Of a stretch of DNA of 56,326 nucleotides, positions 1 to 56,326 are shown piece after piece. A program made the translations under genes and the position numbers. The DNA is from Ruminococcus sp. (GTDB lineage Bacteria > Bacillota > Clostridia > Oscillospirales > Ruminococcaceae): the NCBI GenBank assembly GCA_017437285.1, contig JAFSBM010000200.1, positions 1-56,326 of the forward strand, written 5' to 3'. Numbering within the stretch: position 1 is the first letter of the stretch; every line of letters starts with the position of its first letter. A model generated the notes under the pieces. The model worked only from the letters and a program-made list of their open reading frames with translations, was not told where the DNA came from and searched no databases.

Positions 1-38
1 GAAAACAAAGCTTTCTATATCTCAGCGAGCAGAGCTGA
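1..38 (+). CDS. C-terminal tail of an upstream lipoprotein paralogue (partial)
   Basis: The window opens inside a reading frame that ends with TGA at 36-38 and reads KQSFLYLSEQS. The complete lipoprotein gene that follows ends in RVSLYLSEQS, so the two tails are nearly identical. The simplest reading is that the upstream gene is a tandem paralogue of the 103-2367 gene and probably has the same exported solute-binding role. Only about twelve codons are visible, so domain content, start and full length cannot be judged. Confidence 0.6.
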   Translation, partial: KQSFLYLSEQS

Positions 39-102
39 GGGTTGTCCCGGTGCAGTCATTAAAATGTGAACCAATCTTACCCGATCAGAAAGGAGTCATT
101 CC

Positions 103-2367
103 ATGAACCATCTTAGAAAAAATATTTCCCTCCTGCTCATCGCCGCACTGGCGGTCAGTCCGCTTTCCGGCTGCGGCTCCATGATGGAAAAATCCGGCAG
201 TACACTCGAGGTCTCCCTCGATACCTCGTACCGCACCGCACGCTTCCTGCCGAATGAGCACGGCGTACCCCGGTGCACCTGGGGCAGCAGTGTCCTCCTT
301 GAGGAATTCTTCAGTTCGCCGCTCTCCAAGGATGCCAATTATTCCGATCTCTACTGGTACGATACCGAAACTGAAAATGCTGTCCGCTTCCGCCCGAAAT
401 GCGTCGATGACCGTACGGAAGGAAATTATGTGCAGGTGCCCATGGCCTTCCATCTTGAGGATGGCCGGACGGGGATTGTCTGCATTGAATCGAAAGCGAT
501 CTACGAGGAACAGTGCCGCCGCTGCATCGAGTATTATGACGAGCAGATGCAGTACCTCGAGACCGTCGAGATTCCCGACAGCTTCCAGCCCGACACGCCC
601 TATACATACTGGATGGAATATACCTGGATGGATGCAGCCGGCAACTGGTATGTCCTGAACGAAAACTACGACACAGGGGAAGAATTTTATACTGCCTACA
701 ATAAGGACTTTGAGAAGCTCGGCAATATCGATGTCGAGAATGTCGCTTCCATGACCCAGGGCAGCCGGCCGGGCACCATGTATACCGCCGTTCACAAGTA
801 TGATCAGGAGACCGACCAGTCCTATGTGGAGGTCTTTGAGGTCAGTGCCGAAGACGGCACAGCGATCAGCACGCAGAATTTTCATGATGCGTATGATTTT
901 GAATTTTTGTCCGATGCCGGTGACTATGACTATCGTTATCGGGATGCCTTTGGCATCTACGGCGTCAAGGACGGCGAGGCCACGCAGCTGCTCGACTGGA
1001 TCAATTCTGATGTAAATCTGTACACGGTGAGACATGTCTATGCACTCGACAATGGTCAGTTCATTTTCGACCAGTGGGAAGGCGGTCAGGACGGCGGCAT
1101 GATGTCGGCAACGCCCCGCACCGAGGAGGAGATCGCAAACACACAGCTCATCAGCCTTGCCGTTGTCAATATGGAACCGAAGCTCCGTGATGCCGTGATT
1201 GCCTACAACCGGCAGGCAGAGAATACCCGCATCATCGTGGTCGATTACGGTGCCATGGCAGAACCGGGCACAAATGGCTATGCACAGCTCAAGAGCGATA
1301 TGCTCGACGGCATTGTGGCGGACATGATCTGTGCAGACGGCCTGAATTTTGCAAGCCTTGCCGGCAAGGGCATGTTCGGGGACTGGTACACGCTCATGGA
1401 TGCGGATGAGGAATTCCGCCGTGAGGACTACCTCTCCAACTTCTTTACTGCATACGAATACGATGCAAAGCTCCAGCGGCTCGGCCCTTCCTTCACCGTA
1501 CTGACAGCGGCTGCCAAGACCGAGTATGCCGGCACGGAAGAGGGCATCACCCCCGAGCAGTTTGCTGCCTACAAGGACAGCATGCCCGAGGGCATGGATC
1601 TGACCAATGAGCTTGTTGTGAGTTATAAAGACTATGATTTACTGTACTGGTTCGGCGGGAGGCAGAACCTCTGGATCAATCCGTATACAGGAGCGTGCAG
1701 CTTTGACAATCCCGCATTTGCTGCTGTGCTGGAGCTGAACCGTCCCATCCCGCCGGAGGAGCAGCCGCAGAACGATGAGGAGCAGCAGGCACTCTTTGAT
1801 GCGATTCCGTATGCCTTCCGTGAGGACAGGGCACTTGTGTGCTTTACACAGATCACGGAGCCGCTGGATTACCATAAGGTGTGCCGTGCCACCTTCGGCG
1901 ATGCACCCCTGACATGGGTCGGCTATCCGATGGAATATGATACGGGCAACGGCGGCGTTTTTGCGGCCGATTTCACCGTGTCCTACAATCCCGAGTCGGA
2001 AAGGAAAGCAGAGATGTGGGATTTCATGAAGCACCTGCTGAGTGCGGAGTATCAGAATACCGTGACGGATGCCATGCCTTTGCATCTGGAGACGCTCCAG
2101 AAGCGTATTGACACGACTGTCCGCTTCAAGGGGGCAAAGGTGCAGCTCGGCAACACAGAGGTCAACATCGGCGGTGCGAGCGAGGAGGGGATGGCGGCAT
2201 TCCGCAGCTACCTCGAGGGCATCCGCACGTCGTATTACGGCGACGAAGAGGTGCGCAGTATTATCGAAGAGGAATTTCAGGCAATGCTGGCAGGGGATGC
2301 CTCTGCCGAAGAAACGGCCGCCCTCATCCAGAGCCGTGTGAGCTTGTATCTGAGCGAGCAGAGCTGA
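103..2367 (+). CDS. Extracellular solute-binding-type lipoprotein
   Basis: This 754-residue protein starts with a lipoprotein signal: basic N-terminus, hydrophobic stretch, then lipobox LSGC with the lipidated Cys near residue 24. It should be anchored on the outer face of the cytoplasmic membrane. The first roughly 340 residues are rich in aromatic and acidic positions and look like a repeat or propeller-type region. From about residue 345 the sequence (LRDAVIAYNRQ, later MWDFMKHLLSAEYQ) resembles the type 1 extracellular solute-binding fold of ABC sugar importers. At 754 residues it is much longer than an ordinary binding protein (about 400-550), so it may be a sensor or adhesin derivative. 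The ATG is set by AGGAG about eight bases upstream. No ABC permease is visible, and the preceding gene appears to be a paralogue. Ligand unknown. Confidence 0.75.
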   Translation: MNHLRKNISLLLIAALAVSPLSGCGSMMEKSGSTLEVSLDTSYRTARFLPNEHGVPRCTWGSSVLLEEFFSSPLSKDANYSDLYWYDTETENAVRFRPKCVDDRTEGNYVQVPMAFHLEDGRTGIVCIESKAIYEEQCRRCIEYYDEQMQYLETVEIPDSFQPDTPYTYWMEYTWMDAAGNWYVLNENYDTGEEFYTAYNKDFEKLGNIDVENVASMTQGSRPGTMYTAVHKYDQETDQSYVEVFEVSAEDGTAISTQNFHDAYDFEFLSDAGDYDYRYRDAFGIYGVKDGEATQLLDWINSDVNLYTVRHVYALDNGQFIFDQWEGGQDGGMMSATPRTEEEIANTQLISLAVVNMEPKLRDAVIAYNRQAENTRIIVVDYGAMAEPGTNGYAQLKSDMLDGIVADMICADGLNFASLAGKGMFGDWYTLMDADEEFRREDYLSNFFTAYEYDAKLQRLGPSFTVLTAAAKTEYAGTEEGITPEQFAAYKDSMPEGMDLTNELVVSYKDYDLLYWFGGRQNLWINPYTGACSFDNPAFAAVLELNRPIPPEEQPQNDEEQQALFDAIPYAFREDRALVCFTQITEPLDYHKVCRATFGDAPLTWVGYPMEYDTGNGGVFAADFTVSYNPESERKAEMWDFMKHLLSAEYQNTVTDAMPLHLETLQKRIDTTVRFKGAKVQLGNTEVNIGGASEEGMAAFRSYLEGIRTSYYGDEEVRSIIEEEFQAMLAGDASAEETAALIQSRVSLYLSEQS

Positions 2368-2372
2368 TAGGA

Positions 2373-2416
2373 AGGCAGCACCGCCCCCCAACGGCGGTGC
2401 TGCTTCCCTATTTTTT
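2373..2416 (+). terminator. Rho-independent terminator of the lipoprotein gene
   Basis: An 11-bp GC-rich stem (2375-2385 with 2393-2403), extended by a wobble and an A-T pair, lies five bases after the stop codon. A six-T run follows at 2411-2416 after a short gap. It separates the lipoprotein gene from the tRNA-Trp promoter. Confidence 0.85.
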
Positions 2417-2443
2417 GAAGAAAAAACTTTTTTGAAAAAAGGC

Positions 2444-2472
2444 TTGACAAAATTCGGGAAGTGTGATATAAT
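2444..2472 (+). promoter_or_regulatory. Consensus promoter of tRNA-Trp
   Basis: TTGACA at 2444-2449 and TATAAT at 2467-2472 are both perfect matches with a 17-base spacer. A/T-rich tracts upstream could act as an UP element. The predicted start is about 28 bases before the tRNA, which is normal for a stable RNA gene. Confidence 0.9.
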
Positions 2473-2506
2473 ATACAAGTCGTGAGTCATTGCGATAAAA
2501 TTTGAT

Positions 2507-2580
2507 AGGGGCGTAGTTCAACGGTAGAATAGGAGTCTCCAAAACTTTTGACGAGGGTTCGATTCCTTCCGCCCCTGCCA
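2507..2580 (+). tRNA. trnW: tRNA-Trp (anticodon CCA)
   Basis: A complete cloverleaf can be drawn: acceptor AGGGGCG pairs with CGCCCCT, there is a G discriminator, and the 3' CCA is encoded. The D-arm carries GTTCAACGGTAGAAT, the anticodon loop is CTCCAAA with anticodon CCA, and the T-arm holds GGTTCGATTCC. Its last 23 bases are the left attachment site of the ICE, so insertion keeps the tRNA intact. It probably lost its native terminator on insertion; that hairpin now sits at 46004-46030, beyond the far end of the element. Confidence 0.96.
2558..2580 (+). repeat. attL, 23-bp direct repeat inside tRNA-Trp
   Basis: These bases cover half of the T-arm through the CCA end and match 45950-45972 exactly over 23 positions; the next base differs on both sides. 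The 3' end of a tRNA is the classic target of tyrosine-recombinase elements. Confidence 0.93.
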
Positions 2581-2589
2581 CTTGATAAC

Positions 2590-2624
2590 CGGTCAGAAAA
2601 TACAGGAAATGTATGCTCTGACCG
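2590..2624. repeat. Imperfect inverted repeat next to attL
   Basis: CGGTCAGA (2590-2597) pairs with TCTGACCG (2617-2624). Inside, ATACA pairs with TGTAT across a two-base internal loop, with loop GGAAA. It begins nine bases inside the element and has no T-run, so it is not an evident terminator. It could be an accessory protein-binding site for integration or excision; this is inference. Confidence 0.45.
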
Positions 2625-2944
2625 ATTGTCATATTGACAGGAAATAGTTTGAACATTCATAACGGAACGGCAGTGTTGTCACATTGGTTCATGCCAATGC
2701 ACCGCTGCATAAGAAGTGTTTGTTCTCCTTACCACTCAAATCTCACTTTCATTGCCTCTCTGGATACCGTCCAGAGGTTTGAAGAGTGTATGGATCGCTC
2801 GTCTGTTGTCTGTCTGCAAACTTTGAACAGATGTCGTGGCGTACATCTTCTATGGCTGCCGAGATTTCATACCGGCATGAGGATGAATGCGTTATGAGGT
2901 GTTCGATATTCGGTTGTCAAGTTCCATGTAACATTCGTGCAACA
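2625..2944. other. Left-end non-coding stretch
   Basis: No convincing gene was found. Open frames here lack ribosome binding sites and have poor composition. Two small inverted repeats are visible: CATTGG with CCAATG (2682-2699) and CTCTGG with CCAGAG (2758-2776). Its position beside attL makes integrase or excisionase arm sites the most natural content, but no repeated arm motif could be recognised. Confidence 0.35.
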
Positions 2945-2950
2945 GTCGAA

Positions 2951-2996
2951 AAATAATGCAAGCCCTTCAGAATGCACGAAACATACTGAAAGGCTT
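2951..2996 (-). terminator. Intrinsic terminator of the 35-residue ORF transcript
   Basis: Read on the minus strand, the arms at 2986-2996 and 2960-2970 form an 11-bp stem with one G-U pair. It is followed by GCATTATTTTT. It ends the minus-strand small RNA just before the left-end spacer. Confidence 0.65.
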
Positions 2997-3023
2997 GACA
3001 AAATCTATTTCTTGTGCTATAAT
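2995..3023 (+). promoter_or_regulatory. Plus-strand promoter of an antisense-like RNA
   Basis: TTGACA at 2995-3000, a 17-base spacer and TATAAT at 3018-3023 make a perfect consensus promoter. Transcription should start near 3030 and run rightward, across the whole of the 35-residue ORF on the opposite strand. The -10 box overlaps the stop codon of that ORF, and the -35 box overlaps the terminator stem of the opposing transcript. Confidence 0.75.
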
Positions 3024-3124
3024 GAAAGAAGTTGCATTAAAACGCACACAAATAGCATTCTCACTAAGTCAGCCAGATGTTCCTGCATCTGTTTGATTAC
3101 GAGGTACAAGTTGTCGCCAAACAT
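3017..3124 (-). CDS. Candidate 35-residue hydrophobic peptide, possible type I toxin
   Basis: The peptide begins MFGDNLYLVIKQ and ends LVRMLFVCVLMQLLSL: an amphipathic first half and a hydrophobic second half. It lies between its own consensus promoter (3163-3191) and an intrinsic terminator (2960-2996). AAGG six bases before the ATG is a modest ribosome binding site. A second perfect promoter directs an RNA antisense to the entire ORF. This layout, a tiny hydrophobic ORF wholly overlapped by an opposing short transcript, is that of a type I toxin-antitoxin locus. I do not recognise the peptide as a member of a known toxin family. It may equally be a non-coding RNA pair with a chance ORF. Confidence 0.4.
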   Translation of the reverse strand: MFGDNLYLVIKQMQEHLADLVRMLFVCVLMQLLSL

Positions 3125-3162
3125 CTTGTGCCTTGTGGGGGTGCTTATTTTGTTACCCTTCT

Positions 3163-3191
3163 ATTATAACACATTCTTCTTGGATTGTCAA
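3163..3191 (-). promoter_or_regulatory. Minus-strand promoter of a small mRNA
   Basis: On the minus strand TTGACA (plus 3186-3191) and TATAAT (plus 3163-3168) are separated by 17 bases, a second perfect consensus promoter facing the one at 2995-3023. Transcription should start near 3156 and reach the terminator at 2960-2996, an RNA of about 200 bases carrying the 3017-3124 ORF. Confidence 0.75.
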
Positions 3192-3221
3192 CCAGATATA
3201 AGAAATTTTTTGCAAAAAAAT

Positions 3222-3250
3222 TCGTCCCTGATAATACTTATCGGGGACGA
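3222..3250. terminator. Bidirectional terminator hairpin
   Basis: A 13-bp stem with one wobble pair and loop TAC (left arm 3222-3234, right arm 3238-3250). On the minus strand it is followed by a seven-T run, so it terminates the membrane-protein gene at 3290-4051. It may also stop the rightward RNA started near 3030, though its plus-strand T-run is weak. Confidence 0.75.
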
Positions 3251-3289
3251 TTTGTTGTATCAACTATTTTGAAAAGAAAAAATGTGTAA

Positions 3290-4051
3290 TTAGAACAGCG
3301 ATGCAATCGCAAAGAACCGGAGGATACAGTAGCAGATGATAATCACCAGCAGCACAAGCCCTACAGAAATCAGCATAGCTCCTAATGCTTCACCTAAGAT
3401 GCCAAATACAATTGCAAGACCGAAATTCGATGTCAATATCAAAGATCCTCTCAACAAGAATCCCCAAAGTCCTGCCTGTAAAACGCTGTTTGCGAGCAAA
3501 ACGAGCAGCACGATGCCGACAAGAATTATCGTAACAATCAATACATTCTTTGAGAAGTCAATCCCAGCCTGCCAGTTCAATTCTGTAGACAGTGCGTAAA
3601 TTGTGATATGCAGACCTACAATCAAGGCAGGGAGCACCCCAGAAAGGGCAGTAATTTTGGGCAGTGAGTCAGTTGATATGGCAGGAAAGCGTCCCAAGGG
3701 GAGTTTTTGCAGCACATAATTGATCGGTCTTGCACATAGCAGTTCAACAAGCACTGCTACGAGACAAATCGGAACGATCATCATACCATTGTCATTTTGA
3801 GTACAACGCATTCCAAATTCACATAACCTATTGATAAATGCCCATTTCGCAAACGTACACTCTGTTTCTACAGCGGGGAGTGAGAACATCACATACACAA
3901 ACAAGGCGATAGCTGCAAGTGCGATTATGCAGCAAAATGTTCCGCCAATTGTTTTGAAGGTCTCTGCAACTTTCCCCTTTTTTGATTCCTCTTTGGCTAA
4001 TATTGTATCCATTTCATCGGGGGACATCGTTCTGAATTTCATTTCTTCCAT
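3290..4051 (-). CDS. Multi-pass membrane protein of unknown function
   Basis: The 253-residue protein starts at MEEMKFRTMSPDEM. The ATG at 4051 has AAGGTGA four bases upstream, while the longer open frame above it has no ribosome binding site. A charged cytoplasmic N-terminus of about 35 residues is followed by at least five hydrophobic segments (about residues 37-57, 92-112, 134-154, 167-190 and 205-245). Two Cys-containing segments lie in the first external loop. It is the only minus-strand protein gene of ordinary size in the left end and has its own promoter and terminator, so it is a separate unit from the transfer block. No family was recognised. Confidence 0.7.
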   Translation of the reverse strand: MEEMKFRTMSPDEMDTILAKEESKKGKVAETFKTIGGTFCCIIALAAIALFVYVMFSLPAVETECTFAKWAFINRLCEFGMRCTQNDNGMMIVPICLVAVLVELLCARPINYVLQKLPLGRFPAISTDSLPKITALSGVLPALIVGLHITIYALSTELNWQAGIDFSKNVLIVTIILVGIVLLVLLANSVLQAGLWGFLLRGSLILTSNFGLAIVFGILGEALGAMLISVGLVLLVIIICYCILRFFAIASLF

Positions 4052-4082
4052 ATGCTCACCTTTTTCGTTTGATTCTTTTATT

Positions 4083-4111
4083 ATTTTAGCAGATTTTATA
4101 TTCTCTGTCAA
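4083..4111 (-). promoter_or_regulatory. Promoter of the left-end membrane protein gene
   Basis: On the minus strand TTGACA (plus 4106-4111), a 17-base spacer and TAAAAT (plus 4083-4088). The predicted start near 4076 is about 25 bases ahead of the ATG. Confidence 0.65.
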
Positions 4112-4235
4112 GATATACGAGCTTTGATTTACTTTATTGAAAAAGAAAGAGGATTTCAGCCTGTTTCTCAAACATGTGGATTCATGACATTTTAGACAAG
4201 ATTTCCCTCTGATTTTGTGCAACACCACAAAATAC

Positions 4236-4246
4236 ACTCAATGAGT
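4236..4246. promoter_or_regulatory. Operator-like palindrome, copy 1
   Basis: ACTCAATGAGT is an 11-bp perfect palindrome about an unpaired centre. It sits 20 bases upstream of the -35 box at 4267. The same word occupies the spacer of the promoter at 5468-5496, and a variant lies in the spacer of the promoter at 4267-4295. An inverted repeat with arms ATTTTGTG and CACAAAAT (4212-4233) lies just before it. Confidence 0.5.
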
Positions 4247-4266
4247 TCAAAAATCACGTTTTGCTA

Positions 4267-4295
4267 TTGACTTTTATACTCATTGGGTGTATAAT
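4267..4295 (+). promoter_or_regulatory. Promoter of left-end gene cluster with embedded operator
   Basis: TTGACT (4267-4272), 17 bases, TATAAT (4290-4295). The spacer carries ACTCATTGGGT at 4278-4288, a degenerate copy of the palindrome at 4236-4246, one base before the -10 box. The promoter at 5468-5496 has the palindrome in exactly the same place. A repressor bound here would block RNA polymerase directly. Confidence 0.75.
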
Positions 4296-4343
4296 TAGAA
4301 TGTAAGCAAAACTCGAATAAGCACCACAGAAAGGAAATGGATT

Positions 4344-4619
4344 ATGGAAACAAAGTATGGCTACAAGGAAATCAGACGTGTCAGCATGATGGCACTGCGT
4401 TCCCTCTGTATCAAGATGAATTGGTTCGTCAAGGCTACAAATAAGGAATACGCAGTGTTCCTTAACTATGCAACGAACGAAACCGTGACAACCGATGATC
4501 TGGTAGAAATGGCAACACAGGTCAAGGAGTACAGCGACACGCACTTTGAAATCGAGGATATTATGTATCTGATCGCTGAATGCTGCCACACATATTTTGA
4601 AGAAACGGAGGAAGAGTAA
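4344..4619 (+). CDS. Small protein of unknown function, first gene of left-end cluster
   Basis: This 91-residue protein begins METKYGYKEIRRVSMMALRS and ends in an acidic tail. It has mixed alpha/beta composition, no signal peptide and no membrane segment, so it is probably cytoplasmic. AGAAAGGA lies ten bases before the ATG. It is the first gene behind the operator-bearing promoter at 4267-4295, and the next gene starts two bases after its stop, so the two are surely co-transcribed. Left-end genes of this kind in conjugative elements often act in control of excision or in host interaction, but nothing in this sequence identifies a role. Confidence 0.7.
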   Translation: METKYGYKEIRRVSMMALRSLCIKMNWFVKATNKEYAVFLNYATNETVTTDDLVEMATQVKEYSDTHFEIEDIMYLIAECCHTYFEETEEE

Positions 4620-4621
4620 GC

Positions 4622-4945
4622 ATGAAGAACTTAAAAGTGCTGACGAAGTATGTAATGATCGAGGGCGACACCTTTGCCCTCATCAGTTTCGATACGCCTG
4701 AAAATATGGTTGATATGTATGGAAGTCGAACCTACGGATTGATCGACTATAAGTACATTGGGGATGATGGCAGACTGACTAAACCGCTGATGTATGGGGA
4801 GATGGCAATCTCATCTACACCGGCTAAGGCAATTGAACAGATGCGACGGCTGACTATCAGCAGTCGCTGGAGAGATGCACATCCGAATGCCACCGATCAG
4901 GAGTTTGCGGATTTTCTGCTTCAGCTTTATCAGATTCAGGCGTGA
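4622..4945 (+). CDS. Small protein of unknown function
   Basis: The 107-residue protein begins MKNLKVLTKYVMIEGDTFAL. It contains a YGSRTYGLIDYKYIGDDGRL stretch and ends in a helical segment FADFLLQLYQIQA. It is soluble by composition. Its ATG follows the stop of the previous gene by two bases, and the next ATG is 16 bases downstream of its own stop, so it is the middle gene of a three-gene unit ended by the hairpin at 5197-5229. No family was recognised. Confidence 0.7.
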   Translation: MKNLKVLTKYVMIEGDTFALISFDTPENMVDMYGSRTYGLIDYKYIGDDGRLTKPLMYGEMAISSTPAKAIEQMRRLTISSRWRDAHPNATDQEFADFLLQLYQIQA

Positions 4946-4961
4946 GAGAGGAGAGACGGAC

Positions 4962-5177
4962 ATGAAAAAGATTTTGTTTGAAACTATAGTGGCAAATGCC
5001 AAGGGTCTCCCAGCATGTGATTTTCCAAATGATGAAGTTCTTAGAGCGTTATGTCTTGAAATGACACCGAGTCAGCGGATGGAATTCACAAGCATCTGTC
5101 TAAAAAAAGGGGTAATGGAGTATAACTATGGAAATATCGTTACAAAGCACAGAGGCTTTGTTGTTGTTACTCGGTAA
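4962..5177 (+). CDS. Small protein of unknown function
   Basis: The 71-residue protein begins MKKILFETIVANAKGLPACD. The start at 4962 is chosen because a strong AGAGAGGAG precedes it by a few bases; the longer frame reaching back into the previous gene has no such site. A segment EMTPSQRMEFTSICLKK looks helical. It is the last gene of the first left-end unit and is followed by a terminator hairpin. It could be a small DNA-binding or excisionase-type protein, but no helix-turn-helix can be pointed out with confidence. Confidence 0.6.
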   Translation: MKKILFETIVANAKGLPACDFPNDEVLRALCLEMTPSQRMEFTSICLKKGVMEYNYGNIVTKHRGFVVVTR

Positions 5178-5196
5178 TCCCAGTAAGAGAAACAGT

Positions 5197-5229
5197 GCAG
5201 CAGGGCAGAAGAACTGTCCTGCTGCTTTT
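5197..5229 (+). terminator. Terminator between left-end genes
   Basis: A 12-bp stem (5197-5208 with 5214-5225, one wobble) with loop AAGAA, followed by TTTT. It lies only twelve bases before the next start codon, so the gene at 5241 must rely on read-through or on an unseen promoter. Confidence 0.7.
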
Positions 5230-5240
5230 ATGGAGGAATT

Positions 5241-5471
5241 ATGATTGTAATTGAAACCGATAGAATCTACGCAATTTATTGCCGAACTAACCGCCGTGTG
5301 AAATGGCAATATGCTGAATATTGTGGACGCTATAGAACACCAGAGGAGGCGATCGAGGCAGCAAAAATGCACTACGGTGATCGTGCGTTTGAATACATGA
5401 TTGAAAATCCATTCAACGATGAATTTGAAATGCTGACAACTGGTTTTGTCAATTGGAAAGGGAAATCTTGA
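5241..5471 (+). CDS. Small protein of unknown function
   Basis: The 76-residue protein begins MIVIETDRIYAIYCRTNRRV and is rich in aromatic residues, with a central RTPEEAIEAAKMHYG helix. GGAGG is six bases upstream of the ATG. It sits between a terminator (5197-5229) and the operator-bearing promoter at 5468, whose -35 box begins inside its last codons. Its composition suggests a compact beta-alpha fold. No family or function was recognised. Confidence 0.65.
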   Translation: MIVIETDRIYAIYCRTNRRVKWQYAEYCGRYRTPEEAIEAAKMHYGDRAFEYMIENPFNDEFEMLTTGFVNWKGKS

Positions 5472-5496
5472 CTTCCGTACTCAATGAGTGTATAAT
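5468..5496 (+). promoter_or_regulatory. Promoter with operator palindrome ahead of the regulator gene
   Basis: TTGACT (5468-5473), a 17-base spacer and TATAAT (5491-5496). The spacer holds the perfect palindrome ACTCAATGAGT (5479-5489), one base from the -10 box, exactly as in the 4267-4295 promoter. Since the next gene encodes a putative DNA-binding protein, autoregulation is the obvious model. Confidence 0.78.
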
Positions 5497-5526
5497 ATAT
5501 ATAACAATTTGAAAGGAGAAAACATC

Positions 5527-5856
5527 ATGATTGCATTCAGCGATTATCGAAAGCTGTACGAATCAGCAAAAGACCATGAAGAAGTTGATACATATATCAC
5601 AACCTTCGAAGGGGATCACGATAAGGCATTGTTAGAAACCATTTACTCGTTTGTCCATGAGGGAATTGTAGGAATGATGAGGGCAGAGCATATGCTGTTG
5701 ACAAAACTTGCTGACAAATACGGTTTACCATACAGAACGGTACAAAATTGGCGAGACGGTACACGAAAGTCACCAGATCATGTGATGCTGCTGCTCGGAT
5801 ATGCTGTAATAGCTGAAACATACTTTACTGAAAAAGAAAAGCAGGAAACCTCTTGA
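5527..5856 (+). CDS. Putative helix-turn-helix regulator
   Basis: The 109-residue protein starts at ATG 5527 behind GAAAGGAG; the upstream GTG in the same frame lies in the promoter -10 region and is excluded. Residues about 60-85 (KLADKYGLPYRTVQNWRDGTRK) read as a helix-turn-helix of the Cro/XRE or Myb-like kind, with a recognition helix RTVQNWRDG. The N-terminal half is acidic and helical and could dimerise. The gene is monocistronic behind a promoter with an 11-bp palindrome, which is also found at the head of the left-end cluster. I infer that it represses both promoters. The role could be control of element induction or a toxin-antitoxin-like circuit. Confidence 0.6.
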   Translation: MIAFSDYRKLYESAKDHEEVDTYITTFEGDHDKALLETIYSFVHEGIVGMMRAEHMLLTKLADKYGLPYRTVQNWRDGTRKSPDHVMLLLGYAVIAETYFTEKEKQETS

Positions 5857-5881
5857 CTTTCCTGCCATGATCGTGTATAAT
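5853..5881 (+). promoter_or_regulatory. Promoter of the antitoxin RNA
   Basis: TTGACT (5853-5858), 17 bases, TATAAT (5876-5881). It overlaps the last codons of the regulator gene and fires toward the toxin gene on the opposite strand. Confidence 0.8.
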
Positions 5882-5887
5882 AAAACT

Positions 5888-5975
5888 AAAGAGAGTGCAC
5901 CGGTTGACGGTCGCTCCCAAAGTAGTGTTAAGAAATAACCGCTAAGTTTGGTCGCTTGGGCGGTTATTTCCTTTT
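5888..5975 (+). ncRNA. Antisense antitoxin RNA of a type I toxin-antitoxin pair
   Basis: The RNA should start about seven bases after the -10 box. It should end at an 11-bp perfect stem (5932-5942 with 5960-5970) followed by CTTTT. Its 3' part is complementary to the end of the toxin mRNA, including the stop codon at 5964-5966. Convergent short transcripts overlapping at their 3' ends are the arrangement of txpA/RatA- and bsrG/SR4-type pairs. Exact ends are predictions from promoter and terminator. Confidence 0.75.
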
Positions 5976-6068
5976 ATCATTGTGAAAAATCGCATACAGG
6001 AGCGAAACCAGACCAACCAGAAAAATTCCGATCTGTGTGAGTTCAGCTAATGTTATGTATTGTTCCAT
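5964..6068 (-). CDS. Holin-like hydrophobic toxin peptide, type I toxin-antitoxin
   Basis: The 34-residue peptide starts MEQYITLAELTQIGIFLVGL, continues through a single membrane-spanning segment and ends in the basic tail HNDKRK. This pattern fits the small peptides annotated in Firmicutes as putative holin-like toxin, related to TxpA and BsrG. GGGGGTGAG before the ATG is a strong ribosome binding site. It has a consensus promoter (6135-6163) and is opposed by an antisense RNA gene. The peptide should insert in the membrane and damage it when free of antisense control. On this ICE the pair probably stabilises the element. It is too short for most gene finders. Confidence 0.78.
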   Translation of the reverse strand: MEQYITLAELTQIGIFLVGLVSLLYAIFHNDKRK

Positions 6069-6134
6069 GATCTCACCCCCATTTCTGGGAGCAGGATTGA
6101 CCGCCATCCGTTTTCAGACGCACTCTCTGATTCC

Positions 6135-6163
6135 ATTATACATCAGCGGTCGATTTTTGTCAA
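6135..6163 (-). promoter_or_regulatory. Promoter of the toxin mRNA
   Basis: On the minus strand TTGACA (plus 6158-6163) and TATAAT (plus 6135-6140) with a 17-base spacer, both perfect. The leader of about 60 bases resembles, in broken blocks, the leader of the antisense RNA (GAGAGTGC, ACGG, GCTCCCA in both). Confidence 0.85.
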
Positions 6164-6180
6164 GATATGATGCCATACGA

Positions 6181-6206
6181 TAGGACGAAGGTGAAAGCCT
6201 CCGTCC
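6181..6206. terminator. Hairpin between TraX and the toxin locus
   Basis: AGGACG-A-AGG pairs with CCT-C-CGTCCT around TGAAAG. On the plus strand it is followed by TTTTATTTT. On the minus strand, downstream of traX, the T-run is absent. It may insulate the convergent traX and left-end units. Confidence 0.5.
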
Positions 6207-6208
6207 TT

Positions 6209-6952
6209 TTATTTTATCATTGCGTTCAGGAGCACCAGCACCGCCATGTGCAGCGGATAGTACACATAGAATACCCAGCGATTTATGTTTTTTGTTATGC
6301 CGGTTCCGCTGCCAGACTTTCCATTATACATCCCGATCAGCAGAGGGGCAAGCAGTATACCAAACTGAAAGAAAGAAGATCTCAATCCATCCAATGTCAT
6401 TGCATACCGTTCAACCACCAAGAATATTGACAGACAAATGTAAATGATGTTTCTTTTCTTTGGATTCTCCCTGAACTTGTAAAAGAGCAGCACCCAGATA
6501 GGAGCAATGTATGACCAGTCACCCAGATCGGCAATGGCAAAACAGATGAGTTTCAGAATCAGTTTTGTCATAGTCTTCATTTTCTTGTTTTCTGAAATCA
6601 GCAGCACAAGGAAAGATAAACAAAATGTGAACATCACATTCCAGTTCATCAGAAATTCAACTGCATTTTCCGGCGGACGGCGAAAAATCATGAGAAAGTA
6701 AAACGGCTGTGAAATCAAAGCGAATAGGGCAAGCCGTGAGAAATATTTCTTGCGGTTTCTGGTGTGACGGAAACCTTCAGCAATAAAGAAACACATAATG
6801 GGGGCTGTAAGCCTTCCTATCGTCCGCATGAGAAAGTATAGGGGAGTATCCGGTGCAACGAACAAAAACGCTGTGTGATCGATTGTCATAGCAATGAGGG
6901 CTATGTATTTGAGTGCATTCCTTGAAAGCATCTTGTAATTTTTCATTTTCAT
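6209..6952 (-). CDS. traX: TraX family membrane protein
   Basis: This 247-residue polytopic protein opens with LSRNALKYIALIAMTIDHTA and continues with MRTIGRLTAPIMCFFIAEGF, the hallmark start of the TraX family. About seven or eight membrane segments follow. In F-type plasmids TraX N-acetylates pilin; in Firmicutes elements the homologues are common but their substrate is not established. It is the last gene of the long minus-strand block: its ATG is five bases after the relaxase stop and GAGGAA lies in the gap, so the two genes are coupled. A role in modifying the conjugation apparatus or the cell surface is inference. Confidence 0.85.
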   Translation of the reverse strand: MKMKNYKMLSRNALKYIALIAMTIDHTAFLFVAPDTPLYFLMRTIGRLTAPIMCFFIAEGFRHTRNRKKYFSRLALFALISQPFYFLMIFRRPPENAVEFLMNWNVMFTFCLSFLVLLISENKKMKTMTKLILKLICFAIADLGDWSYIAPIWVLLFYKFRENPKKRNIIYICLSIFLVVERYAMTLDGLRSSFFQFGILLAPLLIGMYNGKSGSGTGITKNINRWVFYVYYPLHMAVLVLLNAMIK

Positions 6953-6956
6953 TTCC

Positions 6957-8819
6957 TCATACCGGTTTTACGCCGTTCGGTACAAACTTCGATTCTCTTC
7001 GTTCACGCTCTGCACCAACAAGCGACTGCACATAAGTACCACCCATGACTTTCTCCATTGCGGAAAGAGTATCGGATGCTTCTTGCAGTTTTTTTCTTTC
7101 TTCAGACAGGGCTGCATCAGCTTGCTGTACACTCTCCATCTGATTATTGATGAGAATGTCTACATTCCGGTAATTGCTTGCATTGATTGTACCGTACTGC
7201 TGCAATGTACGCTGTGCCTGTTCAAGCGTGAACACATCCGACTTTTTGCCCTCAAAGACGATTTCAATTTTTTCTTTCAGATCATAGAAGGTTTTCAGTT
7301 CTGCTTTCTCACGCTCCAGCTGTTTTTCTTTTTCAGAAACAGCCTGTTCCAGTTCTTCCATTTCTCGGCGTAAGCTTTCAACCGTTGCACCGGCATTGAT
7401 CTTTGCATTCAATGCCGTCAGTTTGTCAAGTTCAATGTCGTTTGTCCATGAGAATGGTTTTGTCTTGTCTCTCTTACGCATTGGCAATGCTCCATTGCCG
7501 AATGCGATCGTGTAGAACTGCACTGTCCGCAGTACAACAAATTCCGGTGTGTTCTTTTTGGCTGTACTGATTTTCTGTGCAATGCTGCTTTCGTATTTTT
7601 TGCGAGCATTGATTCTGTTCCGGAGTGCATATTCGCTGTAGTGTTCGCCGAGGGATTTCAATCGGATTGCCTGATTGCCGTGCGGAGGTTTCACTGCAAG
7701 ATATTTGCCGTTCCGGATGGTGTAGTTTTCGGCTTTCAGCTTTTCCAGCAATTCCTCTACGCTGCTGGACTGCATGAGCAGTCTGTCAATATCTTCACGC
7801 AGCTTGTCACGAGCTGCACTTCTTTTCGGTTTGTATTCTTTTTCAATTTTCCGAATTTCTTCGACAAAACATTCTTGTGCCTCGAATCCGTTTTCAGTTT
7901 CGTGGTAGGGAATCCCCAGATCGTCCAATTGTGACTGCACGAATGCTTGTTTTTCTGGTTGAGCGTAGAAGAACGAACGGTAAGGAGACTGCTGCTGCTG
8001 TTCAAGAAGTTCGTGTTCACGCTCCAACAAATTCAGTCTTGTCCGCAGCTGCTGCACATGACTGACTTCCAGATCTGCATCTGTGATTTGTCTGGACTTT
8101 CTGAGTGCAGCAACGATCTTTTTCTCATCCTGTGTTTTCTTGAACTGTTCCACAGTTTGATGTGCGTACTTTGCATTTTTATCGTCTCGAGTGTAGCCAT
8201 GCCGATGCAGGATGCGTTCCATCTCTTCTCTTTCACTTGCCTCCCATGCAACCAAACGATTCTGCTTGAAGTTCGTTGCGGTAAAACCTTGTTCGTCAAG
8301 TGCAGCTTTCATGGAAACCCCCTTACTCAATCCATTCTTTCTGCCAGCTGTGTAGAACGGAATGAAGTCAATATGCAGATGCGGACTGGCTTCATCCATG
8401 TGCAAGACGGCATTGAAGATGTGAAGGTTTGGATTCCTCTCTTTGAATCCTCTGATGTATTCGTCCAGCATTTTTTTTGCTTCTTCTCCATTCTGACTTC
8501 CGCATGGTGCAGACCGGCTATCACCAAACTGCACAATGATTTCATAGTAGGCTTCTTCACGCTTGCTGTCAGAAATGTGCTTATAGTAGTCTTGTATTCT
8601 TCGACATGGCTGTTTCTGTTTGGCATTGTATGCTGCAATGGCTTCACCGAAAAGTTCTTGGTAAGCATCCTCTACATCCTGTCGGACATAGGTTATATTT
8701 TCAGCCATCTTTTCCGGCTTGATATTTCCTGCAATGAATTTCCGGTTATTGTGTTCGACATTCGCTCCATGCTGGACACTTGCTTTGCCCAGCGTGAAGC
8801 TTGTACTCAATGACGCCAT
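6957..8819 (-). CDS. MOBV-type relaxase (Mob/Pre family)
   Basis: This 620-residue protein would nick the element at oriT and pilot the strand to the recipient. Residues 23-26 are HNNR, part of the N-terminal MOBV motif. Residues about 140-149 are HMDEASPHLH, the histidine-rich metal-binding motif of Mob/Pre relaxases. AYYEIIVQFG before it is also family-typical. Residues from about 240 on are largely helical and coiled-coil. The family is best known from small mobilisable plasmids such as pMV158; finding it as the main relaxase of a self-transmissible element is less usual. AGGAG precedes the ATG. The upstream spacer (8820-9135) holds an oriT-like structure. traX follows directly. Confidence 0.9.
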   Translation of the reverse strand: MASLSTSFTLGKASVQHGANVEHNNRKFIAGNIKPEKMAENITYVRQDVEDAYQELFGEAIAAYNAKQKQPCRRIQDYYKHISDSKREEAYYEIIVQFGDSRSAPCGSQNGEEAKKMLDEYIRGFKERNPNLHIFNAVLHMDEASPHLHIDFIPFYTAGRKNGLSKGVSMKAALDEQGFTATNFKQNRLVAWEASEREEMERILHRHGYTRDDKNAKYAHQTVEQFKKTQDEKKIVAALRKSRQITDADLEVSHVQQLRTRLNLLEREHELLEQQQQSPYRSFFYAQPEKQAFVQSQLDDLGIPYHETENGFEAQECFVEEIRKIEKEYKPKRSAARDKLREDIDRLLMQSSSVEELLEKLKAENYTIRNGKYLAVKPPHGNQAIRLKSLGEHYSEYALRNRINARKKYESSIAQKISTAKKNTPEFVVLRTVQFYTIAFGNGALPMRKRDKTKPFSWTNDIELDKLTALNAKINAGATVESLRREMEELEQAVSEKEKQLEREKAELKTFYDLKEKIEIVFEGKKSDVFTLEQAQRTLQQYGTINASNYRNVDILINNQMESVQQADAALSEERKKLQEASDTLSAMEKVMGGTYVQSLVGAERERRESKFVPNGVKPV

Positions 8820-8860
8820 TTTGGAAACTCCTTTCTTTTTTCAAAAACGGTATTTTTGTG

Positions 8861-8952
8861 ATGATTTTTGTAAAAATCATAATTCATGTGCATATTGGGT
8901 AGTGTTTACCCAATACCTGTTTTGCACGTCCCAAATGGAACGGGCAAAACAG
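8861..8952. other. Putative oriT
   Basis: Three inverted repeats stand side by side just upstream of the relaxase gene. They are ATGATTTTT/AAAAATCAT (8861-8880), TATTGGGTA/TACCCAATA with central GTGTT (8893-8915), and CTGTTTTGC/GCAAAACAG (8917-8952). The middle one reads TAGTGTTTA across its loop, close to the TAGTGTG-TTA nick region of the pMV158 oriT recognised by the MOBV relaxase MobM. By analogy the nick should fall in the GTGTT loop. Position, structure and relaxase class agree. The nick site itself is inference. Confidence 0.7.
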
Positions 8953-9135
8953 ATCATTCCGCTCCGCTGCATTATTGGGCAAAGTCTGCGACCTTGACGG
9001 CACAGAATCCCCTCCACGTTTTCAGCAGAAAACAAGAAATTTTTCTCCGAAAAATCAGTGAAGGAAATTCTGACTGCTCCGCAGATGGGGAAACTCCCCA
9101 AACCCCTTTTGCAGCTTTTTTCTTTCAGTGTAGTA
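8953..9135. other. Remainder of the oriT-side spacer
   Basis: No gene was found. A degenerate echo of the oriT arm (TTATTGGG near 8971) and a small stem with arms GGGGA/TCCCC near 9088-9100 are visible. No clear promoter was found for the relaxase gene here, so it may be read through from upstream. Confidence 0.35.
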
Positions 9136-9471
9136 TCAACTGTTCTCATTTTTATTTTTACCCTTTCCGATCTGAAAGAAAAAATCTTCACTGCAATCTT
9201 CTGTTGCGTTCAAGTAGATTGCCATCAGTTTGATCAGCAGTGCAGCCTCATCTTCATAAAAATAAATGACGGCTGTTTCTTCTCCTTCGTGTGTGAAAGT
9301 TCTGCCATAGGTCAGAATCTTTTTCTTCAGTCGCTGTGCATAGACAGCGTATTTATTTGTTTCGTCTGCTTGAATGAAATTCGACAGAACCGAAACAAGG
9401 GAGTTGAAGAATCCCCTTGTCAGAAAAACTTCAACTGCCCCTCTTTTGGATTTTGTATTTTTGTAATTCAC
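9136..9471 (-). CDS. Small hypothetical protein upstream of oriT
   Basis: This 111-residue protein begins MNYKNTKSKRGAVEVFLTRG, continues with a helical region (LVSVLSNFIQADETNKYAVYAQRLKKKI) and ends in a Lys/Asn-rich tail. It starts at a GTG that overlaps the TGA of the upstream Toprim gene, so translation is coupled. A small charged protein coded beside oriT could be a relaxosome accessory factor. That is suggested only by position; no ribbon-helix-helix or other DNA-binding motif is evident. Confidence 0.65.
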   Translation of the reverse strand: MNYKNTKSKRGAVEVFLTRGFFNSLVSVLSNFIQADETNKYAVYAQRLKKKILTYGRTFTHEGEETAVIYFYEDEAALLIKLMAIYLNATEDCSEDFFFQIGKGKNKNENS

Positions 9472-10556
9472 TTCTTACCTCTCATCTGGAAATGCGGACG
9501 CTCCAATTTCTTTTCATCGCCAATCGGCTGCTGTGTGATACTTGCATCGGGATTTTCTGATCTGAACACAAGCATCTCATTCCAGTCTTTGAAACCTCTG
9601 TCATCGAGATGGGACTTGACACTTGCGGATCTCACAAAGCCATTCTCTGCTTCGAACTTTCTTCCGGCATCATCGTTGTCTACACAGGAAATGATCTGCA
9701 CACCTTCTGCCTCCAGTTTTTTCGGCACAGTCGGTTTCAGTCCTGCCATGGAAACCAGAACCGCACCTTCGAGTTTTTTCTTGTCACAGAAAGTGTAAAA
9801 ACTCATCAGGTCAATCGCACTCTCAAAAATGTATGCTCGTTTCAGTTTTCCGTCTTTGGCAGGAACAGGAGTGAACATGAAAGCACTGTCACCAGTTCCG
9901 GCTGCAATGCCCTTGAATCTTTTGAAAGAATTGCAGCCCTGCACTTCACCGCCGATCACATTTCCGCTGCTGTCTCTGTGAACGAAAACTGCATTCGCAT
10001 TTTGGAAAGTCTGCTTCACGCCATTCACTGTTGTGTTCACTGTGTTCTCTGACTGATACAGCAATTTTGCATGAACCAGTTCTTCGACAATTGCAGCAGG
10101 AATTTTTCTGGACTGACAGAAATATGCAAACATTCTTCTCATGTTCGCAGCCTGTGCTGGCATCTGCAAATCCTTATGTTCAGCCGGTGCGGATGTCCGC
10201 TCTGACGGAGGAGTTCTGTGTACTCTTGGCGGTGATGTGTATTGTGGTGCTTGCGATTTTTCATACTGTGCAGATCGTGTGGTTGTGATGTCGTTCCCTG
10301 TCAGTTCATACACAGCCTGCTTAAAATCCCGACCGACAATCAAAGTCAAACAGTCGATAGAGTTGTTTGTTCTGCCCTGATTGGTGTAGTGGTGAAACCA
10401 CTGGTGTGAATCAGGCTTGATGCAAAGCCCTGCGAACTCCTTCACATAGTATTCGCTGCCTTTTCGTGTGACCGTATAACCACTTTGCTGAAAGTAGTTT
10501 ACCAGATCAGCCTCTCTTGCAGCTTGCACCAATTTGTCGAATTCTTCTTTCTTCAT
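9468..10556 (-). CDS. Toprim domain, primase-like protein (DUF3991 type)
   Basis: The 362-residue protein starts at MKKEEFDKLVQAAREADLVN, with GAAAGGA before the ATG at 10556; the longer frame upstream lacks a site. The N-terminal 100 residues (YFQQSGYTVTRKGSEYYVKE, then QWFHHYTNQGRTNNSIDCLT) match the zinc-finger-like start of primase-related DUF3991 proteins. The C-terminal part has a Toprim-like core: AYIFESAIDLMSFYTF near residue 253 and CVDNDDAGRKF near residue 304, giving the acidic metal site. Such proteins are regular ICE companions and probably prime or process the transferred strand. It is translationally coupled to the small gene downstream and follows the giant methyltransferase/helicase gene. 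Confidence 0.82.
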   Translation of the reverse strand: MKKEEFDKLVQAAREADLVNYFQQSGYTVTRKGSEYYVKEFAGLCIKPDSHQWFHHYTNQGRTNNSIDCLTLIVGRDFKQAVYELTGNDITTTRSAQYEKSQAPQYTSPPRVHRTPPSERTSAPAEHKDLQMPAQAANMRRMFAYFCQSRKIPAAIVEELVHAKLLYQSENTVNTTVNGVKQTFQNANAVFVHRDSSGNVIGGEVQGCNSFKRFKGIAAGTGDSAFMFTPVPAKDGKLKRAYIFESAIDLMSFYTFCDKKKLEGAVLVSMAGLKPTVPKKLEAEGVQIISCVDNDDAGRKFEAENGFVRSASVKSHLDDRGFKDWNEMLVFRSENPDASITQQPIGDEKKLERPHFQMRGKK

Positions 10557-10622
10557 GATTGTTCCTTTCTGTGTAATGAGAATGCCCTCACTGTATTCAG
10601 CAAGGGCATCCATTCTATGATT

Positions 10623-13600
10623 TTATTTTCTTGGTGTACCATTTGTTGGCGGTGTCATGTCATCGTCAACTGGCTGGAAGTCGTTATCGTCCGTGCTGCC
10701 GTAAGTTTCCTTTCGTTTCTGCACTTCTTCCGCAGTTTCAACGATCGGTACTTCTTCTGCATCACAAACATCATCTTCCTGCACGGAGAGTCCGGCAAGA
10801 CGCAATTCCAGTTCGTTGAGTTCTTCTGTTTTTGCTTCAAGCTCTGCTTCATACTGCCACGGAATGCCCACACGCTCTGTTGCCTGTTGCAGATTGGTTT
10901 CCAGATCGGCAATCGCCTTGACTGTATCTTCTTCCGATTTCGCAATTCCCTTCGAAAGGAGATTACACAGTCTCTGATAATTGTCCTGATTTTCTGTCAG
11001 ACCGGCACTGCAAGTGTAGGTGTATTCACCCTTGACTGTAAAGAATGCTTCTGTACCGAGTGCAAGATGATCTTCTGCTCTGACCGATACTTCAAAGCCA
11101 TTGATCGTTACTGACGGTACATTCTCATTCGGATCAGCAGCCTTTTTCTGTGCCATGTCCAGCAGATAGGCATTGATTGCTTTTCGATCAATCAGCGTAT
11201 GTCCAGTCTGTGAACGCAGCACAAGTTCTGAAATGTGTTCCGCTGCCTTTTTGTCGCTCTGGATGTGTGCCAGTGTTTCCTTTTTCTTTTCAATTTGTGC
11301 AGGAATCGATTCAACCTTTCGCTGCATCTGTCCCGTTTCGTAGGTGTACTCTGTCCGTAGCATTGTCAGTTCCGCAATCTCATTTGCCAGCTCTATCCGG
11401 CGTTTGAAATCAGGGTTCCCTTCCGCTGCTGCCTGAATCTCACCAAATGTCAGTACCTTCTCATCACAATCCTCGGACACTCTTGCCGGACACTTATCAT
11501 CCAGCAGTTGTGCGATGAATCGAGCCTTGGCTGTAACTGTCTGATACAGATAGCTGTCGAGTGTGCCTTCGGTAACATAGTTGAAGATCTGAACCTCGTC
11601 ATAGCGATTTCCCTGTCGCAGGATTCTGCCCTCACGCTGCTCAAAGTCTGAAGGTTTCCACGGCACATCGATGTGATGCAATGCACAAAGATTTTGCTGG
11701 ATGTTAGCACCTGTGCCGAGCGTTCCGGTGCTTGCAATTACAACACGATACTTCGCATCATTGATGTCACGGAAAATGTCTGCACGGTTTTTCGCATCCG
11801 ACTTCGGTGCAAAGATGATCTCTTCTTCTGGAATGCCAGCTGCAATCAACTGTTCCTTCAGATAGTCATATACGGAGAAGTTTCCATGATCCGCATTGAC
11901 GGCAATATCGGAGAAGATAATCTGTACGCCTCTGGTGTCCGCTGTCTGCTGGTAGATCTCTGACACATTTCTGATACAAGCATCCACCTTACTGTCAGTG
12001 CCATCCACGAAGTCAATCGGCAATTCTTCTTCACGCTTTTCATACAGCGATCTGATTGCAGCGTTGCCCAGTCCGATGAGACGAGCTTCGCCTGTGATCT
12101 TCAGCAGATTGTCCTCATGCGGTTCCACAAGTCCTGCTGCAATCGCTCTTGCACGCTCTGCAAGACTCTGTACATATGCTTTCTGTTCCGGCGTTGCCGG
12201 TACGGAGACAATTTGAGGCTTGCCGGTTTTCAGCTTAGGACGAGGCAGTTGCAGCTTGTCAGCACTCTGCACATCCGCAAACTCTTTGTACATCGCCATG
12301 AGTTCCGGCAGATTAGCAAAGCTTGCAAAGCTTGTACGCAGCTTGAGTGTGCCATCCGCACCCTGCTGATTCTTTGTCACAACATTGCCAAAGGTTGCAG
12401 CCCAATCGTCAAATCGAGCCACGCCAGCCTGTTCCAACAAATCCGGACGCAGATAGCGAGTCATGACATAGAGTTCTGTCATAGAATTTGATACCGGCGT
12501 GCCGGTGCAGAACAGGATGTGACCCTGCCCGAACTGTTCATTGAAGTAGTCGGTTTTCATCTGCATATCTTCGGCTCTGCCGGACGGACGAGTGGTAACA
12601 CCGGCTACATTTGTCATTTTCGTGGTAACAAAGCCGTTTTTATATGCGTGTGCCTCATCACATACCAAATAGTCAAAGCCCAGCTGTTCAAACTCCAGCA
12701 GATCATCCTTTGCTTTCGCAGCAGCCTTCGGATCAGTCAGCTTTTCGATTCGTGCTTTCAGCCGTTTTTTCGCTGTTTCGAGGTTCTTGATGGAGAAGTC
12801 TCTTTTTCCGGAGTTTTCACGCTTGCGTTCACGCAGCATATCTTCCAACTTATCGAGTTCCTTTTGCATGAATGCCACACGGTATGCCTTGGACATGGAG
12901 ATCTTCTCGAACTGCTCCTGTGACATGATGACTGCATCATACGAGCCGGTTGCCACACGAGCTGTGAAAAGCTTTCTCTTTGCTTCACTGGACAGATCAT
13001 CACTTGTTACTGTCAGCAGCTTTGCATCCGGATACAGCTTTCTCCATTCGCTTGCCACCTGTTCTGTCAGTGCCTTCGGCACAACTACACAAGCCTTGTG
13101 TATCAGCCCCAGTTCCTTTTTCTTCATCACTGTCGAGAACATCACAGCGGACTTACCAGCACCAACAACATGAGCTGCCAGAGTGTTACCGCCATAGATT
13201 GCTCTTGCTACGCAGTCCTTTTGATGAGGACGCAGCACAAAACCAGCGGACATACCCGGGAGTGTCAGTTTAGAGCCGTCATACTCACGACCGACAAGGG
13301 AATTGAAAATATCATTGTATTTACGTTCGTATTTGGCTTTTCTTGCAGGATCAGCAAAAATCCACTTCTTGAACTCTTCACGGATGAGTTTTGCTTTCTC
13401 CATTGCAAGCTTGGTTGCTCTGGGATCCGTTCTTGTGATTGTCTTAGACGGATCCTTGGGATGGGGCTTTTCACGCATGACTGCAATGCGTCTCTGATTC
13501 AAGATTTTCTCTGCCAGCTGGTACAACGAGTAGTCCGCTGTGCCGTAGGTAGTAGTTTCTGCAAGATTCAGATCCTTCTTGCTGCCAGCGTTCATGATTG

Positions 13601-16600
13601 CAAATTCACCGGTGACCGGCGAATAGCTGACTTCACTGTTTCTGGAATAGATAGAGCGTCCGCTTAAATGCTGCAAGAATGCTGTGTAGTCTTGCGGTTC
13701 AATCCATGGGCATCCCATCTGGACCGCAATTTCCTCTGCTCTGATGTCTTCCGGAATCACTTCTGCCAGTGCAGCAGCGTTTCTCTCAAACAGCGGATCA
13801 GCCTTTGCGTACTCAAGAGCCATGGTGTGCTTCATGCGGACATTGCCGGATAAGTATTCGCTTCTTTCCACAACACCGGAGTACGGCATATCCGGCATAC
13901 ACTTTTCGGGATCGAGGAAGATCGCACCCTTATCAAGCAGTTCTGTGCATACCTTATCTGCAATTTCCGGCAGTTCTGCATCCGGATATTGTTCACGCAG
14001 CAGTGTTGCCATGTATACGATATTGGGGAATCCTCTCTGATCGAGGGATACTTGTAATGCCTCTTCCGCAGTCTGTACTGCTGTGATCTCTGCCATGGGG
14101 TTCACTGTACGCCGGAAGAAGATGTCAGCCTTTTCATACTGCTGTGTTTCCTCACTGTGCGTTTCCAGTGACTGAATGATCGGGAAATCAGAATCTGCAC
14201 CGAACAGTTTCTTCACTTTCTTTTCAGATACAGCACCAAATTCCTTTTTGTAGGCATCATACACTTCGTTCAGCTTTTCACGGATCGGCAGCAGATCTTC
14301 ATCCGAGGCAGATGTTTTCTGCATATCCAAAAGCTTTCTTGTCACATCACGCAGTTCACAGAGCATTGCAAGCTGCTGGATGTCCTTTTTACTGCCCTTC
14401 ACTTCCTGCATCGTGTCCGTTTCACGGTAATAGACCTTGCCGTCCTGCACTTGATAACTGAAATTCTTGCCCCACGGCTCGATCATGCCTCGTTGCTGCT
14501 GGATGGCTTTTTCTCTCTTGGTTACACTGATTTTGGCGTTCAGATTCTTGATAGCCTCGCTCAGCTGCACTTTGAGATCGGCACCCTCATGCGGTGTACA
14601 GGTCAGCATATCGAAATGTGTTGTCTGCTCCATCTTGCCCAGTACCATTTGCGGATTCTGGACAAAGTAAGAGTTAATCTTCAGACCGTCCGCATTGGGG
14701 ATGGTGTAGCACCAGTCCGGCTTTGGTTCATGTGCTTGCAGCGGATGTTCACGCTTCTTCAGGAAGATGATGTCACTTGTTACCTTGGTACCAGCATCAG
14801 CGAACGCTGTGTTAGGTAAGCGGATTGCACCCACCAGCTCTGCCTGTGTTGCCAGATACTCACGGACTTTGGGACTTGCCTTATCCATGGTACCGGAGGA
14901 TGTCACAAACGCTACTACGCCACCGGCAGCCACCTTATCCAGTGCTTTCCTGAAGAAAGCATCATGAATTAACCAGTCCTGTGCGTAGTCGGGATCATTG
15001 AGTTTATAGCTGCCAAACGGTACATTGCCGATTGCCAGATCAAAGCTGCTGTCCGTCAGACCGGAGCGTTCAAATCCACACTCCATGATCGTGACATTCT
15101 CGTCATTCCGGTGCAACTGCTTGGCGATTCTTGCGGTCACATTGTCAATTTCCACACCGACTACTTCTGCATCGCTCAGACTGTGCGGTTTTCGGGTAAT
15201 GAAGTTTCCTGTTCCGCAAGCCGGTTCAAGGATACGAGCATCACGAGGCAGATCCATATTCTGAATCGCTGTGTACATCGCATCGATGATGATCTGGGGC
15301 GTGTAGTGTGCATTCAGCGTACTTTCTCTTGCTGCTGCATACTCTTCCGGTGTCAACAGACTTTGCAGTTGTTTCCTTGCATATTCATACCGGCTGAAGG
15401 TTTCATCGAATACTTGCGGTAAACCTCCCCATCCACAATAGCGACGCAGAGCATTTTCGGAATCCTGCTGTGTAGTCCATCTGTCATAAAGGGGCTGTCC
15501 ATTTCGTTCCGCTCTTTCCAGTCGCTTCAGTTCACGCAGGGCAGCAAGATTGTCGCTAACCTTATCAGCCGGATTGTGGGCATAGGTGATTTCCGGCAGA
15601 TCTGCCTGCACCTTGGGCAGTGCGGATACACCGCCATGCGTAGAGGCAAGAGCCTTTCTTCCATACAGATTGGATACTGTCTGTTTCCGCATTTCCACTT
15701 CCGCTTCGAAGGTTTCCAGTGCAGTATGCAGATTCTCCGGTGTGAACGGCATCTCCGGATCGGGATTATTGATTTCTCCCAGCTGGTGTACTGTGCCATC
15801 CTGCAAGGTTTCTGTCAGTTTCCAGTTATAGCGGTTGTCCTCGATGTTCAGTTCACCCAAACCGTGCTTCTCTGAAAAAGCATTCAGAACTGCTCGAAGT
15901 TCCGGCGTTCTGTCGGTGCTGACTTCCACAGATTCGATGGTTTCTGTCTCCTCGAGTGCAGGGGTTTCCAGTTTTGTCACTTCTCCGTTGCTGTCCGTGT
16001 AGGCAGCAAGCGGTCTGTCAGCATATCTTGCATTCTTCAGCACTTGCAGGAAGTTCTGTTCCAGTGCTGCAAGCAGTTTTCTGTCCGGATTGCCGTGTTC
16101 ATCGTGTACACGCTGATAGATTGTACCGATCGGCGGTACACCGTCCTGCTGATACTCCATGATTGTCAGCGTTTTTGCTTCATGATCGAGCGTGAATGTA
16201 AAGTCGGGATCACGCATCAGATCGCCTTCTTGAATATAATAGGTCATAAAGCTATATTGATCACCGCCCAGATGCTCCACGGACAACGGTTCATATGCAT
16301 CATCTACATTGCCGTAGCGTTCATGGATGTGTGTACCACTCACCAGATCGGGGAACATTTCGGCAAATTCCTTGTATAGCCTTTCTGATCGTGTCAGATG
16401 TTTCTTTGCTGTCGGTGCAGGGGCTGGAGCCGGTTGTACTTCTGGATCACTGTTTGTGTTTGTTGTTGCTTCTGAAAGTGTATCCGTACTTTCCACAACC
16501 TGTTCTTCCGGCTTTGCTCCACTCTTTTCCGGCATATCTCCATACAGCACAAAATCATGCAGTACTCTATGCAGCCTTGCATTCAGATGGATCGTAGACA

Positions 16601-19600
16601 GTTCTGTTCCTTCTTTTTCTTCAAAGTACGCTCTCACTTTGTCTAAATCTTTGGTTGCCTGCAATTCCATCAGCTTTTTGGATTGTGTGATAGTTGTTTC
16701 ATCATGCTTTGACTCTACCATCTCACGCAGCAGATCTTCATTCAGACCGAACAATTCTGCAAATTCATGGATGTTGTCAGTCTTTTCTTCAACCGGCTGC
16801 ACCAGATTCGACGTGGCTTGTACACGATGCCATTCACCGCTGTTCTGGTATACTTGTTCGCTGAATACGCCTTCCAATGGGAAGTCACCCTCATAGAGTT
16901 CAACCTTATGCTCAGCGGTATTGAGTATTGCAAATCCGTCCCATCCATCAGCAAGATATTGCCGACCGGCTTCAACGGCTTCATTCATTGTTGTATACTC
17001 TTTTTTGTCATCGACAAAAGCATCATTGTGAGAGTAAATAAAAAGCTGATGAATTTCCTCTGTAGCCTGTGCTGTTTCGGATTTGTGCTGCACCGGAACG
17101 AACTGCTCCACGCTGCCATCCGTGTGCCGGATTGTCACATCCAAATTATCATGGTACTGTGCCAGAATGCCCTTGATTTCGGCGATTGCCTCCTCATGCT
17201 TCACCGGTGATTCATGTCCCATATCAAACAGATCATTGCTTACCTCTGCCAGCATGATGTGCTTGCTTTCGGGATTATAAGAGAACTCTCTGGTTGTGCT
17301 GTATATTTCCTCATCCGTTCCACGGACAGAAACATCCACAGCATTGAATGTAATGTTTCTGACCTCTGCCAGATCTACATGAAGTCCATATTCCGGAAGA
17401 TCAATCACAGGACTGTCAGTAATCAGTTCTCTTTCAAACTGCTCCTGTTTCTGCTCCGGAAGGAAATCGGGAATCTCCCTGAATCCAACAGAATCCACAT
17501 AATTAGCTGTGATTACACCATCACGCTTGAAAACAACAACATCGCTCACCGACATGGAATGTCCTGTAAAATCTGCCGGACGCTCTTCATTGAACCGATA
17601 GAACAAATCCTCAAGTGAAGTCTGCTCTGTCAGATCTCCGGAATAGACCAGCTCATATTTCTCGAAATCCACCGCATATCCATGCTGTTCCAGATAATCG
17701 ATTCCTTCAAAACGGATGTCACGGTTTTCTTCACCACGCTTTAGCTGGTAGATTTCAAATGTGTCTGTTGCTTCAGCTTTTTCAAGTGCTTTTCGTGCAT
17801 CCTCCGGACTCATGCTGCCATCATAGACAACCGGATCACTTGCATCATCCGCACCAGTGCTGAACCCATCTGAAAAAGAAAGATCAGCCTCATTCGCTGC
17901 CCTTCTTACCTCTTCAAGGAGTATCAGACCAGTGTCAACGCTTTCTGTGATTTCATCATAGATCTGGCTGTGCAGATCTGCATCCTTACTCAGAGCATCG
18001 ATATAGACCGCTACCTCTGTCTGCGGATAGTCCTCAATCGTTCTCTCCATCGTCATCAGTTCTGTTGTGATACGATCAATTGCAGCGTGTACATCAAGTA
18101 CAAAATTTTCTTTGTCAGAGTTTTCATGGCTGTTCTGTACAGTCCGATCATCCTGTATCACACTGGCTGCATAGCTGATAAATACTTCAGAAGTCAGATG
18201 TGCTGGCTCAAGCTCTTCAAAGTTGCTATATGTATCAACTTTTTCTTCAGCAGGAGCAAATTGCTTTGCAAGTGCAGCATGCAGTTCCTTTTCAATTGCA
18301 TTCCAGCGTTTGTTGAAGATCCTACTCAAGCTACTGCGACCGCCGTATCGAGCTGCAAAGCTTGAACCTGTTTCCGGATTCAAAGCCTCTGCTGCCAGAT
18401 CTGTATGCACTTGATGTTCAATTGCAAATTTCTCAAGATTTTTCAGGCATCTCCGCTGTGATTCATTCAGATTTGTATGATTCTGTCGGACTTCAGTAAA
18501 CGCAGCGTGTATCTTCTCTTCAAAGGCACTGTCCGCTGCTGCCTGTTCCTCTTCGATCGTCTCGATGTACTCTGCAATCAGATCCTGCATTACCGGTGCT
18601 GCCTCTTCCGTAGTCATGCTCCGTGCATCTGCAAAGTGTTCCAGTTGTGCATCGGCTTCGGTCGGGATCACTGCTTCACCGGTTTCAAATGCGATCAGTG
18701 CATCTTGATATTCAGCCTGTGTGTACAACTCTGCTTCTCTTGCATCACGCCCGATTGCCGTAGGATTCTCAAAAAAACTTGGATCGTGGGTCTTGACAAT
18801 TTCGTAAAGTTGTGCTATACTAATTGTAGCACCTATTGAAGCATTGCCGGTGTCATCTGACATACGGTCGTGGGCGTCAAAACCCAGCTTTATAGGTGTT
18901 ATTTTCATATCCTTGTAATTGTAAAGGTTATGAATGCTGCCATTGATTCTTCCATCATCGGTTGTATACATTTCTTCAACCGCCAGACAAGCAAGGTACG
19001 GTTGCCCTTTATACTTAATCACCCCATACATCTTGTGCATAAACATGGTGTTCGGGGATTTATTTTTTGAAGTGACCGGATCATAATCGGAGATTTCACT
19101 GTCCAGAATTGCAGCATTCTTTATGATTTCTTCCATATGGTAGAGTGCAGCAATCCGAGCCTCAACATACCTATGACGCATATCATCCTGAATAGTTTTT
19201 GCCAGAGTTTCTTCAATGGATCTTCTACTGAATTCAATCACAAGTCCTGTATCATCATTTGTAAATTTCCCACGAGGAAAATTCTTGATGTTGTTCTTTT
19301 TTCGTAGATCTGTGATTCTTGATGGCATCGGATGATCTGGAATTGTCGGAACTGCAAGAAGTTTGGTATCATCACGCCTTGGATTATCCGATTCTCTCAT
19401 AACAAATGGAGACTTATCCTCAAATTCCGACCATAACATGGATTCCATCTTTGGTGTCTGGGCAACCTCTGTTTCCAGCATATTTTGCACAGATATCCGT
19501 TTAGGAGTGATAGCACGCAGCTGCTGCACATCTTCGACGGTAATCGGCTGATGCTGCACCTCTGTTTTCACCTCGGCAGCAATCTGGCTCAGTTCTGTGA

Positions 19601-21092
19601 TGTCCTCCATCACATCCGCAGCCTTTTCAAAATCTCCGGCAGTTGTCAACGCTGTAAACTGGTTGGTGCGTTTTACGATCTCTTCTGTCAGAAGTTTGAG
19701 GCGTTCTTCAGCTGGCAGTTCAGCGGTTTTCTCCAAATCAAAAGCGTCATCCAGTTCGGATGACGCTTCTTCTGTTTCCGCAGCAGCGAAAACACTATTC
19801 ACTTTTGCAGTTAAGGCTCCGTCACCGGTACCAAGACTCTCTCCCTCATCACCGTGCTGTCCGTGTAAAACGCTCTGGTCTGCTCCCACGCCAGCACCTC
19901 GTTGTACTCCTCCGGTCTGGGATTCATCTTCTCGTACTGCTCGTCCAGCAGTTCCCGATAATCCCATGCCCTCTTGTCCACCGACCGTGCTACCGTCAGG
20001 AACTTGTGCTTGAATCTCATGATCGTCACCAGATGGGGGTACTGTTCCTCCATGAAGTGGATCCACTTCATGCCGTAGCTCCCGATCGGCTCCTCCTCCA
20101 TTGAGGGTTCCATCCCTGTCAGATTCAGAGTGTAAGTGCCGTTCACCGGATTGAACTTGTACCAGAACTCCTGACCGCTCACGATCTCCATCGTGTACAG
20201 GGGGAACCATCTCGTGTTGCTGCCGTTCGGCACCTTCTGTGTTGTCTCCCAGCCCAGTTCTCCGTCCTGTCTCTTCATGTGTGCTGCTGTCAGCTTGTTC
20301 TTCAGCTGTTCCGGCGGAATGCTCGGCAGTTCCTCGTCCGGCACCTGATTCTGTTCTTCCTCCGTCAGTTTCAGCCATGCTTCGTATGTCATTACGCTTC
20401 ATCCTTTCCTTGATGTCCTCATTCTGGACTACATTTTCGATTATCTTCAGTGCATCTTTTGCAGCCTTTGCAGTGTAGGTGAGGAATGCAAGTTTCTGCT
20501 CGTCCGTCTCCAGCATTTTCAAGACTGATGTATCCGCTGGCAACTTGAAGGTACTACCTCCCACTTCCAACCGACCAGCGATAACTACTTGCACGGCATT
20601 CAGATACGCTTTGCTGAATTCAGGAAATTCCGCAATCGGCACTTGCAGTGCTGCCATACATGCTGTGATATGCGATGTAGTGAGCGTTTGATTGATAATT
20701 CCAGTGATCAGTGATTTTTCTTTCGGGATGCTCAGTGCCTCCTTGACGATTCCTGCGTTTCCGGCATGGATCGTCCAAAGATAGGGCGGTACTTCCTCTT
20801 CCATTTGCGAAAAATCATAGTAGTCACTTGCCTGTCCGCTGTGATCGGCAAAACAGATCGCCTTGCTGCCCTGTGCGATGGTAAAGCCCGATCTCTCCCA
20901 CTGCTGTGCAGTTGCGATGAATCGGCTTTCCGGCTTTTGGGCGAAGAATTCCAGTGCAACATTGACACTCTGCTTGAACACTCGTCCTTGAAATTTCAGA
21001 AATTCTCTGTAAACATCGCTGTTTTCGGACATTTCCCGAAGTTTCATTGCACCGGCTTCACTAAAGCCATTGATGGGGGTTTGCATTGACAA
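10623..21092 (-). CDS. Giant N6-adenine methyltransferase/SF2 helicase polyprotein
   Basis: At 3,489 residues this is one of the very large multi-domain proteins of Firmicutes ICEs. Domains in order: an N-terminal ArdC/LtrC-like region (about 1-230); a low-complexity linker (234-428) that overlies a TnpV-like gene in another frame; acidic helical regions; a YodL-type domain near 1105-1215 (FTGHSMSVSDVVVF); an N6-methyltransferase near 1900-2150 with EPACGTGNF (about 1956) and GNVPFG; and an SF2 helicase with VGAGKS (about 2642), CDEAH (about 2811) and QREGRILRQG (about 3151). It probably modifies and unwinds transferred DNA to evade restriction. TTG 21092 has AGGAGG eight bases upstream; ATG 21086 is the alternative. 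It remains open throughout. Confidence 0.88.
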   Translation of the reverse strand: MSMQTPINGFSEAGAMKLREMSENSDVYREFLKFQGRVFKQSVNVALEFFAQKPESRFIATAQQWERSGFTIAQGSKAICFADHSGQASDYYDFSQMEEEVPPYLWTIHAGNAGIVKEALSIPKEKSLITGIINQTLTTSHITACMAALQVPIAEFPEFSKAYLNAVQVVIAGRLEVGGSTFKLPADTSVLKMLETDEQKLAFLTYTAKAAKDALKIIENVVQNEDIKERMKRNDIRSMAETDGGRTESGAGRGTAEHSAGTAEEQADSSTHEETGRRTGLGDNTEGAERQQHEMVPPVHDGDRERSGVLVQVQSGERHLHSESDRDGTLNGGGADRELRHEVDPLHGGTVPPSGDDHEIQAQVPDGSTVGGQEGMGLSGTAGRAVREDESQTGGVQRGAGVGADQSVLHGQHGDEGESLGTGDGALTAKVNSVFAAAETEEASSELDDAFDLEKTAELPAEERLKLLTEEIVKRTNQFTALTTAGDFEKAADVMEDITELSQIAAEVKTEVQHQPITVEDVQQLRAITPKRISVQNMLETEVAQTPKMESMLWSEFEDKSPFVMRESDNPRRDDTKLLAVPTIPDHPMPSRITDLRKKNNIKNFPRGKFTNDDTGLVIEFSRRSIEETLAKTIQDDMRHRYVEARIAALYHMEEIIKNAAILDSEISDYDPVTSKNKSPNTMFMHKMYGVIKYKGQPYLACLAVEEMYTTDDGRINGSIHNLYNYKDMKITPIKLGFDAHDRMSDDTGNASIGATISIAQLYEIVKTHDPSFFENPTAIGRDAREAELYTQAEYQDALIAFETGEAVIPTEADAQLEHFADARSMTTEEAAPVMQDLIAEYIETIEEEQAAADSAFEEKIHAAFTEVRQNHTNLNESQRRCLKNLEKFAIEHQVHTDLAAEALNPETGSSFAARYGGRSSLSRIFNKRWNAIEKELHAALAKQFAPAEEKVDTYSNFEELEPAHLTSEVFISYAASVIQDDRTVQNSHENSDKENFVLDVHAAIDRITTELMTMERTIEDYPQTEVAVYIDALSKDADLHSQIYDEITESVDTGLILLEEVRRAANEADLSFSDGFSTGADDASDPVVYDGSMSPEDARKALEKAEATDTFEIYQLKRGEENRDIRFEGIDYLEQHGYAVDFEKYELVYSGDLTEQTSLEDLFYRFNEERPADFTGHSMSVSDVVVFKRDGVITANYVDSVGFREIPDFLPEQKQEQFERELITDSPVIDLPEYGLHVDLAEVRNITFNAVDVSVRGTDEEIYSTTREFSYNPESKHIMLAEVSNDLFDMGHESPVKHEEAIAEIKGILAQYHDNLDVTIRHTDGSVEQFVPVQHKSETAQATEEIHQLFIYSHNDAFVDDKKEYTTMNEAVEAGRQYLADGWDGFAILNTAEHKVELYEGDFPLEGVFSEQVYQNSGEWHRVQATSNLVQPVEEKTDNIHEFAELFGLNEDLLREMVESKHDETTITQSKKLMELQATKDLDKVRAYFEEKEGTELSTIHLNARLHRVLHDFVLYGDMPEKSGAKPEEQVVESTDTLSEATTNTNSDPEVQPAPAPAPTAKKHLTRSERLYKEFAEMFPDLVSGTHIHERYGNVDDAYEPLSVEHLGGDQYSFMTYYIQEGDLMRDPDFTFTLDHEAKTLTIMEYQQDGVPPIGTIYQRVHDEHGNPDRKLLAALEQNFLQVLKNARYADRPLAAYTDSNGEVTKLETPALEETETIESVEVSTDRTPELRAVLNAFSEKHGLGELNIEDNRYNWKLTETLQDGTVHQLGEINNPDPEMPFTPENLHTALETFEAEVEMRKQTVSNLYGRKALASTHGGVSALPKVQADLPEITYAHNPADKVSDNLAALRELKRLERAERNGQPLYDRWTTQQDSENALRRYCGWGGLPQVFDETFSRYEYARKQLQSLLTPEEYAAARESTLNAHYTPQIIIDAMYTAIQNMDLPRDARILEPACGTGNFITRKPHSLSDAEVVGVEIDNVTARIAKQLHRNDENVTIMECGFERSGLTDSSFDLAIGNVPFGSYKLNDPDYAQDWLIHDAFFRKALDKVAAGGVVAFVTSSGTMDKASPKVREYLATQAELVGAIRLPNTAFADAGTKVTSDIIFLKKREHPLQAHEPKPDWCYTIPNADGLKINSYFVQNPQMVLGKMEQTTHFDMLTCTPHEGADLKVQLSEAIKNLNAKISVTKREKAIQQQRGMIEPWGKNFSYQVQDGKVYYRETDTMQEVKGSKKDIQQLAMLCELRDVTRKLLDMQKTSASDEDLLPIREKLNEVYDAYKKEFGAVSEKKVKKLFGADSDFPIIQSLETHSEETQQYEKADIFFRRTVNPMAEITAVQTAEEALQVSLDQRGFPNIVYMATLLREQYPDAELPEIADKVCTELLDKGAIFLDPEKCMPDMPYSGVVERSEYLSGNVRMKHTMALEYAKADPLFERNAAALAEVIPEDIRAEEIAVQMGCPWIEPQDYTAFLQHLSGRSIYSRNSEVSYSPVTGEFAIMNAGSKKDLNLAETTTYGTADYSLYQLAEKILNQRRIAVMREKPHPKDPSKTITRTDPRATKLAMEKAKLIREEFKKWIFADPARKAKYERKYNDIFNSLVGREYDGSKLTLPGMSAGFVLRPHQKDCVARAIYGGNTLAAHVVGAGKSAVMFSTVMKKKELGLIHKACVVVPKALTEQVASEWRKLYPDAKLLTVTSDDLSSEAKRKLFTARVATGSYDAVIMSQEQFEKISMSKAYRVAFMQKELDKLEDMLRERKRENSGKRDFSIKNLETAKKRLKARIEKLTDPKAAAKAKDDLLEFEQLGFDYLVCDEAHAYKNGFVTTKMTNVAGVTTRPSGRAEDMQMKTDYFNEQFGQGHILFCTGTPVSNSMTELYVMTRYLRPDLLEQAGVARFDDWAATFGNVVTKNQQGADGTLKLRTSFASFANLPELMAMYKEFADVQSADKLQLPRPKLKTGKPQIVSVPATPEQKAYVQSLAERARAIAAGLVEPHEDNLLKITGEARLIGLGNAAIRSLYEKREEELPIDFVDGTDSKVDACIRNVSEIYQQTADTRGVQIIFSDIAVNADHGNFSVYDYLKEQLIAAGIPEEEIIFAPKSDAKNRADIFRDINDAKYRVVIASTGTLGTGANIQQNLCALHHIDVPWKPSDFEQREGRILRQGNRYDEVQIFNYVTEGTLDSYLYQTVTAKARFIAQLLDDKCPARVSEDCDEKVLTFGEIQAAAEGNPDFKRRIELANEIAELTMLRTEYTYETGQMQRKVESIPAQIEKKKETLAHIQSDKKAAEHISELVLRSQTGHTLIDRKAINAYLLDMAQKKAADPNENVPSVTINGFEVSVRAEDHLALGTEAFFTVKGEYTYTCSAGLTENQDNYQRLCNLLSKGIAKSEEDTVKAIADLETNLQQATERVGIPWQYEAELEAKTEELNELELRLAGLSVQEDDVCDAEEVPIVETAEEVQKRKETYGSTDDNDFQPVDDDMTPPTNGTPRK
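18224..18237 (+). repeat. 14-bp dispersed motif, copy 1
   Basis: TGCTATATGTATCA followed by ACTTTTTC, inside the giant gene (minus-strand reading KVDTYSN). Part of the six-copy set described in the findings. Confidence 0.6.
18793..18821 (+). promoter_or_regulatory. Possible antisense promoter inside the giant gene
   Basis: TTGACA (18793-18798), 17 bases, TATACT (18816-18821). The -10 region GTGCTATACT and the following ATTGTAG resemble the antisense promoter at 21432-21460. Downstream, AGCACCTAT (near 18828) can pair with ATAGGTGTT (near 18894). As it lies in coding sequence it may be coincidental. Confidence 0.35.
19811..20392 (-). CDS. TnpV-like protein nested out of frame in the giant gene
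   Basis: The 193-residue product begins MTYEAWLKLTEEEQNQVPDE. Its second half (EEEPIGSYGMKWIHFMEEQY, then DKRAWDYRELLDEQYEKMNP) resembles TnpV, a small protein of unknown role frequent in Clostridia mobile elements. It lies wholly inside the giant gene, shifted by one base. In this frame the protein has normal Trp, Tyr, Phe and Leu content; in the giant frame the same DNA yields a Gly/Glu/Asp/Arg/His-rich string without hydrophobic core. GGAAAGGATG about eight bases before the ATG is a good ribosome binding site. I infer that this frame is the one under coding constraint here and that the giant protein tolerates the segment as a linker. Confidence 0.65.
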   Translation of the reverse strand: MTYEAWLKLTEEEQNQVPDEELPSIPPEQLKNKLTAAHMKRQDGELGWETTQKVPNGSNTRWFPLYTMEIVSGQEFWYKFNPVNGTYTLNLTGMEPSMEEEPIGSYGMKWIHFMEEQYPHLVTIMRFKHKFLTVARSVDKRAWDYRELLDEQYEKMNPRPEEYNEVLAWEQTRAFYTDSTVMRERVLVPVTEP

Positions 21093-21111
21093 TTTTCATT
21101 CCTCCTCTTAT

Positions 21112-21140
21112 ATTTTAGCACTTTACAACACGAAAGTCAA
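21112..21140 (-). promoter_or_regulatory. Possible promoter of the giant gene
   Basis: On the minus strand TTGACT (plus 21135-21140), 17 bases and TAAAAT (plus 21112-21117). Transcription would begin almost at the AGGAGG site (plus 21101-21106), giving a very short leader, which weakens the case. Confidence 0.4.
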
Positions 21141-21389
21141 GAGTTTTTTGCAGATTTTTCAATTTTTTCGTATCCGCAAAAAAATCAGAAATTGCGAGTT
21201 TTCCACATACTTTTCTGAAAGAAAAAAGCCAGTTCTGAATGTTGCAAGTATGATTCTCTGTCCCAAAGATCTGATAGACGCAGAAAAATCAGAATGCAAC
21301 CTACTTTATACTGTAAGTATACTTGTATAGAATCTCAGATTTTTTCTTTTCAGTATGTAAACTTGTGGGTACTCAATATGACTTTAATT
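21141..21389. other. Spacer between the giant gene and the helix-turn-helix gene
   Basis: A/T-rich, no gene seen. It contains runs such as GAAAAAAG and several short A/T tracts, and no convincing terminator for the upstream helix-turn-helix gene. It may hold regulatory sites for the giant gene. Confidence 0.3.
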
Positions 21390-22130
21390 TCACGGACTAC
21401 CTCTAACCATGAGAAAATATCGCATTTCCTCTTGACATTTCAATAAAAATGTGCTATGATTATTGTAGGTTTTTGATTGTCTGCTATGCAGACTACCAGT
21501 GTGACTGTACTCGCAATACAGTCGCACTTTTTTCTTGCCCTTGAGTGTCCCACGCACCCAGAATATGATTTGATAGTGGTTGTCTACGAACATATGCCGG
21601 TTCTCTTGTGCTTTGCGATGGCAGCGTGTGATGAGCTTCAGCTCTACCAACTCGGTGATCGTCTGGATCACCAGCTCACGCTTCATACCGGTCTGTGCTG
21701 CAATGTCGCTGTAGCTGTTCCAGCTGTCGTTCAGCTTGGGGCTGTACATCTTACAGATGAATAAGTAGATCAGCATCTGACGAGGACTCAGCTTGCCGAA
21801 GATATGTCGATCAACGAAGAAATAGCAGCTGTCTGTTGGCAGCTGCTTTATTGCATAGCTGTAGGTACCCTTGTGATGATTCGCCTTCACAGAGCGTCTC
21901 AGAGGCTCCACAAGCCCCTTGTCTGCCAGACGGCTGATTACCTTGGAAACCGTTTGAACTGCCTTAAAACCACATTTCTGTGCAATTGTGGACTGCTTTA
22001 CACGGACAGTTGATCTATCATCCAGTGTGTTTTGCAGTGATGGGAGGCTGCACAAGTAAGCATAGATGCTGATTTCCTGTGCATCCAGTCCCAGTGTGAA
22101 GATATGATTGCTGATTTTGAATCGGCTCAC
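21390..22130 (-). CDS. Helix-turn-helix protein, ICE-associated
   Basis: The 246-residue protein starts at GTG 22130 behind AGGAGG: MSRFKISNHIFTLGLDAQEI. Two winged-helix-like modules can be seen. One, about residues 45-80 (QSTIAQKCGFKAVQTVSKVI), is a helix-turn-helix. The second, about 140-170 (YSDIAAQTGMKRELVIQTIT), repeats the pattern. The opening resembles DnaD- or replication-initiator-like proteins common in Clostridia conjugative elements. A role in element replication or in transcription control is plausible. The last codons are overlapped by a plus-strand promoter and terminator that specify a short antisense RNA. No origin repeats were recognised nearby. Confidence 0.75.
   Translation of the reverse strand: MSRFKISNHIFTLGLDAQEISIYAYLCSLPSLQNTLDDRSTVRVKQSTIAQKCGFKAVQTVSKVISRLADKGLVEPLRRSVKANHHKGTYSYAIKQLPTDSCYFFVDRHIFGKLSPRQMLIYLFICKMYSPKLNDSWNSYSDIAAQTGMKRELVIQTITELVELKLITRCHRKAQENRHMFVDNHYQIIFWVRGTLKGKKKVRLYCEYSHTGSLHSRQSKTYNNHSTFLLKCQEEMRYFLMVRGSP
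21432..21460 (+). promoter_or_regulatory. Promoter of a short antisense RNA
   Basis: TTGACA (21432-21437), 17 bases, TATGAT (21455-21460). It points rightward into the 3' end of the minus-strand helix-turn-helix gene. Confidence 0.68.
21467..21536 (+). ncRNA. Short antisense RNA against the helix-turn-helix mRNA
   Basis: Behind the promoter at 21432-21460 come two hairpins. A GTCTGC/GCAGAC stem with a three-base loop lies near 21479-21493. An 11-bp stem with one wobble (21501-21511 with 21519-21529) follows and runs straight into TTTTTT. The result is a compact RNA of about 70 bases with an intrinsic terminator, complementary to the 3' coding end of the helix-turn-helix gene. Countertranscript RNAs of this size commonly control plasmid replication initiators. 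The target relation here is inferred from position only. Confidence 0.62.
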
Positions 22131-22212
22131 GGTGTAGCCTCCTTTCTGTTAGATTCTCATTCCGAATATGTGAAGGGGAGCATAGTATCTCTTGATGCCG
22201 GATGCAAGCTGC

Positions 22213-22431
22213 TCATGAAGATCGCTCCGCAGACTTTCGCCGTTTTGCATTTCTTGCATATTTCTCTTCCTCCTCTCCTAAGTACTCGATTGTCCGTGTT
22301 ACACCGAGTTTCTTGTCCGAATTCTGTACCTTCTCAATAAAATCGAGTGCTTCCTTCTTGGTATTGAACTTCCGCCAAATAGGGATTGTGAAGTGCAGAT
22401 CAGAGCTGGATGTATAAAAGACAATATGCAT
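22213..22431 (-). CDS. Small hypothetical protein
   Basis: The 72-residue protein begins MHIVFYTSSSDLHFTIPIWR and ends in a basic tail (KYARNAKRRKSAERSS). The middle (FNTKKEALDFIEKVQ) looks helical. It lies ten bases after topB and about 80 bases before the helix-turn-helix gene in the same direction, so it is part of the same operon. The basic tail suggests nucleic acid binding, but no family was recognised. Confidence 0.6.
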   Translation of the reverse strand: MHIVFYTSSSDLHFTIPIWRKFNTKKEALDFIEKVQNSDKKLGVTRTIEYLGEEEEKYARNAKRRKSAERSS

Positions 22432-22441
22432 TACTCTACAC

Positions 22442-24499
22442 CTATCCTTTTTTCGTCTTCCATTGCCAATTCGTCTTACCGTTGTAGGTGTTCTCCACTA
22501 CTTCCGGCAGAACGATCGTCTTTGTTCCGTTTCGAGTAAAAGAAATCGACTTACCTGAAAGCAAAGAAGTCAGCTGCGTTTCTGTCAGTTCCTTGCCAAA
22601 TACTTTGGAAAGAAACATTCCGCACTTTGCTGTGCAATAGAAACCGAATTTGCCTTTCTTCACTTCGCTGCCACACTTCGGGCAGTTTCCAATACTCTGC
22701 ATGGGCTTCACAAATGTCACGCTGCTGTCTGCACTGCCATAGCTGCTGCAAGTGCTGCGTACATAGTCCGTAATCTCCTGCATGAATGCAGCCGGATTAT
22801 ATGTGCCACGCTCGATCTGCTGGAGTTTCATTTCCCAGTCTGCTGTCAGCTTGGGGGACTTGACCTCCTCCGGCACAACGCTGATTAGAGTCACGCCCTT
22901 TTCTGTTGCAGAGATCTTCTTGCCTTTTCGCTGGATGTAACCGTGCTTTTCCAGAGCCTCGATGATACCGGCACGAGTAGCCGGTGTACCCAGACCTTTC
23001 TTTTCAGTTTCATCATTGTAATTGTCCTGTCCGGCGTGTTCCATCGCCGAAAGCAGCGTATCTTCTGTGTAAGATCGAGGGGGACTTGTCCAATGTTCTG
23101 CCTTTTCCGCAGTCACATTCGTGAACTTCATACCCTGCTGCAATACCGGCAGCGTCTGCTCCTGCTCCTCCGGTTCATCATCATCGCTTTTCTTCAACAC
23201 AGCCTTTGCTTTCTGATCGATTGCTTTCCAACCAATCTCAACCACTTCCTTGCCGGTTGCATAGAACAGTTTACCGTTACATGATGCTGTTACAGACATG
23301 TATGTGTACCGGTGTGGCATCGCAGTTGCACACATGAGCCGGAATGCGATAAGCAGCAGGATATTCCGCTGCTCCTCCGGCAATGCATTCAGATCTGCCT
23401 TTGCACCCGACATTGTAGGGATGATGGCATGGTGTCCAGTGACTTTTGCATTGTTGATACATCGTTTCACATCCGGCGTATATGCCGTATCCGGCACGAT
23501 CGCACGGAATGTGGATGCATTCAGAATTTCATTGATTACCGCTGTTGTACTTTCTTCCATATCGTCAGAAAGATACTGGCTGTCCGTTCGGGGGTAGGTT
23601 GCCAGCTTTGCCTCATACAGCCCCTGCATGGCATCGAGCGTCTGCTGTGCCGTATACCCGAACATCTTGTTTGCATCACGCTGCAATGTAGTCAGATCAT
23701 AAAGTTTCGGGGGATTGTCTTTCTTGTTTTCCTTCTTGACTTCTGTCAATTCCGCTGTGCTGCCATTGCAAGCAGCTGTCAGCTGTGCAGCTGCTGATTC
23801 ATCGTCAATGCGTTCAGACACTGCCACGAATTGTCCACAGTTCAGCTCTACGGTAAAATACTTCTGTTTCACGAAGTTCTTCACATCCGCATCACGCTTG
23901 ACGATCATCGCAAGAGTAGGCGTTTGCACACGACCGCTGTTCAGTCGTGTGTTGTACCGGACTGAAAAAAGACGAGAGAAGTTCATTCCGACAAGCCAGT
24001 CAGCTTTTGCACGGCTGAATCCGGCATTGAACAGACTGTTATACTTGCTGCTGGACTGCATCTGTGAAAGACCGGTACGGATTGCAGCAGCCTCCAGAGA
24101 GGATACCCACAAACGCATGACCGGCTTTTTGCATCCGCACAGGTTGTACACATACCGGAAGATACATTCGCCCTCCCGATCGGCGTCCGTAGCACAGATG
24201 ATGCCATCCACACGACTGTCCGCCATGAGCTGCTTGAGAACCATGAACTGCTCTTTGCTGCTGTCTGTGATTCGGAACTTCCAGCGTTCTGGAATCATGG
24301 GTAACTGCTCAAATGTCCACGGAGTTGCTGCCCACTCCTCACAGTAGTTGTCCGGTATCGATAAGCCGACCAGATGTCCATAGCACCATGATACGATATA
24401 GCCGTTGCCCTCTGTGTAGCCTTTACGCCTTGTAGTTGCCCCCACAACGGGGGCAATGGCGTTTGCCACAGAGGGCTTTTCTGCGATGATTAGTTTCAT
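22442..24499 (-). CDS. topB: DNA topoisomerase III (type IA)
   Basis: The 685-residue enzyme opens with MKLIIAEKPSVANAIAPVVG, the Toprim domain of type IA topoisomerases, with DADREGE near residue 104 providing the acidic metal site. The active-site tyrosine is in TYPRTDSQYL near residue 301. GRVQTPTLAMI near residue 202 is another hallmark. A C-terminal zinc-ribbon module (CPKCGSEVKKGKFGFYC) lies near 604-625. It relaxes or decatenates DNA by passing single strands. TopB of this kind is a constant member of Tn1549-type ICEs and probably resolves transfer or replication intermediates. Its ATG overlaps the TGA of the upstream gene. Confidence 0.95.
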   Translation of the reverse strand: MKLIIAEKPSVANAIAPVVGATTRRKGYTEGNGYIVSWCYGHLVGLSIPDNYCEEWAATPWTFEQLPMIPERWKFRITDSSKEQFMVLKQLMADSRVDGIICATDADREGECIFRYVYNLCGCKKPVMRLWVSSLEAAAIRTGLSQMQSSSKYNSLFNAGFSRAKADWLVGMNFSRLFSVRYNTRLNSGRVQTPTLAMIVKRDADVKNFVKQKYFTVELNCGQFVAVSERIDDESAAAQLTAACNGSTAELTEVKKENKKDNPPKLYDLTTLQRDANKMFGYTAQQTLDAMQGLYEAKLATYPRTDSQYLSDDMEESTTAVINEILNASTFRAIVPDTAYTPDVKRCINNAKVTGHHAIIPTMSGAKADLNALPEEQRNILLLIAFRLMCATAMPHRYTYMSVTASCNGKLFYATGKEVVEIGWKAIDQKAKAVLKKSDDDEPEEQEQTLPVLQQGMKFTNVTAEKAEHWTSPPRSYTEDTLLSAMEHAGQDNYNDETEKKGLGTPATRAGIIEALEKHGYIQRKGKKISATEKGVTLISVVPEEVKSPKLTADWEMKLQQIERGTYNPAAFMQEITDYVRSTCSSYGSADSSVTFVKPMQSIGNCPKCGSEVKKGKFGFYCTAKCGMFLSKVFGKELTETQLTSLLSGKSISFTRNGTKTIVLPEVVENTYNGKTNWQWKTKKG

Positions 24500-24891
24500 G
24501 ATTCACCGCCATATGTACTGGTGCTGGGTTCAGGGATGCTCGATGCAGCAGGAGCATCCTGTTCATCGCAAGCAAGGCTGATTGCCTGTGTTGCAGTCTC
24601 AACATCCAGAATATCAATCTTGTCACGAATCTGTCTACTCAGTTCCATGAACTTTGCAAGCTGTTCCGGCGTGAGCTTCTCCCCCTTGAACAGAACGGAT
24701 GAGACTTGACGCTGTACATCATCATGATACAGCTGCTCCTGAATTGCCTCCAGTGCCTTCAGCTGTTTGTTGATGTCCCTGATTTCGACTTTCAGTTCCT
24801 TTATTTTCTCCTCTTTCTTAGCTTTTGCTTTTTTCATGCGTCCGATTTCTGATTGCACACTCTTCAGTGTGTAGTTTTTTTCTTCACTCAT
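24496..24891 (-). CDS. Coiled-coil small protein (DUF4315-like position)
   Basis: The 131-residue protein has a long Lys/Glu coiled coil (about residues 8-55, SVQSEIGRMKKAKAKKEEKI onward) and a short LTPEQLAKFMEL segment, then a Ser/Pro-rich tail. The layout, coiled coil plus an LTPEELA-type motif, is like DUF4315 proteins, which sit at this place between the DUF4366 gene and topB in Tn1549-type elements. It is longer than those (about 80-90 residues). It overlaps topB by four bases and follows the surface protein by two. Probable conjugation accessory; function unknown. Confidence 0.68.
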   Translation of the reverse strand: MSEEKNYTLKSVQSEIGRMKKAKAKKEEKIKELKVEIRDINKQLKALEAIQEQLYHDDVQRQVSSVLFKGEKLTPEQLAKFMELSRQIRDKIDILDVETATQAISLACDEQDAPAASSIPEPSTSTYGGES

Positions 24892-24893
24892 GA

Positions 24894-27023
24894 TTATTCC
24901 TCCTCTACAATTGTTTTCTGAAAGAGATCAGCGATTTCTGCCGGATAAGCAAGACTACCGCCTGTTTCATCTCCGAACACTGTGCTGTCACCAAACTCAA
25001 AATTTCCTGTGAAGATCGCCTTGGGAGCATCCGGATGGATGGAGTTTGCATTAAGTACAGTCAGGATGTTTTGCTGATAATATGCATAATCGGGGGCAAG
25101 TCTGACTGTCTCATCAAAATTTGATACAGTCTTCTTCCCGATCACGCTGAGATTGGCAAGTGACACTGTGTTTGATACATAGTGACCGTTGCTTTCTACA
25201 CCATCGCAACCAATGATACCGCCAGCAATACCAGCTTTGAGCAGTACGCCGTCTTCATCGTATTCACCGATGGTAAGATTCAATTCGTTCGCATAGCAGT
25301 TGGTGATCATTGCGGTCTCTGCATTCGTACTGCCTTCTCCAACAATACCGCCTCCTGCTACTTCTGATGACAGGATGATGTTGCGAGCAACACAGCCCTG
25401 AATGCTGCCACCGTAATACACCGGCAACTCCTTGCCAGTCGGATCGTGCATCTTTGCACCGCTGCCACTTCCTGCAATGCCACCAGCGTTAAAGATCTTG
25501 CCTTGTGCAGAGTAATAATATACGCCACTATTTGTTACGCTTGCAGGCTTTCCGGAAATGCCACCAGCGTACAGAAAATAATCATCCAGATATGCGAAAA
25601 TTCCGAAGTCTGTCACATAGCAGTTCTCGATCTGACCACCAAGACCAGTGATGGCACCAATTGCATATTCAGCAGATTTTGTCGGTTCGATCACAAGCGG
25701 TTCTGTCGGTTCAGTGATGGGATTGCCGTTTTCATCGTACTCTACAAGATCAGGCGGTACAACAACCGGAGCCGTTACGACTTCAGTTGCCGGTTGATTT
25801 GTATCAGCCTTGGGATACTGTGCATATATCGCTGAATGTGATACAGTGCAATGCTGGATGAGCGTTTCACCAGTTTCATAAGTTTTGCCGTCTTCAGCTG
25901 TGTACTGGTAGTTATATACCTCAGCTGCAATGAATCCGTAGTTTTTGTACTCGATGGAGTCAATGAAAGAACTTTGAATGTTTACATTTTTGATAACGGC
26001 ACCGGACACCTTTCCGAATAAAGGTGCTGTCAGATTGGTAATCAGAAAGCCGTTTCCATCATATTCAAAGTATTCCGCAGTCGGATCATCCTTCAGCTCA
26101 TTGATTGTATCAATTGGCTTGTGGGCTGCCCATGAAGGAAATGTAATATCCGCAATCTGCCTAAAGTAGCCTCTTGCTTTTTCCTCAGCCATAAGTTCCA
26201 GCTGATCATAGTAGTCAATCAAATACGGATCTTCTTTTGTTCCGCTGCCACCGCCGTACTTCACCAGCACACGATACAGCTTTGTATCAGCTGTGAACGT
26301 GTATGTAGCACCGCCATAGTATTCAATCTGCTTTCCGTCCGGAACAGTACTGAATCCCCATGTGTATCCAGATACATGAGTGAAAAAATCAGTTTTATCA
26401 AACTCTGGCAGTGTGATCTGTGCTGCACCATCTACGACCGCACCTTTCAGCTGCAAATCTTCTGTTGGTACTGCTGAATAAGATCGATCAATAGATACTG
26501 TGATCTGTTGTACATCGTCAGCAATCTCTACTTGTTCTGGGACGATCATACCATCCTCGGCAGCGTTTCCAGCCGGTTGAACATTGGTTTCAGTATTTGC
26601 ATTGGAGGCTCCCATCTTGCTGCCAAGACCGAATGCCAGAACTCCAACCAGCAGTATACCACCGGCAATTCCCATAAGCATCACAGGAGAGTTCTTTTTC
26701 TTTTTCCGTTTGGTAGAGCGATCTTTCATACAATCGATCGTGATTTCGCCCTGTGCAATCTTCTTGGCATCTTCCCTGTCAATATAGCTTTGGAACGCAT
26801 CGTCTTGTGTATTTGCGTAGATCTCTGTTTCTACCGCATATACAGTGTATTCAGCAGCTATTGCTTTCGGCTTGTATTTCAGACAATAATCCTGATACTG
26901 TCCGTTCTTCATAAGGAATTCTTTGGTCAGATTCGGAGTGGAATCTGACTGTTCAAGTACAACAAAGATGTCCTTTTCCTCGTCTTTTCGAGATTGCAAA
27001 TGCACTTTGCAAAAATAATACAT
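24894..27023 (-). CDS. Membrane-anchored surface protein with GLUG-like repeats
   Basis: This 709-residue protein has a cytoplasmic N-terminus of about 110 residues with a basic KRKKKK stop, one membrane helix (about 114-134) and a large outer part. From about residue 345 the outer part is a run of GGISG, GGIAGSGSG, GGGIVGEG and GGIIGCDG turns, the pattern of GLUG-type beta-helix repeats found in bacterial adhesins. It takes the place of the smaller DUF4366 protein of Tn1549-type elements. It may form mating contacts on the donor surface; this is inference. Its ATG overlaps the stop of the upstream gene (TAATG) and the next gene starts two bases after it, so the group is tightly coupled. Confidence 0.75.
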   Translation of the reverse strand: MYYFCKVHLQSRKDEEKDIFVVLEQSDSTPNLTKEFLMKNGQYQDYCLKYKPKAIAAEYTVYAVETEIYANTQDDAFQSYIDREDAKKIAQGEITIDCMKDRSTKRKKKKNSPVMLMGIAGGILLVGVLAFGLGSKMGASNANTETNVQPAGNAAEDGMIVPEQVEIADDVQQITVSIDRSYSAVPTEDLQLKGAVVDGAAQITLPEFDKTDFFTHVSGYTWGFSTVPDGKQIEYYGGATYTFTADTKLYRVLVKYGGGSGTKEDPYLIDYYDQLELMAEEKARGYFRQIADITFPSWAAHKPIDTINELKDDPTAEYFEYDGNGFLITNLTAPLFGKVSGAVIKNVNIQSSFIDSIEYKNYGFIAAEVYNYQYTAEDGKTYETGETLIQHCTVSHSAIYAQYPKADTNQPATEVVTAPVVVPPDLVEYDENGNPITEPTEPLVIEPTKSAEYAIGAITGLGGQIENCYVTDFGIFAYLDDYFLYAGGISGKPASVTNSGVYYYSAQGKIFNAGGIAGSGSGAKMHDPTGKELPVYYGGSIQGCVARNIILSSEVAGGGIVGEGSTNAETAMITNCYANELNLTIGEYDEDGVLLKAGIAGGIIGCDGVESNGHYVSNTVSLANLSVIGKKTVSNFDETVRLAPDYAYYQQNILTVLNANSIHPDAPKAIFTGNFEFGDSTVFGDETGGSLAYPAEIADLFQKTIVEEE

Positions 27024-27352
27024 TACAATTTTTCCCTCGCTTTCTTCCGTTCACGGATGATCATAACTGTGCAGAAACCACCTACGACAAGCAGAATCCA
27101 CAGATCTATCCAATAGAAACGCCACTCAAGAGTTTCGGTCTCTGCAACATCAGTCGCAGTTTCGACCATTTCAGATTGACTTGTTTCAGAATGGCTGACA
27201 TTGGAATCCGATTGGTTTACTCTGCTGAAAACAAAATTGCCAATTAAGAAAATGACTGTGATGCAAGCGATCAGCGTGAACAGTTTATTCTTGTTAGTAA
27301 AGTTTTTGACTTTCTTTACTCGCTCTTTATGTTTCTGTAGTTGCTTTCCCAT
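27023..27352 (-). CDS. Two-helix membrane protein of the transfer operon
   Basis: The 109-residue protein has a Lys-rich start (MGKQLQKHKERVKKVKNFTN), one membrane helix (about 24-43), a Ser/Glu/Thr-rich outer segment of about 35 residues and a second helix (about 80-100) with a basic end. AGGAGG lies a few bases before the ATG. Placed between the large coiled-coil membrane protein and the GLUG surface protein and coupled to the latter, it is most likely a structural accessory of the mating channel. No family was recognised. Confidence 0.7.
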   Translation of the reverse strand: MGKQLQKHKERVKKVKNFTNKNKLFTLIACITVIFLIGNFVFSRVNQSDSNVSHSETSQSEMVETATDVAETETLEWRFYWIDLWILLVVGGFCTVMIIRERKKAREKL

Positions 27353-27370
27353 TCGTTCCTCCTTTATCCT

Positions 27371-29254
27371 TTATGTTGTTTCTGAAGTAAGTTCTGAATT
27401 ATTCTGGAATCCCAGCTCAGTGAGATCTACCCACTCTTTTTCTGCATCTGTAAATCCCAGTGCATTCATAACATCTTCCTTATTGTAAAAAAACAGTCCG
27501 AGTGAATGCAGCGTGTGATTCAGATCACATTTATATACAGTGGTTTCGATTGTTGCAGGCGTGGAATTGAGAGCTGCATTGGCAGCCTCATATTCAGCCC
27601 CCAGCTTTTCCTTCATCGTGTTTCCATTGTTAGTGTAGTCGATATCGTACCTGTTATATTTCGTAATCCATGCGTTTACAGCTGGAACGATGTAATTGTT
27701 CCAGTATGCAATTTGTCCGTTGCTGACTGGGATTTTATTATAATAGTAGTACAACATATCGGCAATTGGCAACCAGTCATTAAAGGCAGCAGCAGCTTTG
27801 TTATTCGCCTCTAACGCATCAGAATATGCTGGATTTGGACTGTACTCTATGTGTGCTGTGCAGTTTGCGGATGGGCATTGTTGACCAGTATATGTTGTGT
27901 CACTATAGCTAACGCATTTAGATACAATCGTGTCGAAAGTGTCCTGTGTGTAGGTTACACCATAGATTGCATTTTCTGTGCCATTAGCAGTGTTCTGAAT
28001 TTTTTGCAGATACACATAGGCAATTGCAATTCCTTCTTGCTCTGTAATACCAAGAATCCATTGACTCTTCAGTGCTCCACGATAAGTGTCAGAGGCGTAG
28101 GCTTTGTTGTATATTGTCAATGTATCATCTGCTTTTGTGCGTTCCATATACACAAGATCGCTATGTCCCAAGTCAGAGTAGCTGTAGTACATAGAATCAA
28201 TTATTCCATTGAATCCATCACGTTGTGCTTGAACTGCGATATTGAAGTAGTTCAATGCCTCTTGATACTCTGCGGATACATCAGTAAGTCCGGCAGCACC
28301 GGTATATGCAGCTTTATCTGTATTATCTCCGGCAAAAATGATTGCCACAGTGCCGGCAATCAGCAGACATAAGATGATCAGAAATACAAACACCCAAAAC
28401 AACGGATTCATAACGGCAGCTACGGCATGAGCAGCGATGTTGCCAGCAACTCGAGCAGCTGTTGTTATTACTTTAACCGCTGTTGTGGCAGTGCGGTATA
28501 TCAGTCTTCCGCTGCCTCTGACAACCGTACCAGTAGTTTTAATGGTTCGCTGTGTTGTCTTGATCGATCTTCCCACAGTTTTGATACCACGCACACCTTT
28601 TTTGGCAGTGCCATATCCAAGTCGAAGAGCTTCCATGCCAGTGTCTGATACGTCTTCCTTTGTGATCGACTTATCAAGAGGATTTACCTTTGTTGCAGTC
28701 GATTTTATTGTGGATACAACACCGCCTTTGATGATACTGACTGGTGCGATAGCAGCTTTTTTGACAATCGTCTTTGCAGCAGTTCCAAGCCGTCCAGTTG
28801 CTTTTTCAGTGGACTCACGCAGCGTAGATACTACTTCGCCGTGCCTTTCGGTAAGATGATGCACTTCATCACGTTTTCTTTTCAGATCAGACAGTTGGCG
28901 AGAATGCTTATACATCGTGTGGTTGAGATCGCTTCGCTCAGACTGTAATGAGTTGTACTCATTTACCAGTGCTATTCGGGCATCATCAGATTCATCTATA
29001 CTGCCCAGTTTCTTTTGGATCTCATCCATGCGTGAGTTTAGATCTTGTAATTGCTTTTCAAGTTTTTCGTGTTCTTCTTCGACCTTTTTGATGTAGCGAT
29101 CGATGACCTGATTTAGATCCTCAAGTTCATCTTGAAGTCCCTCACCGGAGTTGTCATTCAGATCATCGCTATCTAACCATTCTTCCAGTCGATTCTGCAC
29201 CGTATTGATTCTCTGATCGATGGAATCCAAAGCTTGGTTCATGTCTTTTGCCAT
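27371..29254 (-). CDS. Coiled-coil membrane protein of the transfer apparatus
   Basis: The 627-residue protein starts at ATG 29254 (MAKDMNQALDSIDQRI), preceded by GAGGGTGAG. Residues 1-160 form a long coiled coil. Residues 160-270 are Ala/Lys/Thr-rich with repeated KTTQRTIKTTGTV-type segments. One membrane helix follows at about 280-305, then an outer domain of about 320 residues. The architecture and position after VirB4 match the CD1107/CD1108-type proteins of Tn1549-like elements. Those carry a peptidoglycan hydrolase outside; here I cannot see an NlpC/P60, CHAP or lysozyme catalytic motif. It may have lost lytic activity or use an unrecognised fold. Confidence 0.72.
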   Translation of the reverse strand: MAKDMNQALDSIDQRINTVQNRLEEWLDSDDLNDNSGEGLQDELEDLNQVIDRYIKKVEEEHEKLEKQLQDLNSRMDEIQKKLGSIDESDDARIALVNEYNSLQSERSDLNHTMYKHSRQLSDLKRKRDEVHHLTERHGEVVSTLRESTEKATGRLGTAAKTIVKKAAIAPVSIIKGGVVSTIKSTATKVNPLDKSITKEDVSDTGMEALRLGYGTAKKGVRGIKTVGRSIKTTQRTIKTTGTVVRGSGRLIYRTATTAVKVITTAARVAGNIAAHAVAAVMNPLFWVFVFLIILCLLIAGTVAIIFAGDNTDKAAYTGAAGLTDVSAEYQEALNYFNIAVQAQRDGFNGIIDSMYYSYSDLGHSDLVYMERTKADDTLTIYNKAYASDTYRGALKSQWILGITEQEGIAIAYVYLQKIQNTANGTENAIYGVTYTQDTFDTIVSKCVSYSDTTYTGQQCPSANCTAHIEYSPNPAYSDALEANNKAAAAFNDWLPIADMLYYYYNKIPVSNGQIAYWNNYIVPAVNAWITKYNRYDIDYTNNGNTMKEKLGAEYEAANAALNSTPATIETTVYKCDLNHTLHSLGLFFYNKEDVMNALGFTDAEKEWVDLTELGFQNNSELTSETT

Positions 29255-29285
29255 CGGTCTCACCCTCTTTCTTTACTGAAAAGAA

Positions 29286-31790
29286 TTAAGATACTACGGT
29301 GATTTCTTCTTTCAGTTTGTCAAGATCTTCACCGAACTTTGTAGAGATAATCTGGTACAGGTGTGTATTTGTCGGGAACTTGTTCTCAAAAGGAATCGTG
29401 CCATATTCATCTGCATAAATCAGACCGCTGCCCTGACGTGCATTTGTAACATACATCATCGTCTCATGACTGATATTGAGCAGCTGTGCCAGCTGTTCAC
29501 GATCAGTCGCATTCTGCGAAAGCATCACCACAAACTGTGTGTTTGAAAGCATCGTCCTTGCCAATTCGGAACGTAACAGATCTTCTACATTCTGCGTGAT
29601 GCCGGTCGGAATTCCGCCCCACTTTCTTGCACGTTTGTAGAGTTCGTAGAAGAAGTTTGCGGACTGCTCTGACTTGAAGAGAAGATACATCTCATCGATG
29701 TAAATTCGTGTTCCTACACCTCTTGCACGGTTTTTCGCCACTCTGTCCCAAAGATTCTCCAACACAATCATCATGCCGAGAGTCTGCAAATTCTTACCCA
29801 ATTCCTTGATGTCGTACACCACAATACGCTTGTTGATATTGACATTGGAAGGATTGGCGAATACATTCATCGAGCCGTGTACATACAAATGCAGTGTCTG
29901 ACGCAAGTACGCTACAGCAGACTTTGTTTCATCCGCAGCAGTCTGTTCGTACTCTTCCAGTTCTGCATAGTATTCTTTCAGCGTGGGAGCCTTGTGCTTT
30001 TTGTAGACAATGTGCATTACATTGTCGATGATGGTTTTCTGAATAGGTGTGATTTCTACATTTCCCAAGATCGAGGAGAAGAAGGAAAGCAGGAAGTCCA
30101 GCTTTGCCTTAATGGGATTGTATTCCTTATCATCCTTATCCGGATTCTCCGTCAAGTCAAGTGGATTGATATGTGTAGCCGAATTCTCAGAAATGTAGAC
30201 AACCTCACCGCCGAGCAGTTCCGCCAGTGCGGTATACTCACGCTCCGGATCGAGAATCAGGATTTCATCATTTGTTGCGAGAATGGAGTAAATCATCTCC
30301 AGCTTTGCCAGAAAGCTTTTACCAGAACCCGGAACGCCAAAAATAAAGCCGTTTGGATTTTTCAGTCGCTTTCTGTCAAACATGATGATATTGTGCGTCA
30401 TAACATTCTGTCCGTAGTACAGACCACCTTCATGAAGAAGTTCACGGCTGTTGAACGGCATGAATGCAGCAGTCGATTCAGATGACATAGTACGTCTGAC
30501 CTGAATGTTGTGTTCTTTATCGATTGAGAAGGAATTGCCAATTGGAATAACGCTTGCAAATGCCTGTTCCTGTCTATAGGGTGCGTTGATCGGTTCAATC
30601 TGGTGTTTACGCAGCACGATCTGGATTGCTTCTGTATTCTTCTGGAGTTCGTCATAGCTGTCCGCTGTCACCATAATCAGGAACTGACATAATGTCATCT
30701 TCTGATTACGTTCACGAAGATCTTCCAAAAACTCTTGTGCCTGAGCCTTATCGATAGCAAGCTGTGTACCCTCGATCGGATCAACGAAGGCACCCTTAGC
30801 ACTGCTGGCTGCACGATTGATTTTGGTGATCTCCTCCTGCTTCATATCGGTCAGTTTACGCTGAAGCAGTGTAAGAGCTTCAGTCTGCTCTACAAACTCT
30901 ATGTTTTCGCTGATAATGACTGACTGGTTCAACTCAATGATATCCTTGTATATTGTATCCATGATAGACTGAGGCAGTCTCTTGAAATACAAGCAACGAG
31001 CAAACTTGTCGTTGAACATAAAGTAGTCTTTCTTGAACTCAAAGTAGTCTGGACAGCAAAGCATTTTTTCCGCTTTTCTTGCGAATTCTTCACGAGATAT
31101 AGAAGTGATTTTTGAGTCTACATCACGCAGAATATCTGCCATCAGTCTGACACGCTGGTTAGCTGTCAGTGCGATCAGCTCGGTGCCGAGCCGGTTAAGA
31201 CAGCTAATCAGATGAGCCTCAATGTTGAAGAATCTTGTGTTTGCTGTCTCGAAATTGATTGCTGATACTGTAACTGTAATAAATTTCCGGCATTGCAAGC
31301 CGTTCTGTCCATGCATGATTTTATCATGCAGGATGCCATTGAATTCATGTCGTTCGCTGTTTAAGCCGTCTGGTTTATCCTTCAGCAGTAGGCGGTTTTC
31401 AAACTCATCTTTGTTAATCTTGCTGTTCATAATTGTGAGCTGGACGCTGATTGAACTGTCAAATCCGTTGAGCAGATCGATGAACAGCTGCATCTTTTCA
31501 AGCTGCTGCTGTCTCGTTAGTGCGGAGTAGTTCACATCCGGTACAAGATAGGTTTTAGAATACAGATTTGTGGTCTGTTTATCTACTCTAATGTTGCTCT
31601 TCAGCAGCATGACATAGTTGCTGACAAAGCATTCATAGGGCATGGTCTGGATTGTGGTACGCTTAATTTTTCGCTTTTCCTTTTGTACCTTTTCACGCTT
31701 TTGCGATTTTTTCAGATCTGCTTCACGCTCTTTGTCAAGAACCTTTGCAGACTTTCGGTCTGTTTTCTCTGCCACTCCTTTTACCTCCAT
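29286..31790 (-). CDS. VirB4/TraE-type conjugation ATPase
   Basis: The 834-residue ATPase powers the type IV secretion channel from the cytoplasmic face. Walker A is GVPGSGKSF near residue 485 and Walker B is RIYIDEM near 694, followed by KRARKWGG and TQNVEDLL, typical of VirB4. The N-terminal half (about 50-450) is the usual substrate- and channel-contacting domain. The start may be the ATG at 31790, which overlaps prgI by ten bases, or a GTG at 31775 placed eight bases after GGAGG, which would remove the overlap. It is coupled to prgI and precedes the coiled-coil membrane protein. Confidence 0.93.
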   Translation of the reverse strand: MEVKGVAEKTDRKSAKVLDKEREADLKKSQKREKVQKEKRKIKRTTIQTMPYECFVSNYVMLLKSNIRVDKQTTNLYSKTYLVPDVNYSALTRQQQLEKMQLFIDLLNGFDSSISVQLTIMNSKINKDEFENRLLLKDKPDGLNSERHEFNGILHDKIMHGQNGLQCRKFITVTVSAINFETANTRFFNIEAHLISCLNRLGTELIALTANQRVRLMADILRDVDSKITSISREEFARKAEKMLCCPDYFEFKKDYFMFNDKFARCLYFKRLPQSIMDTIYKDIIELNQSVIISENIEFVEQTEALTLLQRKLTDMKQEEITKINRAASSAKGAFVDPIEGTQLAIDKAQAQEFLEDLRERNQKMTLCQFLIMVTADSYDELQKNTEAIQIVLRKHQIEPINAPYRQEQAFASVIPIGNSFSIDKEHNIQVRRTMSSESTAAFMPFNSRELLHEGGLYYGQNVMTHNIIMFDRKRLKNPNGFIFGVPGSGKSFLAKLEMIYSILATNDEILILDPEREYTALAELLGGEVVYISENSATHINPLDLTENPDKDDKEYNPIKAKLDFLLSFFSSILGNVEITPIQKTIIDNVMHIVYKKHKAPTLKEYYAELEEYEQTAADETKSAVAYLRQTLHLYVHGSMNVFANPSNVNINKRIVVYDIKELGKNLQTLGMMIVLENLWDRVAKNRARGVGTRIYIDEMYLLFKSEQSANFFYELYKRARKWGGIPTGITQNVEDLLRSELARTMLSNTQFVVMLSQNATDREQLAQLLNISHETMMYVTNARQGSGLIYADEYGTIPFENKFPTNTHLYQIISTKFGEDLDKLKEEITVVS

Positions 31791-32179
31791 TCTTCCTCTA
31801 TTTCAAATTCGCCGTTATCAATGCGTTGCTGCTCGATGTCCCTTGCGATCATTTCTGTGTGCAGTTCATGGAATAAGTTGACATCTGTATCCTCGTACAC
31901 TCGCCTCTGCGGAAGAAAATTGAACGCAAGGACGGATTTAGCCAAATCCTCAAATTTCATATCCATGAATGTTATCCAGCCGTATCCAAGTATCGGAGCG
32001 ACAGCAACGATAATGATCCACGGCAGAATATCCGCCGGAATGAACTTGCTGCCGAATACGCCTAATGGAACGCCAACGAGTAATGCACCAGCAAGTGAAA
32101 TGATCTGTCGTACTGACAGATTTGCGACCAGCTTACTTTTGTAGTCTTTAATTTCAGCTGGAATTTTTACTTCAATCAT
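31781..32179 (-). CDS. prgI: PrgI family protein (VirB3-like)
   Basis: The 132-residue protein begins MIEVKIPAEIKDYKSKLVAN and has two membrane helices (about 25-45 and 50-70), the PrgI pattern. PrgI is the VirB3-like partner of VirB4 in Gram-positive conjugation systems and anchors the ATPase to the membrane channel. GGAAAGGAACAG precedes the ATG. It overlaps the virB4 frame by ten bases. The spacer upstream (32180-32234) carries copies of both dispersed motifs of this element. Confidence 0.88.
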   Translation of the reverse strand: MIEVKIPAEIKDYKSKLVANLSVRQIISLAGALLVGVPLGVFGSKFIPADILPWIIIVAVAPILGYGWITFMDMKFEDLAKSVLAFNFLPQRRVYEDTDVNLFHELHTEMIARDIEQQRIDNGEFEIEEEWR

Positions 32180-32198
32180 CTCTGTTCCTTTCCGAATG

Positions 32199-32212
32199 TG
32201 CTATATGTATCA
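32199..32212 (+). repeat. 14-bp dispersed motif, copy 2
   Basis: TGCTATATGTATCA in the spacer between virB6 and prgI, within a longer imperfect inverted repeat (AATGTG...CACATT, 32196-32217). An 11-bp A-rich word starts twelve bases later (32224-32234). Confidence 0.62.
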
Positions 32213-32234
32213 CATTTCTATACTGAAAAAGAAA

Positions 32235-33368
32235 TTATCCCATTCCACAAACTTTCTTTGCCCATGAACCAGATTTGATTACTCCAAGTCCAAGTGCCAG
32301 AAGTTCGATTAGATGCAATAGCTTTGTTGACCATGCAGTGTCGGCATCGAAATAATTATTCAGTGCGACATACACAATGAACATTACTACAATTACCGCA
32401 ATCTGTAACACCGTTGCAATGTAATTCTTGATGAAGTTTTTAGCAACGTCACTTGATACATCTGAGGCGAAAGTAGCAAGGGGCAGGGGAGCGAAAATTG
32501 TATATACTGCCAGTTCGAACACACGACCGATCGAAATGACAAATACAACAACTGCAATAGCCTTCATGATAAGGAAGTATGGTTGAAGCAGAATGTATTC
32601 GATTAGTGGCGTGAAATTGGCTGATTCTACAGGTACTGTAAACGGATACGAATCCGCTGCATATTCGCCAGCAGCAGGGAATGTTGCATTTGGATAGAAC
32701 ATTTTCACTGCATCCTGAGATATTTCGTAGTTATATGGCAAGTCAACATGCCATATCTGACTATATGCCCATTCCAAGATCGAGTCACCACGATAAGGAT
32801 AGGACATGCTATACACGGTTATATTACCGCATGGTAAGAAGTCGGTTGCGTTATTGGTTGCAGCAGCGTTAATTGTCTGGAATCCGGCATAGACGTATCC
32901 TACAATTGTATCAGCGTTCTGCACCACTTGTTTGATAACGATGATTTTCACCAGAAAAATCAGCAAGTGTTCCCATTTGGATGCCCATTCAAAATTGGTG
33001 GTTTTTCTGAAGAAATCCACCATCAGGAGGAGCGTTGCGACAACCAGTGCCATAGTCTGTGAGGCGGTTCTGATAGATTTAGCGATCGTGCCTTGTGTAG
33101 TACTGGAGATACTATTCACCACATCATAGGGAGAGGTTTGAGAAAATTCCAGTGCCTTTTCAAGCAGATCGTTGGTTTCTGCAACATTATCGGTAATACC
33201 CAAATACAAATCCTGAATTTCAAAGTCGCCCAGTGATGCAAAAACAGGCATACCGCAAACCAGAAAAATCATGACTGTAATCACAACGAAATAGATATAA
33301 AATCGCCATCGCTCAAAGTTGTTGGCAAATACAGGTCTCTGTAAACATTGTGGTTTCCATTTGCTCAA
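32235..33368 (-). CDS. VirB6/TrbL-like polytopic channel protein
   Basis: The 377-residue protein has one membrane helix near residues 25-45 and at least five more after residue 105, with a large outer loop (about 165-255). Clustered helices at 260-330 (FLIMKAIAVVVFVISIGRVF, then LPLATFASD) match the core of VirB6/TrbL proteins, the inner-membrane channel component. It sits between the pilin genes and prgI/virB4, as in the CD1112-type genes of Tn1549-like elements. No cleavable signal is evident; the first helix contains a CGMPVFASL sequence that could be processed. Confidence 0.82.
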   Translation of the reverse strand: MSKWKPQCLQRPVFANNFERWRFYIYFVVITVMIFLVCGMPVFASLGDFEIQDLYLGITDNVAETNDLLEKALEFSQTSPYDVVNSISSTTQGTIAKSIRTASQTMALVVATLLLMVDFFRKTTNFEWASKWEHLLIFLVKIIVIKQVVQNADTIVGYVYAGFQTINAAATNNATDFLPCGNITVYSMSYPYRGDSILEWAYSQIWHVDLPYNYEISQDAVKMFYPNATFPAAGEYAADSYPFTVPVESANFTPLIEYILLQPYFLIMKAIAVVVFVISIGRVFELAVYTIFAPLPLATFASDVSSDVAKNFIKNYIATVLQIAVIVVMFIVYVALNNYFDADTAWSTKLLHLIELLALGLGVIKSGSWAKKVCGMG

Positions 33369-33381
33369 GTAGATCCCTCCT

Positions 33382-33867
33382 CTACACGAAAGATGAAAGA
33401 AGTGCAGATACCGAAATTACGATACCGCCAGCAGCGATTGTTTTAAGCCCTGATACCTTCAGGCTTGCATCATTCGATCTAATCGCCAGACCGAACATGA
33501 TTGCACCAAGAAACGCACCTAATGCACCTACTCTGCCTGTCCAGCTGCCAATGAAATTCATAATTGACTGAAACTCCACGTCCGCATCCGCTGAGGTATA
33601 AGTTGACGGAATATTAAATATACCTATGTCACTGATTGCAGCTTGAATCATAAAACCGGAAACCATTGTTAGAACGGATTGCAATTGTTCTTTGGCATCG
33701 TCAGCTTTGATAGACAATGCAAACTTTACAGCACCGATAAAGGCGATCAGACCACCGATACGACCAATCCAAAGATTAAAGAATTCCAGACCGCTTTCAG
33801 CCAATTCGCTGGGAGTACCACTCGGAGGATCCGGAAGGATATTCATCAGGACTGACATTATCTCCAT
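33382..33867 (-). CDS. Double-unit VirB2/Maff2-like pilin
   Basis: This 161-residue protein has the same module twice. Unit 1 (about 28-80) reads FFNLWIGRIGGLIAFIGAVK then SIKADDAKEQLQSVLTMVSG. Unit 2 (about 102-161) reads IGSWTGRVGALGAFLGAIMF then AIRSNDASLKVSGLKTIAAG. Each is a pair of membrane helices joined by a charged loop, as in VirB2 and Maff2 pilin-like subunits. The single-unit version is the next gene upstream. A fused double pilin would be expected to act as a special subunit, for example a base or tip, rather than the main fibre; that is inference. No signal peptide is seen. Confidence 0.72.
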   Translation of the reverse strand: MEIMSVLMNILPDPPSGTPSELAESGLEFFNLWIGRIGGLIAFIGAVKFALSIKADDAKEQLQSVLTMVSGFMIQAAISDIGIFNIPSTYTSADADVEFQSIMNFIGSWTGRVGALGAFLGAIMFGLAIRSNDASLKVSGLKTIAAGGIVISVSALLSSFV

Positions 33868-33893
33868 AATGTAACCTCCATTCTTGTGTTATT

Positions 33894-33922
33894 TGCCCCG
33901 ACAACGGGGAAATGTCGGGGCA
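33894..33922 (-). promoter_or_regulatory. Intercistronic hairpin between the pilin genes
   Basis: A perfect 10-bp GC-rich stem (33894-33903 with 33913-33922) with a nine-base loop lies between the two pilin genes. No T-run follows on the minus strand. Such stems often protect the upstream message or mark a processing site, raising expression of a major subunit; that role is inferred here. Confidence 0.6.
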
Positions 33923-33953
33923 TACTAACAGTTTTCTTACTCAGTTAGAGCGA

Positions 33954-34445
33954 TTAGGAGAACAGATCGAACATGTCCACACCAGCACAAACCGCTGCAA
34001 CAACGAAACCGGCGATCAGTGTCATCAGACCACCCTGCTTCTGCTCGGCGTCATTATTCTTGATTGCCAGACCGAACATAATTGCACCAACGAACGCTAC
34101 CATCATACCGATACGGCGAATCCACGTTACAAAGAAGTTGATTACTGTCTGGTATGTAGTTTCGGTAGATGATCCACCGGCACCACCAGCAGCACCACCA
34201 GCAGCACCACCAGCCAACGGCATGATCGTATGGTTGAATGCAGCTGCCTTCAGGGTTGCGAAGGAAGATGCGTCGAGTGTTGCGAATGTAGGAGCAGCAG
34301 GAGCATTAGCAGTTTCCACCACGGCAACTGCCTGTACCGGTTCAGCAGCAGCAGCGGTAACTGTGCTCATGGAAAAGCAAATGGTCAGTGTGAACACCAT
34401 CATCATCAGGGTCACGATTCTTGCAAAAATAGACTTCATTTTCAT
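33954..34445 (-). CDS. VirB2/Maff2-like pilin with signal peptide
   Basis: The 163-residue protein has a signal peptide (about 1-36, ending TVTAAAAEP), a mature Ala/Thr-rich region, a Gly/Ala-rich segment (GGAAGGAAGGAGG near 80-92) and a C-terminal pilin unit FFVTWIRRIGMMVAFVGAIM then AIKNNDAEQKQGGLMTLIAG. That unit is the same module as the two in the downstream gene. It is probably the major subunit of the conjugative pilus or channel. The start has a reasonable upstream GAGGTAA. The stable hairpin downstream supports higher output of this gene. Confidence 0.75.
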   Translation of the reverse strand: MKMKSIFARIVTLMMMVFTLTICFSMSTVTAAAAEPVQAVAVVETANAPAAPTFATLDASSFATLKAAAFNHTIMPLAGGAAGGAAGGAGGSSTETTYQTVINFFVTWIRRIGMMVAFVGAIMFGLAIKNNDAEQKQGGLMTLIAGFVVAAVCAGVDMFDLFS

Positions 34446-34471
34446 GTTAATTACCTCATCTTTCTTTGTGC

Positions 34472-36979
34472 TTACATCATGTCATCAAGCGACAATCCGT
34501 AATCGTCTTCAGTCATACTTGCGAATCCTTCGATTGCTTCGGCAAAAAATTCTTCTGCTTCAATGAAGGCTTCAGGAATCTCACCATCATCACCAAGACC
34601 TTCGATATGCTGCACAGTGCCTTCCGGATCTGTATAGTGAGTTTCCAAGGGTTCCTCATGCATTTCCTCATCCCCGCTTAAGGAAAGCATGACGGCAGAG
34701 TCTGTTTCATCTTCTTCAACCTCCTTTCTTTCTCTGATCGGTTCACCTAATTCAAACGCTTCAAGATCTGATACCTCTCCGAATTTTGGCGAATTGTCAA
34801 TGTATTCCTCAAAGATGCCATCGCTGATCGGCAGTTCCGCATACAGTTCTGCATCCTCATAGGTCTCCAGTTCGATGGGAGTAGCAGTCACTTCCACTTC
34901 TTCTCTCACGAATACAGCATCGATCTTCCCAGCATTTATTTCAGTTTCATCAACTGGATTTGTGATACATGTATCAACTTCTACCGGTTGTTTCTGACGG
35001 TTCTGTTCTTCCAGTTCCGTGACACTGACAGCGTGGATTGTAGATACATCGAATGCATTCTTTTTGTCGAAATCTTCAAGAAATTTGAAGTTGGGGTGCT
35101 TTTCGATCGGGAATTTACTGCAATAGAATGGATTGTGTGATCGGATCATCAGTACACAGTCACTGATCGGCATGGTTGACAGTTCATTGGGCTGCATCAG
35201 CTCACGCCCCATGATGCTGTTGTTTTCCGATGTGCTGGACTGCTTACCCTTCGTCCGGTTCTGTCCTCTAATATCGATTGTTTCTTTTCCGAGGGATTCA
35301 GAGATCGATTTCAGAGTGCTTTCCTCTTTACCACCAAGGAAAAGGAGGCTATCGCAGTTACCTGTGATGACCTCCCATGTTTTCTCATATTTAGCTTTCA
35401 GCTGGGCAAGGTTCTGAATGATGACATTCAGTGACATACCCATGGAGCGGACAAATGCAATTACCTTGTCAAAATCGGGGATCTGACCGATGTTCGCAAA
35501 TTCGTCCATGATGCAGCGTACATGAACTGGCAGAACGCCACCATATTTGAAGTTCGCACGATTGGACAGCGTGTCGAACATCTGTGTATACATCATTGCT
35601 GCCAAGAAGTTGTAAGTACTGTTTGTCGCTGAAATGATGATAAACAGTGCTGTTTTCTCATCTCCGAGCGTTTCCAGATGGATGTTGTCACAACAGGTCA
35701 GGTTCTGTAAGTTCGTCAAATTGAACATGAATGTTCTGACATTGGCTGAAGAAAGAAAAGATTGTCCGGTTTCTTCAGGTGCGTTGCGGACTTCCTTGTA
35801 TAACCGTCCTGCCAGCGTTTCCCCTCGGCGTTTCTCCAGTTCGATGAAATCCTTGTCCAAGGGACAAAGGAACGCAGCAGCTTGTCTTGCCCGAAATGCC
35901 TCTTCTGTTTCGTCTGGTTCTCTATCAAGAAAGAATCCATCCGGAAGTTGACCGCCTCTCGGAGGATATTGCAGCTTACGCATTTTCTCTGTCACCGAGA
36001 AGAAGTTCAAATGTGAAGTGTCCCGAGTTTCGGGAATGATATCGCCGTTTGCATCATACTCGGCATTGTAGGTGCTTTCTTCGAATAGCAAAAACACAAT
36101 CGCCTCGAGCATGGTTTGTCCCTTCTGGCTCCAGAAGTCATCCTTTTCACCTTCGCCCTTGGTGTTTTTGAAAAGCACATCCACCATCTTCTTGATGTTG
36201 TCCTCAGATACCTGTCCATTATGATCGTAGACATAGGCGAAAGGGTTGTAGTTGTTGGAGTGCTGCATTTCGATCAGGTTGAACACCTTCAGCTTATAAC
36301 CGGCTTGCAGCAGCATCTGTCCAGTTGATTGCAGGATTTCACCCTTCGGGTCTGTGATGACATAGGATGTGTTCAGCTGCATAATGTTCGGCTTTGCAAA
36401 GAAACGAGTTTTACCAGAACCGGAACCACCGATAATCAGGACATTCAGATTCAGCAGATGGTGTCTTGCATTCAGTGAGAGGAAGACCTCTTCTGTCAAC
36501 AAGATGTTGTTGTCCACGATCACACCAACAAAGTTTCCTTTCTCATCAAACACCTTCTTACCATCTTTGGAGATTGGTCTGAACTCCGGCTTGTCGGGAT
36601 CTGCAAGTGATTTCATTTCTTTTGCATCGCCCCACTTTGCCGAGCCGTGTTCCACGCCACGGCGGTGCAGTCTTTTCTTTTCTTCGGTGTACTTGTACAG
36701 GGCATAGATGCCCACAACACAAGCACCCATGAAAAGCATTTTGGGAGCATAGCTGTCTTCTTTTTTCAGTGCAGCAAAGATAAGATCGGGGTTGGCTGTG
36801 ACTTTATTGAACGCATCACCAAGTAAGTTTATATCCACAGAGCCATCTGGCTTCAGTGAATAGTCCATGGCTGCACCCAGAATCCAGCACAGCACGAGTA
36901 TCACAACAGCGATTGCTGCATAGATGATAATCGTAGATTTGCTGATCTTTCTGGGCTGTGCTACTTTTGCCTTTCCCAT
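34472..36979 (-). CDS. VirD4/TraG-type coupling protein
   Basis: The 835-residue ATPase links the relaxosome to the secretion channel. Two N-terminal membrane helices (about 15-35 and 80-98) precede Walker A GGSGSGKTRF near residue 182, DPKGEIL, and Walker B CIMDEFANIG near 487. MPISDCVLMIRSHNPFY near 630 is typical of TraG proteins of Firmicutes elements. The acidic C-terminal tail after about 690 is unusually long and is likely a substrate-docking region; a copy of the 14-bp dispersed motif falls in it at 34965-34978. Its ATG overlaps the stop of the upstream PcfB-like gene (TAATG). Confidence 0.94.
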   Translation of the reverse strand: MGKAKVAQPRKISKSTIIIYAAIAVVILVLCWILGAAMDYSLKPDGSVDINLLGDAFNKVTANPDLIFAALKKEDSYAPKMLFMGACVVGIYALYKYTEEKKRLHRRGVEHGSAKWGDAKEMKSLADPDKPEFRPISKDGKKVFDEKGNFVGVIVDNNILLTEEVFLSLNARHHLLNLNVLIIGGSGSGKTRFFAKPNIMQLNTSYVITDPKGEILQSTGQMLLQAGYKLKVFNLIEMQHSNNYNPFAYVYDHNGQVSEDNIKKMVDVLFKNTKGEGEKDDFWSQKGQTMLEAIVFLLFEESTYNAEYDANGDIIPETRDTSHLNFFSVTEKMRKLQYPPRGGQLPDGFFLDREPDETEEAFRARQAAAFLCPLDKDFIELEKRRGETLAGRLYKEVRNAPEETGQSFLSSANVRTFMFNLTNLQNLTCCDNIHLETLGDEKTALFIIISATNSTYNFLAAMMYTQMFDTLSNRANFKYGGVLPVHVRCIMDEFANIGQIPDFDKVIAFVRSMGMSLNVIIQNLAQLKAKYEKTWEVITGNCDSLLFLGGKEESTLKSISESLGKETIDIRGQNRTKGKQSSTSENNSIMGRELMQPNELSTMPISDCVLMIRSHNPFYCSKFPIEKHPNFKFLEDFDKKNAFDVSTIHAVSVTELEEQNRQKQPVEVDTCITNPVDETEINAGKIDAVFVREEVEVTATPIELETYEDAELYAELPISDGIFEEYIDNSPKFGEVSDLEAFELGEPIRERKEVEEDETDSAVMLSLSGDEEMHEEPLETHYTDPEGTVQHIEGLGDDGEIPEAFIEAEEFFAEAIEGFASMTEDDYGLSLDDMM
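34965..34978. repeat. 14-bp dispersed motif, copy 3 (perfect palindrome)
   Basis: TGATACATGTATCA, the only copy that is a perfect palindrome, followed by ACTTCT as in other copies. Lies in the virD4 coding tail (reading VEVDTCITN). Confidence 0.65.
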
Positions 36980-38958
36980 TAGTGTCTGCCTCCAATAGGT
37001 GCTGTCGGCGGTGTGTCTGGAAGTTTGGGTGCCGTGATTTCTGGTGTCTCAGGCAGTTGAGCAGAAGCATCTGTTTTCAGACCATGAAGTACATCTGTTA
37101 CATGAGCTTCGTGTCCATTCAAATGCAGTTCATCGAAAGGCGGATCATCATCCAACGGCGGTCCATCCATGTCGGGGATAGTAGTTTCTTTAGCATCTGC
37201 ATCATATCCAAAGGTGTTGTTAATATCATCCTGCACCAGTTCTTCCAGTGCCAGCGGATTGACTGCATCTGCTGTCTTTGCAACAACCGCCTCAGCTGTT
37301 CCTTCTGATACTTCAAACTCTTCTTTGAGCTTTTCAGCAGCAGCTTGAGGGTCTGTGGTATCGATCTCTACAGCGGTTCCGGCGTGAGAAATGACGGCAG
37401 ATTCAGCACGGACTTCTTCAACAAGCAGAATTTTCTCGGCACTTTGTGTTTCGGCTTGCCGGAAAACATCCTGTGCCATCTGCTTTGCAATATGTTCCGG
37501 TACACCCTGTTTCTTGTAGAGATCCATCAGTTCCTTCACACCATTCTTCTTATCTGAAAAAGAAAGGGTAAGTATCTGTGTGTCTGTCGTAGAATGATCT
37601 ACTCCATGCTGATCTGTTTCGATGGATGTCACAGCACTTGTAACAAAAAAGTGGTTTTTGCTGGTGCGTTCGATCTCATTGCTGATGCTGCTTACAGGCA
37701 GTGCCTTAGCAAAGGCGTTGCCAGCTGCATCCGTGCGATGCATACCGCTGATCACTTTTTCATCACGCATATCAAAGTCGGATTTCTTGAATGTGTAATC
37801 CAGACTGTGATTTTCTTGCGTGGCGTAGTAGTCAGATACCTTCTGTGCTTTATCTACTAATGCAAGTACGGTTGCTGCATCAGTAATCTTCAGCTGTGTT
37901 TGCAGCCGTTCTGCCATCTGTCGCTGTGTCATCTTTTCGGGATTCAATACGGCAAAATTTCCGTCATTATCTCGAAATACGATTCTGGGAACGCCATCTG
38001 ACTTAGGAGTCATTCGCCAGCAGCTGTATTCTTTTGTAAGTACACTTTCACCCTGCACTTCGATGTTGGCATCCACCTTTGAGAAGGCGTTCTGGGGAGC
38101 GTTGCTGAAGAATTTCTGCTTTGCTTCACCTTCAAGCATTTCTTCTCCGAACTTTGCACAGACAATATCTGCCTTGCTCTGATCGTAATCGAACTGCTCC
38201 TGAATCATAGCGGACAATTCTTCTCTTGATGGCGGTTCTTCAAAGCTGATTTCCTTACCGGAACGCACATCCTTGATAGTTAAGTAGCCTTGTTCATCTC
38301 TGTCGAAGGTAATATCCTTCTTGATCTCGTCACATTTCCGGACAAACTCACCTCTTGCGATCAAAATCGCCTTTTCGTCTGCCTTTTCATACAAACAGAA
38401 GTACTCTCCATTCTTTGTTTTACCAAACTGTGCAGCCAGATCGTGTTTGTTCAGTTCAGCAGTAATAAAGGGGATTTCCCATTGCTTTGCTTTGAAGTTT
38501 CCGAGTTCTTGCGGACGGACTTCCAGTTTTTCTTTCATCAGATCTGTACAGATACGCTGCAAAATGGGTAGATCTTTGGAACGCACATTGGCATAGATAT
38601 TATCCTTGCCTTTGGTACCGGTGAATGCTACAGGAATGCCATACTCTTTTGCTTTCCTTGCAACGTATTTCATATCAGCCTGAGTCAATCCATGATCGGA
38701 AGAGGATACTGAATCACCAGTTTTTCTTGCGTTTTCGAGCAGCTTTTTGATTTTTACTTCACCGGTTTTCAGTTCTGTCAGATCAGTGGATTTTACAGGT
38801 TTCTCTTTACTGGCTCGTGGTACACTCAGTGCTTGCAGCAGTTTTGCAATGTTATCAATTGTACGATCGACAGCCTTCGCTACAGTATCAATTGATGCTT
38901 CTGCAAGTTTCGTACCAACTTGTAAGGTAGCACCAGCTACTTCATCGCCCATGCTCAT
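36979..38958 (-). CDS. PcfB-like (DUF3801) protein, extended form
   Basis: The 659-residue protein starts at ATG 38958 (MSMGDEVAGATLQVGTKLAE), seven bases after AGGAGG; the longer frame upstream crosses a terminator and is rejected. Residues 1-130 match the PcfB/DUF3801 pattern: helical start, then VKIKKLLENARKTGD and QADMKYVARKAKEYGIPVAF. PcfB is a relaxosome accessory encoded directly before the coupling protein in pCF10 and Tn1549-type systems, as here. Ordinary members are about 150-200 residues; this one carries some 500 more, including repeated lipid- or DNA-binding-like regions I cannot name and an acidic, proline-rich tail. It is coupled to virD4. Confidence 0.78.
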   Translation of the reverse strand: MSMGDEVAGATLQVGTKLAEASIDTVAKAVDRTIDNIAKLLQALSVPRASKEKPVKSTDLTELKTGEVKIKKLLENARKTGDSVSSSDHGLTQADMKYVARKAKEYGIPVAFTGTKGKDNIYANVRSKDLPILQRICTDLMKEKLEVRPQELGNFKAKQWEIPFITAELNKHDLAAQFGKTKNGEYFCLYEKADEKAILIARGEFVRKCDEIKKDITFDRDEQGYLTIKDVRSGKEISFEEPPSREELSAMIQEQFDYDQSKADIVCAKFGEEMLEGEAKQKFFSNAPQNAFSKVDANIEVQGESVLTKEYSCWRMTPKSDGVPRIVFRDNDGNFAVLNPEKMTQRQMAERLQTQLKITDAATVLALVDKAQKVSDYYATQENHSLDYTFKKSDFDMRDEKVISGMHRTDAAGNAFAKALPVSSISNEIERTSKNHFFVTSAVTSIETDQHGVDHSTTDTQILTLSFSDKKNGVKELMDLYKKQGVPEHIAKQMAQDVFRQAETQSAEKILLVEEVRAESAVISHAGTAVEIDTTDPQAAAEKLKEEFEVSEGTAEAVVAKTADAVNPLALEELVQDDINNTFGYDADAKETTIPDMDGPPLDDDPPFDELHLNGHEAHVTDVLHGLKTDASAQLPETPEITAPKLPDTPPTAPIGGRH

Positions 38959-38978
38959 ATCAATTACCTCCTTTGGAC

Positions 38979-39010
38979 ATAAAAAACAGGACAATTTCGA
39001 TTGCCCTGTT
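38979..39010 (-). terminator. Terminator or attenuator before the pcfB-virD4 unit
   Basis: On the minus strand the arms at 39000-39010 and 38985-38995 form an 11-bp stem with one G-U pair, loop CGAA, followed by a six-T run. It lies about 20 bases before the AGGAGG of the PcfB-like gene, so it could hold back expression of the whole transfer region. Confidence 0.72.
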
Positions 39011-39042
39011 TTTCTGTTATTTACTTGTTTGAAAATGAAATA

Positions 39043-39056
39043 TGCTATATGTATCA
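39043..39056 (+). repeat. 14-bp dispersed motif, copy 4
   Basis: TGCTATATGTATCA followed by ACTTT, in the spacer just after the stop codon of the upstream gene. A degenerate A-rich word (TTGAAAATGAAA) stands right before it. Confidence 0.62.
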
Positions 39057-39059
39057 ACT

Positions 39060-39563
39060 TTAGTCTGACTCTAACTTGCTTGCCACAGTCAGATAGTGGT
39101 GATAGCCTCCGTTCCTGCGAGGATAGGTCTTTACCTTTCCTACATTGAATACTTGCTTCAGTATGCTGACAATATCGTCAATCTCTGATTCTTCTGCGAT
39201 TTCAATCCTAATGTGGTATTCCTTGTTCTCCGTCATAGTTGCCATAGCACGAAAGCCTTTACCTTGACCGGCAGTTCCGAATGCAAACCCAGTATTCTGA
39301 CTTTGGCGTTTATTTTGCAGAACATTATGTTGCGTTGCATTCGCACCATAAACTCCTGTAAATTCAACGATCTCATAATCATGACTGGTATTTGAACAAC
39401 TGGCTGCCAGCTTTTTCGCTGTATTTTCAGCAACTTTCGCTGATTTGTAGAGTTTGGGGTTAAGACTGTCAAATGCCGCAAATTTTTCTCCTTGCACAGC
39501 ATAAGTCCCACCAGAATAGATTTCAGAAGGCGATGCACAATAATGAAACTTGATGTAATACAT
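39060..39563 (-). CDS. Hypothetical protein
   Basis: The protein of about 167 residues begins MYYIKFHYCASPSEIYSGGT. ATG 39563 overlaps the TGA of the upstream gene; a GTG one codon earlier is an alternative and both have AGGAGG at usable distance. Two halves are visible: a first half that resembles a small modification or nuclease-like fold (YAVQGEKFAAFDSLNPKLYK) and a C-terminal RIEIAEESEIDDIVSILKQV region that looks like a ferredoxin-type beta-alpha-beta unit. No family was recognised. It is the last gene before the terminator that precedes the PcfB-like gene. Confidence 0.6.
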   Translation of the reverse strand: MYYIKFHYCASPSEIYSGGTYAVQGEKFAAFDSLNPKLYKSAKVAENTAKKLAASCSNTSHDYEIVEFTGVYGANATQHNVLQNKRQSQNTGFAFGTAGQGKGFRAMATMTENKEYHIRIEIAEESEIDDIVSILKQVFNVGKVKTYPRRNGGYHHYLTVASKLESD

Positions 39564-39874
39564 CACTGATCAGCCTCCTCATACCGCATGATGTATCCGG
39601 CATGTATCACTTCCTGTTCTGCCTCTTTCATTCGATCGACAAACTGCTTGTCCAGTACATCGTAGTTGTCGTGAGGGATACCTTCATAATACTTCCGTGC
39701 CATCTGTTCACGCTTGATCGGATCATCCATGATGTCAGAACGGATTGCAAAGCAGGGGTACTTGGTTGCTGGACACATCAGGGGATATTTGTGTTCTCGT
39801 GCGATCTTCGCACATACACACCCTACACATATTGCCACTCTTTTCGGGGGCTTTTCCTTACTTTCCATTCTCAT
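39563..39874 (-). CDS. Small Cys-containing hypothetical protein
   Basis: The 103-residue protein begins MRMESKEKPPKRVAICVGCV. Cys residues in ICVGCVCAK, MCPATKYPC and nearby positions could bind zinc. A helical second half (YYEGIPHDNYDVLDKQFVDR) follows. It lies between ssb and the gene above with a short gap and a four-base overlap, so it belongs to the accessory cluster ahead of the transfer genes. Function unknown. Confidence 0.62.
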   Translation of the reverse strand: MRMESKEKPPKRVAICVGCVCAKIAREHKYPLMCPATKYPCFAIRSDIMDDPIKREQMARKYYEGIPHDNYDVLDKQFVDRMKEAEQEVIHAGYIMRYEEADQ

Positions 39875-39877
39875 AAG

Positions 39878-40264
39878 TTACACCATCTCATCATCGGCTG
39901 CCATTTCTTCCAAATCGGTATCTGTCTGCTGTCCATCAACTTTTCTTCTTCCGGCAAAGTAGAACTCCCTCACCATGATCTTTGTAGTATAGCGTTTTTC
40001 GCCCTCAGCGGTTGTGTAGTTGTCGTTTTGCAGCCGTCCTACAATCACTACATTATCACCCTTATGGACATGACTTGCGATCAATTCAGCGGTACCGCTC
40101 CATGCTGTACAGTCGAAGAAATCACACTGCATTTCAGCATCCTTGCTGTTCTTGGACTTGGGACGGTTCACCGCCAGACGGAAGTTACAGAGGCTGACGC
40201 CACTCTGTGTAGTTCTTAGTTCGGGTTCAGCTACGAAGCGACCCATCAGATGTACATTGTTCAT
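39878..40264 (-). CDS. ssb: Single-stranded DNA-binding protein
   Basis: The 128-residue protein begins MNNVHLMGRFVAEPELRTTQ and contains FRLAVNRP, WSGTAELIASHVHKGDNVVI and GRLQNDNYT, the OB-fold signature of SSB. The short acidic end EEMAADDEMV replaces the usual DDDIPF tail. It coats single-stranded DNA produced during transfer or element replication. GAAAGGAA lies before the ATG. ICE-borne ssb genes are common beside parA/parB and transfer genes. Confidence 0.93.
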   Translation of the reverse strand: MNNVHLMGRFVAEPELRTTQSGVSLCNFRLAVNRPKSKNSKDAEMQCDFFDCTAWSGTAELIASHVHKGDNVVIVGRLQNDNYTTAEGEKRYTTKIMVREFYFAGRRKVDGQQTDTDLEEMAADDEMV

Positions 40265-40297
40265 AGTATTCTTTCCTTTCTTGTTTGCATATTAAAT

Positions 40298-40690
40298 TTA
40301 CAACTGATACCGCAGCCGTACTGCTTGCCAGTAGTAGGGGGCATAGGAGCAGCAGTTGAAGATCTCGTCAACTGCATAGTATCTGGACGGCAACTCTGTT
40401 TCATAGCCATCTTTGTTGTAGGTTTCGCCATCCGTGTGACATCCGTTCCATAAATTAAATGCTAATCTTGTTGTTTTCTTGGATGTGCCGGTCTGCCAGC
40501 TGCAATGCAAGCCATTCCGCTTGATCAGATCTTCCTCGATGTCAAACAGATCGTTCAGGTGTTCTCTGCATACGCTGTCCAGCGTCAGGAGATATGCAAG
40601 CGACTGGTGATAGCAGTCTCTGTGCTGCATGATAGATAACAGCTTGGAGTAGGCAGTCATGTGTTCTTCATTGAAAAAGAAAATGTTCAT
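40298..40690 (-). CDS. DUF6075 family protein
   Basis: The protein of about 130 residues starts at ATG 40690 (MNIFFFNEEHMTAYSKLLSI), eight bases after GAGGAG; an upstream GTG overlaps the previous stop and is less likely. The run SLAYLLTLDSVCREHLNDLF, then WQTGTSKKTTRLAFNLWNG and the ending SYAPYYWQAVRLRYQL match DUF6075 proteins, frequent in Clostridia ICEs and prophages. Function is not known. Soluble by composition. A copy of the 11-bp A-rich word lies at its start (40672-40682). Confidence 0.75.
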   Translation of the reverse strand: MNIFFFNEEHMTAYSKLLSIMQHRDCYHQSLAYLLTLDSVCREHLNDLFDIEEDLIKRNGLHCSWQTGTSKKTTRLAFNLWNGCHTDGETYNKDGYETELPSRYYAVDEIFNCCSYAPYYWQAVRLRYQL

Positions 40691-40695
40691 TCTTT

Positions 40696-41061
40696 TCACT
40701 CCTCATAAACAATTTCAGTCCCGCAGTTCTTGCAGAATTTTTCACCACCATCAGCATAGTATATCGTTCCGCATTCACATTCAAATTTACCTTCGTTCAG
40801 TGCGTATCCGCACTCTTCGCAGTAGTGGCCTTTTTGGGGATGATACATTGCACCACAGGCAGGACAAGACGATGGCATATGAGATAATACTCTTGGAATA
40901 ATCATGGGCAAAACAGCAATGGCGAACGATAAACCGGCAACAAGCACTGCAATATTTGCTCTTTCCTCTTTTCCATTCTGTTTTGAAACAAAACAGACAA
41001 TAAATGAAATGAAGAAAATAATCATAAAGATTACACTTAAAACAAGTACGAAGATTTTCAT
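40696..41061 (-). CDS. Membrane protein with zinc-ribbon tail
   Basis: The 121-residue protein has two membrane helices (about 4-26 and 36-55) followed by a cytoplasmic or external tail with four Cys pairs: CPACG, CEECG, CECG and CKNCG. These make two zinc ribbons. Such zinc-ribbon membrane proteins occur in many bacteria without a fixed role. ATG 41061 lies one base from the stop of the exonuclease gene. It may act as a membrane-tethered adaptor; nothing shows with what. Confidence 0.7.
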   Translation of the reverse strand: MKIFVLVLSVIFMIIFFISFIVCFVSKQNGKEERANIAVLVAGLSFAIAVLPMIIPRVLSHMPSSCPACGAMYHPQKGHYCEECGYALNEGKFECECGTIYYADGGEKFCKNCGTEIVYEE

Positions 41062-41062
41062 T

Positions 41063-41965
41063 TTACTTTATAACTCCTTCCATCATCTTCCGATAGCAAT
41101 GCAGCGTAGCACGACAGTCTGCCAGACTGTCGTGTGCCACATCATCGCCCCAATCATAATCATAGTACGCTGCACAAGTAGCAAGCTTCTGCCACTTGTA
41201 ATCGCCTCGAAAATCGCTCCACTCACCATAGATCGGGGCGAACTCCATCATCACATCATAGATCTCTGCATCCTTCGGAATTACAGCACCATAACCACGC
41301 AGCATATTCAGATCGAAATAATCATGATTATACCCGATGATCTTCTTTGCCCTGCCCAGAATCGCATTGATCTTTGGCATCTCATGGTAGATGCTTGGAG
41401 CATCTTGTACCATTTCCGGACTGATATGATGGATTCTCTCAGCCCCTTTCCATTCCTTGACATAGATCGGCTTGATATAGCTGTTGTACAGGGTGTTGCC
41501 GTTTCCGTCAATGATGGAGATTTGCAGCGGTTCGTCATCCGTACAATCCAGACCAGTCGTTTCGATGTCAATGACAATCTCATCCGCAGCTGCATCTGGT
41601 TCGCACTGAATCTGTTTGACAAGCTGCACCAGCATCTGATCGAGCTGGGCAACTGTCTCTTCCAGATTTGTGATGTAGTCCTGCTGTCTTTGTTGCTCCT
41701 GCTCTGCTGCTGCCTGACGCTGTGCAGCAAGTTCTTTTCTTCTGGCGTTCTTCTTGTCCCGATACGGTTTCCAGAATGCGTTCAGTTCCTCCGGCGTAGC
41801 CTCATGTACTTCTTTTTCAGTGAAGTACACAAAGGTATTTCCGTTGTGATTGTGGTTCGCCCACATTTCCTCACCGGCTGCATCGGGATTGACAACATAG
41901 CCGAGAGTTGCCCATTGTCTGGCTGTTCGGAGGTTTTCATCTTCAAGCCTGTTTCGTTCTCTCAT
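41063..41965 (-). CDS. DEDDh 3'-5' exonuclease
   Basis: The 300-residue protein has an N-terminal helical region with a Gln/Ala coiled coil (about 75-120) and a C-terminal exonuclease domain of the DnaQ/RNase T kind. The motifs are IDIETTGL near residue 133 (ExoI, D and E), NHDYFDLNML near 210 (ExoII) and HDSLADCRA near 280 (ExoIII, H and D). It would trim 3' ends of DNA or RNA in the cytoplasm. Its place next to ssb and parAB suggests a task in element replication or in processing of transferred DNA. AGGAG lies before the ATG. Confidence 0.87.
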   Translation of the reverse strand: MRERNRLEDENLRTARQWATLGYVVNPDAAGEEMWANHNHNGNTFVYFTEKEVHEATPEELNAFWKPYRDKKNARRKELAAQRQAAAEQEQQRQQDYITNLEETVAQLDQMLVQLVKQIQCEPDAAADEIVIDIETTGLDCTDDEPLQISIIDGNGNTLYNSYIKPIYVKEWKGAERIHHISPEMVQDAPSIYHEMPKINAILGRAKKIIGYNHDYFDLNMLRGYGAVIPKDAEIYDVMMEFAPIYGEWSDFRGDYKWQKLATCAAYYDYDWGDDVAHDSLADCRATLHCYRKMMEGVIK

Positions 41966-41975
41966 TGGTACTCCT

Positions 41976-42170
41976 TTACATCAAACCATTATGCCGGATA
42001 AGGGCAATGACGATGAAGGCAAAAGCAGATACAATCCACCCTCCCATAAAGCTACCACGCCATTTCCCAATAAATAAATCTCGTTCCACCCAAGAGGCGA
42101 TAATCCATCCTACAAAACAAATCGCTGTGATAATTGCCAATATGCCCTGAATCAAAAACATAAAATCCAT
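41976..42170 (-). CDS. Small membrane protein
   Basis: The 64-residue protein starts at MDFMFLIQGILAIITAICFV (ATG 42170 behind GGAAGTG). It has two membrane helices (about 4-24 and 40-58) joined by a charged loop WVERDLFIGKWRG. It lies between parB and the exonuclease gene. No family was recognised. Confidence 0.6.
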   Translation of the reverse strand: MDFMFLIQGILAIITAICFVGWIIASWVERDLFIGKWRGSFMGGWIVSAFAFIVIALIRHNGLM

Positions 42171-42234
42171 AGTATCACTTCCTTGCTTAATTTTACCCAA
42201 AGCCTTCATATGCTTATCTGAAAAAGAAAATTGA

Positions 42235-43323
42235 TTATTTCTTGATGGCGTTAAGCAACTTCAAAAGCTGTTTCAGCACATCTTCTTCATACTCTGTTCC
42301 AATACTGGAGTAGGATGCAAAGATTGTCTGAAGCTCAATCATTTTCTCACCGACAAACGATGCAAGGGCATCCATAGGGGACTTGCTTTCAGAAATTGTG
42401 CTACATGTATCAACTTCTTCTGCAACCTCTTCTGCAACCGGCTCTGCCGTTTCCGCAGCATCCTCCATTGCAGAATCCATATCTGCATCCATTTCCATGT
42501 CTGCATCCATCACACCAAAATCATCTGCTGCCGATGAAAATGTGCTACATGTATCAACTTCTTCTGCAACCGGTTCGGCAACTGATTCTGTACTGCTTGT
42601 GGCAGATTTCTTTGGCTTTGGTGTTTTGGGCTTGCTCTGGTTCTTTGCCTTGACATCCTTGTGCTTGATGCCCTCAAAGCCTGTCTGTTCCAGCAGTTCC
42701 ACCTGATCTTCTACATCCATCTTTGCAATCTCACTTGCAGTGGAGATGGATATATCACCGCTTTCGACAGCCTCCTTGACTGCCGGAATTGCATTCTTGT
42801 CTACATTCTGCATCTTTCCGACCTGAGCAGGGGAGACACCCAAAATTTCCGCAAGCTTTTCCCTGACACGACCAAACTTTTCACCGGCACTCTTTTTATC
42901 CTTCAAAATCTTGTCCACGATTTCGTAGGACTTCCACATTTCCGCATCGGAGATCTGTCTGGCACTAACATTCATCAGCACAATGTCAAGCAGCCTGTCG
43001 GAATCATCTGCATACTCCTGCACAAGGCAGGGGAGATAGCGTGATACATTCTCACCCTGATCGAGCAGATACTGCACCGCAGCTCTACGCCGGTGTCCGC
43101 TGATGATCTCATAACCGCCGGACTCCAACGGACGGACGATCAGATTGTCCTTGACTCCACCCTGTCCGAGGATGGTTTCCGCAAATTCTTCTACACGCTC
43201 TACAACAAAGAAGTTGTCAGCCGATTCGTGAAGTTCGGCAATGTCAATCATCTTGATGTTGTCCGTCATGGTATTCGCTGCAATGGCAGCGAGGTTAGAA
43301 AGCATCGTTTTTGCCATCCTCAT
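42235..43323 (-). CDS. parB: ParB-like partition protein
   Basis: The 362-residue protein contains the ParB/Srx nuclease-like core, with GGYEIISGHRRRAA near residue 68-81, and a helix-turn-helix region (REKLAEILGVSPAQVGKMQN near 155-175). The long tail is Ala/Glu/Asp-rich. ParB binds centromere-like sites and, with ParA, segregates or stabilises the element, perhaps when it is excised. Its ATG overlaps the parA stop; a second ATG two codons on is possible. Two copies of the 14-bp dispersed motif lie in its own tail, encoding the repeated AEEVDTCST. Other copies elsewhere make that motif a candidate binding site for this protein. Confidence 0.9.
   Translation of the reverse strand: MRMAKTMLSNLAAIAANTMTDNIKMIDIAELHESADNFFVVERVEEFAETILGQGGVKDNLIVRPLESGGYEIISGHRRRAAVQYLLDQGENVSRYLPCLVQEYADDSDRLLDIVLMNVSARQISDAEMWKSYEIVDKILKDKKSAGEKFGRVREKLAEILGVSPAQVGKMQNVDKNAIPAVKEAVESGDISISTASEIAKMDVEDQVELLEQTGFEGIKHKDVKAKNQSKPKTPKPKKSATSSTESVAEPVAEEVDTCSTFSSAADDFGVMDADMEMDADMDSAMEDAAETAEPVAEEVAEEVDTCSTISESKSPMDALASFVGEKMIELQTIFASYSSIGTEYEEDVLKQLLKLLNAIKK
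42399..42412 (+). repeat. 14-bp dispersed motif, copy 5
   Basis: TGCTACATGTATCA followed by ACTTCT, inside parB (reading EEVDTCST). About 30 bases around it are identical to those around copy 6, so one may be a local duplicate of the other. Confidence 0.62.
42543..42556 (+). repeat. 14-bp dispersed motif, copy 6
   Basis: TGCTACATGTATCA followed by ACTTCT, inside parB, 144 bases from copy 5. Confidence 0.62.
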
Positions 43324-43991
43324 TCACCTCTCATTACTTCGTTTGCAAGATCTTCGTAAGCATGGACGATCTTCCATGCAGTAGGGCTTGGCGGTACAGC
43401 TCGATCACGGAAGTACGCCTCGATCGGCATTCCGTTCTTCAGGCTTTCACGCACCGTTTTGGAATAGGGAATTACTGTCTGCAAAAGTCTGTCTTGCAGG
43501 ATTCTCCGAAATTCTCCAATCAGTTCTTCATCGTTTGCCTTTTGATACATGGTAACAAATACACCACCAAGTTTCACGCCCTGCCGGTTGATCTCATCCG
43601 TTACTTTTTTCAAACCGGCGATCTCAAACTCACCGAGGATTGTCGGAACATAGATCTTGTGGCAGTGACGGATGATGCTCTTGACCTCATCACTCATTGC
43701 AGGGGGCATATCAAACAGGATGTAGTCATAGTTGTCTGTTTCGCTCTCCTCGATCTCCGAGTAGCGTTCCCATGTGGTGTGTGAGATGTTCTCATACTCT
43801 GTCGGCAGGATGGCATTGGGAACGGTACTTGTCAGAAAGAACGAAAAGCAGTTTTCCTGTGTGTCGCAGTCAACAACCAGCACCTTCTTGCCGTTCTTCT
43901 GCAAGCTGTACGCCAGATTGATGACTGATGTGGTTTTTGCCACACCTCCCTTGTTATTAAAGATTCCAATTTTTCTTGTTTTCATGTCCAT
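43320..43991 (-). CDS. parA: ParA family ATPase
   Basis: The 223-residue protein begins KIGIFNNKGGVAKTTSVINL, the deviant Walker A of ParA/MinD ATPases (Lys at NNKGG and KTT). VLVVDCDTQ near residue 37 and YDYILFDMPP near 87 are the other nucleotide-binding motifs. It lacks an N-terminal DNA-binding domain, so it is a short, type Ib-like ParA. It drives partition together with ParB, whose gene overlaps it by four bases. The AbrB-like gene and one unknown gene precede it in the same direction. Confidence 0.93.
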   Translation of the reverse strand: MDMKTRKIGIFNNKGGVAKTTSVINLAYSLQKNGKKVLVVDCDTQENCFSFFLTSTVPNAILPTEYENISHTTWERYSEIEESETDNYDYILFDMPPAMSDEVKSIIRHCHKIYVPTILGEFEIAGLKKVTDEINRQGVKLGGVFVTMYQKANDEELIGEFRRILQDRLLQTVIPYSKTVRESLKNGMPIEAYFRDRAVPPSPTAWKIVHAYEDLANEVMRGE

Positions 43992-43997
43992 CCTCCT

Positions 43998-44447
43998 TTA
44001 GATGACTTCCAGACTATAGGTTTTGTTTCCGCTTTCAAGCGTATTTACTCGAATTCTGACTGGAATACCTTGTTTCCAATCTGATGCACTGCCGTACACT
44101 GCAATGATTTTGGAGAGTGCCTCATAGATCTTATCCGATGTAGTCGCATAAGCACGAGGTTCTTTACCGCAATGCCCGAACAGTACTGTATACTTTCCAT
44201 TTCTCTTTTGATTTCCAGCAACCAGCATAACATCCTTCACATAGAATCCGCAGAGTTCGAATGTGTCTCCGACACATTCATTCAGCTTGCGGGCAGGGAT
44301 ATGTCCGATCAACACATTTGCTGCAAATGCTTTCAATTCCGCTGCCGTTGTATCAGGGAATACGGACTGAATTTTTGCAGTTAGACCTTCATCTACTTCT
44401 TCTGAAAAAGAAAGTGCAAAGTCATCTTGGTTCAAAATATCTGTCAT
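43998..44447 (-). CDS. Hypothetical protein upstream of parA
   Basis: The 149-residue protein begins MTDILNQDDFALSFSEEVDE, has helical centre segments (AAELKAFAANVLIG) and a C-terminal half rich in beta strands (KRNGKYTVLFGHCGKEPRAY, then IPVRIRVNTLESGNKTYSLE). The second half could be an OB-like or ssDNA-binding fold, but no family was recognised. It overlaps the AbrB-like gene by four bases and ends six bases before parA. A copy of the 11-bp A-rich word lies in its first codons (44403-44413). Confidence 0.62.
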   Translation of the reverse strand: MTDILNQDDFALSFSEEVDEGLTAKIQSVFPDTTAAELKAFAANVLIGHIPARKLNECVGDTFELCGFYVKDVMLVAGNQKRNGKYTVLFGHCGKEPRAYATTSDKIYEALSKIIAVYGSASDWKQGIPVRIRVNTLESGNKTYSLEVI

Positions 44448-44755
44448 GTGTTCCTGCTCCCCTCAATCAATGCCGGATCAACCTTTGTCAGGATAATCCG
44501 TTCCTCTGCTTTATCTACTCGAAAGATGCACTCCGGTTTCAGGTTGAGCTTCTTCCGGATAGGGGATTGGATGGTGATTCGCCGATCTTCTGGAATACTG
44601 TTATACTTGTCACAGAGGATGTGTACATCGTTCCCTTCGTGGACAACTCTGTATCCTTGAAAGGAAAATACCTTCTTGGGCAGAAGAATCCTGCCAGCAG
44701 CATCCATAGATACATAGAGCTGCCCACCGACATAATGCAATCTGTTTTTCACCAT
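44444..44755 (-). CDS. AbrB/SpoVT-like DNA-binding protein
   Basis: The 103-residue protein has two swapped-hairpin-type segments. The first is YVSMDAAGRILLPKKVFSF (about 14-32). The second, RRITIQSPIRKKLNLKPECI near 58-77, is the classic AbrB/SpoVT/MazE signature. It probably acts as a transcription regulator of the integrase and partition genes. It lies directly downstream of the integrase gene with a GAAAGGAAATG-type site and overlaps the next gene, so it would be made with the integrase from the promoter at 45830-45858. Confidence 0.8.
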   Translation of the reverse strand: MVKNRLHYVGGQLYVSMDAAGRILLPKKVFSFQGYRVVHEGNDVHILCDKYNSIPEDRRITIQSPIRKKLNLKPECIFRVDKAEERIILTKVDPALIEGSRNT

Positions 44756-44777
44756 AATTTTTCATTTCCTTTCTTTA

Positions 44778-45797
44778 TTATTCGGTATTCAATACCGTTT
44801 GAAACTGTTGGGATACATACCGTTCCATCTTGCACGAGCTGGCACGTTTCATCTCATCAGTACAATGCCCATAAACATCCAAAGTAAATGCAGCAGAATG
44901 ATGTCCCATATTCTCTTGCAGTGTTTTTACATCGTCCCCAGCTTGCAGCGAAAGCACTGCATATGTATGCCGGAGATCGTGAAATCGCGTGTGTTCCAGA
45001 CCGATCTTCCTTGCAACCTTGATAAAGCTGTTGTACACAGCATAGTGAGTGTAGTGCGTTCCTTTAGAGTTGGTGAATACATATTCACTATTAGAACGCC
45101 GTGAGCATTTGGCTGCATACAGCTGATGTATGATGAAGGAGGCAGGGTAGAGTCTTCGTGTCTTATTGTTTTTCAGACTGGTAAACTTATAAGTCCCACC
45201 CTTGCCCTTTTCCTTGACGAGCTGCCGGTACACATAAATTGATCCGCTATCGAAATCAATGCAATCCCATGTCAGTGCAATCAGTTCAGCCTGTCGCAGT
45301 CCTGTGAACACAGCCACAGTAAAGAGCAATTCTTTGTTATGCCCCTTGATTGCTTTCAGAAAGCGTTGCAGCTGTGCAGGTGTCAGAGGCTGTATATCCG
45401 GCTTGATCACACGAGGAAGGATTGTGGAGTCAGCAGGGTTATCATGGATGTGCTTTGCAGTTACTGCAACGGACAAGCATTTGTGCAGCACTCCATGGAT
45501 GTTCCGAATTGATTTAGGAGACAGCAATTCATCGATGCCCACACCCATTGATAAGCTGTTAACAAAAAGCTGCACATCTTCGGAGGTAAGTTCGGTCAAC
45601 CGAACATCGCCTAAAACACGATTGATGTGCAGCTTTACAGCTGTATCATAGGAGGAAAGCGTACTTTCCTTTATATTGTTGCAGTAATGTGTCAACCAAT
45701 GCTGTGTCCATTCTGAGAGAATTGATTGGCTGAAATCATGCGTGTCGATTGGAGTAAGACTTCGCATATATTCCAGCACATTCATACTTTTTTTCAT
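44778..45797 (-). CDS. int: Tyrosine integrase of the element
   Basis: The 339-residue recombinase has a SAM-like core-binding region (about 27-120) and a C-terminal catalytic domain. Catalytic residues by alignment in mind: Arg168 (TGLRQAE), Lys near 209, His273, Arg276 and His277 (HDLRHTY), His299 (MGHH) and Tyr309 (DVYGH). The N-terminal arm-binding domain is short or divergent. It should integrate and excise the ICE at the tRNA-Trp site; attR lies 153 bases away. It reads away from attR and heads the long minus-strand block, with its own promoter. GGAGTGAT precedes the ATG. No excisionase gene lies next to it. Confidence 0.95.
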   Translation of the reverse strand: MKKSMNVLEYMRSLTPIDTHDFSQSILSEWTQHWLTHYCNNIKESTLSSYDTAVKLHINRVLGDVRLTELTSEDVQLFVNSLSMGVGIDELLSPKSIRNIHGVLHKCLSVAVTAKHIHDNPADSTILPRVIKPDIQPLTPAQLQRFLKAIKGHNKELLFTVAVFTGLRQAELIALTWDCIDFDSGSIYVYRQLVKEKGKGGTYKFTSLKNNKTRRLYPASFIIHQLYAAKCSRRSNSEYVFTNSKGTHYTHYAVYNSFIKVARKIGLEHTRFHDLRHTYAVLSLQAGDDVKTLQENMGHHSAAFTLDVYGHCTDEMKRASSCKMERYVSQQFQTVLNTE

Positions 45798-45829
45798 TTG
45801 ATCACTCCATTCATGTTGGTTACAAATCC

Positions 45830-45858
45830 ATTATACCAAAAGAACAAAAACAAATCAA
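45830..45858 (-). promoter_or_regulatory. Integrase promoter
   Basis: On the minus strand TTGATT (plus 45853-45858), 17 bases and TATAAT (plus 45830-45835) with an extended TGG before the -10. The predicted start is about 26 bases before the ATG. Confidence 0.7.
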
Positions 45859-45875
45859 CGTTGTACCATTGGATG

Positions 45876-45904
45876 TTGACGAGCTGTTATTAACATGATA
45901 TAAT
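45876..45904 (+). promoter_or_regulatory. Outward-facing promoter at the right end
   Basis: TTGACG (45876-45881), 17 bases, TATAAT (45899-45904). It is divergent from the integrase promoter and reads across attR, 45 bases downstream. In the integrated state transcription should stop at the hairpin at 46004-46030. In the excised circle it would read through attP into the left end. Confidence 0.65.
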
Positions 45905-45949
45905 GAAAATGAACCTTTTAATCGGAGCGATTCATGGCAGAAAGGAAAA

Positions 45950-45972
45950 TTCGATTCCTTCCGCCCCTGCCA
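45950..45972 (+). repeat. attR, 23-bp direct repeat
   Basis: Exact copy of the last 23 bases of tRNA-Trp. It marks the junction of the element with the chromosome. Confidence 0.93.
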
Positions 45973-46003
45973 GCACAGCGTCTGTGCCGTTAGACGCATT
46001 TGA

Positions 46004-46034
46004 AAGCTTCCGAGTAATCGGGAGCTTTTCTTTT
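46004..46034 (+). terminator. Terminator, probably the original tRNA-Trp terminator
   Basis: A 10-bp stem with one wobble (46004-46013 with 46018-46027), loop GTAA, followed by TTCTTTTT. It lies 32 bases after attR on the chromosome side. Joining attL to attR after excision would place it just downstream of the tRNA. Confidence 0.8.
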
Positions 46035-46099
46035 TGCGATACGGTTTCCCATACCGAAAGATCACAGGTCAGAAAAGTCCGATTTTTCGGCTTTACATA

Positions 46100-46128
46100 T
46101 TGAAATCCAAGGCAATATGCGGTATAAT
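46100..46128 (+). promoter_or_regulatory. Promoter of the CPBP protease gene
   Basis: TTGAAA (46100-46105), 17 bases, TATAAT (46123-46128). Confidence 0.68.
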
Positions 46129-46187
46129 ATAGGAGGTCGGACAGACTGATCAATACGAATTGACAACCGCAAAAAAGGAGTGACGCT

Positions 46188-46994
46188 ATGTCAAAGTGCA
46201 GAAAATATCTCATCATCACATTTGCAATTACATTAGTCATCACGATATGCGGTTGGTTCTGTGGAGAAGATGTATTTGACTTCGCGCTCGCCATTGCAAT
46301 GTTTATCCCATTGATCGCAGCGCTTTTTGCAGGTGCAGACATCAGTGAAATGGGATGGGGTATCCGCTTGGAACTGAAAAGTCTGCTGCTCTTGCTCACA
46401 GCGTGGCTTTTGCCGACAGTAATGAGCATCATGGGAGGCGTGTTATATTACCTGGTGTTCCCCGAAGACTATGTTCACTCGGACGGATTCCTAAACCTGG
46501 TCTCCGATTCCCTCGCGCCGTTCATGCTCTTTGTTCCCTGTATTCTGGCACTTGGTGAAGAAATCGGCTGGCGTGGTTTCCTCTATCCGGAGCTGAAGCA
46601 AAAATTCGGCAGAATCAAAGGACGGCTGCTGGGCGGTGTGATATGGGGCGCATGGCACTTCCCTGCTATGCTGGTTGCAGGATATGAATACGGCAGAGAA
46701 TACATAGGCGCACCGTTGCTCGGCCTTTTTGCCTTTCCCCTTTTCTGCACAGCAGTAGGAATCATTGCGGATTTTCTATACGAACAGTCAGAAAGCATAT
46801 GGCTGCCCACTCTGTTCCACGCCTGCATCAACGCATCTCCGGGTTTGTGGTTTTTCAGAAACGACCTGCATCCGGAACGCTCCATTTTCGGTCCATCGGA
46901 GATCGGGCTGATCGGTGTCATCCCCACCCTGTTTATCGCTGCGTTGCTATTGTATTATGAAACGAAAAGCGATGCATCCACAGAACGGGAATGA
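46188..46994 (+). CDS. CPBP family intramembrane metalloprotease
   Basis: The 268-residue membrane protein carries the CPBP (CAAX protease/bacteriocin-processing) motifs. EEIGWRG has the two Glu at 124-125 and Arg at 129. WHFPA has its His near 157. HACIN near 208 is the third. Seven or eight membrane helices surround them. Related enzymes cleave prenylated or membrane substrates, process bacteriocins or give immunity to them; the substrate here is unknown. AAGGAG lies before the ATG, with a promoter at 46100-46128 and a terminator at 47058-47088, so it is a single-gene unit directly beside the ICE. Confidence 0.92.
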   Translation: MSKCRKYLIITFAITLVITICGWFCGEDVFDFALAIAMFIPLIAALFAGADISEMGWGIRLELKSLLLLLTAWLLPTVMSIMGGVLYYLVFPEDYVHSDGFLNLVSDSLAPFMLFVPCILALGEEIGWRGFLYPELKQKFGRIKGRLLGGVIWGAWHFPAMLVAGYEYGREYIGAPLLGLFAFPLFCTAVGIIADFLYEQSESIWLPTLFHACINASPGLWFFRNDLHPERSIFGPSEIGLIGVIPTLFIAALLLYYETKSDASTERE

Positions 46995-47057
46995 GCCTGT
47001 CAAAACAATTTTGCATGGATACGGGAACATGATTTAAATAGGGTTACCCTATCAGCA

Positions 47058-47088
47058 AACCTCCGACATTTGATATCGGAAGTTTTTT
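47058..47088 (+). terminator. Terminator of the CPBP gene
   Basis: TCCGA pairs with TCGGA, extended by outer pairs around one mismatch, followed by a six-T run at 47083-47088. Confidence 0.7.
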
Positions 47089-47127
47089 ATGCTGAAGAAT
47101 CCCTCTGCCCTTTAAATGTAAATCCTG

Positions 47128-47156
47128 TTGACAGATCATACTGAAAATGGTATAAT
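47128..47156 (+). promoter_or_regulatory. Promoter of the M4-type peptidase gene
   Basis: TTGACA (47128-47133), 17 bases, TATAAT (47151-47156), perfect consensus. Confidence 0.85.
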
Positions 47157-47185
47157 AATAATACTTTTCAGAATGGAGGATGAGC

Positions 47186-50100
47186 ATGAGTCAGGCACCT
47201 ATGAATCCCCCCGTACCTCCGCAGAATGCTGCATCCGCATCCTATGCGGCACTGTATGCACCACAGGAGGGCAAGGGCAAAAAGAAGAAAAAAGGGAAAG
47301 CCCTATGGATTTTCCTCATCATCGTGCTGCTGATTGTCGGCGTGATTCTACTGATTCGGTGGAGCAACAAAAAAGCGACCGATCTGCTTAGCAGCAATCT
47401 TACCCCCTATTCCTTTGGATACAGCGGCTATGATTATCACGAATACGTCACGCAGGACATTTACGTTCCCACGGAGATTTATCTTGCAAACGGCAAGGCA
47501 GTACCGATCAAGTGGAGTTCGAAGAACGATGAAGTACTGGATGCACAAGGCAAGGTGCAGCGTCCTGAGTCCGAGAACCAGGAGGTTACCCTTACTGCTG
47601 CCATCCGCTACGGTCTTGGAAAGGGCGAGGCGGATTTCAGTTTTAATGTCATCAAGACCGATCACGTCCACCGAAGCGAGGTCTATGTGCTGACAAAAGA
47701 GGAAGTCGCATCGGGCGAGGCAACGCATCATCTGTTCGTAGGCTTTGAAGATGAAGACGAGGAGAACATTTTCAGTGTTTACGGCAATTTCGGACAGACG
47801 AAGGTCACTTCCATGGAGGACGCACTTTATGTCATGGAGCTGTATCGTCCCCTATTCAATCTCGATGAGTCCCACCAGTTCGTTGCAGAGGATGTTATGC
47901 CCGGCAACGGCACCAAGACCTACAAGCTGCGGCAGGTGTGCAACGGCATCCCCTACTGGAACAATTCGGTTTCGATGACGGTGAAAGAGGATGGCAAATT
48001 GGAGGCAATCAACCTGCATGTTTGCAGAGATACACAGGTCAACTGCGACTTCTCCGTGACGGAGGAGGAGCTGACTGCGATTGCAGCCGCCGAGCTTGGC
48101 GAAGAAGCTGTCGTTGCTGTCCCCGAAAAGGGCATCTATGTGGATACGAACGGCTGCCCCTCTCCTGCATATCGTTTCTATGCGGCATCCATGGATGCAT
48201 TTGAGAATGAAAAAACGCTCAAGACGTACAAATTGGAAGTAGATGCCGAAACAAAGGAGATTCTCAGCAAGAGCAGCACGATCAATACTCTGCTGGACAC
48301 ACAGGTTGCACAGGCAATTGTCGATGCAGCGGAAACCGAAACGGCTTCTTCGAAGACGGCGGGGGCGAGTGAGGAAGCAGATTTGATTTGCTGGGCTAAA
48401 TTGTTAAACGGTTTATGTGCAACAGAAACTGTGCAGGCAGAGGATGTATTCGGAAACGAACGTGAATTTATAGTGAGTCGAATTGATATGCCGATCACCG
48501 ATCTTTACTATATGCATGATCCCTTCCGTAGAATTTCAGTTGCTCATGCAGATATGGATGAGTTTTACAAAATGATTGTCAGAAGTAATTTTGATGGAAA
48601 TCAAGTCCTGTCACAAATCATGGCTTTGGAGCAAATGCACATATTTTTATCAAATAATTCGTTTACGCCGGAAGATTTTGTTGCGTATATTCAAAATACA
48701 TTCGATGCCATCGAGCTCGCTCAGAACGGCACAGAAGTTATACTTGGTGCATTCAAAGCCAATTTTATGCCAATGTTATATGTAAAAAACTTTGACAATA
48801 AACGTGCGGTATCCTCCTATGTCAATCTTCGTGATACCTATGACTGGTATCTGGAGCATCTGAATCGAAATTCCCTTGACGGAAAAGGACAACTGATTGC
48901 CTGTGCAGTCGATATGAAATCTGTTAAAGATAACGCTGCTTTTTTCCCAATTGGCGAATACTTTATTGCCGCACCTGAAGATACTTTGTTCACTTACCCT
49001 CCCTGCGGTGCTTTAGATACGATGGCACATGAATACACCCATGGCGTTTTTTACCATGTAGTCGGAGATCTTAGCGACGGCGGTTATATGAGTGAAGCCA
49101 TAAATGAAGGCTATGCCGATATTTTCGGATGTCTGGTGGAAGGCAACTGGAAGATGGGAGAAACTGTTGCCGATAAGGTGATGCGTGACCCTACGGGTAC
49201 AGAAACAGAGCTTCTTTGTGACTATAAATACCCTACAAGATATTTCGGCGAGCATTGGAGCCTCTCAGACGGACATATCGACGGTATCCTCCTGAGCCGT
49301 GCTGCGTATCAGATGACGCAAAGCGGCTTTACTGAGGAGGATGTCGCCAATATCTGGTATAAATCCATGGGGTATGGCTACGATACACGCAGCGATTTTC
49401 TAAGTGTTCGCTACAATGTCATCCAAGCTGCAAGAAATCTCGGATATACAGTTGAAGAAATCGTTGTCATTGAGGACATTTTCGGTCTTATGGGCATCGG
49501 CACTACTGCCACCCGTGAATTAAGAAATGCCGCAATTCGCGGCCATGAACTGATGGACGATTTCACAGACGAAAAATTCCTGATGCCGATGACACCCCTT
49601 CTGGCGGTTCTGGGTGACATGCCGGTGTACATTTATCATCTGGATAACGGTGAGCCTGTGGAATATACGGATGAAGAAATCTCCGAGATGATGTCTGCGG
49701 CACTTTCCTACAAGCTTGCGGCGATCGTCAACGAAATTCCCTTTTATTTCACGGAGGAAGAAATCACCCAGATACTGTCTGAGTTGACGGGCTATGCTGC
49801 CGACGATGTTCCGCCTTCTGATTTCACGAATCAAAAAATCTATGAGATGTTTTCTGCATGGGAATCCTACCAGCTTACCGATACCAACATTCATGAATAT
49901 AATCCGGACATCCCCATCGAAAAGAAGATTACAGTAAAATATGAGCGAGTCTCGAAAGCAAAATTTGATATGTACGAAGCGATGCTATCGAAAGATCTTA
50001 TCACGAAATACAGCGAAATCATTTTAGATCAGATGGGTACTGAGGCAGGTGATGCGAAAGAATATCTGGAGCTTGCAGACAGCGAATTCATGCGGTATGT

Positions 50101-50212
50101 ATGGGATCCCTCCGTCCATGAATGCCCTCCCTACATCTTCTGGACAGACTGCGTCGGCGTGGATTTCTACATTCTGGCAAAAATGGGCTATTTTACTGAG
50201 TCAGAAGAATAA
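47186..50212 (+). CDS. Membrane-anchored M4 (thermolysin-like) metallopeptidase
   Basis: The protein of 1,008 residues starts at the second of two close ATGs, because GGAGG directly abuts the first (47180) and is six bases from the second. A Pro/Ala-rich cytoplasmic start and a Lys cluster precede one membrane helix (about 40-60), so the bulk is outside. Zinc-site residues are HEYTH (His615, Glu616, His619) and NEGYAD (Glu641). DGHIDG near 690 fits the catalytic His region of thermolysin. Residues about 170-370 resemble the FTP/PepSY propeptide. It probably cleaves surface or nutrient proteins. The C-terminal 250 residues are unassigned. It has its own promoter and terminator. Confidence 0.88.
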   Translation: MSQAPMNPPVPPQNAASASYAALYAPQEGKGKKKKKGKALWIFLIIVLLIVGVILLIRWSNKKATDLLSSNLTPYSFGYSGYDYHEYVTQDIYVPTEIYLANGKAVPIKWSSKNDEVLDAQGKVQRPESENQEVTLTAAIRYGLGKGEADFSFNVIKTDHVHRSEVYVLTKEEVASGEATHHLFVGFEDEDEENIFSVYGNFGQTKVTSMEDALYVMELYRPLFNLDESHQFVAEDVMPGNGTKTYKLRQVCNGIPYWNNSVSMTVKEDGKLEAINLHVCRDTQVNCDFSVTEEELTAIAAAELGEEAVVAVPEKGIYVDTNGCPSPAYRFYAASMDAFENEKTLKTYKLEVDAETKEILSKSSTINTLLDTQVAQAIVDAAETETASSKTAGASEEADLICWAKLLNGLCATETVQAEDVFGNEREFIVSRIDMPITDLYYMHDPFRRISVAHADMDEFYKMIVRSNFDGNQVLSQIMALEQMHIFLSNNSFTPEDFVAYIQNTFDAIELAQNGTEVILGAFKANFMPMLYVKNFDNKRAVSSYVNLRDTYDWYLEHLNRNSLDGKGQLIACAVDMKSVKDNAAFFPIGEYFIAAPEDTLFTYPPCGALDTMAHEYTHGVFYHVVGDLSDGGYMSEAINEGYADIFGCLVEGNWKMGETVADKVMRDPTGTETELLCDYKYPTRYFGEHWSLSDGHIDGILLSRAAYQMTQSGFTEEDVANIWYKSMGYGYDTRSDFLSVRYNVIQAARNLGYTVEEIVVIEDIFGLMGIGTTATRELRNAAIRGHELMDDFTDEKFLMPMTPLLAVLGDMPVYIYHLDNGEPVEYTDEEISEMMSAALSYKLAAIVNEIPFYFTEEEITQILSELTGYAADDVPPSDFTNQKIYEMFSAWESYQLTDTNIHEYNPDIPIEKKITVKYERVSKAKFDMYEAMLSKDLITKYSEIILDQMGTEAGDAKEYLELADSEFMRYVWDPSVHECPPYIFWTDCVGVDFYILAKMGYFTESEE

Positions 50213-50216
50213 GCAC

Positions 50217-50248
50217 AAAAACCTCTGATGCGCTGCATCAGAGGTTTT
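50217..50248 (+). terminator. Terminator of the M4 peptidase gene
   Basis: A 14-bp stem (50218-50231 with 50235-50248) with a three-base loop, starting six bases after the stop. The right arm ends in TTTT, followed by CTCTTG. Confidence 0.85.
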
Positions 50249-50288
50249 CTCTTGTTAATGAAGTTCTTCCATAGAAATACAGAAGGAT

Positions 50289-50432
50289 ATGCTTGCTTCC
50301 CATGCCTCTGTATTCACGGAAATCATGTGCTGTGCTTTATCGGATGCCGGAGGAGAAGTCTATGACTATGCTCTTTCACTTGGAATCACAAAGCGCAATC
50401 ATGGTCTGATTATGGCTCCCAATGCTGCGTGA
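50289..50432 (+). CDS. Possible small protein or gene remnant
   Basis: A 47-residue frame begins MLASHASVFTEIMCCALSDA and ends GITKRNHGLIMAPNAA. The composition is protein-like, but AGAAGG is only two bases from the ATG and no promoter is evident, so it may be a remnant of a larger gene. The hairpin at 50488-50522 is the next downstream terminator. No match was recognised. Confidence 0.3.
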   Translation: MLASHASVFTEIMCCALSDAGGEVYDYALSLGITKRNHGLIMAPNAA

Positions 50433-50487
50433 GGCATCAGTCCAAAAGCGGACAGACGGCGCAGGAGGAATGATTGGAGGCAATGAT

Positions 50488-50522
50488 AGCCCGAGAGCTG
50501 CATGATGGCTTTCGGGCTTTTT
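50488..50522 (+). terminator. Terminator upstream of the S41 leader
   Basis: AGCCCGA (50488-50494) pairs with TCGGGCT (50512-50518), followed by TTTTT. It ends whatever transcript covers 50249-50487 and insulates the next promoter. Confidence 0.7.
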
Positions 50523-50532
50523 GATTTGACCA

Positions 50533-50561
50533 TTGCAAATTGATTTTGAGTATGTTATAAT
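50533..50561 (+). promoter_or_regulatory. Promoter of the S41 protease gene
   Basis: TTGCAA (50533-50538), 17 bases, TATAAT (50556-50561). Transcription near 50568 leaves a leader of about 200 bases. Confidence 0.65.
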
Positions 50562-50567
50562 GATACT

Positions 50568-50769
50568 AATCCCTTAAACTCCGATAGGCAAAGTCTATCA
50601 GAGTTTAGCCACGAAGTCCGTGTTAGGGATGACAAGCCGTGTCAAATTCATGCACGGCACATCGCTCATGTCCGACAGAATCCAGACGCACATTCGGGTA
50701 TGAGCGGATAAACTGCCTGAAATGATGATTGTAATCGGTCTTTTGACTGAATCTGAAAGGAGATTGCAC
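50568..50769 (+). promoter_or_regulatory. Structured leader RNA, candidate cis-regulatory element
   Basis: ATCCCT (near 50569) pairs with AGGGAT (near 50623) to close a three-way junction. One arm is TAAACTC-GATAG/CTATC-GAGTTTA with loop GCAAAGT; the other is CACG/CGTG with loop AAGTC. A further stem GCCGTG/CACGGC follows near 50636-50658. I could not match it to a riboswitch class I know. It could regulate the downstream protease gene or simply be a stable leader. Confidence 0.45.
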
Positions 50770-52515
50770 ATGGATACAGTTTTCGGTTCGCTCCGCCATG
50801 CCTTTGACATGGCGAACAAGACGCACATCATCTGGTGTGTCGGCATCCTGCTCATCATGGCCGTTCTGGCCATCCTTCACCACTTCTGGAAAGAGGATGC
50901 CAAGAAAATCAGAATCTGGCGGCTGCTCTGCCTTCTTCCGCTTGCCGCTGCCGTCATCCATTTCCTGATCTATGCGCTCGGTGAACCGCTCATTGCCAGC
51001 TTTTTCATTTTTCTGTACGCCATTGCGCTGCTGGCACTTCTGCCCGTGCCTTTTGCCAAGCGAAGTATCGGCTACAGGGTGACCGCTTGCCTCACCGGCG
51101 TGCTGTCCGCTCTGCTCGGCTTCTATTTCTGCGCCACATCCCCGAACTGCTTTAATTATGCACATATGAGCTATACCGATTCCTTCCATGCGCTTGCAGA
51201 GCAGATGGACAGAACGTATGTCCTCAAGGACTGGAAGGAAGTCGACTTTGCCGCACTGGAAGAAAAGTACATGCCCCTTGTCGAGGAGGCGGAACAAGCA
51301 CAGGATCCTGCAAAGTTCTACGATGCCGTGAATCAGTTCTGCATGGAGCTGCATGACGGCCATGTCTGGGTGTCGCCGGGCTTTGATACGGAGACTTATC
51401 CGCTGCCGGACAAGCCCCGCAATTACGGCCTTTCAATGGTGCAGCTCGATAACGGCGATGTCATTGCCGTTTGCACAACGGAAGAGGTGCAGAAGCTCGG
51501 CATCGAGGATGGCACCCTCATCACCCACTGGAACGGCAAACCCATCGGGCAGGCACTTCTGGAGGACACAAGGGATCAGGGCTTTCCTGTGAAAGCCAAT
51601 GCCGACCGCATTGCACCGATACAGCTGTCCGGCATCGGCGGTGAGACCATCGATGTGACTGTGAAGTATGCGACCGGCACGGAAATGACCGTGACGCTTT
51701 CCGATCTCGGAGGAGAGTCCCCCGCCAGGAAGGCCGCTGATACATTCTCCCGTATGCCGGAGCTGGAAACGGATGAACAGTTCGAAGCATTTCTGGATGC
51801 GAATTTCAGTGTCCGCATGCTCGATGACAAATGCGGTTATCTGGTACTGAATGCAGAGGTAACAAGCAGCGATTTTCAGGATACGCTTGCCTATATCATG
51901 GGCGATCATATCTGGGCAAGGGAGATGTTCCGTGAGAATCTGCGTGAGCTGAGGGCGCAGGGCATGGAGTACCTTGTCATTGATCTGCGGAATAATTTCG
52001 GCGGCTTTGATGAGATCGGCTGTGCATTGACCAGTCTGCTGACCGAAGAGGACTGGTATGGCCAGGGCCTCGGCATCCGCAGAAACGGCGAATACATCAG
52101 CGTTTCCGATCATGGTATCAAGGGCGACGGCGAGTTTGCCGATCTGCAGGTCGTGGCACTGACGAATTACAACTGCGCAAGTGCCGGTGATGGTACATCG
52201 CTCTATCTTTCCAAGCTCCCGAATGTGACGTTGGCAGGCATGACCGATCCCAACGGCTGCAATCAGGAAACCGGCGGCAACTGCGTGCTTTCCGATGGTC
52301 TGATGGTTGTTTCCTATCCGGTCGGACTGATTCTGAACGAAGAGAGCGTACCGAATGTGGATACTGCGCCCGACCGCATCAGCCGCAATCCGGTTGAGGT
52401 GCGCATTCCGTTTGATTATGATGCCGCAGTGCAGATTTTCTTCAGGGGAGAGGATTATGAGCTCGCCTGGGCGATGGCGTATCTGGAAGAACATGCGGCG
52501 TGCGTGCTTGAATAG
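50770..52515 (+). CDS. Membrane-anchored S41-type peptidase
   Basis: The 581-residue protein starts at ATG 50770 behind GAAAGGAG. The first 130 residues hold four membrane helices; the rest should be extracellular. A PDZ-like region lies about 205-300. The S41 (tail-specific protease) core follows: YLVIDLRNNFGG near 405 and NCASAGDGTSLYL near 475, whose Ser is the expected nucleophile. A catalytic Lys cannot be placed with certainty. Such proteins may process exported proteins. The long structured leader is unusual. A clear terminator follows the gene. Confidence 0.82.
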   Translation: MDTVFGSLRHAFDMANKTHIIWCVGILLIMAVLAILHHFWKEDAKKIRIWRLLCLLPLAAAVIHFLIYALGEPLIASFFIFLYAIALLALLPVPFAKRSIGYRVTACLTGVLSALLGFYFCATSPNCFNYAHMSYTDSFHALAEQMDRTYVLKDWKEVDFAALEEKYMPLVEEAEQAQDPAKFYDAVNQFCMELHDGHVWVSPGFDTETYPLPDKPRNYGLSMVQLDNGDVIAVCTTEEVQKLGIEDGTLITHWNGKPIGQALLEDTRDQGFPVKANADRIAPIQLSGIGGETIDVTVKYATGTEMTVTLSDLGGESPARKAADTFSRMPELETDEQFEAFLDANFSVRMLDDKCGYLVLNAEVTSSDFQDTLAYIMGDHIWAREMFRENLRELRAQGMEYLVIDLRNNFGGFDEIGCALTSLLTEEDWYGQGLGIRRNGEYISVSDHGIKGDGEFADLQVVALTNYNCASAGDGTSLYLSKLPNVTLAGMTDPNGCNQETGGNCVLSDGLMVVSYPVGLILNEESVPNVDTAPDRISRNPVEVRIPFDYDAAVQIFFRGEDYELAWAMAYLEEHAACVLE

Positions 52516-52535
52516 TGTTTTTTGTAAGAGGGAAG

Positions 52536-52563
52536 GGCTTCCGGCGTGCCGGAAGCCTTTTTT
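52536..52563 (+). terminator. Terminator of the S41 protease gene
   Basis: A 10-bp GC-rich stem (52536-52545 with 52548-52557) followed by TTTTTT. Confidence 0.88.
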
Positions 52564-52653
52564 ATGAAATCTTAGATCCGACTGCGAAAAAATGGCCGCA
52601 GCTGTGTCTAATAAGTGAAAAGCAAATTTGCAGATCCGGAGGGAGGGAATCAA

Positions 52654-53211
52654 ATGGGCAACGATGCGGATCGCTACCGCCGTTTCCTGGCTGGTGATGA
52701 TGATGAACTGGTTGTGATCATTGAGACCTATTATCAGGGCTTGTCGCTCTATCTGCACAGCATTGTGAAGAATATCTGTGAGGCGGAGGAAATCATGCAG
52801 GCCACCTTCGTGAAGCTCGCTGTGAAAAAACCAAAATTCAACGGGAAAAGTTCGTTCAAGACCTGGCTGTATGCCATCGCACGCAATGAGGCGCTCAATT
52901 ACCTCCGCAGGCGTGCACGTTATGCGGACAGACCGATCGATGAGGCATTTCAGCTTTCCGATGAAACGGATATCGAACAGCAGTACTTGATCGAAGAACG
53001 GAAAATCCAGCTGCATGCCGCCATGAAGCGGCTCAAGCCCGACTATGCACAGGTTCTGTACCTGAAATATTTTGAGGATTTTGACACGCAGGCCATTGCC
53101 GGGATCATGAAGAAGTCATGCCGTCAGGTCGGCGATCTGACCTACCGTGCCAAGAATGCGTTGAAACTTGAACTCGAAAGGATGGGCTTTGTTTATGAAG
53201 AATGCGAATGA
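52654..53211 (+). CDS. ECF-type RNA polymerase sigma factor
   Basis: The 185-residue protein starts at ATG 52654 behind GGAGGGAGG. Region 2 is visible (YHSIV-type helix, then EAEEIMQATFVKL and FKTWLYAIARNEALNYLRRR, about 35-85). Region 4 is present too (LKPDYAQVLYLKYFEDFDTQ to QVGDLTYRAKNALK, about 130-178). The lack of a larger region 1 or 3 marks it as ECF or ECF-like. Its last codons overlap the start of the next gene, which encodes a single-pass membrane protein, the usual place of an anti-sigma factor. The neighbouring scaffoldin suggests a possible link to fibre degradation; that is inference. Confidence 0.9.
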   Translation: MGNDADRYRRFLAGDDDELVVIIETYYQGLSLYLHSIVKNICEAEEIMQATFVKLAVKKPKFNGKSSFKTWLYAIARNEALNYLRRRARYADRPIDEAFQLSDETDIEQQYLIEERKIQLHAAMKRLKPDYAQVLYLKYFEDFDTQAIAGIMKKSCRQVGDLTYRAKNALKLELERMGFVYEECE

Positions 53212-54328
53212 ACTTGCAGATGCTGTGTTCCGTGCACGGGATGCCCACAGGGAAGCGCAGCAGAACAGAATCAGAAAAATCCGTACTTCTGCTGTCATTG
53301 GTACAGCAGCCTGTGCCATCTGCCTGACCGCAGCGGGTGTGGGATACGGCCGCAGACTGCCGGACAGAATGCCTTCGGTGCCACAGAAAGCCGAAATGGA
53401 AGGCACACAGGCTGCCGTGCAGACTGCGCTGCTGCCGGAGGAAAACACAGTACCGGAAACAACGGCGGCATTTACGAAATGTGAACCCGCCGCAGATGCT
53501 CCGATGTCCACAACCGCAGTATGCGTTCCGGAAGGAACGGCATTCTGTACACAGGTGTCATCGGAAACAGCGCACAATGTGGAAGTGAAGACGGAAGCTC
53601 CGACGGCAGAAACGGAAGAATACATTGAGGAACCGCGGTGGGACGAGAAGACGATCTCCGAGCAGTTTGTGACGTTTACAAACGAAAATGGAGAATTTGT
53701 CAGCCGCTGCACGCAGATCGACCGTGTGCATCTCGGTGAAAGGCTGTACGATACGGTGATCGAGGGCTATGATGGCTATGCCGATGAGATCCGCTATGCC
53801 GATGCATCCGTTTATCGCATCAGCGGCATCGAACCGGAATGCGCCGTTGCTGTCCGGTTTCAGGGCTGTGACACGGACTTTGTCTACACAAATCACCACG
53901 ACTATATGCCCAAAACGCTTGGTGAAATGATGGATGCGCTGCATCTTTCTGAGACGATATCCTTCCACACGCTCTATGCCGAACAGGGCGGCAGCATCAC
54001 GGACTATGACCGCGGTCTGCTGCTGTCACTGCTTGAGCAGCACAGGGATCTCCCCCTGCTGGAGGACGATACGCATCACCGCAAGCTGTTCGGTGTCAGC
54101 ACCAACATTGATCTTCTGGGTATTGTGAATAAGTCGCTGGCAGTGACGGAGGATGGCTATCTGACCACGAATCTCATGGAGCGCCGCTATACGTTCTGTA
54201 TCGGCGAGGAGACAGCACTTGCGCTGGCTGATGCACTCGGCATCGAAAAGGCCGCCGTCATCCCTGAGACGGATGATGCAAGTGCCATCGTCACCGAACC
54301 CGCTGTGCCGGAGATGGCAATGGAATAA
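53195..54328 (+). CDS. Single-pass membrane protein, putative sigma-factor partner
   Basis: The 377-residue protein starts at ATG 53195, inside the end of the sigma gene (17-base overlap), so translation is coupled. A short basic cytoplasmic part (about 1-27) leads to one membrane helix (about 29-48). A Thr/Glu/Ala-rich linker (about 70-140) and an outer domain of about 230 residues follow (QIDRVHLGERLYDTVIEGYD at its start, LMERRYTFCIGEETALALAD near its end). Position suggests an anti-sigma factor or sensor, but the cytoplasmic part is too short for a normal zinc anti-sigma domain and has no HxxxCxxC. It may be an effector of the sigma regulon instead. Confidence 0.7.
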   Translation: MKNANELADAVFRARDAHREAQQNRIRKIRTSAVIGTAACAICLTAAGVGYGRRLPDRMPSVPQKAEMEGTQAAVQTALLPEENTVPETTAAFTKCEPAADAPMSTTAVCVPEGTAFCTQVSSETAHNVEVKTEAPTAETEEYIEEPRWDEKTISEQFVTFTNENGEFVSRCTQIDRVHLGERLYDTVIEGYDGYADEIRYADASVYRISGIEPECAVAVRFQGCDTDFVYTNHHDYMPKTLGEMMDALHLSETISFHTLYAEQGGSITDYDRGLLLSLLEQHRDLPLLEDDTHHRKLFGVSTNIDLLGIVNKSLAVTEDGYLTTNLMERRYTFCIGEETALALADALGIEKAAVIPETDDASAIVTEPAVPEMAME

Positions 54329-54338
54329 ATAGTACAGC

Positions 54339-54370
54339 AAGAACGCCTCCCAGAAGGGAGGCGTTCTTTT
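54339..54370 (+). terminator. Terminator of the sigma-partner unit
   Basis: A 12-bp stem (54340-54351 with 54356-54367), loop AGAA, followed by TTTTGTTT. It lies between two convergent genes; the minus-strand T-run is weak. Confidence 0.85.
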
Positions 54371-54399
54371 GTTTCAGCATGTCATTGCAAAGTCAGGAA

Positions 54400-56326
54400 T
54401 TACTTCTTGCCTTCGGGGAGTGTGCCGTTGTATTCAGCGATTCTGTAGGTGTACTTGGGGAGCGGTGCTTCCAGTACATCTTCCCATCTGGGATCGAGAT
54501 CTGCGCCGTACTGTGCGGCATAAACCAGGATGTTTGCGGCATCGCGTGCATCGAGCACGGAACCGTCTGCGCCGCAGTCCTCGGATTCACCGGTGACATC
54601 GGCCAGGAAGTATGCGAAGTATTCCAGCATGGTGTCGGTTTCGGAATAGAGGTAAGCCTCCAGACCTGCGCCCTTTGCGGCAGCGTAGATCAGAATCTCG
54701 GCTGCGTCAACGGCATCGGGCATACCGTCGAGTGTTGCGTCACCCTTCACTGCGATGTAAGCGGTTGCGTTGGTTTCTGTAACCTGACCATCAATGCGTA
54801 CCGGAATGGAACCGATGTAGCAAACCTGATAATCATACTCGGGCTTGACAACGCCGTTTTCATCGAGCACCTGGGTTTCGAATACGGTTTCAGGATTCTG
54901 CCAGCTATCCACGTCAAATGCGATGTCCAGAGTCGTCCAGTCGGATACGATCTCTGCTTCGCCTGTAGAACCATCGGAGTACAGTGCGTATCTTGTGATC
55001 ACATCGATCAGATCCTCGGCAGCAAATGCTCTGGGGTCGTGAGAGAAGTAGAACTTGTCCTTGCCGGTCACCTCATAGGTGTAGCCAACAACTGTGGTGG
55101 TTGTGGGCGGCTCGGTCGTTGTAGTCTCTTCCGTTGTGGTTGTCTCAGCAGTTGTAGTGGTTTCGGAAGTTGTGGTTGTCTCAGCAGTTGTAGTGGTTTC
55201 GGAAGTTGTGGTTGTCGCTGCTGTAGTGGTTGTTGCGGAAGTTGTGGTGGTTGCTGCTGTAGTAGTTGCTGCGGGAGTCGTGGTTGTCGCTGCGGTAGTG
55301 GTTGTTGCGGAAGTTGTGGTGGTTGCTGCGGTAGTAGTTGTTGCGGGAGTCGTGGTTGTCGCAGCGGTAGTGGTTGTTGCGGGAGTCGTGGTTGTCGCAG
55401 CGGTAGTAGTTGTAGCGGGAGTCGTGGTGGTTGCTGCTGTAGTGGTTGTCGCTGCTGTAGTGGTTGTCGCAGCGGTAGTAGTTGTCGCGGGAGTCGTGGT
55501 GGTTGCTGCTGTGGTGGTTGTAGCGGGAGTCGTGGTGGTTGCTGCTGTAGTGGTTGTTGCGGGAGTCGTGGTTGTCGCAGCGGTAGTAGTTGTTGCGGAA
55601 GTCGTGGTTGTAGCGGGAGTTGTAGAAGTTGTAGTCGTGGGTGTTGTGGAAGTTGTGGTTGTAGGTGTTGTGGAAGTTGTGGTTGTAGGTGTTGTGGATG
55701 TTGCGGGAGATGTTGTGGTGGTCATTACGGCTGTCGTGGTCGTTGCAGAAGTCGTGGTTGTCACTGCGGGAGTGGTTGTTGTTTCAGCAACGGTCGTAGT
55801 CGCTTCCGTTGTTGCGGATGTTTCAGTTGTTGTGAAAGCCTCGGTTTCCTCGGTGGGAAGCACTTCGATCCAGCCGGAAGTTGTGGTGGGAATCAGTTCG
55901 ATCATATCGGCATTGAACAGAGAGAGCTCTTCAAATGCGAGATCGTAGCGCGTGCCGGCAGCGGCATCCTCGGGAATCAGGAAGGTGATTTCGAAGACAA
56001 CAGCGCCGTCTTCAGCGATGTAATTCTGCTCCGCATCATAATCCGTACCGTTGAAGGTCAGCGTATCGAGGTTGTAGATGAAGTCGAGGGCTGCATAAGC
56101 ATCGCCTGCGGCAGGAGCGGGATCAGCCTGTGCGATGGGGCCTGCATCTGCGGTCATGTCGAGCATGTAGCTTGTGATGCCGTCTGTGTCGCCCTTGACA
56201 GTGACAGAGATGGTCACAGTCTCGCCGGCCTTGGCAGCACCGGTACCAATGATCCATTCAGCATCGATTTCGCTGCTGCCGGGTGTGGTTTCGGTGGTCT
56301 CTGTCGTGGTGGCTTCTGTGGTGGTC
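54400..56326 (-). CDS. Scaffoldin-like protein: cohesin-type module, Thr linker, X-dockerin (partial)
   Basis: The gene runs off the right edge; 642 residues are visible. From the N-terminal side: a Thr-rich segment, then a cohesin-type module (about 56275-55860: WIIGTGAAKAGETVTISVTV, later TRYDLAFEELSLFNADMIEL). A Thr/Ala/Pro linker of roughly 250 residues follows, then an X-module-like region (YTYEVTGKDKFYFSHDPRAF). The dockerin has two calcium-loop helices: GDATLDGMPDAVDAAEILIY and DGSVLDARDAANILVYAAQY. Such proteins assemble carbohydrate-active enzymes on the cell surface in Ruminococcus. The dockerin should bind another cohesin. It is convergent with the sigma-partner gene. Confidence 0.85.
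   Translation of the reverse strand, partial: TTTEATTTETTETTPGSSEIDAEWIIGTGAAKAGETVTISVTVKGDTDGITSYMLDMTADAGPIAQADPAPAAGDAYAALDFIYNLDTLTFNGTDYDAEQNYIAEDGAVVFEITFLIPEDAAAGTRYDLAFEELSLFNADMIELIPTTTSGWIEVLPTEETEAFTTTETSATTEATTTVAETTTTPAVTTTTSATTTTAVMTTTTSPATSTTPTTTTSTTPTTTTSTTPTTTTSTTPATTTTSATTTTAATTTTPATTTTAATTTTPATTTTAATTTTPATTTTAATTTTAATTTTAATTTTPATTTTAATTTTPATTTTAATTTTPATTTTAATTTTSATTTTAATTTTPAATTTAATTTTSATTTTAATTTTSETTTTAETTTTSETTTTAETTTTEETTTTEPPTTTTVVGYTYEVTGKDKFYFSHDPRAFAAEDLIDVITRYALYSDGSTGEAEIVSDWTTLDIAFDVDSWQNPETVFETQVLDENGVVKPEYDYQVCYIGSIPVRIDGQVTETNATAYIAVKGDATLDGMPDAVDAAEILIYAAAKGAGLEAYLYSETDTMLEYFAYFLADVTGESEDCGADGSVLDARDAANILVYAAQYGADLDPRWEDVLEAPLPKYTYRIAEYNGTLPEGKK
55095..55850. 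repeat. Tandem repeat coding for the Thr-rich linker
   Basis: About 750 bases of imperfect short tandem repeats on the coding (minus) strand give TTTT blocks separated by A, P, S or E pairs. There is a higher-order period of about 36 bases (TTTTAATTTTPA) in the middle and a TTTTSTTP variant near the start. It is likely to vary in length between strains. Confidence 0.85.

Follow-up and report, generated by a model that had tools for sequence, protein, structure and literature searches.

Among described systems, parABS of the IncC plasmid R55 has 14 dispersed parS, with two more on SGI1, and binding by its ParB was demonstrated by gel shift (PMC10954446). We analysed a stretch of 56,326 nucleotides from Ruminococcus sp., called here the window, and the ICE it carries resembles R55 in being a conjugative element with ParA, ParB and many scattered symmetric sites, which in R55 consist of a 14-bp core in a 22-bp inverted repeat (PMC10954446). 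R55, however, is a Gram-negative plasmid with mostly intergenic sites, as described in the same source, whereas the window system is an ICE of a family in which about two thirds of the sites lie in ORFs, in one frame and often in parB, and in which the site varies between relatives. A sequence-only reading of the window had regarded scatter over 24 kb inside reading frames as unusual for a partition locus; for scatter over tens of kilobases the 14 sites of conjugative plasmid R55 are a precedent (PMC10954446).

KorB of the IncP plasmid RK2, also a conjugative element, is likewise a CTP clamp from the ParB family and has many palindromic operators (PMC11790492), 12 of them as stated in PMC10954446. 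These OB sites are silencer operators upstream of promoters, and KorB has KorA as partner (PMC11790492); in contrast, most sites of the window ICE lie in genes, and none of the window ORFs covered by the scan was recognised as a KorA-like partner. The repABC systems of alphaproteobacteria have multiple parS GTTNNCNGCNGNNAAC, e.g. GTTGACAGCTGTCAAC, some of them in ORFs, and their authors suggest selection even within coding sequence (PMC9040568). The half-site GTTGACA is found also in some of our ICEs (L133, L139, G295), but the repABC dyad is 16 bp with a centre 2 bp shorter, and with few exceptions its sites fall within the repABC operon or close to it (PMC9040568). The change of protein together with site was studied before for the ParB-parS/Noc-NBS switch, where HTH proteins of the ParB family can likewise switch specificity; there the switch residues are 173, 179, 184 and 201 of Caulobacter ParB, and the site differs (PMC7383237). 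Active partition on an ICE has been described for srpMRC of SXT/R391 and for Soj of PAPI-1, although srpMRC is of the ParM type with a local centromere region (PMC4489591).

The element and its parA and parB genes

The ICE is 43.4 kb long, with a 23-bp repeat at both ends, the left one at a tRNA-Trp, and it has a tyrosine integrase, a MobV/Mob_Pre relaxase and T4SS genes; its conjugation genes code for a VirD4/TraG-type coupling protein, a TraG/VirB4-type ATPase and PrgI. Borders were determined for the window element only. The main features are the following.

2558..2580, plus strand: left attachment repeat, 3' end of tRNA-Trp (2507-2580)
42235..43323, minus strand: parB, with ParB_N domain, predicted HTH, acidic linker and small C-terminal region; putative reader of the sites
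42802..42834, minus strand: ParB residues 164-174, SPAQVGKMQNV, recognition helix by alignment
43320..43991, minus strand: parA, 223-aa Walker-type ATPase with KGGVAKTT, overlapping the parB start
44778..45797, minus strand: tyrosine integrase of the ICE
45950..45972, plus strand: right attachment repeat, 23 bp identical

A Walker-type ParA adjoining parB and a ParB_N domain are features of Type I ParABS. ParA matches the AAA_31/CbiA families, its PDB matches include Soj/ParA, and it occurs together with ParB in 27 of 28 related loci. PF02195 (ParB_N, CTPase fold) is above cut-off in the window ParB and matched in 15/15 aligned relatives, and GHRRRA stands where the CTP-binding motif is expected; the Pfam family HTH_ParB is matched in 2/15 ParB members. 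PDB matches of the window ParB are Noc and ParB/Spo0J. It was aligned by phmmer through residue 241 to Spo0J 1vz0, and in the A3 profile its HTH aligned to Noc, without significance. By TIGR04285 the protein is not identified as Noc (33.6 bits against the NCBIfam cut-off of 315).

Repeated sites in the window

The sequence-only reading had reported six copies of a polar 14-mer, all in one orientation. All six are present, and a seventh, at 5586, had been overlooked, giving these exact matches to TGMTAYATGTATCA:

Site 1, 5586..5599, plus strand: AAGT-TGATACATATATCA, within a 122-aa ORF that may not be real, V-D-T frame
Site 2, 18224..18237, minus strand: AAGT-TGATACATATAGCA-ACTT in the giant polyvalent gene, peptide VDTYSN
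Site 3, 32199..32212, minus strand: spacer immediately upstream of the PrgI-family gene
Site 4, 34963..34976, no strand: perfect palindrome TGATACATGTATCA in the VirD4-like gene, peptide VDTCIT
Site 5, 39043..39056, minus strand: between genes 39060-39566 and 36979-38958
Site 6, 42399..42412, minus strand: linker-coding 3' part of parB, peptide VDTCSTIS
Site 7, 42543..42556, minus strand: linker-coding 3' part of parB, peptide VDTCSTFS

These seven places give eight strand matches, the palindrome being counted on both strands, against a chance expectation of 0.00 (maximum 0 in 100 dinucleotide shuffles); the repeat is real. With up to three mismatches allowed, 39 matches to the 14-mer were found against 17.2 expected. 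The window motif came out on top of a de novo scan at one mismatch; at two, other words dominate.

Several earlier details needed adjustment. The palindromic copy is perfect as described, but begins at 34963 and not at 34965. By the AAGT arm, six of the seven sites are oriented alike and 5586 is opposite; the TGMTAYATGTATCA pattern there reads on the minus strand. Polarity is rejected as a functional feature: other ICEs have symmetric sites without any, and where sites are asymmetric it accompanies the preferred coding frame. Other details were correct: ACTT directly follows five of the six reported copies (32199 has CATT instead), four copies are coding, in three genes (the giant gene, the VirD4-like gene and parB twice), two (32199 and 39043) lie in spacers, and copies 42399 and 42543 have about 30 bases in common and may represent one duplication event.

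Confinement to the ICE, as delimited by the repeat 2558-2580 / 45950-45972, is true of this genome (4,126,311 bases, 235 contigs): all exact matches lie inside the element, dispersed across 37 kb, and none outside it. On other contigs there are five one-mismatch matches; the reversed control pattern matches the genome four times forward and four times in reverse.

The gene 36979-38958 next to site 5 has an alternative limit at 39057, and its TTG start would then fall within the site.

Symmetry and reading frame

For the counts of places, frames and arms, regex matches unlike the repeated dyad of the element (e.g. window 4501, 28519, 44599, 50621) were left out by eye. Arm pair 3/12 is complementary in 69% of cases against 38% in shuffled sites, a symmetry possibly inflated by this choice; the central pairs are not symmetric (6/9, 50% against 60% shuffled; 7/8, 41% against 52%). 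In the parB array of L133 one copy is changed in both arms together, and in the L131 array 2 of 22 columns vary within the site against 19 of 41 in the spacer.

Nine elements hold 103 sites, 68 in ORFs and 35 outside, and 65 of the 68 share one frame. Non-coding DNA, by a crude ORF call, makes up 3-14% of the element spans. Some sites directly precede a ribosome-binding site. Of the five VDT in the 12 window genes that were checked, four are sites, and the fifth is written in other codons. The peptide varies in L133 (VATCGN, VDTCVN) with dyad symmetry retained.

Sites of related elements

Dyads of ParB-related loci were found by k-mer and palindrome searches blind to the motif. Related ICEs have dyads of their own: TGATACATATATCA, TGACACAAGTAGCA, TGCTACAAGTAGCA, TGCCACTAATGGCA and others. 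When five motifs were cross-tested in eight genomes, three were nearly strictly bound to their ICEs and two less cleanly. TGATACATRTAKCA occurs in G000 and G019 only, TGCTACATATAGCA in G180 only, and TGACACAAGTAGCA in G139 (7 copies), G295 (8) and G699 (1), with none in the other five genomes. Exceptions to the class of their own element are one site among five in L133 and one among three in L130.

The places of sites are often conserved while the letters change. Of 56 sites mapped from six ICEs, 26 are no more than 120 bp away from a window site; of 199 random positions that mapped, 15 are. This conservation is possibly inflated, since the sites to be listed were chosen by eye among the regex matches (the G734 list includes eight sites left of its window-collinear part). 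The earlier expectation that homologous ICEs would have the motif at these places was right as to places, in letters of their own class, but sites 18224 and 5586 have no counterpart within 120 bp in the six ICEs compared. The place of site 3 is common to G734 28528, G699 2777, G721 21042, L132 17817 and G295 44226; that of site 4 to G295 46883, G734 31293, G699 5517-5598, G721 18330/18384 and L132 15231; and that of site 5 to G295 51602 and L132 11153. G019 2064 and G699 15850 lie beside site 6. Five of the six ICEs share the place of site 7, and G019, the remaining one, maps beside site 6.

One sister clade of ParBs stands mostly outside this scheme. No clear repeated site was seen in its members with the helix PAQVGKIENIKHN or similar (G000b, G755, G773, G181, G721 C39/C40, G881), although G738 and G793 of the same clade repeat TGCTATAATAGCA. 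In L141 (53% identity) no site was found. Among further relatives checked for the predicted motif, G845 C2 agrees, with the helix and site of G180; G845 C21 and two G881 loci, 3-4 kb each, gave no sites.

Family-like orphan sites without a nearby ParB are present in G721, G734 and G295. Contig C11 of G180, with sites and no ParB, was considered as a hijacking element and rejected; it carries a serine recombinase, a Mob_Pre relaxase and a DUF3991/Toprim gene, and may be the remainder of the same ICE.

ParB recognition helix and half-site class

If the sites change between elements, then we can ask: Which protein changes with them? Among 211 ParB columns in 24 ParB/site pairs, residue 169 ranks first for half-site class (z 6.6), with class labels assigned after the helix pattern was first noticed, and it was top in all three label sets tried. 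Residues 166 and 172 of the same helix both have z 4.4, followed by 136 and 244 at 4.3; when the gCTA class is left out, 166 is no better than sixth and 172 is absent from the list, and with CCA-vs-rest labels 166 is thirteenth. The association and tree tests dropped 11 of 35 aligned ParBs that had no site class (G000b, G181, G056, G106, G281, L141, G773, G721 C39, G721 C40, G755, G633), together with the duplicates L126, L131 and L134 and the truncated L136. From an alignment by eye, we take the window helix residues to be about 174, 177 and 180 of Caulobacter ParB.

Ser169 goes with TGCCA in 5/5 pairs, and TGCCA is seen in 0/19 of the others; L128 and L133 are among the ParBs with Ser169. 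This link was recorded before G316, which has Ser169, was examined; the G316 parB contains one TGCCATTTGTGGCA. The 24-row ParB tree has at least 13 changes of site class and at least seven of residue 169. Four of four independent tree pairs agree for Ser169 (p 0.125, short of significance), Glu172 has one pair, and for Ala166 about 2.7 of five pairs agree and 2.3 show no difference; tests of this size cannot reach significance, and 5 of 21 branches are starred, with one long branch (L142).

Over 28 loci selected for having ParB, whose own 28/28 for that reason proves nothing, the AbrB-like gene occurs in 0, gene 43998-44447 in 2 and the HTH_36 protein in 4. The reader of the sites is very probably the ParB of the ICE, as the sequence-only reading had proposed: half-site class is associated most strongly with a column of its recognition helix, and the motif is not accompanied by the other small DNA-binding neighbour genes that were tested.

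Discussion

By computation the sites are real, confined to the ICE in this genome and linked to ParB; their places are often conserved, their arms symmetric and their frame locked. They are best explained, with a probability of roughly 0.88, as parS-type operators of the ICE's own ParB, in a ParABS with dispersed parS as on IncC plasmids; the centromere role, i.e. segregation, we infer. Through its HTH a ParB dimer would dock on the dyad TGNYA....TRNCA, which measures about 22 bp when its arms are included. Judging from family membership, it would then be loaded as a CTP-dependent sliding clamp and move out along the ICE DNA around the site. With sites spread along 37 kb, this could coat much of the ICE. 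The adjacent ParA would then segregate the excised circular form. Sites would be placed where they are tolerated, between genes or in genes in one frame, mostly as the polar peptide V-[DA]-T-x-x-N and often in the linker of ParB itself, and when the recognition helix changes, sites across the element would change too.

The same clamps may have a second job as KorB-like repressors of ICE genes. A stronger version, in which ParB at these sites mainly silences or coordinates ICE genes and partition is secondary, has the same reader, is compatible with the parS reading and seems to us quite possible, though not probable. RK2 KorB silences by sliding from distal operators (PMC11790492). In our elements sites are over-represented outside ORFs (35/103 despite the small non-coding share), certain of them directly upstream of a ribosome-binding site; the 68 sites inside ORFs, the pairing of parA with parB in 27 of 28 loci, which points to partition, and the lack of a recognised KorA-like partner in the scanned window ORFs argue against it. 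That another element-encoded protein reads the sites is very unlikely: the AbrB-like protein (44444-44755), the product of 43998-44447, the HTH_36 protein (21390-22130) and the integrase are at hand and some bind DNA by family, but the half-site class is best associated with the ParB helix, and the first three are rare or missing in the 28 loci, although these are partial and absence of a distant gene says little.

The dyads could instead be site-specific recombination or cassette sites, with the ParB linkage incidental or secondary. The same locus has one site in G734, two 205 bp apart in G721 and two 3.57 kb apart in G699; the L242/L253 pair differs by a 1-kb segment between two sites; and gap length changes at 10/27 gaps with a site against 20/130 without (p 0.015, the gaps not being independent). 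We consider this very improbable, since ordinary recombination between 20-22-bp repeats also explains the data, many sites lie inside conjugation genes, and the helix association is not predicted. Selection for the peptide V-D/A-T-x-x-N as a short linear protein motif, and not for DNA, would account for the single frame, but hardly for the same letters in 35 sites outside called ORFs, for a fifth VDT that is differently coded or for amino acids that vary under constant dyad symmetry; selection on the DNA within polar linkers would itself lock the frame, because of the remaining two frames one contains a stop and the second encodes hydrophobic residues, and we give the peptide very little credence. 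Least credible are RNA hairpins acting as terminators or processing signals: perfect dyads like AAGTTGATACATATATCAACTT could by inspection form a 9-bp stem with a 4-nt loop, but A-G or C-A arm mismatches in several window and G295 sites break the stem, the stems are A+T-rich, and again the ParB helix association is unpredicted.

To return to the parS reading, it provides a defined and testable candidate centromere for a family of ICEs in gut and rumen bacteria, and a natural experiment in which a DNA-binding protein and its many dispersed sites change together. The reason why such sites are distributed over the length of conjugative elements becomes open to test, as does the question whether the ParAB of an ICE stabilises the excised form. 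Only tentatively do we extend it to a joint and, as a whole, rather doubtful scheme, in which a Ruminococcus-type ICE family has a dispersed ParB-site code, rewritten upon mutation of the recognition helix at the same places and in one in-gene frame, the sites also serve as junctions of segment gain and loss, and other DNA rides on the ParAB of the ICE by means of orphan copies located elsewhere, as SGI1 does with IncC.

Viral contigs were considered as relatives and set aside: the 16-mer GTTGATACATRTAKCA occurs in 68 viral stretches, at one place each, which we took as the chance background of so large a collection.

Sites in the window and the element that holds them

The pattern TGMTAYATGTATCA has seven exact places in the window (100 shuffles give 0.00), and all of them fall within an ICE of about 43.4 kb. 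The exact pattern scan recovered each of the six near-palindromes listed by the sequence-only reading, but one of these begins at 34963, not 34965, and a seventh at 5586 had been overlooked.

2507-2580, tRNA-Trp
2558-2580, left ICE end, 23-bp direct repeat equal to the 3' end of tRNA-Trp
42235..43323, minus strand, parB
43320..43991, minus strand, parA
45950-45972, right ICE end, second copy of the 23-bp direct repeat

Together with ParA and ParB, the ICE encodes a tyrosine integrase, a VirD4/TraG coupling protein, a TraG/VirB4-type ATPase, PrgI, a topoisomerase, a Mob_Pre relaxase and a polyvalent protein of 3,489 aa. Confinement of the motif to the ICE holds for the whole 4.13-Mb own genome, with 0 exact copies beyond the element; the 5 one-mismatch matches on other contigs are no excess, since a reversed control pattern gave 4+4. 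Read on the coding strand, the window site is AAGTTGATACATRTAKCA, near-symmetric wherever ACTT comes next. A second host ParB, 37% identical, is encoded on a separate 12.9-kb contig (G000:C209:4596-5477, loci L034 and L115), where the whole-genome motif scan found 0 copies of the window motif. The flanking chromosome outside the ICE carries imperfect tandem repeats of 36/108 bp at 55136-55703 (13.2 copies of 36).

Dyads of related elements

ParB relatives were searched in whole genomes, named genome contigs (15 loci) and viral contigs. Apart from those marked below as looser pattern, their dyads were detected by counting k-mers and by looking for near-palindromes that recur, both blind to the window motif; part of the counts allow one mismatch. 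Such a site is present for 18/19 aligned ParBs about half identical or more over the best segment, the window ParB included. It is a single copy only for L129 and G316, and L141, where no such site was found, is the sole exception among the 19.

Repeated dyads in related elements (G, genome; L, locus)
G019: TGATACATATATCA, 5 copies
G139: TGACACAAGTAGCA, tandem array of 10, 7 exact
G295: TGACACAAGTAGCA, 8 copies
L132: TGATAYATRTA-type dyad, 9 copies
L135 (contig C27 of G721): TGATACAAATATCA, 9 copies
G734: TGCTACAAGTAGCA, 14 copies
G699: TGCTACAAGTAGCA, 11 copies
L127: TGCTACTAATAGCA, 3 copies
L128: TGCCACTAATGGCA, 3 copies
L142: TGCCACAAATGGCA, 5 copies
G180: TGCTACATATAGCA, 11 copies, with one variant
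L125: TGGTACATGTACCA, 2 copies, looser pattern
L130: TGGTACTAATACCA, 2 copies, looser pattern
L139: TGACACATGTGTCA, 2 copies, looser pattern
L140: TGCCACATATGGCA, 2 copies, looser pattern
L133: mixed array of 5, looser pattern

In the ParB clade with the helix PAQVGKIENIKHN or near it, no clear repeated site was seen in 6 of the 8 elements examined, nor at either G881 locus with this type of helix; its members G738 and G793 do repeat TGCTATAATAGCA. Genome G845 has, on contig C2, the helix of G180 together with three copies of G180's site; on its contig C21 no site was found. Four viral contigs (L183, L184, L185, L193), which may be a single phage, encode a distant (30%) ParB and have five TGACAAAAATGTCA copies at 22-23-bp spacing, one mismatch allowed, possibly a phage parS array. 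Other repeated dyad words lie near distant ParB genes at L032 and L017, namely GTTCCACGTGGA (4 copies), which resembles canonical chromosomal parS, and GCAATATTGCCA (6 copies).

The motifs go with their ICE, with exceptions, when five of them are counted across eight whole genomes. TGATACATRTAKCA gave 8 strand matches in the own genome, 5 in G019 and 0 in the remaining six; TGACACAAGTAGCA gave 7 in G139, 8 in G295, 1 in G699 and 0 in the other five; and TGCTACATATAGCA gave 13 in G180 and 0 in the other seven. Two motifs are less clean. TGYTACWWGTARCA occurs at 16 places in G734 (15 on the ICE contig), 11 in G699 (every one on the ICE contig) and 5 in G295 (0 on the ICE contig), and TGATACAARTATCA at 16 in G721 (8/16 on contigs other than that of the ICE), at 6 in G734, two of which are on its ICE contig, and at 2 in G019, where they lie at contig ends. 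Family-like dyads were also seen as orphans, for the most part between genes, at L242, L252, L253 and L254 (G721), L247-L251 (G734) and L244-L246 (G295), with no ParB-like gene within the stretch examined. The G295 orphan motif, TGCTACTAGTAGCA, is unlike that of G295's own ICE.

Conservation of place, symmetry and reading frame

Selection evidently acts on the DNA of the sites and on their place. From six ICEs with 75 sites, 56 could be mapped onto the window through flanking protein similarity, and 26/56 lie at most 120 bp from a window site, vs 15/199 mapped random positions (300 drawn); no p value is given because the sites of one ICE are not independent. Sites are shared in the linker of ParB, in the spacer ahead of PrgI (32199), within the VirD4-like gene (34963) and in the gap at 39043; neither 5586 nor 18224 has a mapped site within 120 bp.

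Arm symmetry was evaluated on 137 sites selected by eye (103 distinct 22-mers, 22 elements). Among distinct sites, pair 3/12 is complementary in 69% vs 38% after shuffling, pair 4/11, where the regular expression imposes just pyrimidine/purine, in 86% vs 67%, and pair 0/15 in 89% vs 61%; with one site per element the values are 86% vs 42% (3/12) and 86% vs 55% (4/11). The central pairs 6/9 and 7/8 have no symmetry in this set. One repeat of the L133 parB array is changed in both arms together (VDTCVN, not VATCGN), with the palindrome kept. Along the 10-fold array of L131, variable columns number 2/22 in the site vs 19/41 in the spacer, and variable third codon positions 1/7 vs 7/14.

With ORFs called crudely at a minimum of 60 aa, 35/103 sites in nine elements lie outside ORFs or at their edge, although non-coding DNA makes up 3-14% of the spans. 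One frame, mostly encoding V-[DA]-T-x-x-N, is used by 65/68 in-ORF sites, 10 of the 65 supplied by the G139 array. In the motifs inspected one frame is stopped and the other encodes hydrophobic residues, so that frame-locking is expected under selection on the DNA, provided that the site is tolerated in polar linkers. Such frame-locking also accounts for the constant orientation and VDT peptide that the sequence-only reading had pointed out; 4/5 VDT in the 12 window genes checked are sites.

ParB as the probable reader

ParB is the likely reader of the sites, as had been proposed from the window, and we set the probability of its recognising them at about 0.88. Neighbouring genes were surveyed at 28 loci, all chosen for having ParB and many of them short. 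Two candidates adjoining parA in the window are rare there, an AbrB-like gene (0/28) and the gene at 43998-44447 (2/28); ParA is found in 27/28 and an HTH_36 protein in 4/28. A clear repeated site is wanting in 5/28.

The association of 211 ParB columns with half-site class was scored over 24 ParB/site pairs. Residue 169 came top (z 6.6), followed by 166 and 172 (4.4 each), all within SPAQVGKMQN of the putative recognition helix; columns 136 and 244 were next at 4.3. For TGCCA vs the rest, and with the gCTA class omitted, residue 169 is still first, and 166 and 172 do not come near the top. Gly169 pairs with TGATA, TGACA, TGCTA or TGTTA, Ser169 with TGCCA (5/5, vs 0/19 others), Lys169 with TGGTA (2/2) and Arg169 with TGACA (1). 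G316, found after the Ser169-TGCCA link was noted, has Ser169 and one TGCCATTTGTGGCA within parB. On a tree from which the helix was left out, 4/4 independent pairs agree for Ser169 (p 0.125), and other residues have fewer or weaker pairs, so by the tree test alone shared history is a possible source of the link.

Well supported as a first step, recognition of the dyad by ParB would be followed by CTP-dependent clamp loading and spreading, as the ParB_N and Spo0J/Noc matches suggest, and then, given the linked ParA, by partition of the ICE, whether excised or replicating. We consider it rather probable that partition is a main role. The KorB of RK2 is described as sliding from distal operators (PMC11790492), and similar regulation, compatible with partition, might replace or accompany that last step, a more tentative proposal.

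Published excerpts describe 14 dispersed parS on the IncC plasmid R55, each a 14-bp core inside a 22-bp inverted repeat, and their borrowing by SGI1 (PMC10954446). They also place repABC parS, at times, inside ORFs, with a GTTGACA half-site common to those parS and the dyads of some ICEs here (PMC9040568), and treat ParB/Noc specificity switching (PMC7383237) and partition on ICEs of the SXT/R391 type (PMC4489591) as established. Titles and abstract starts of the matches listed, which mostly leave subscription journals uncovered, held no report of ParB sites on ICEs of this type.

Segments present or absent between sites

Segments of 0.2-3.6 kb between two sites are present or absent, with similar outer flanks, at G734 36334, G699 10336/13910 and G721 12922/13127 (joined contig pieces), and in the pair L242 15152/16172 vs L253 10122, as if the sites were recombination junctions. 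Changes in gap length are commoner at gaps with a site (10/27 vs 20/130, the gaps not being independent).
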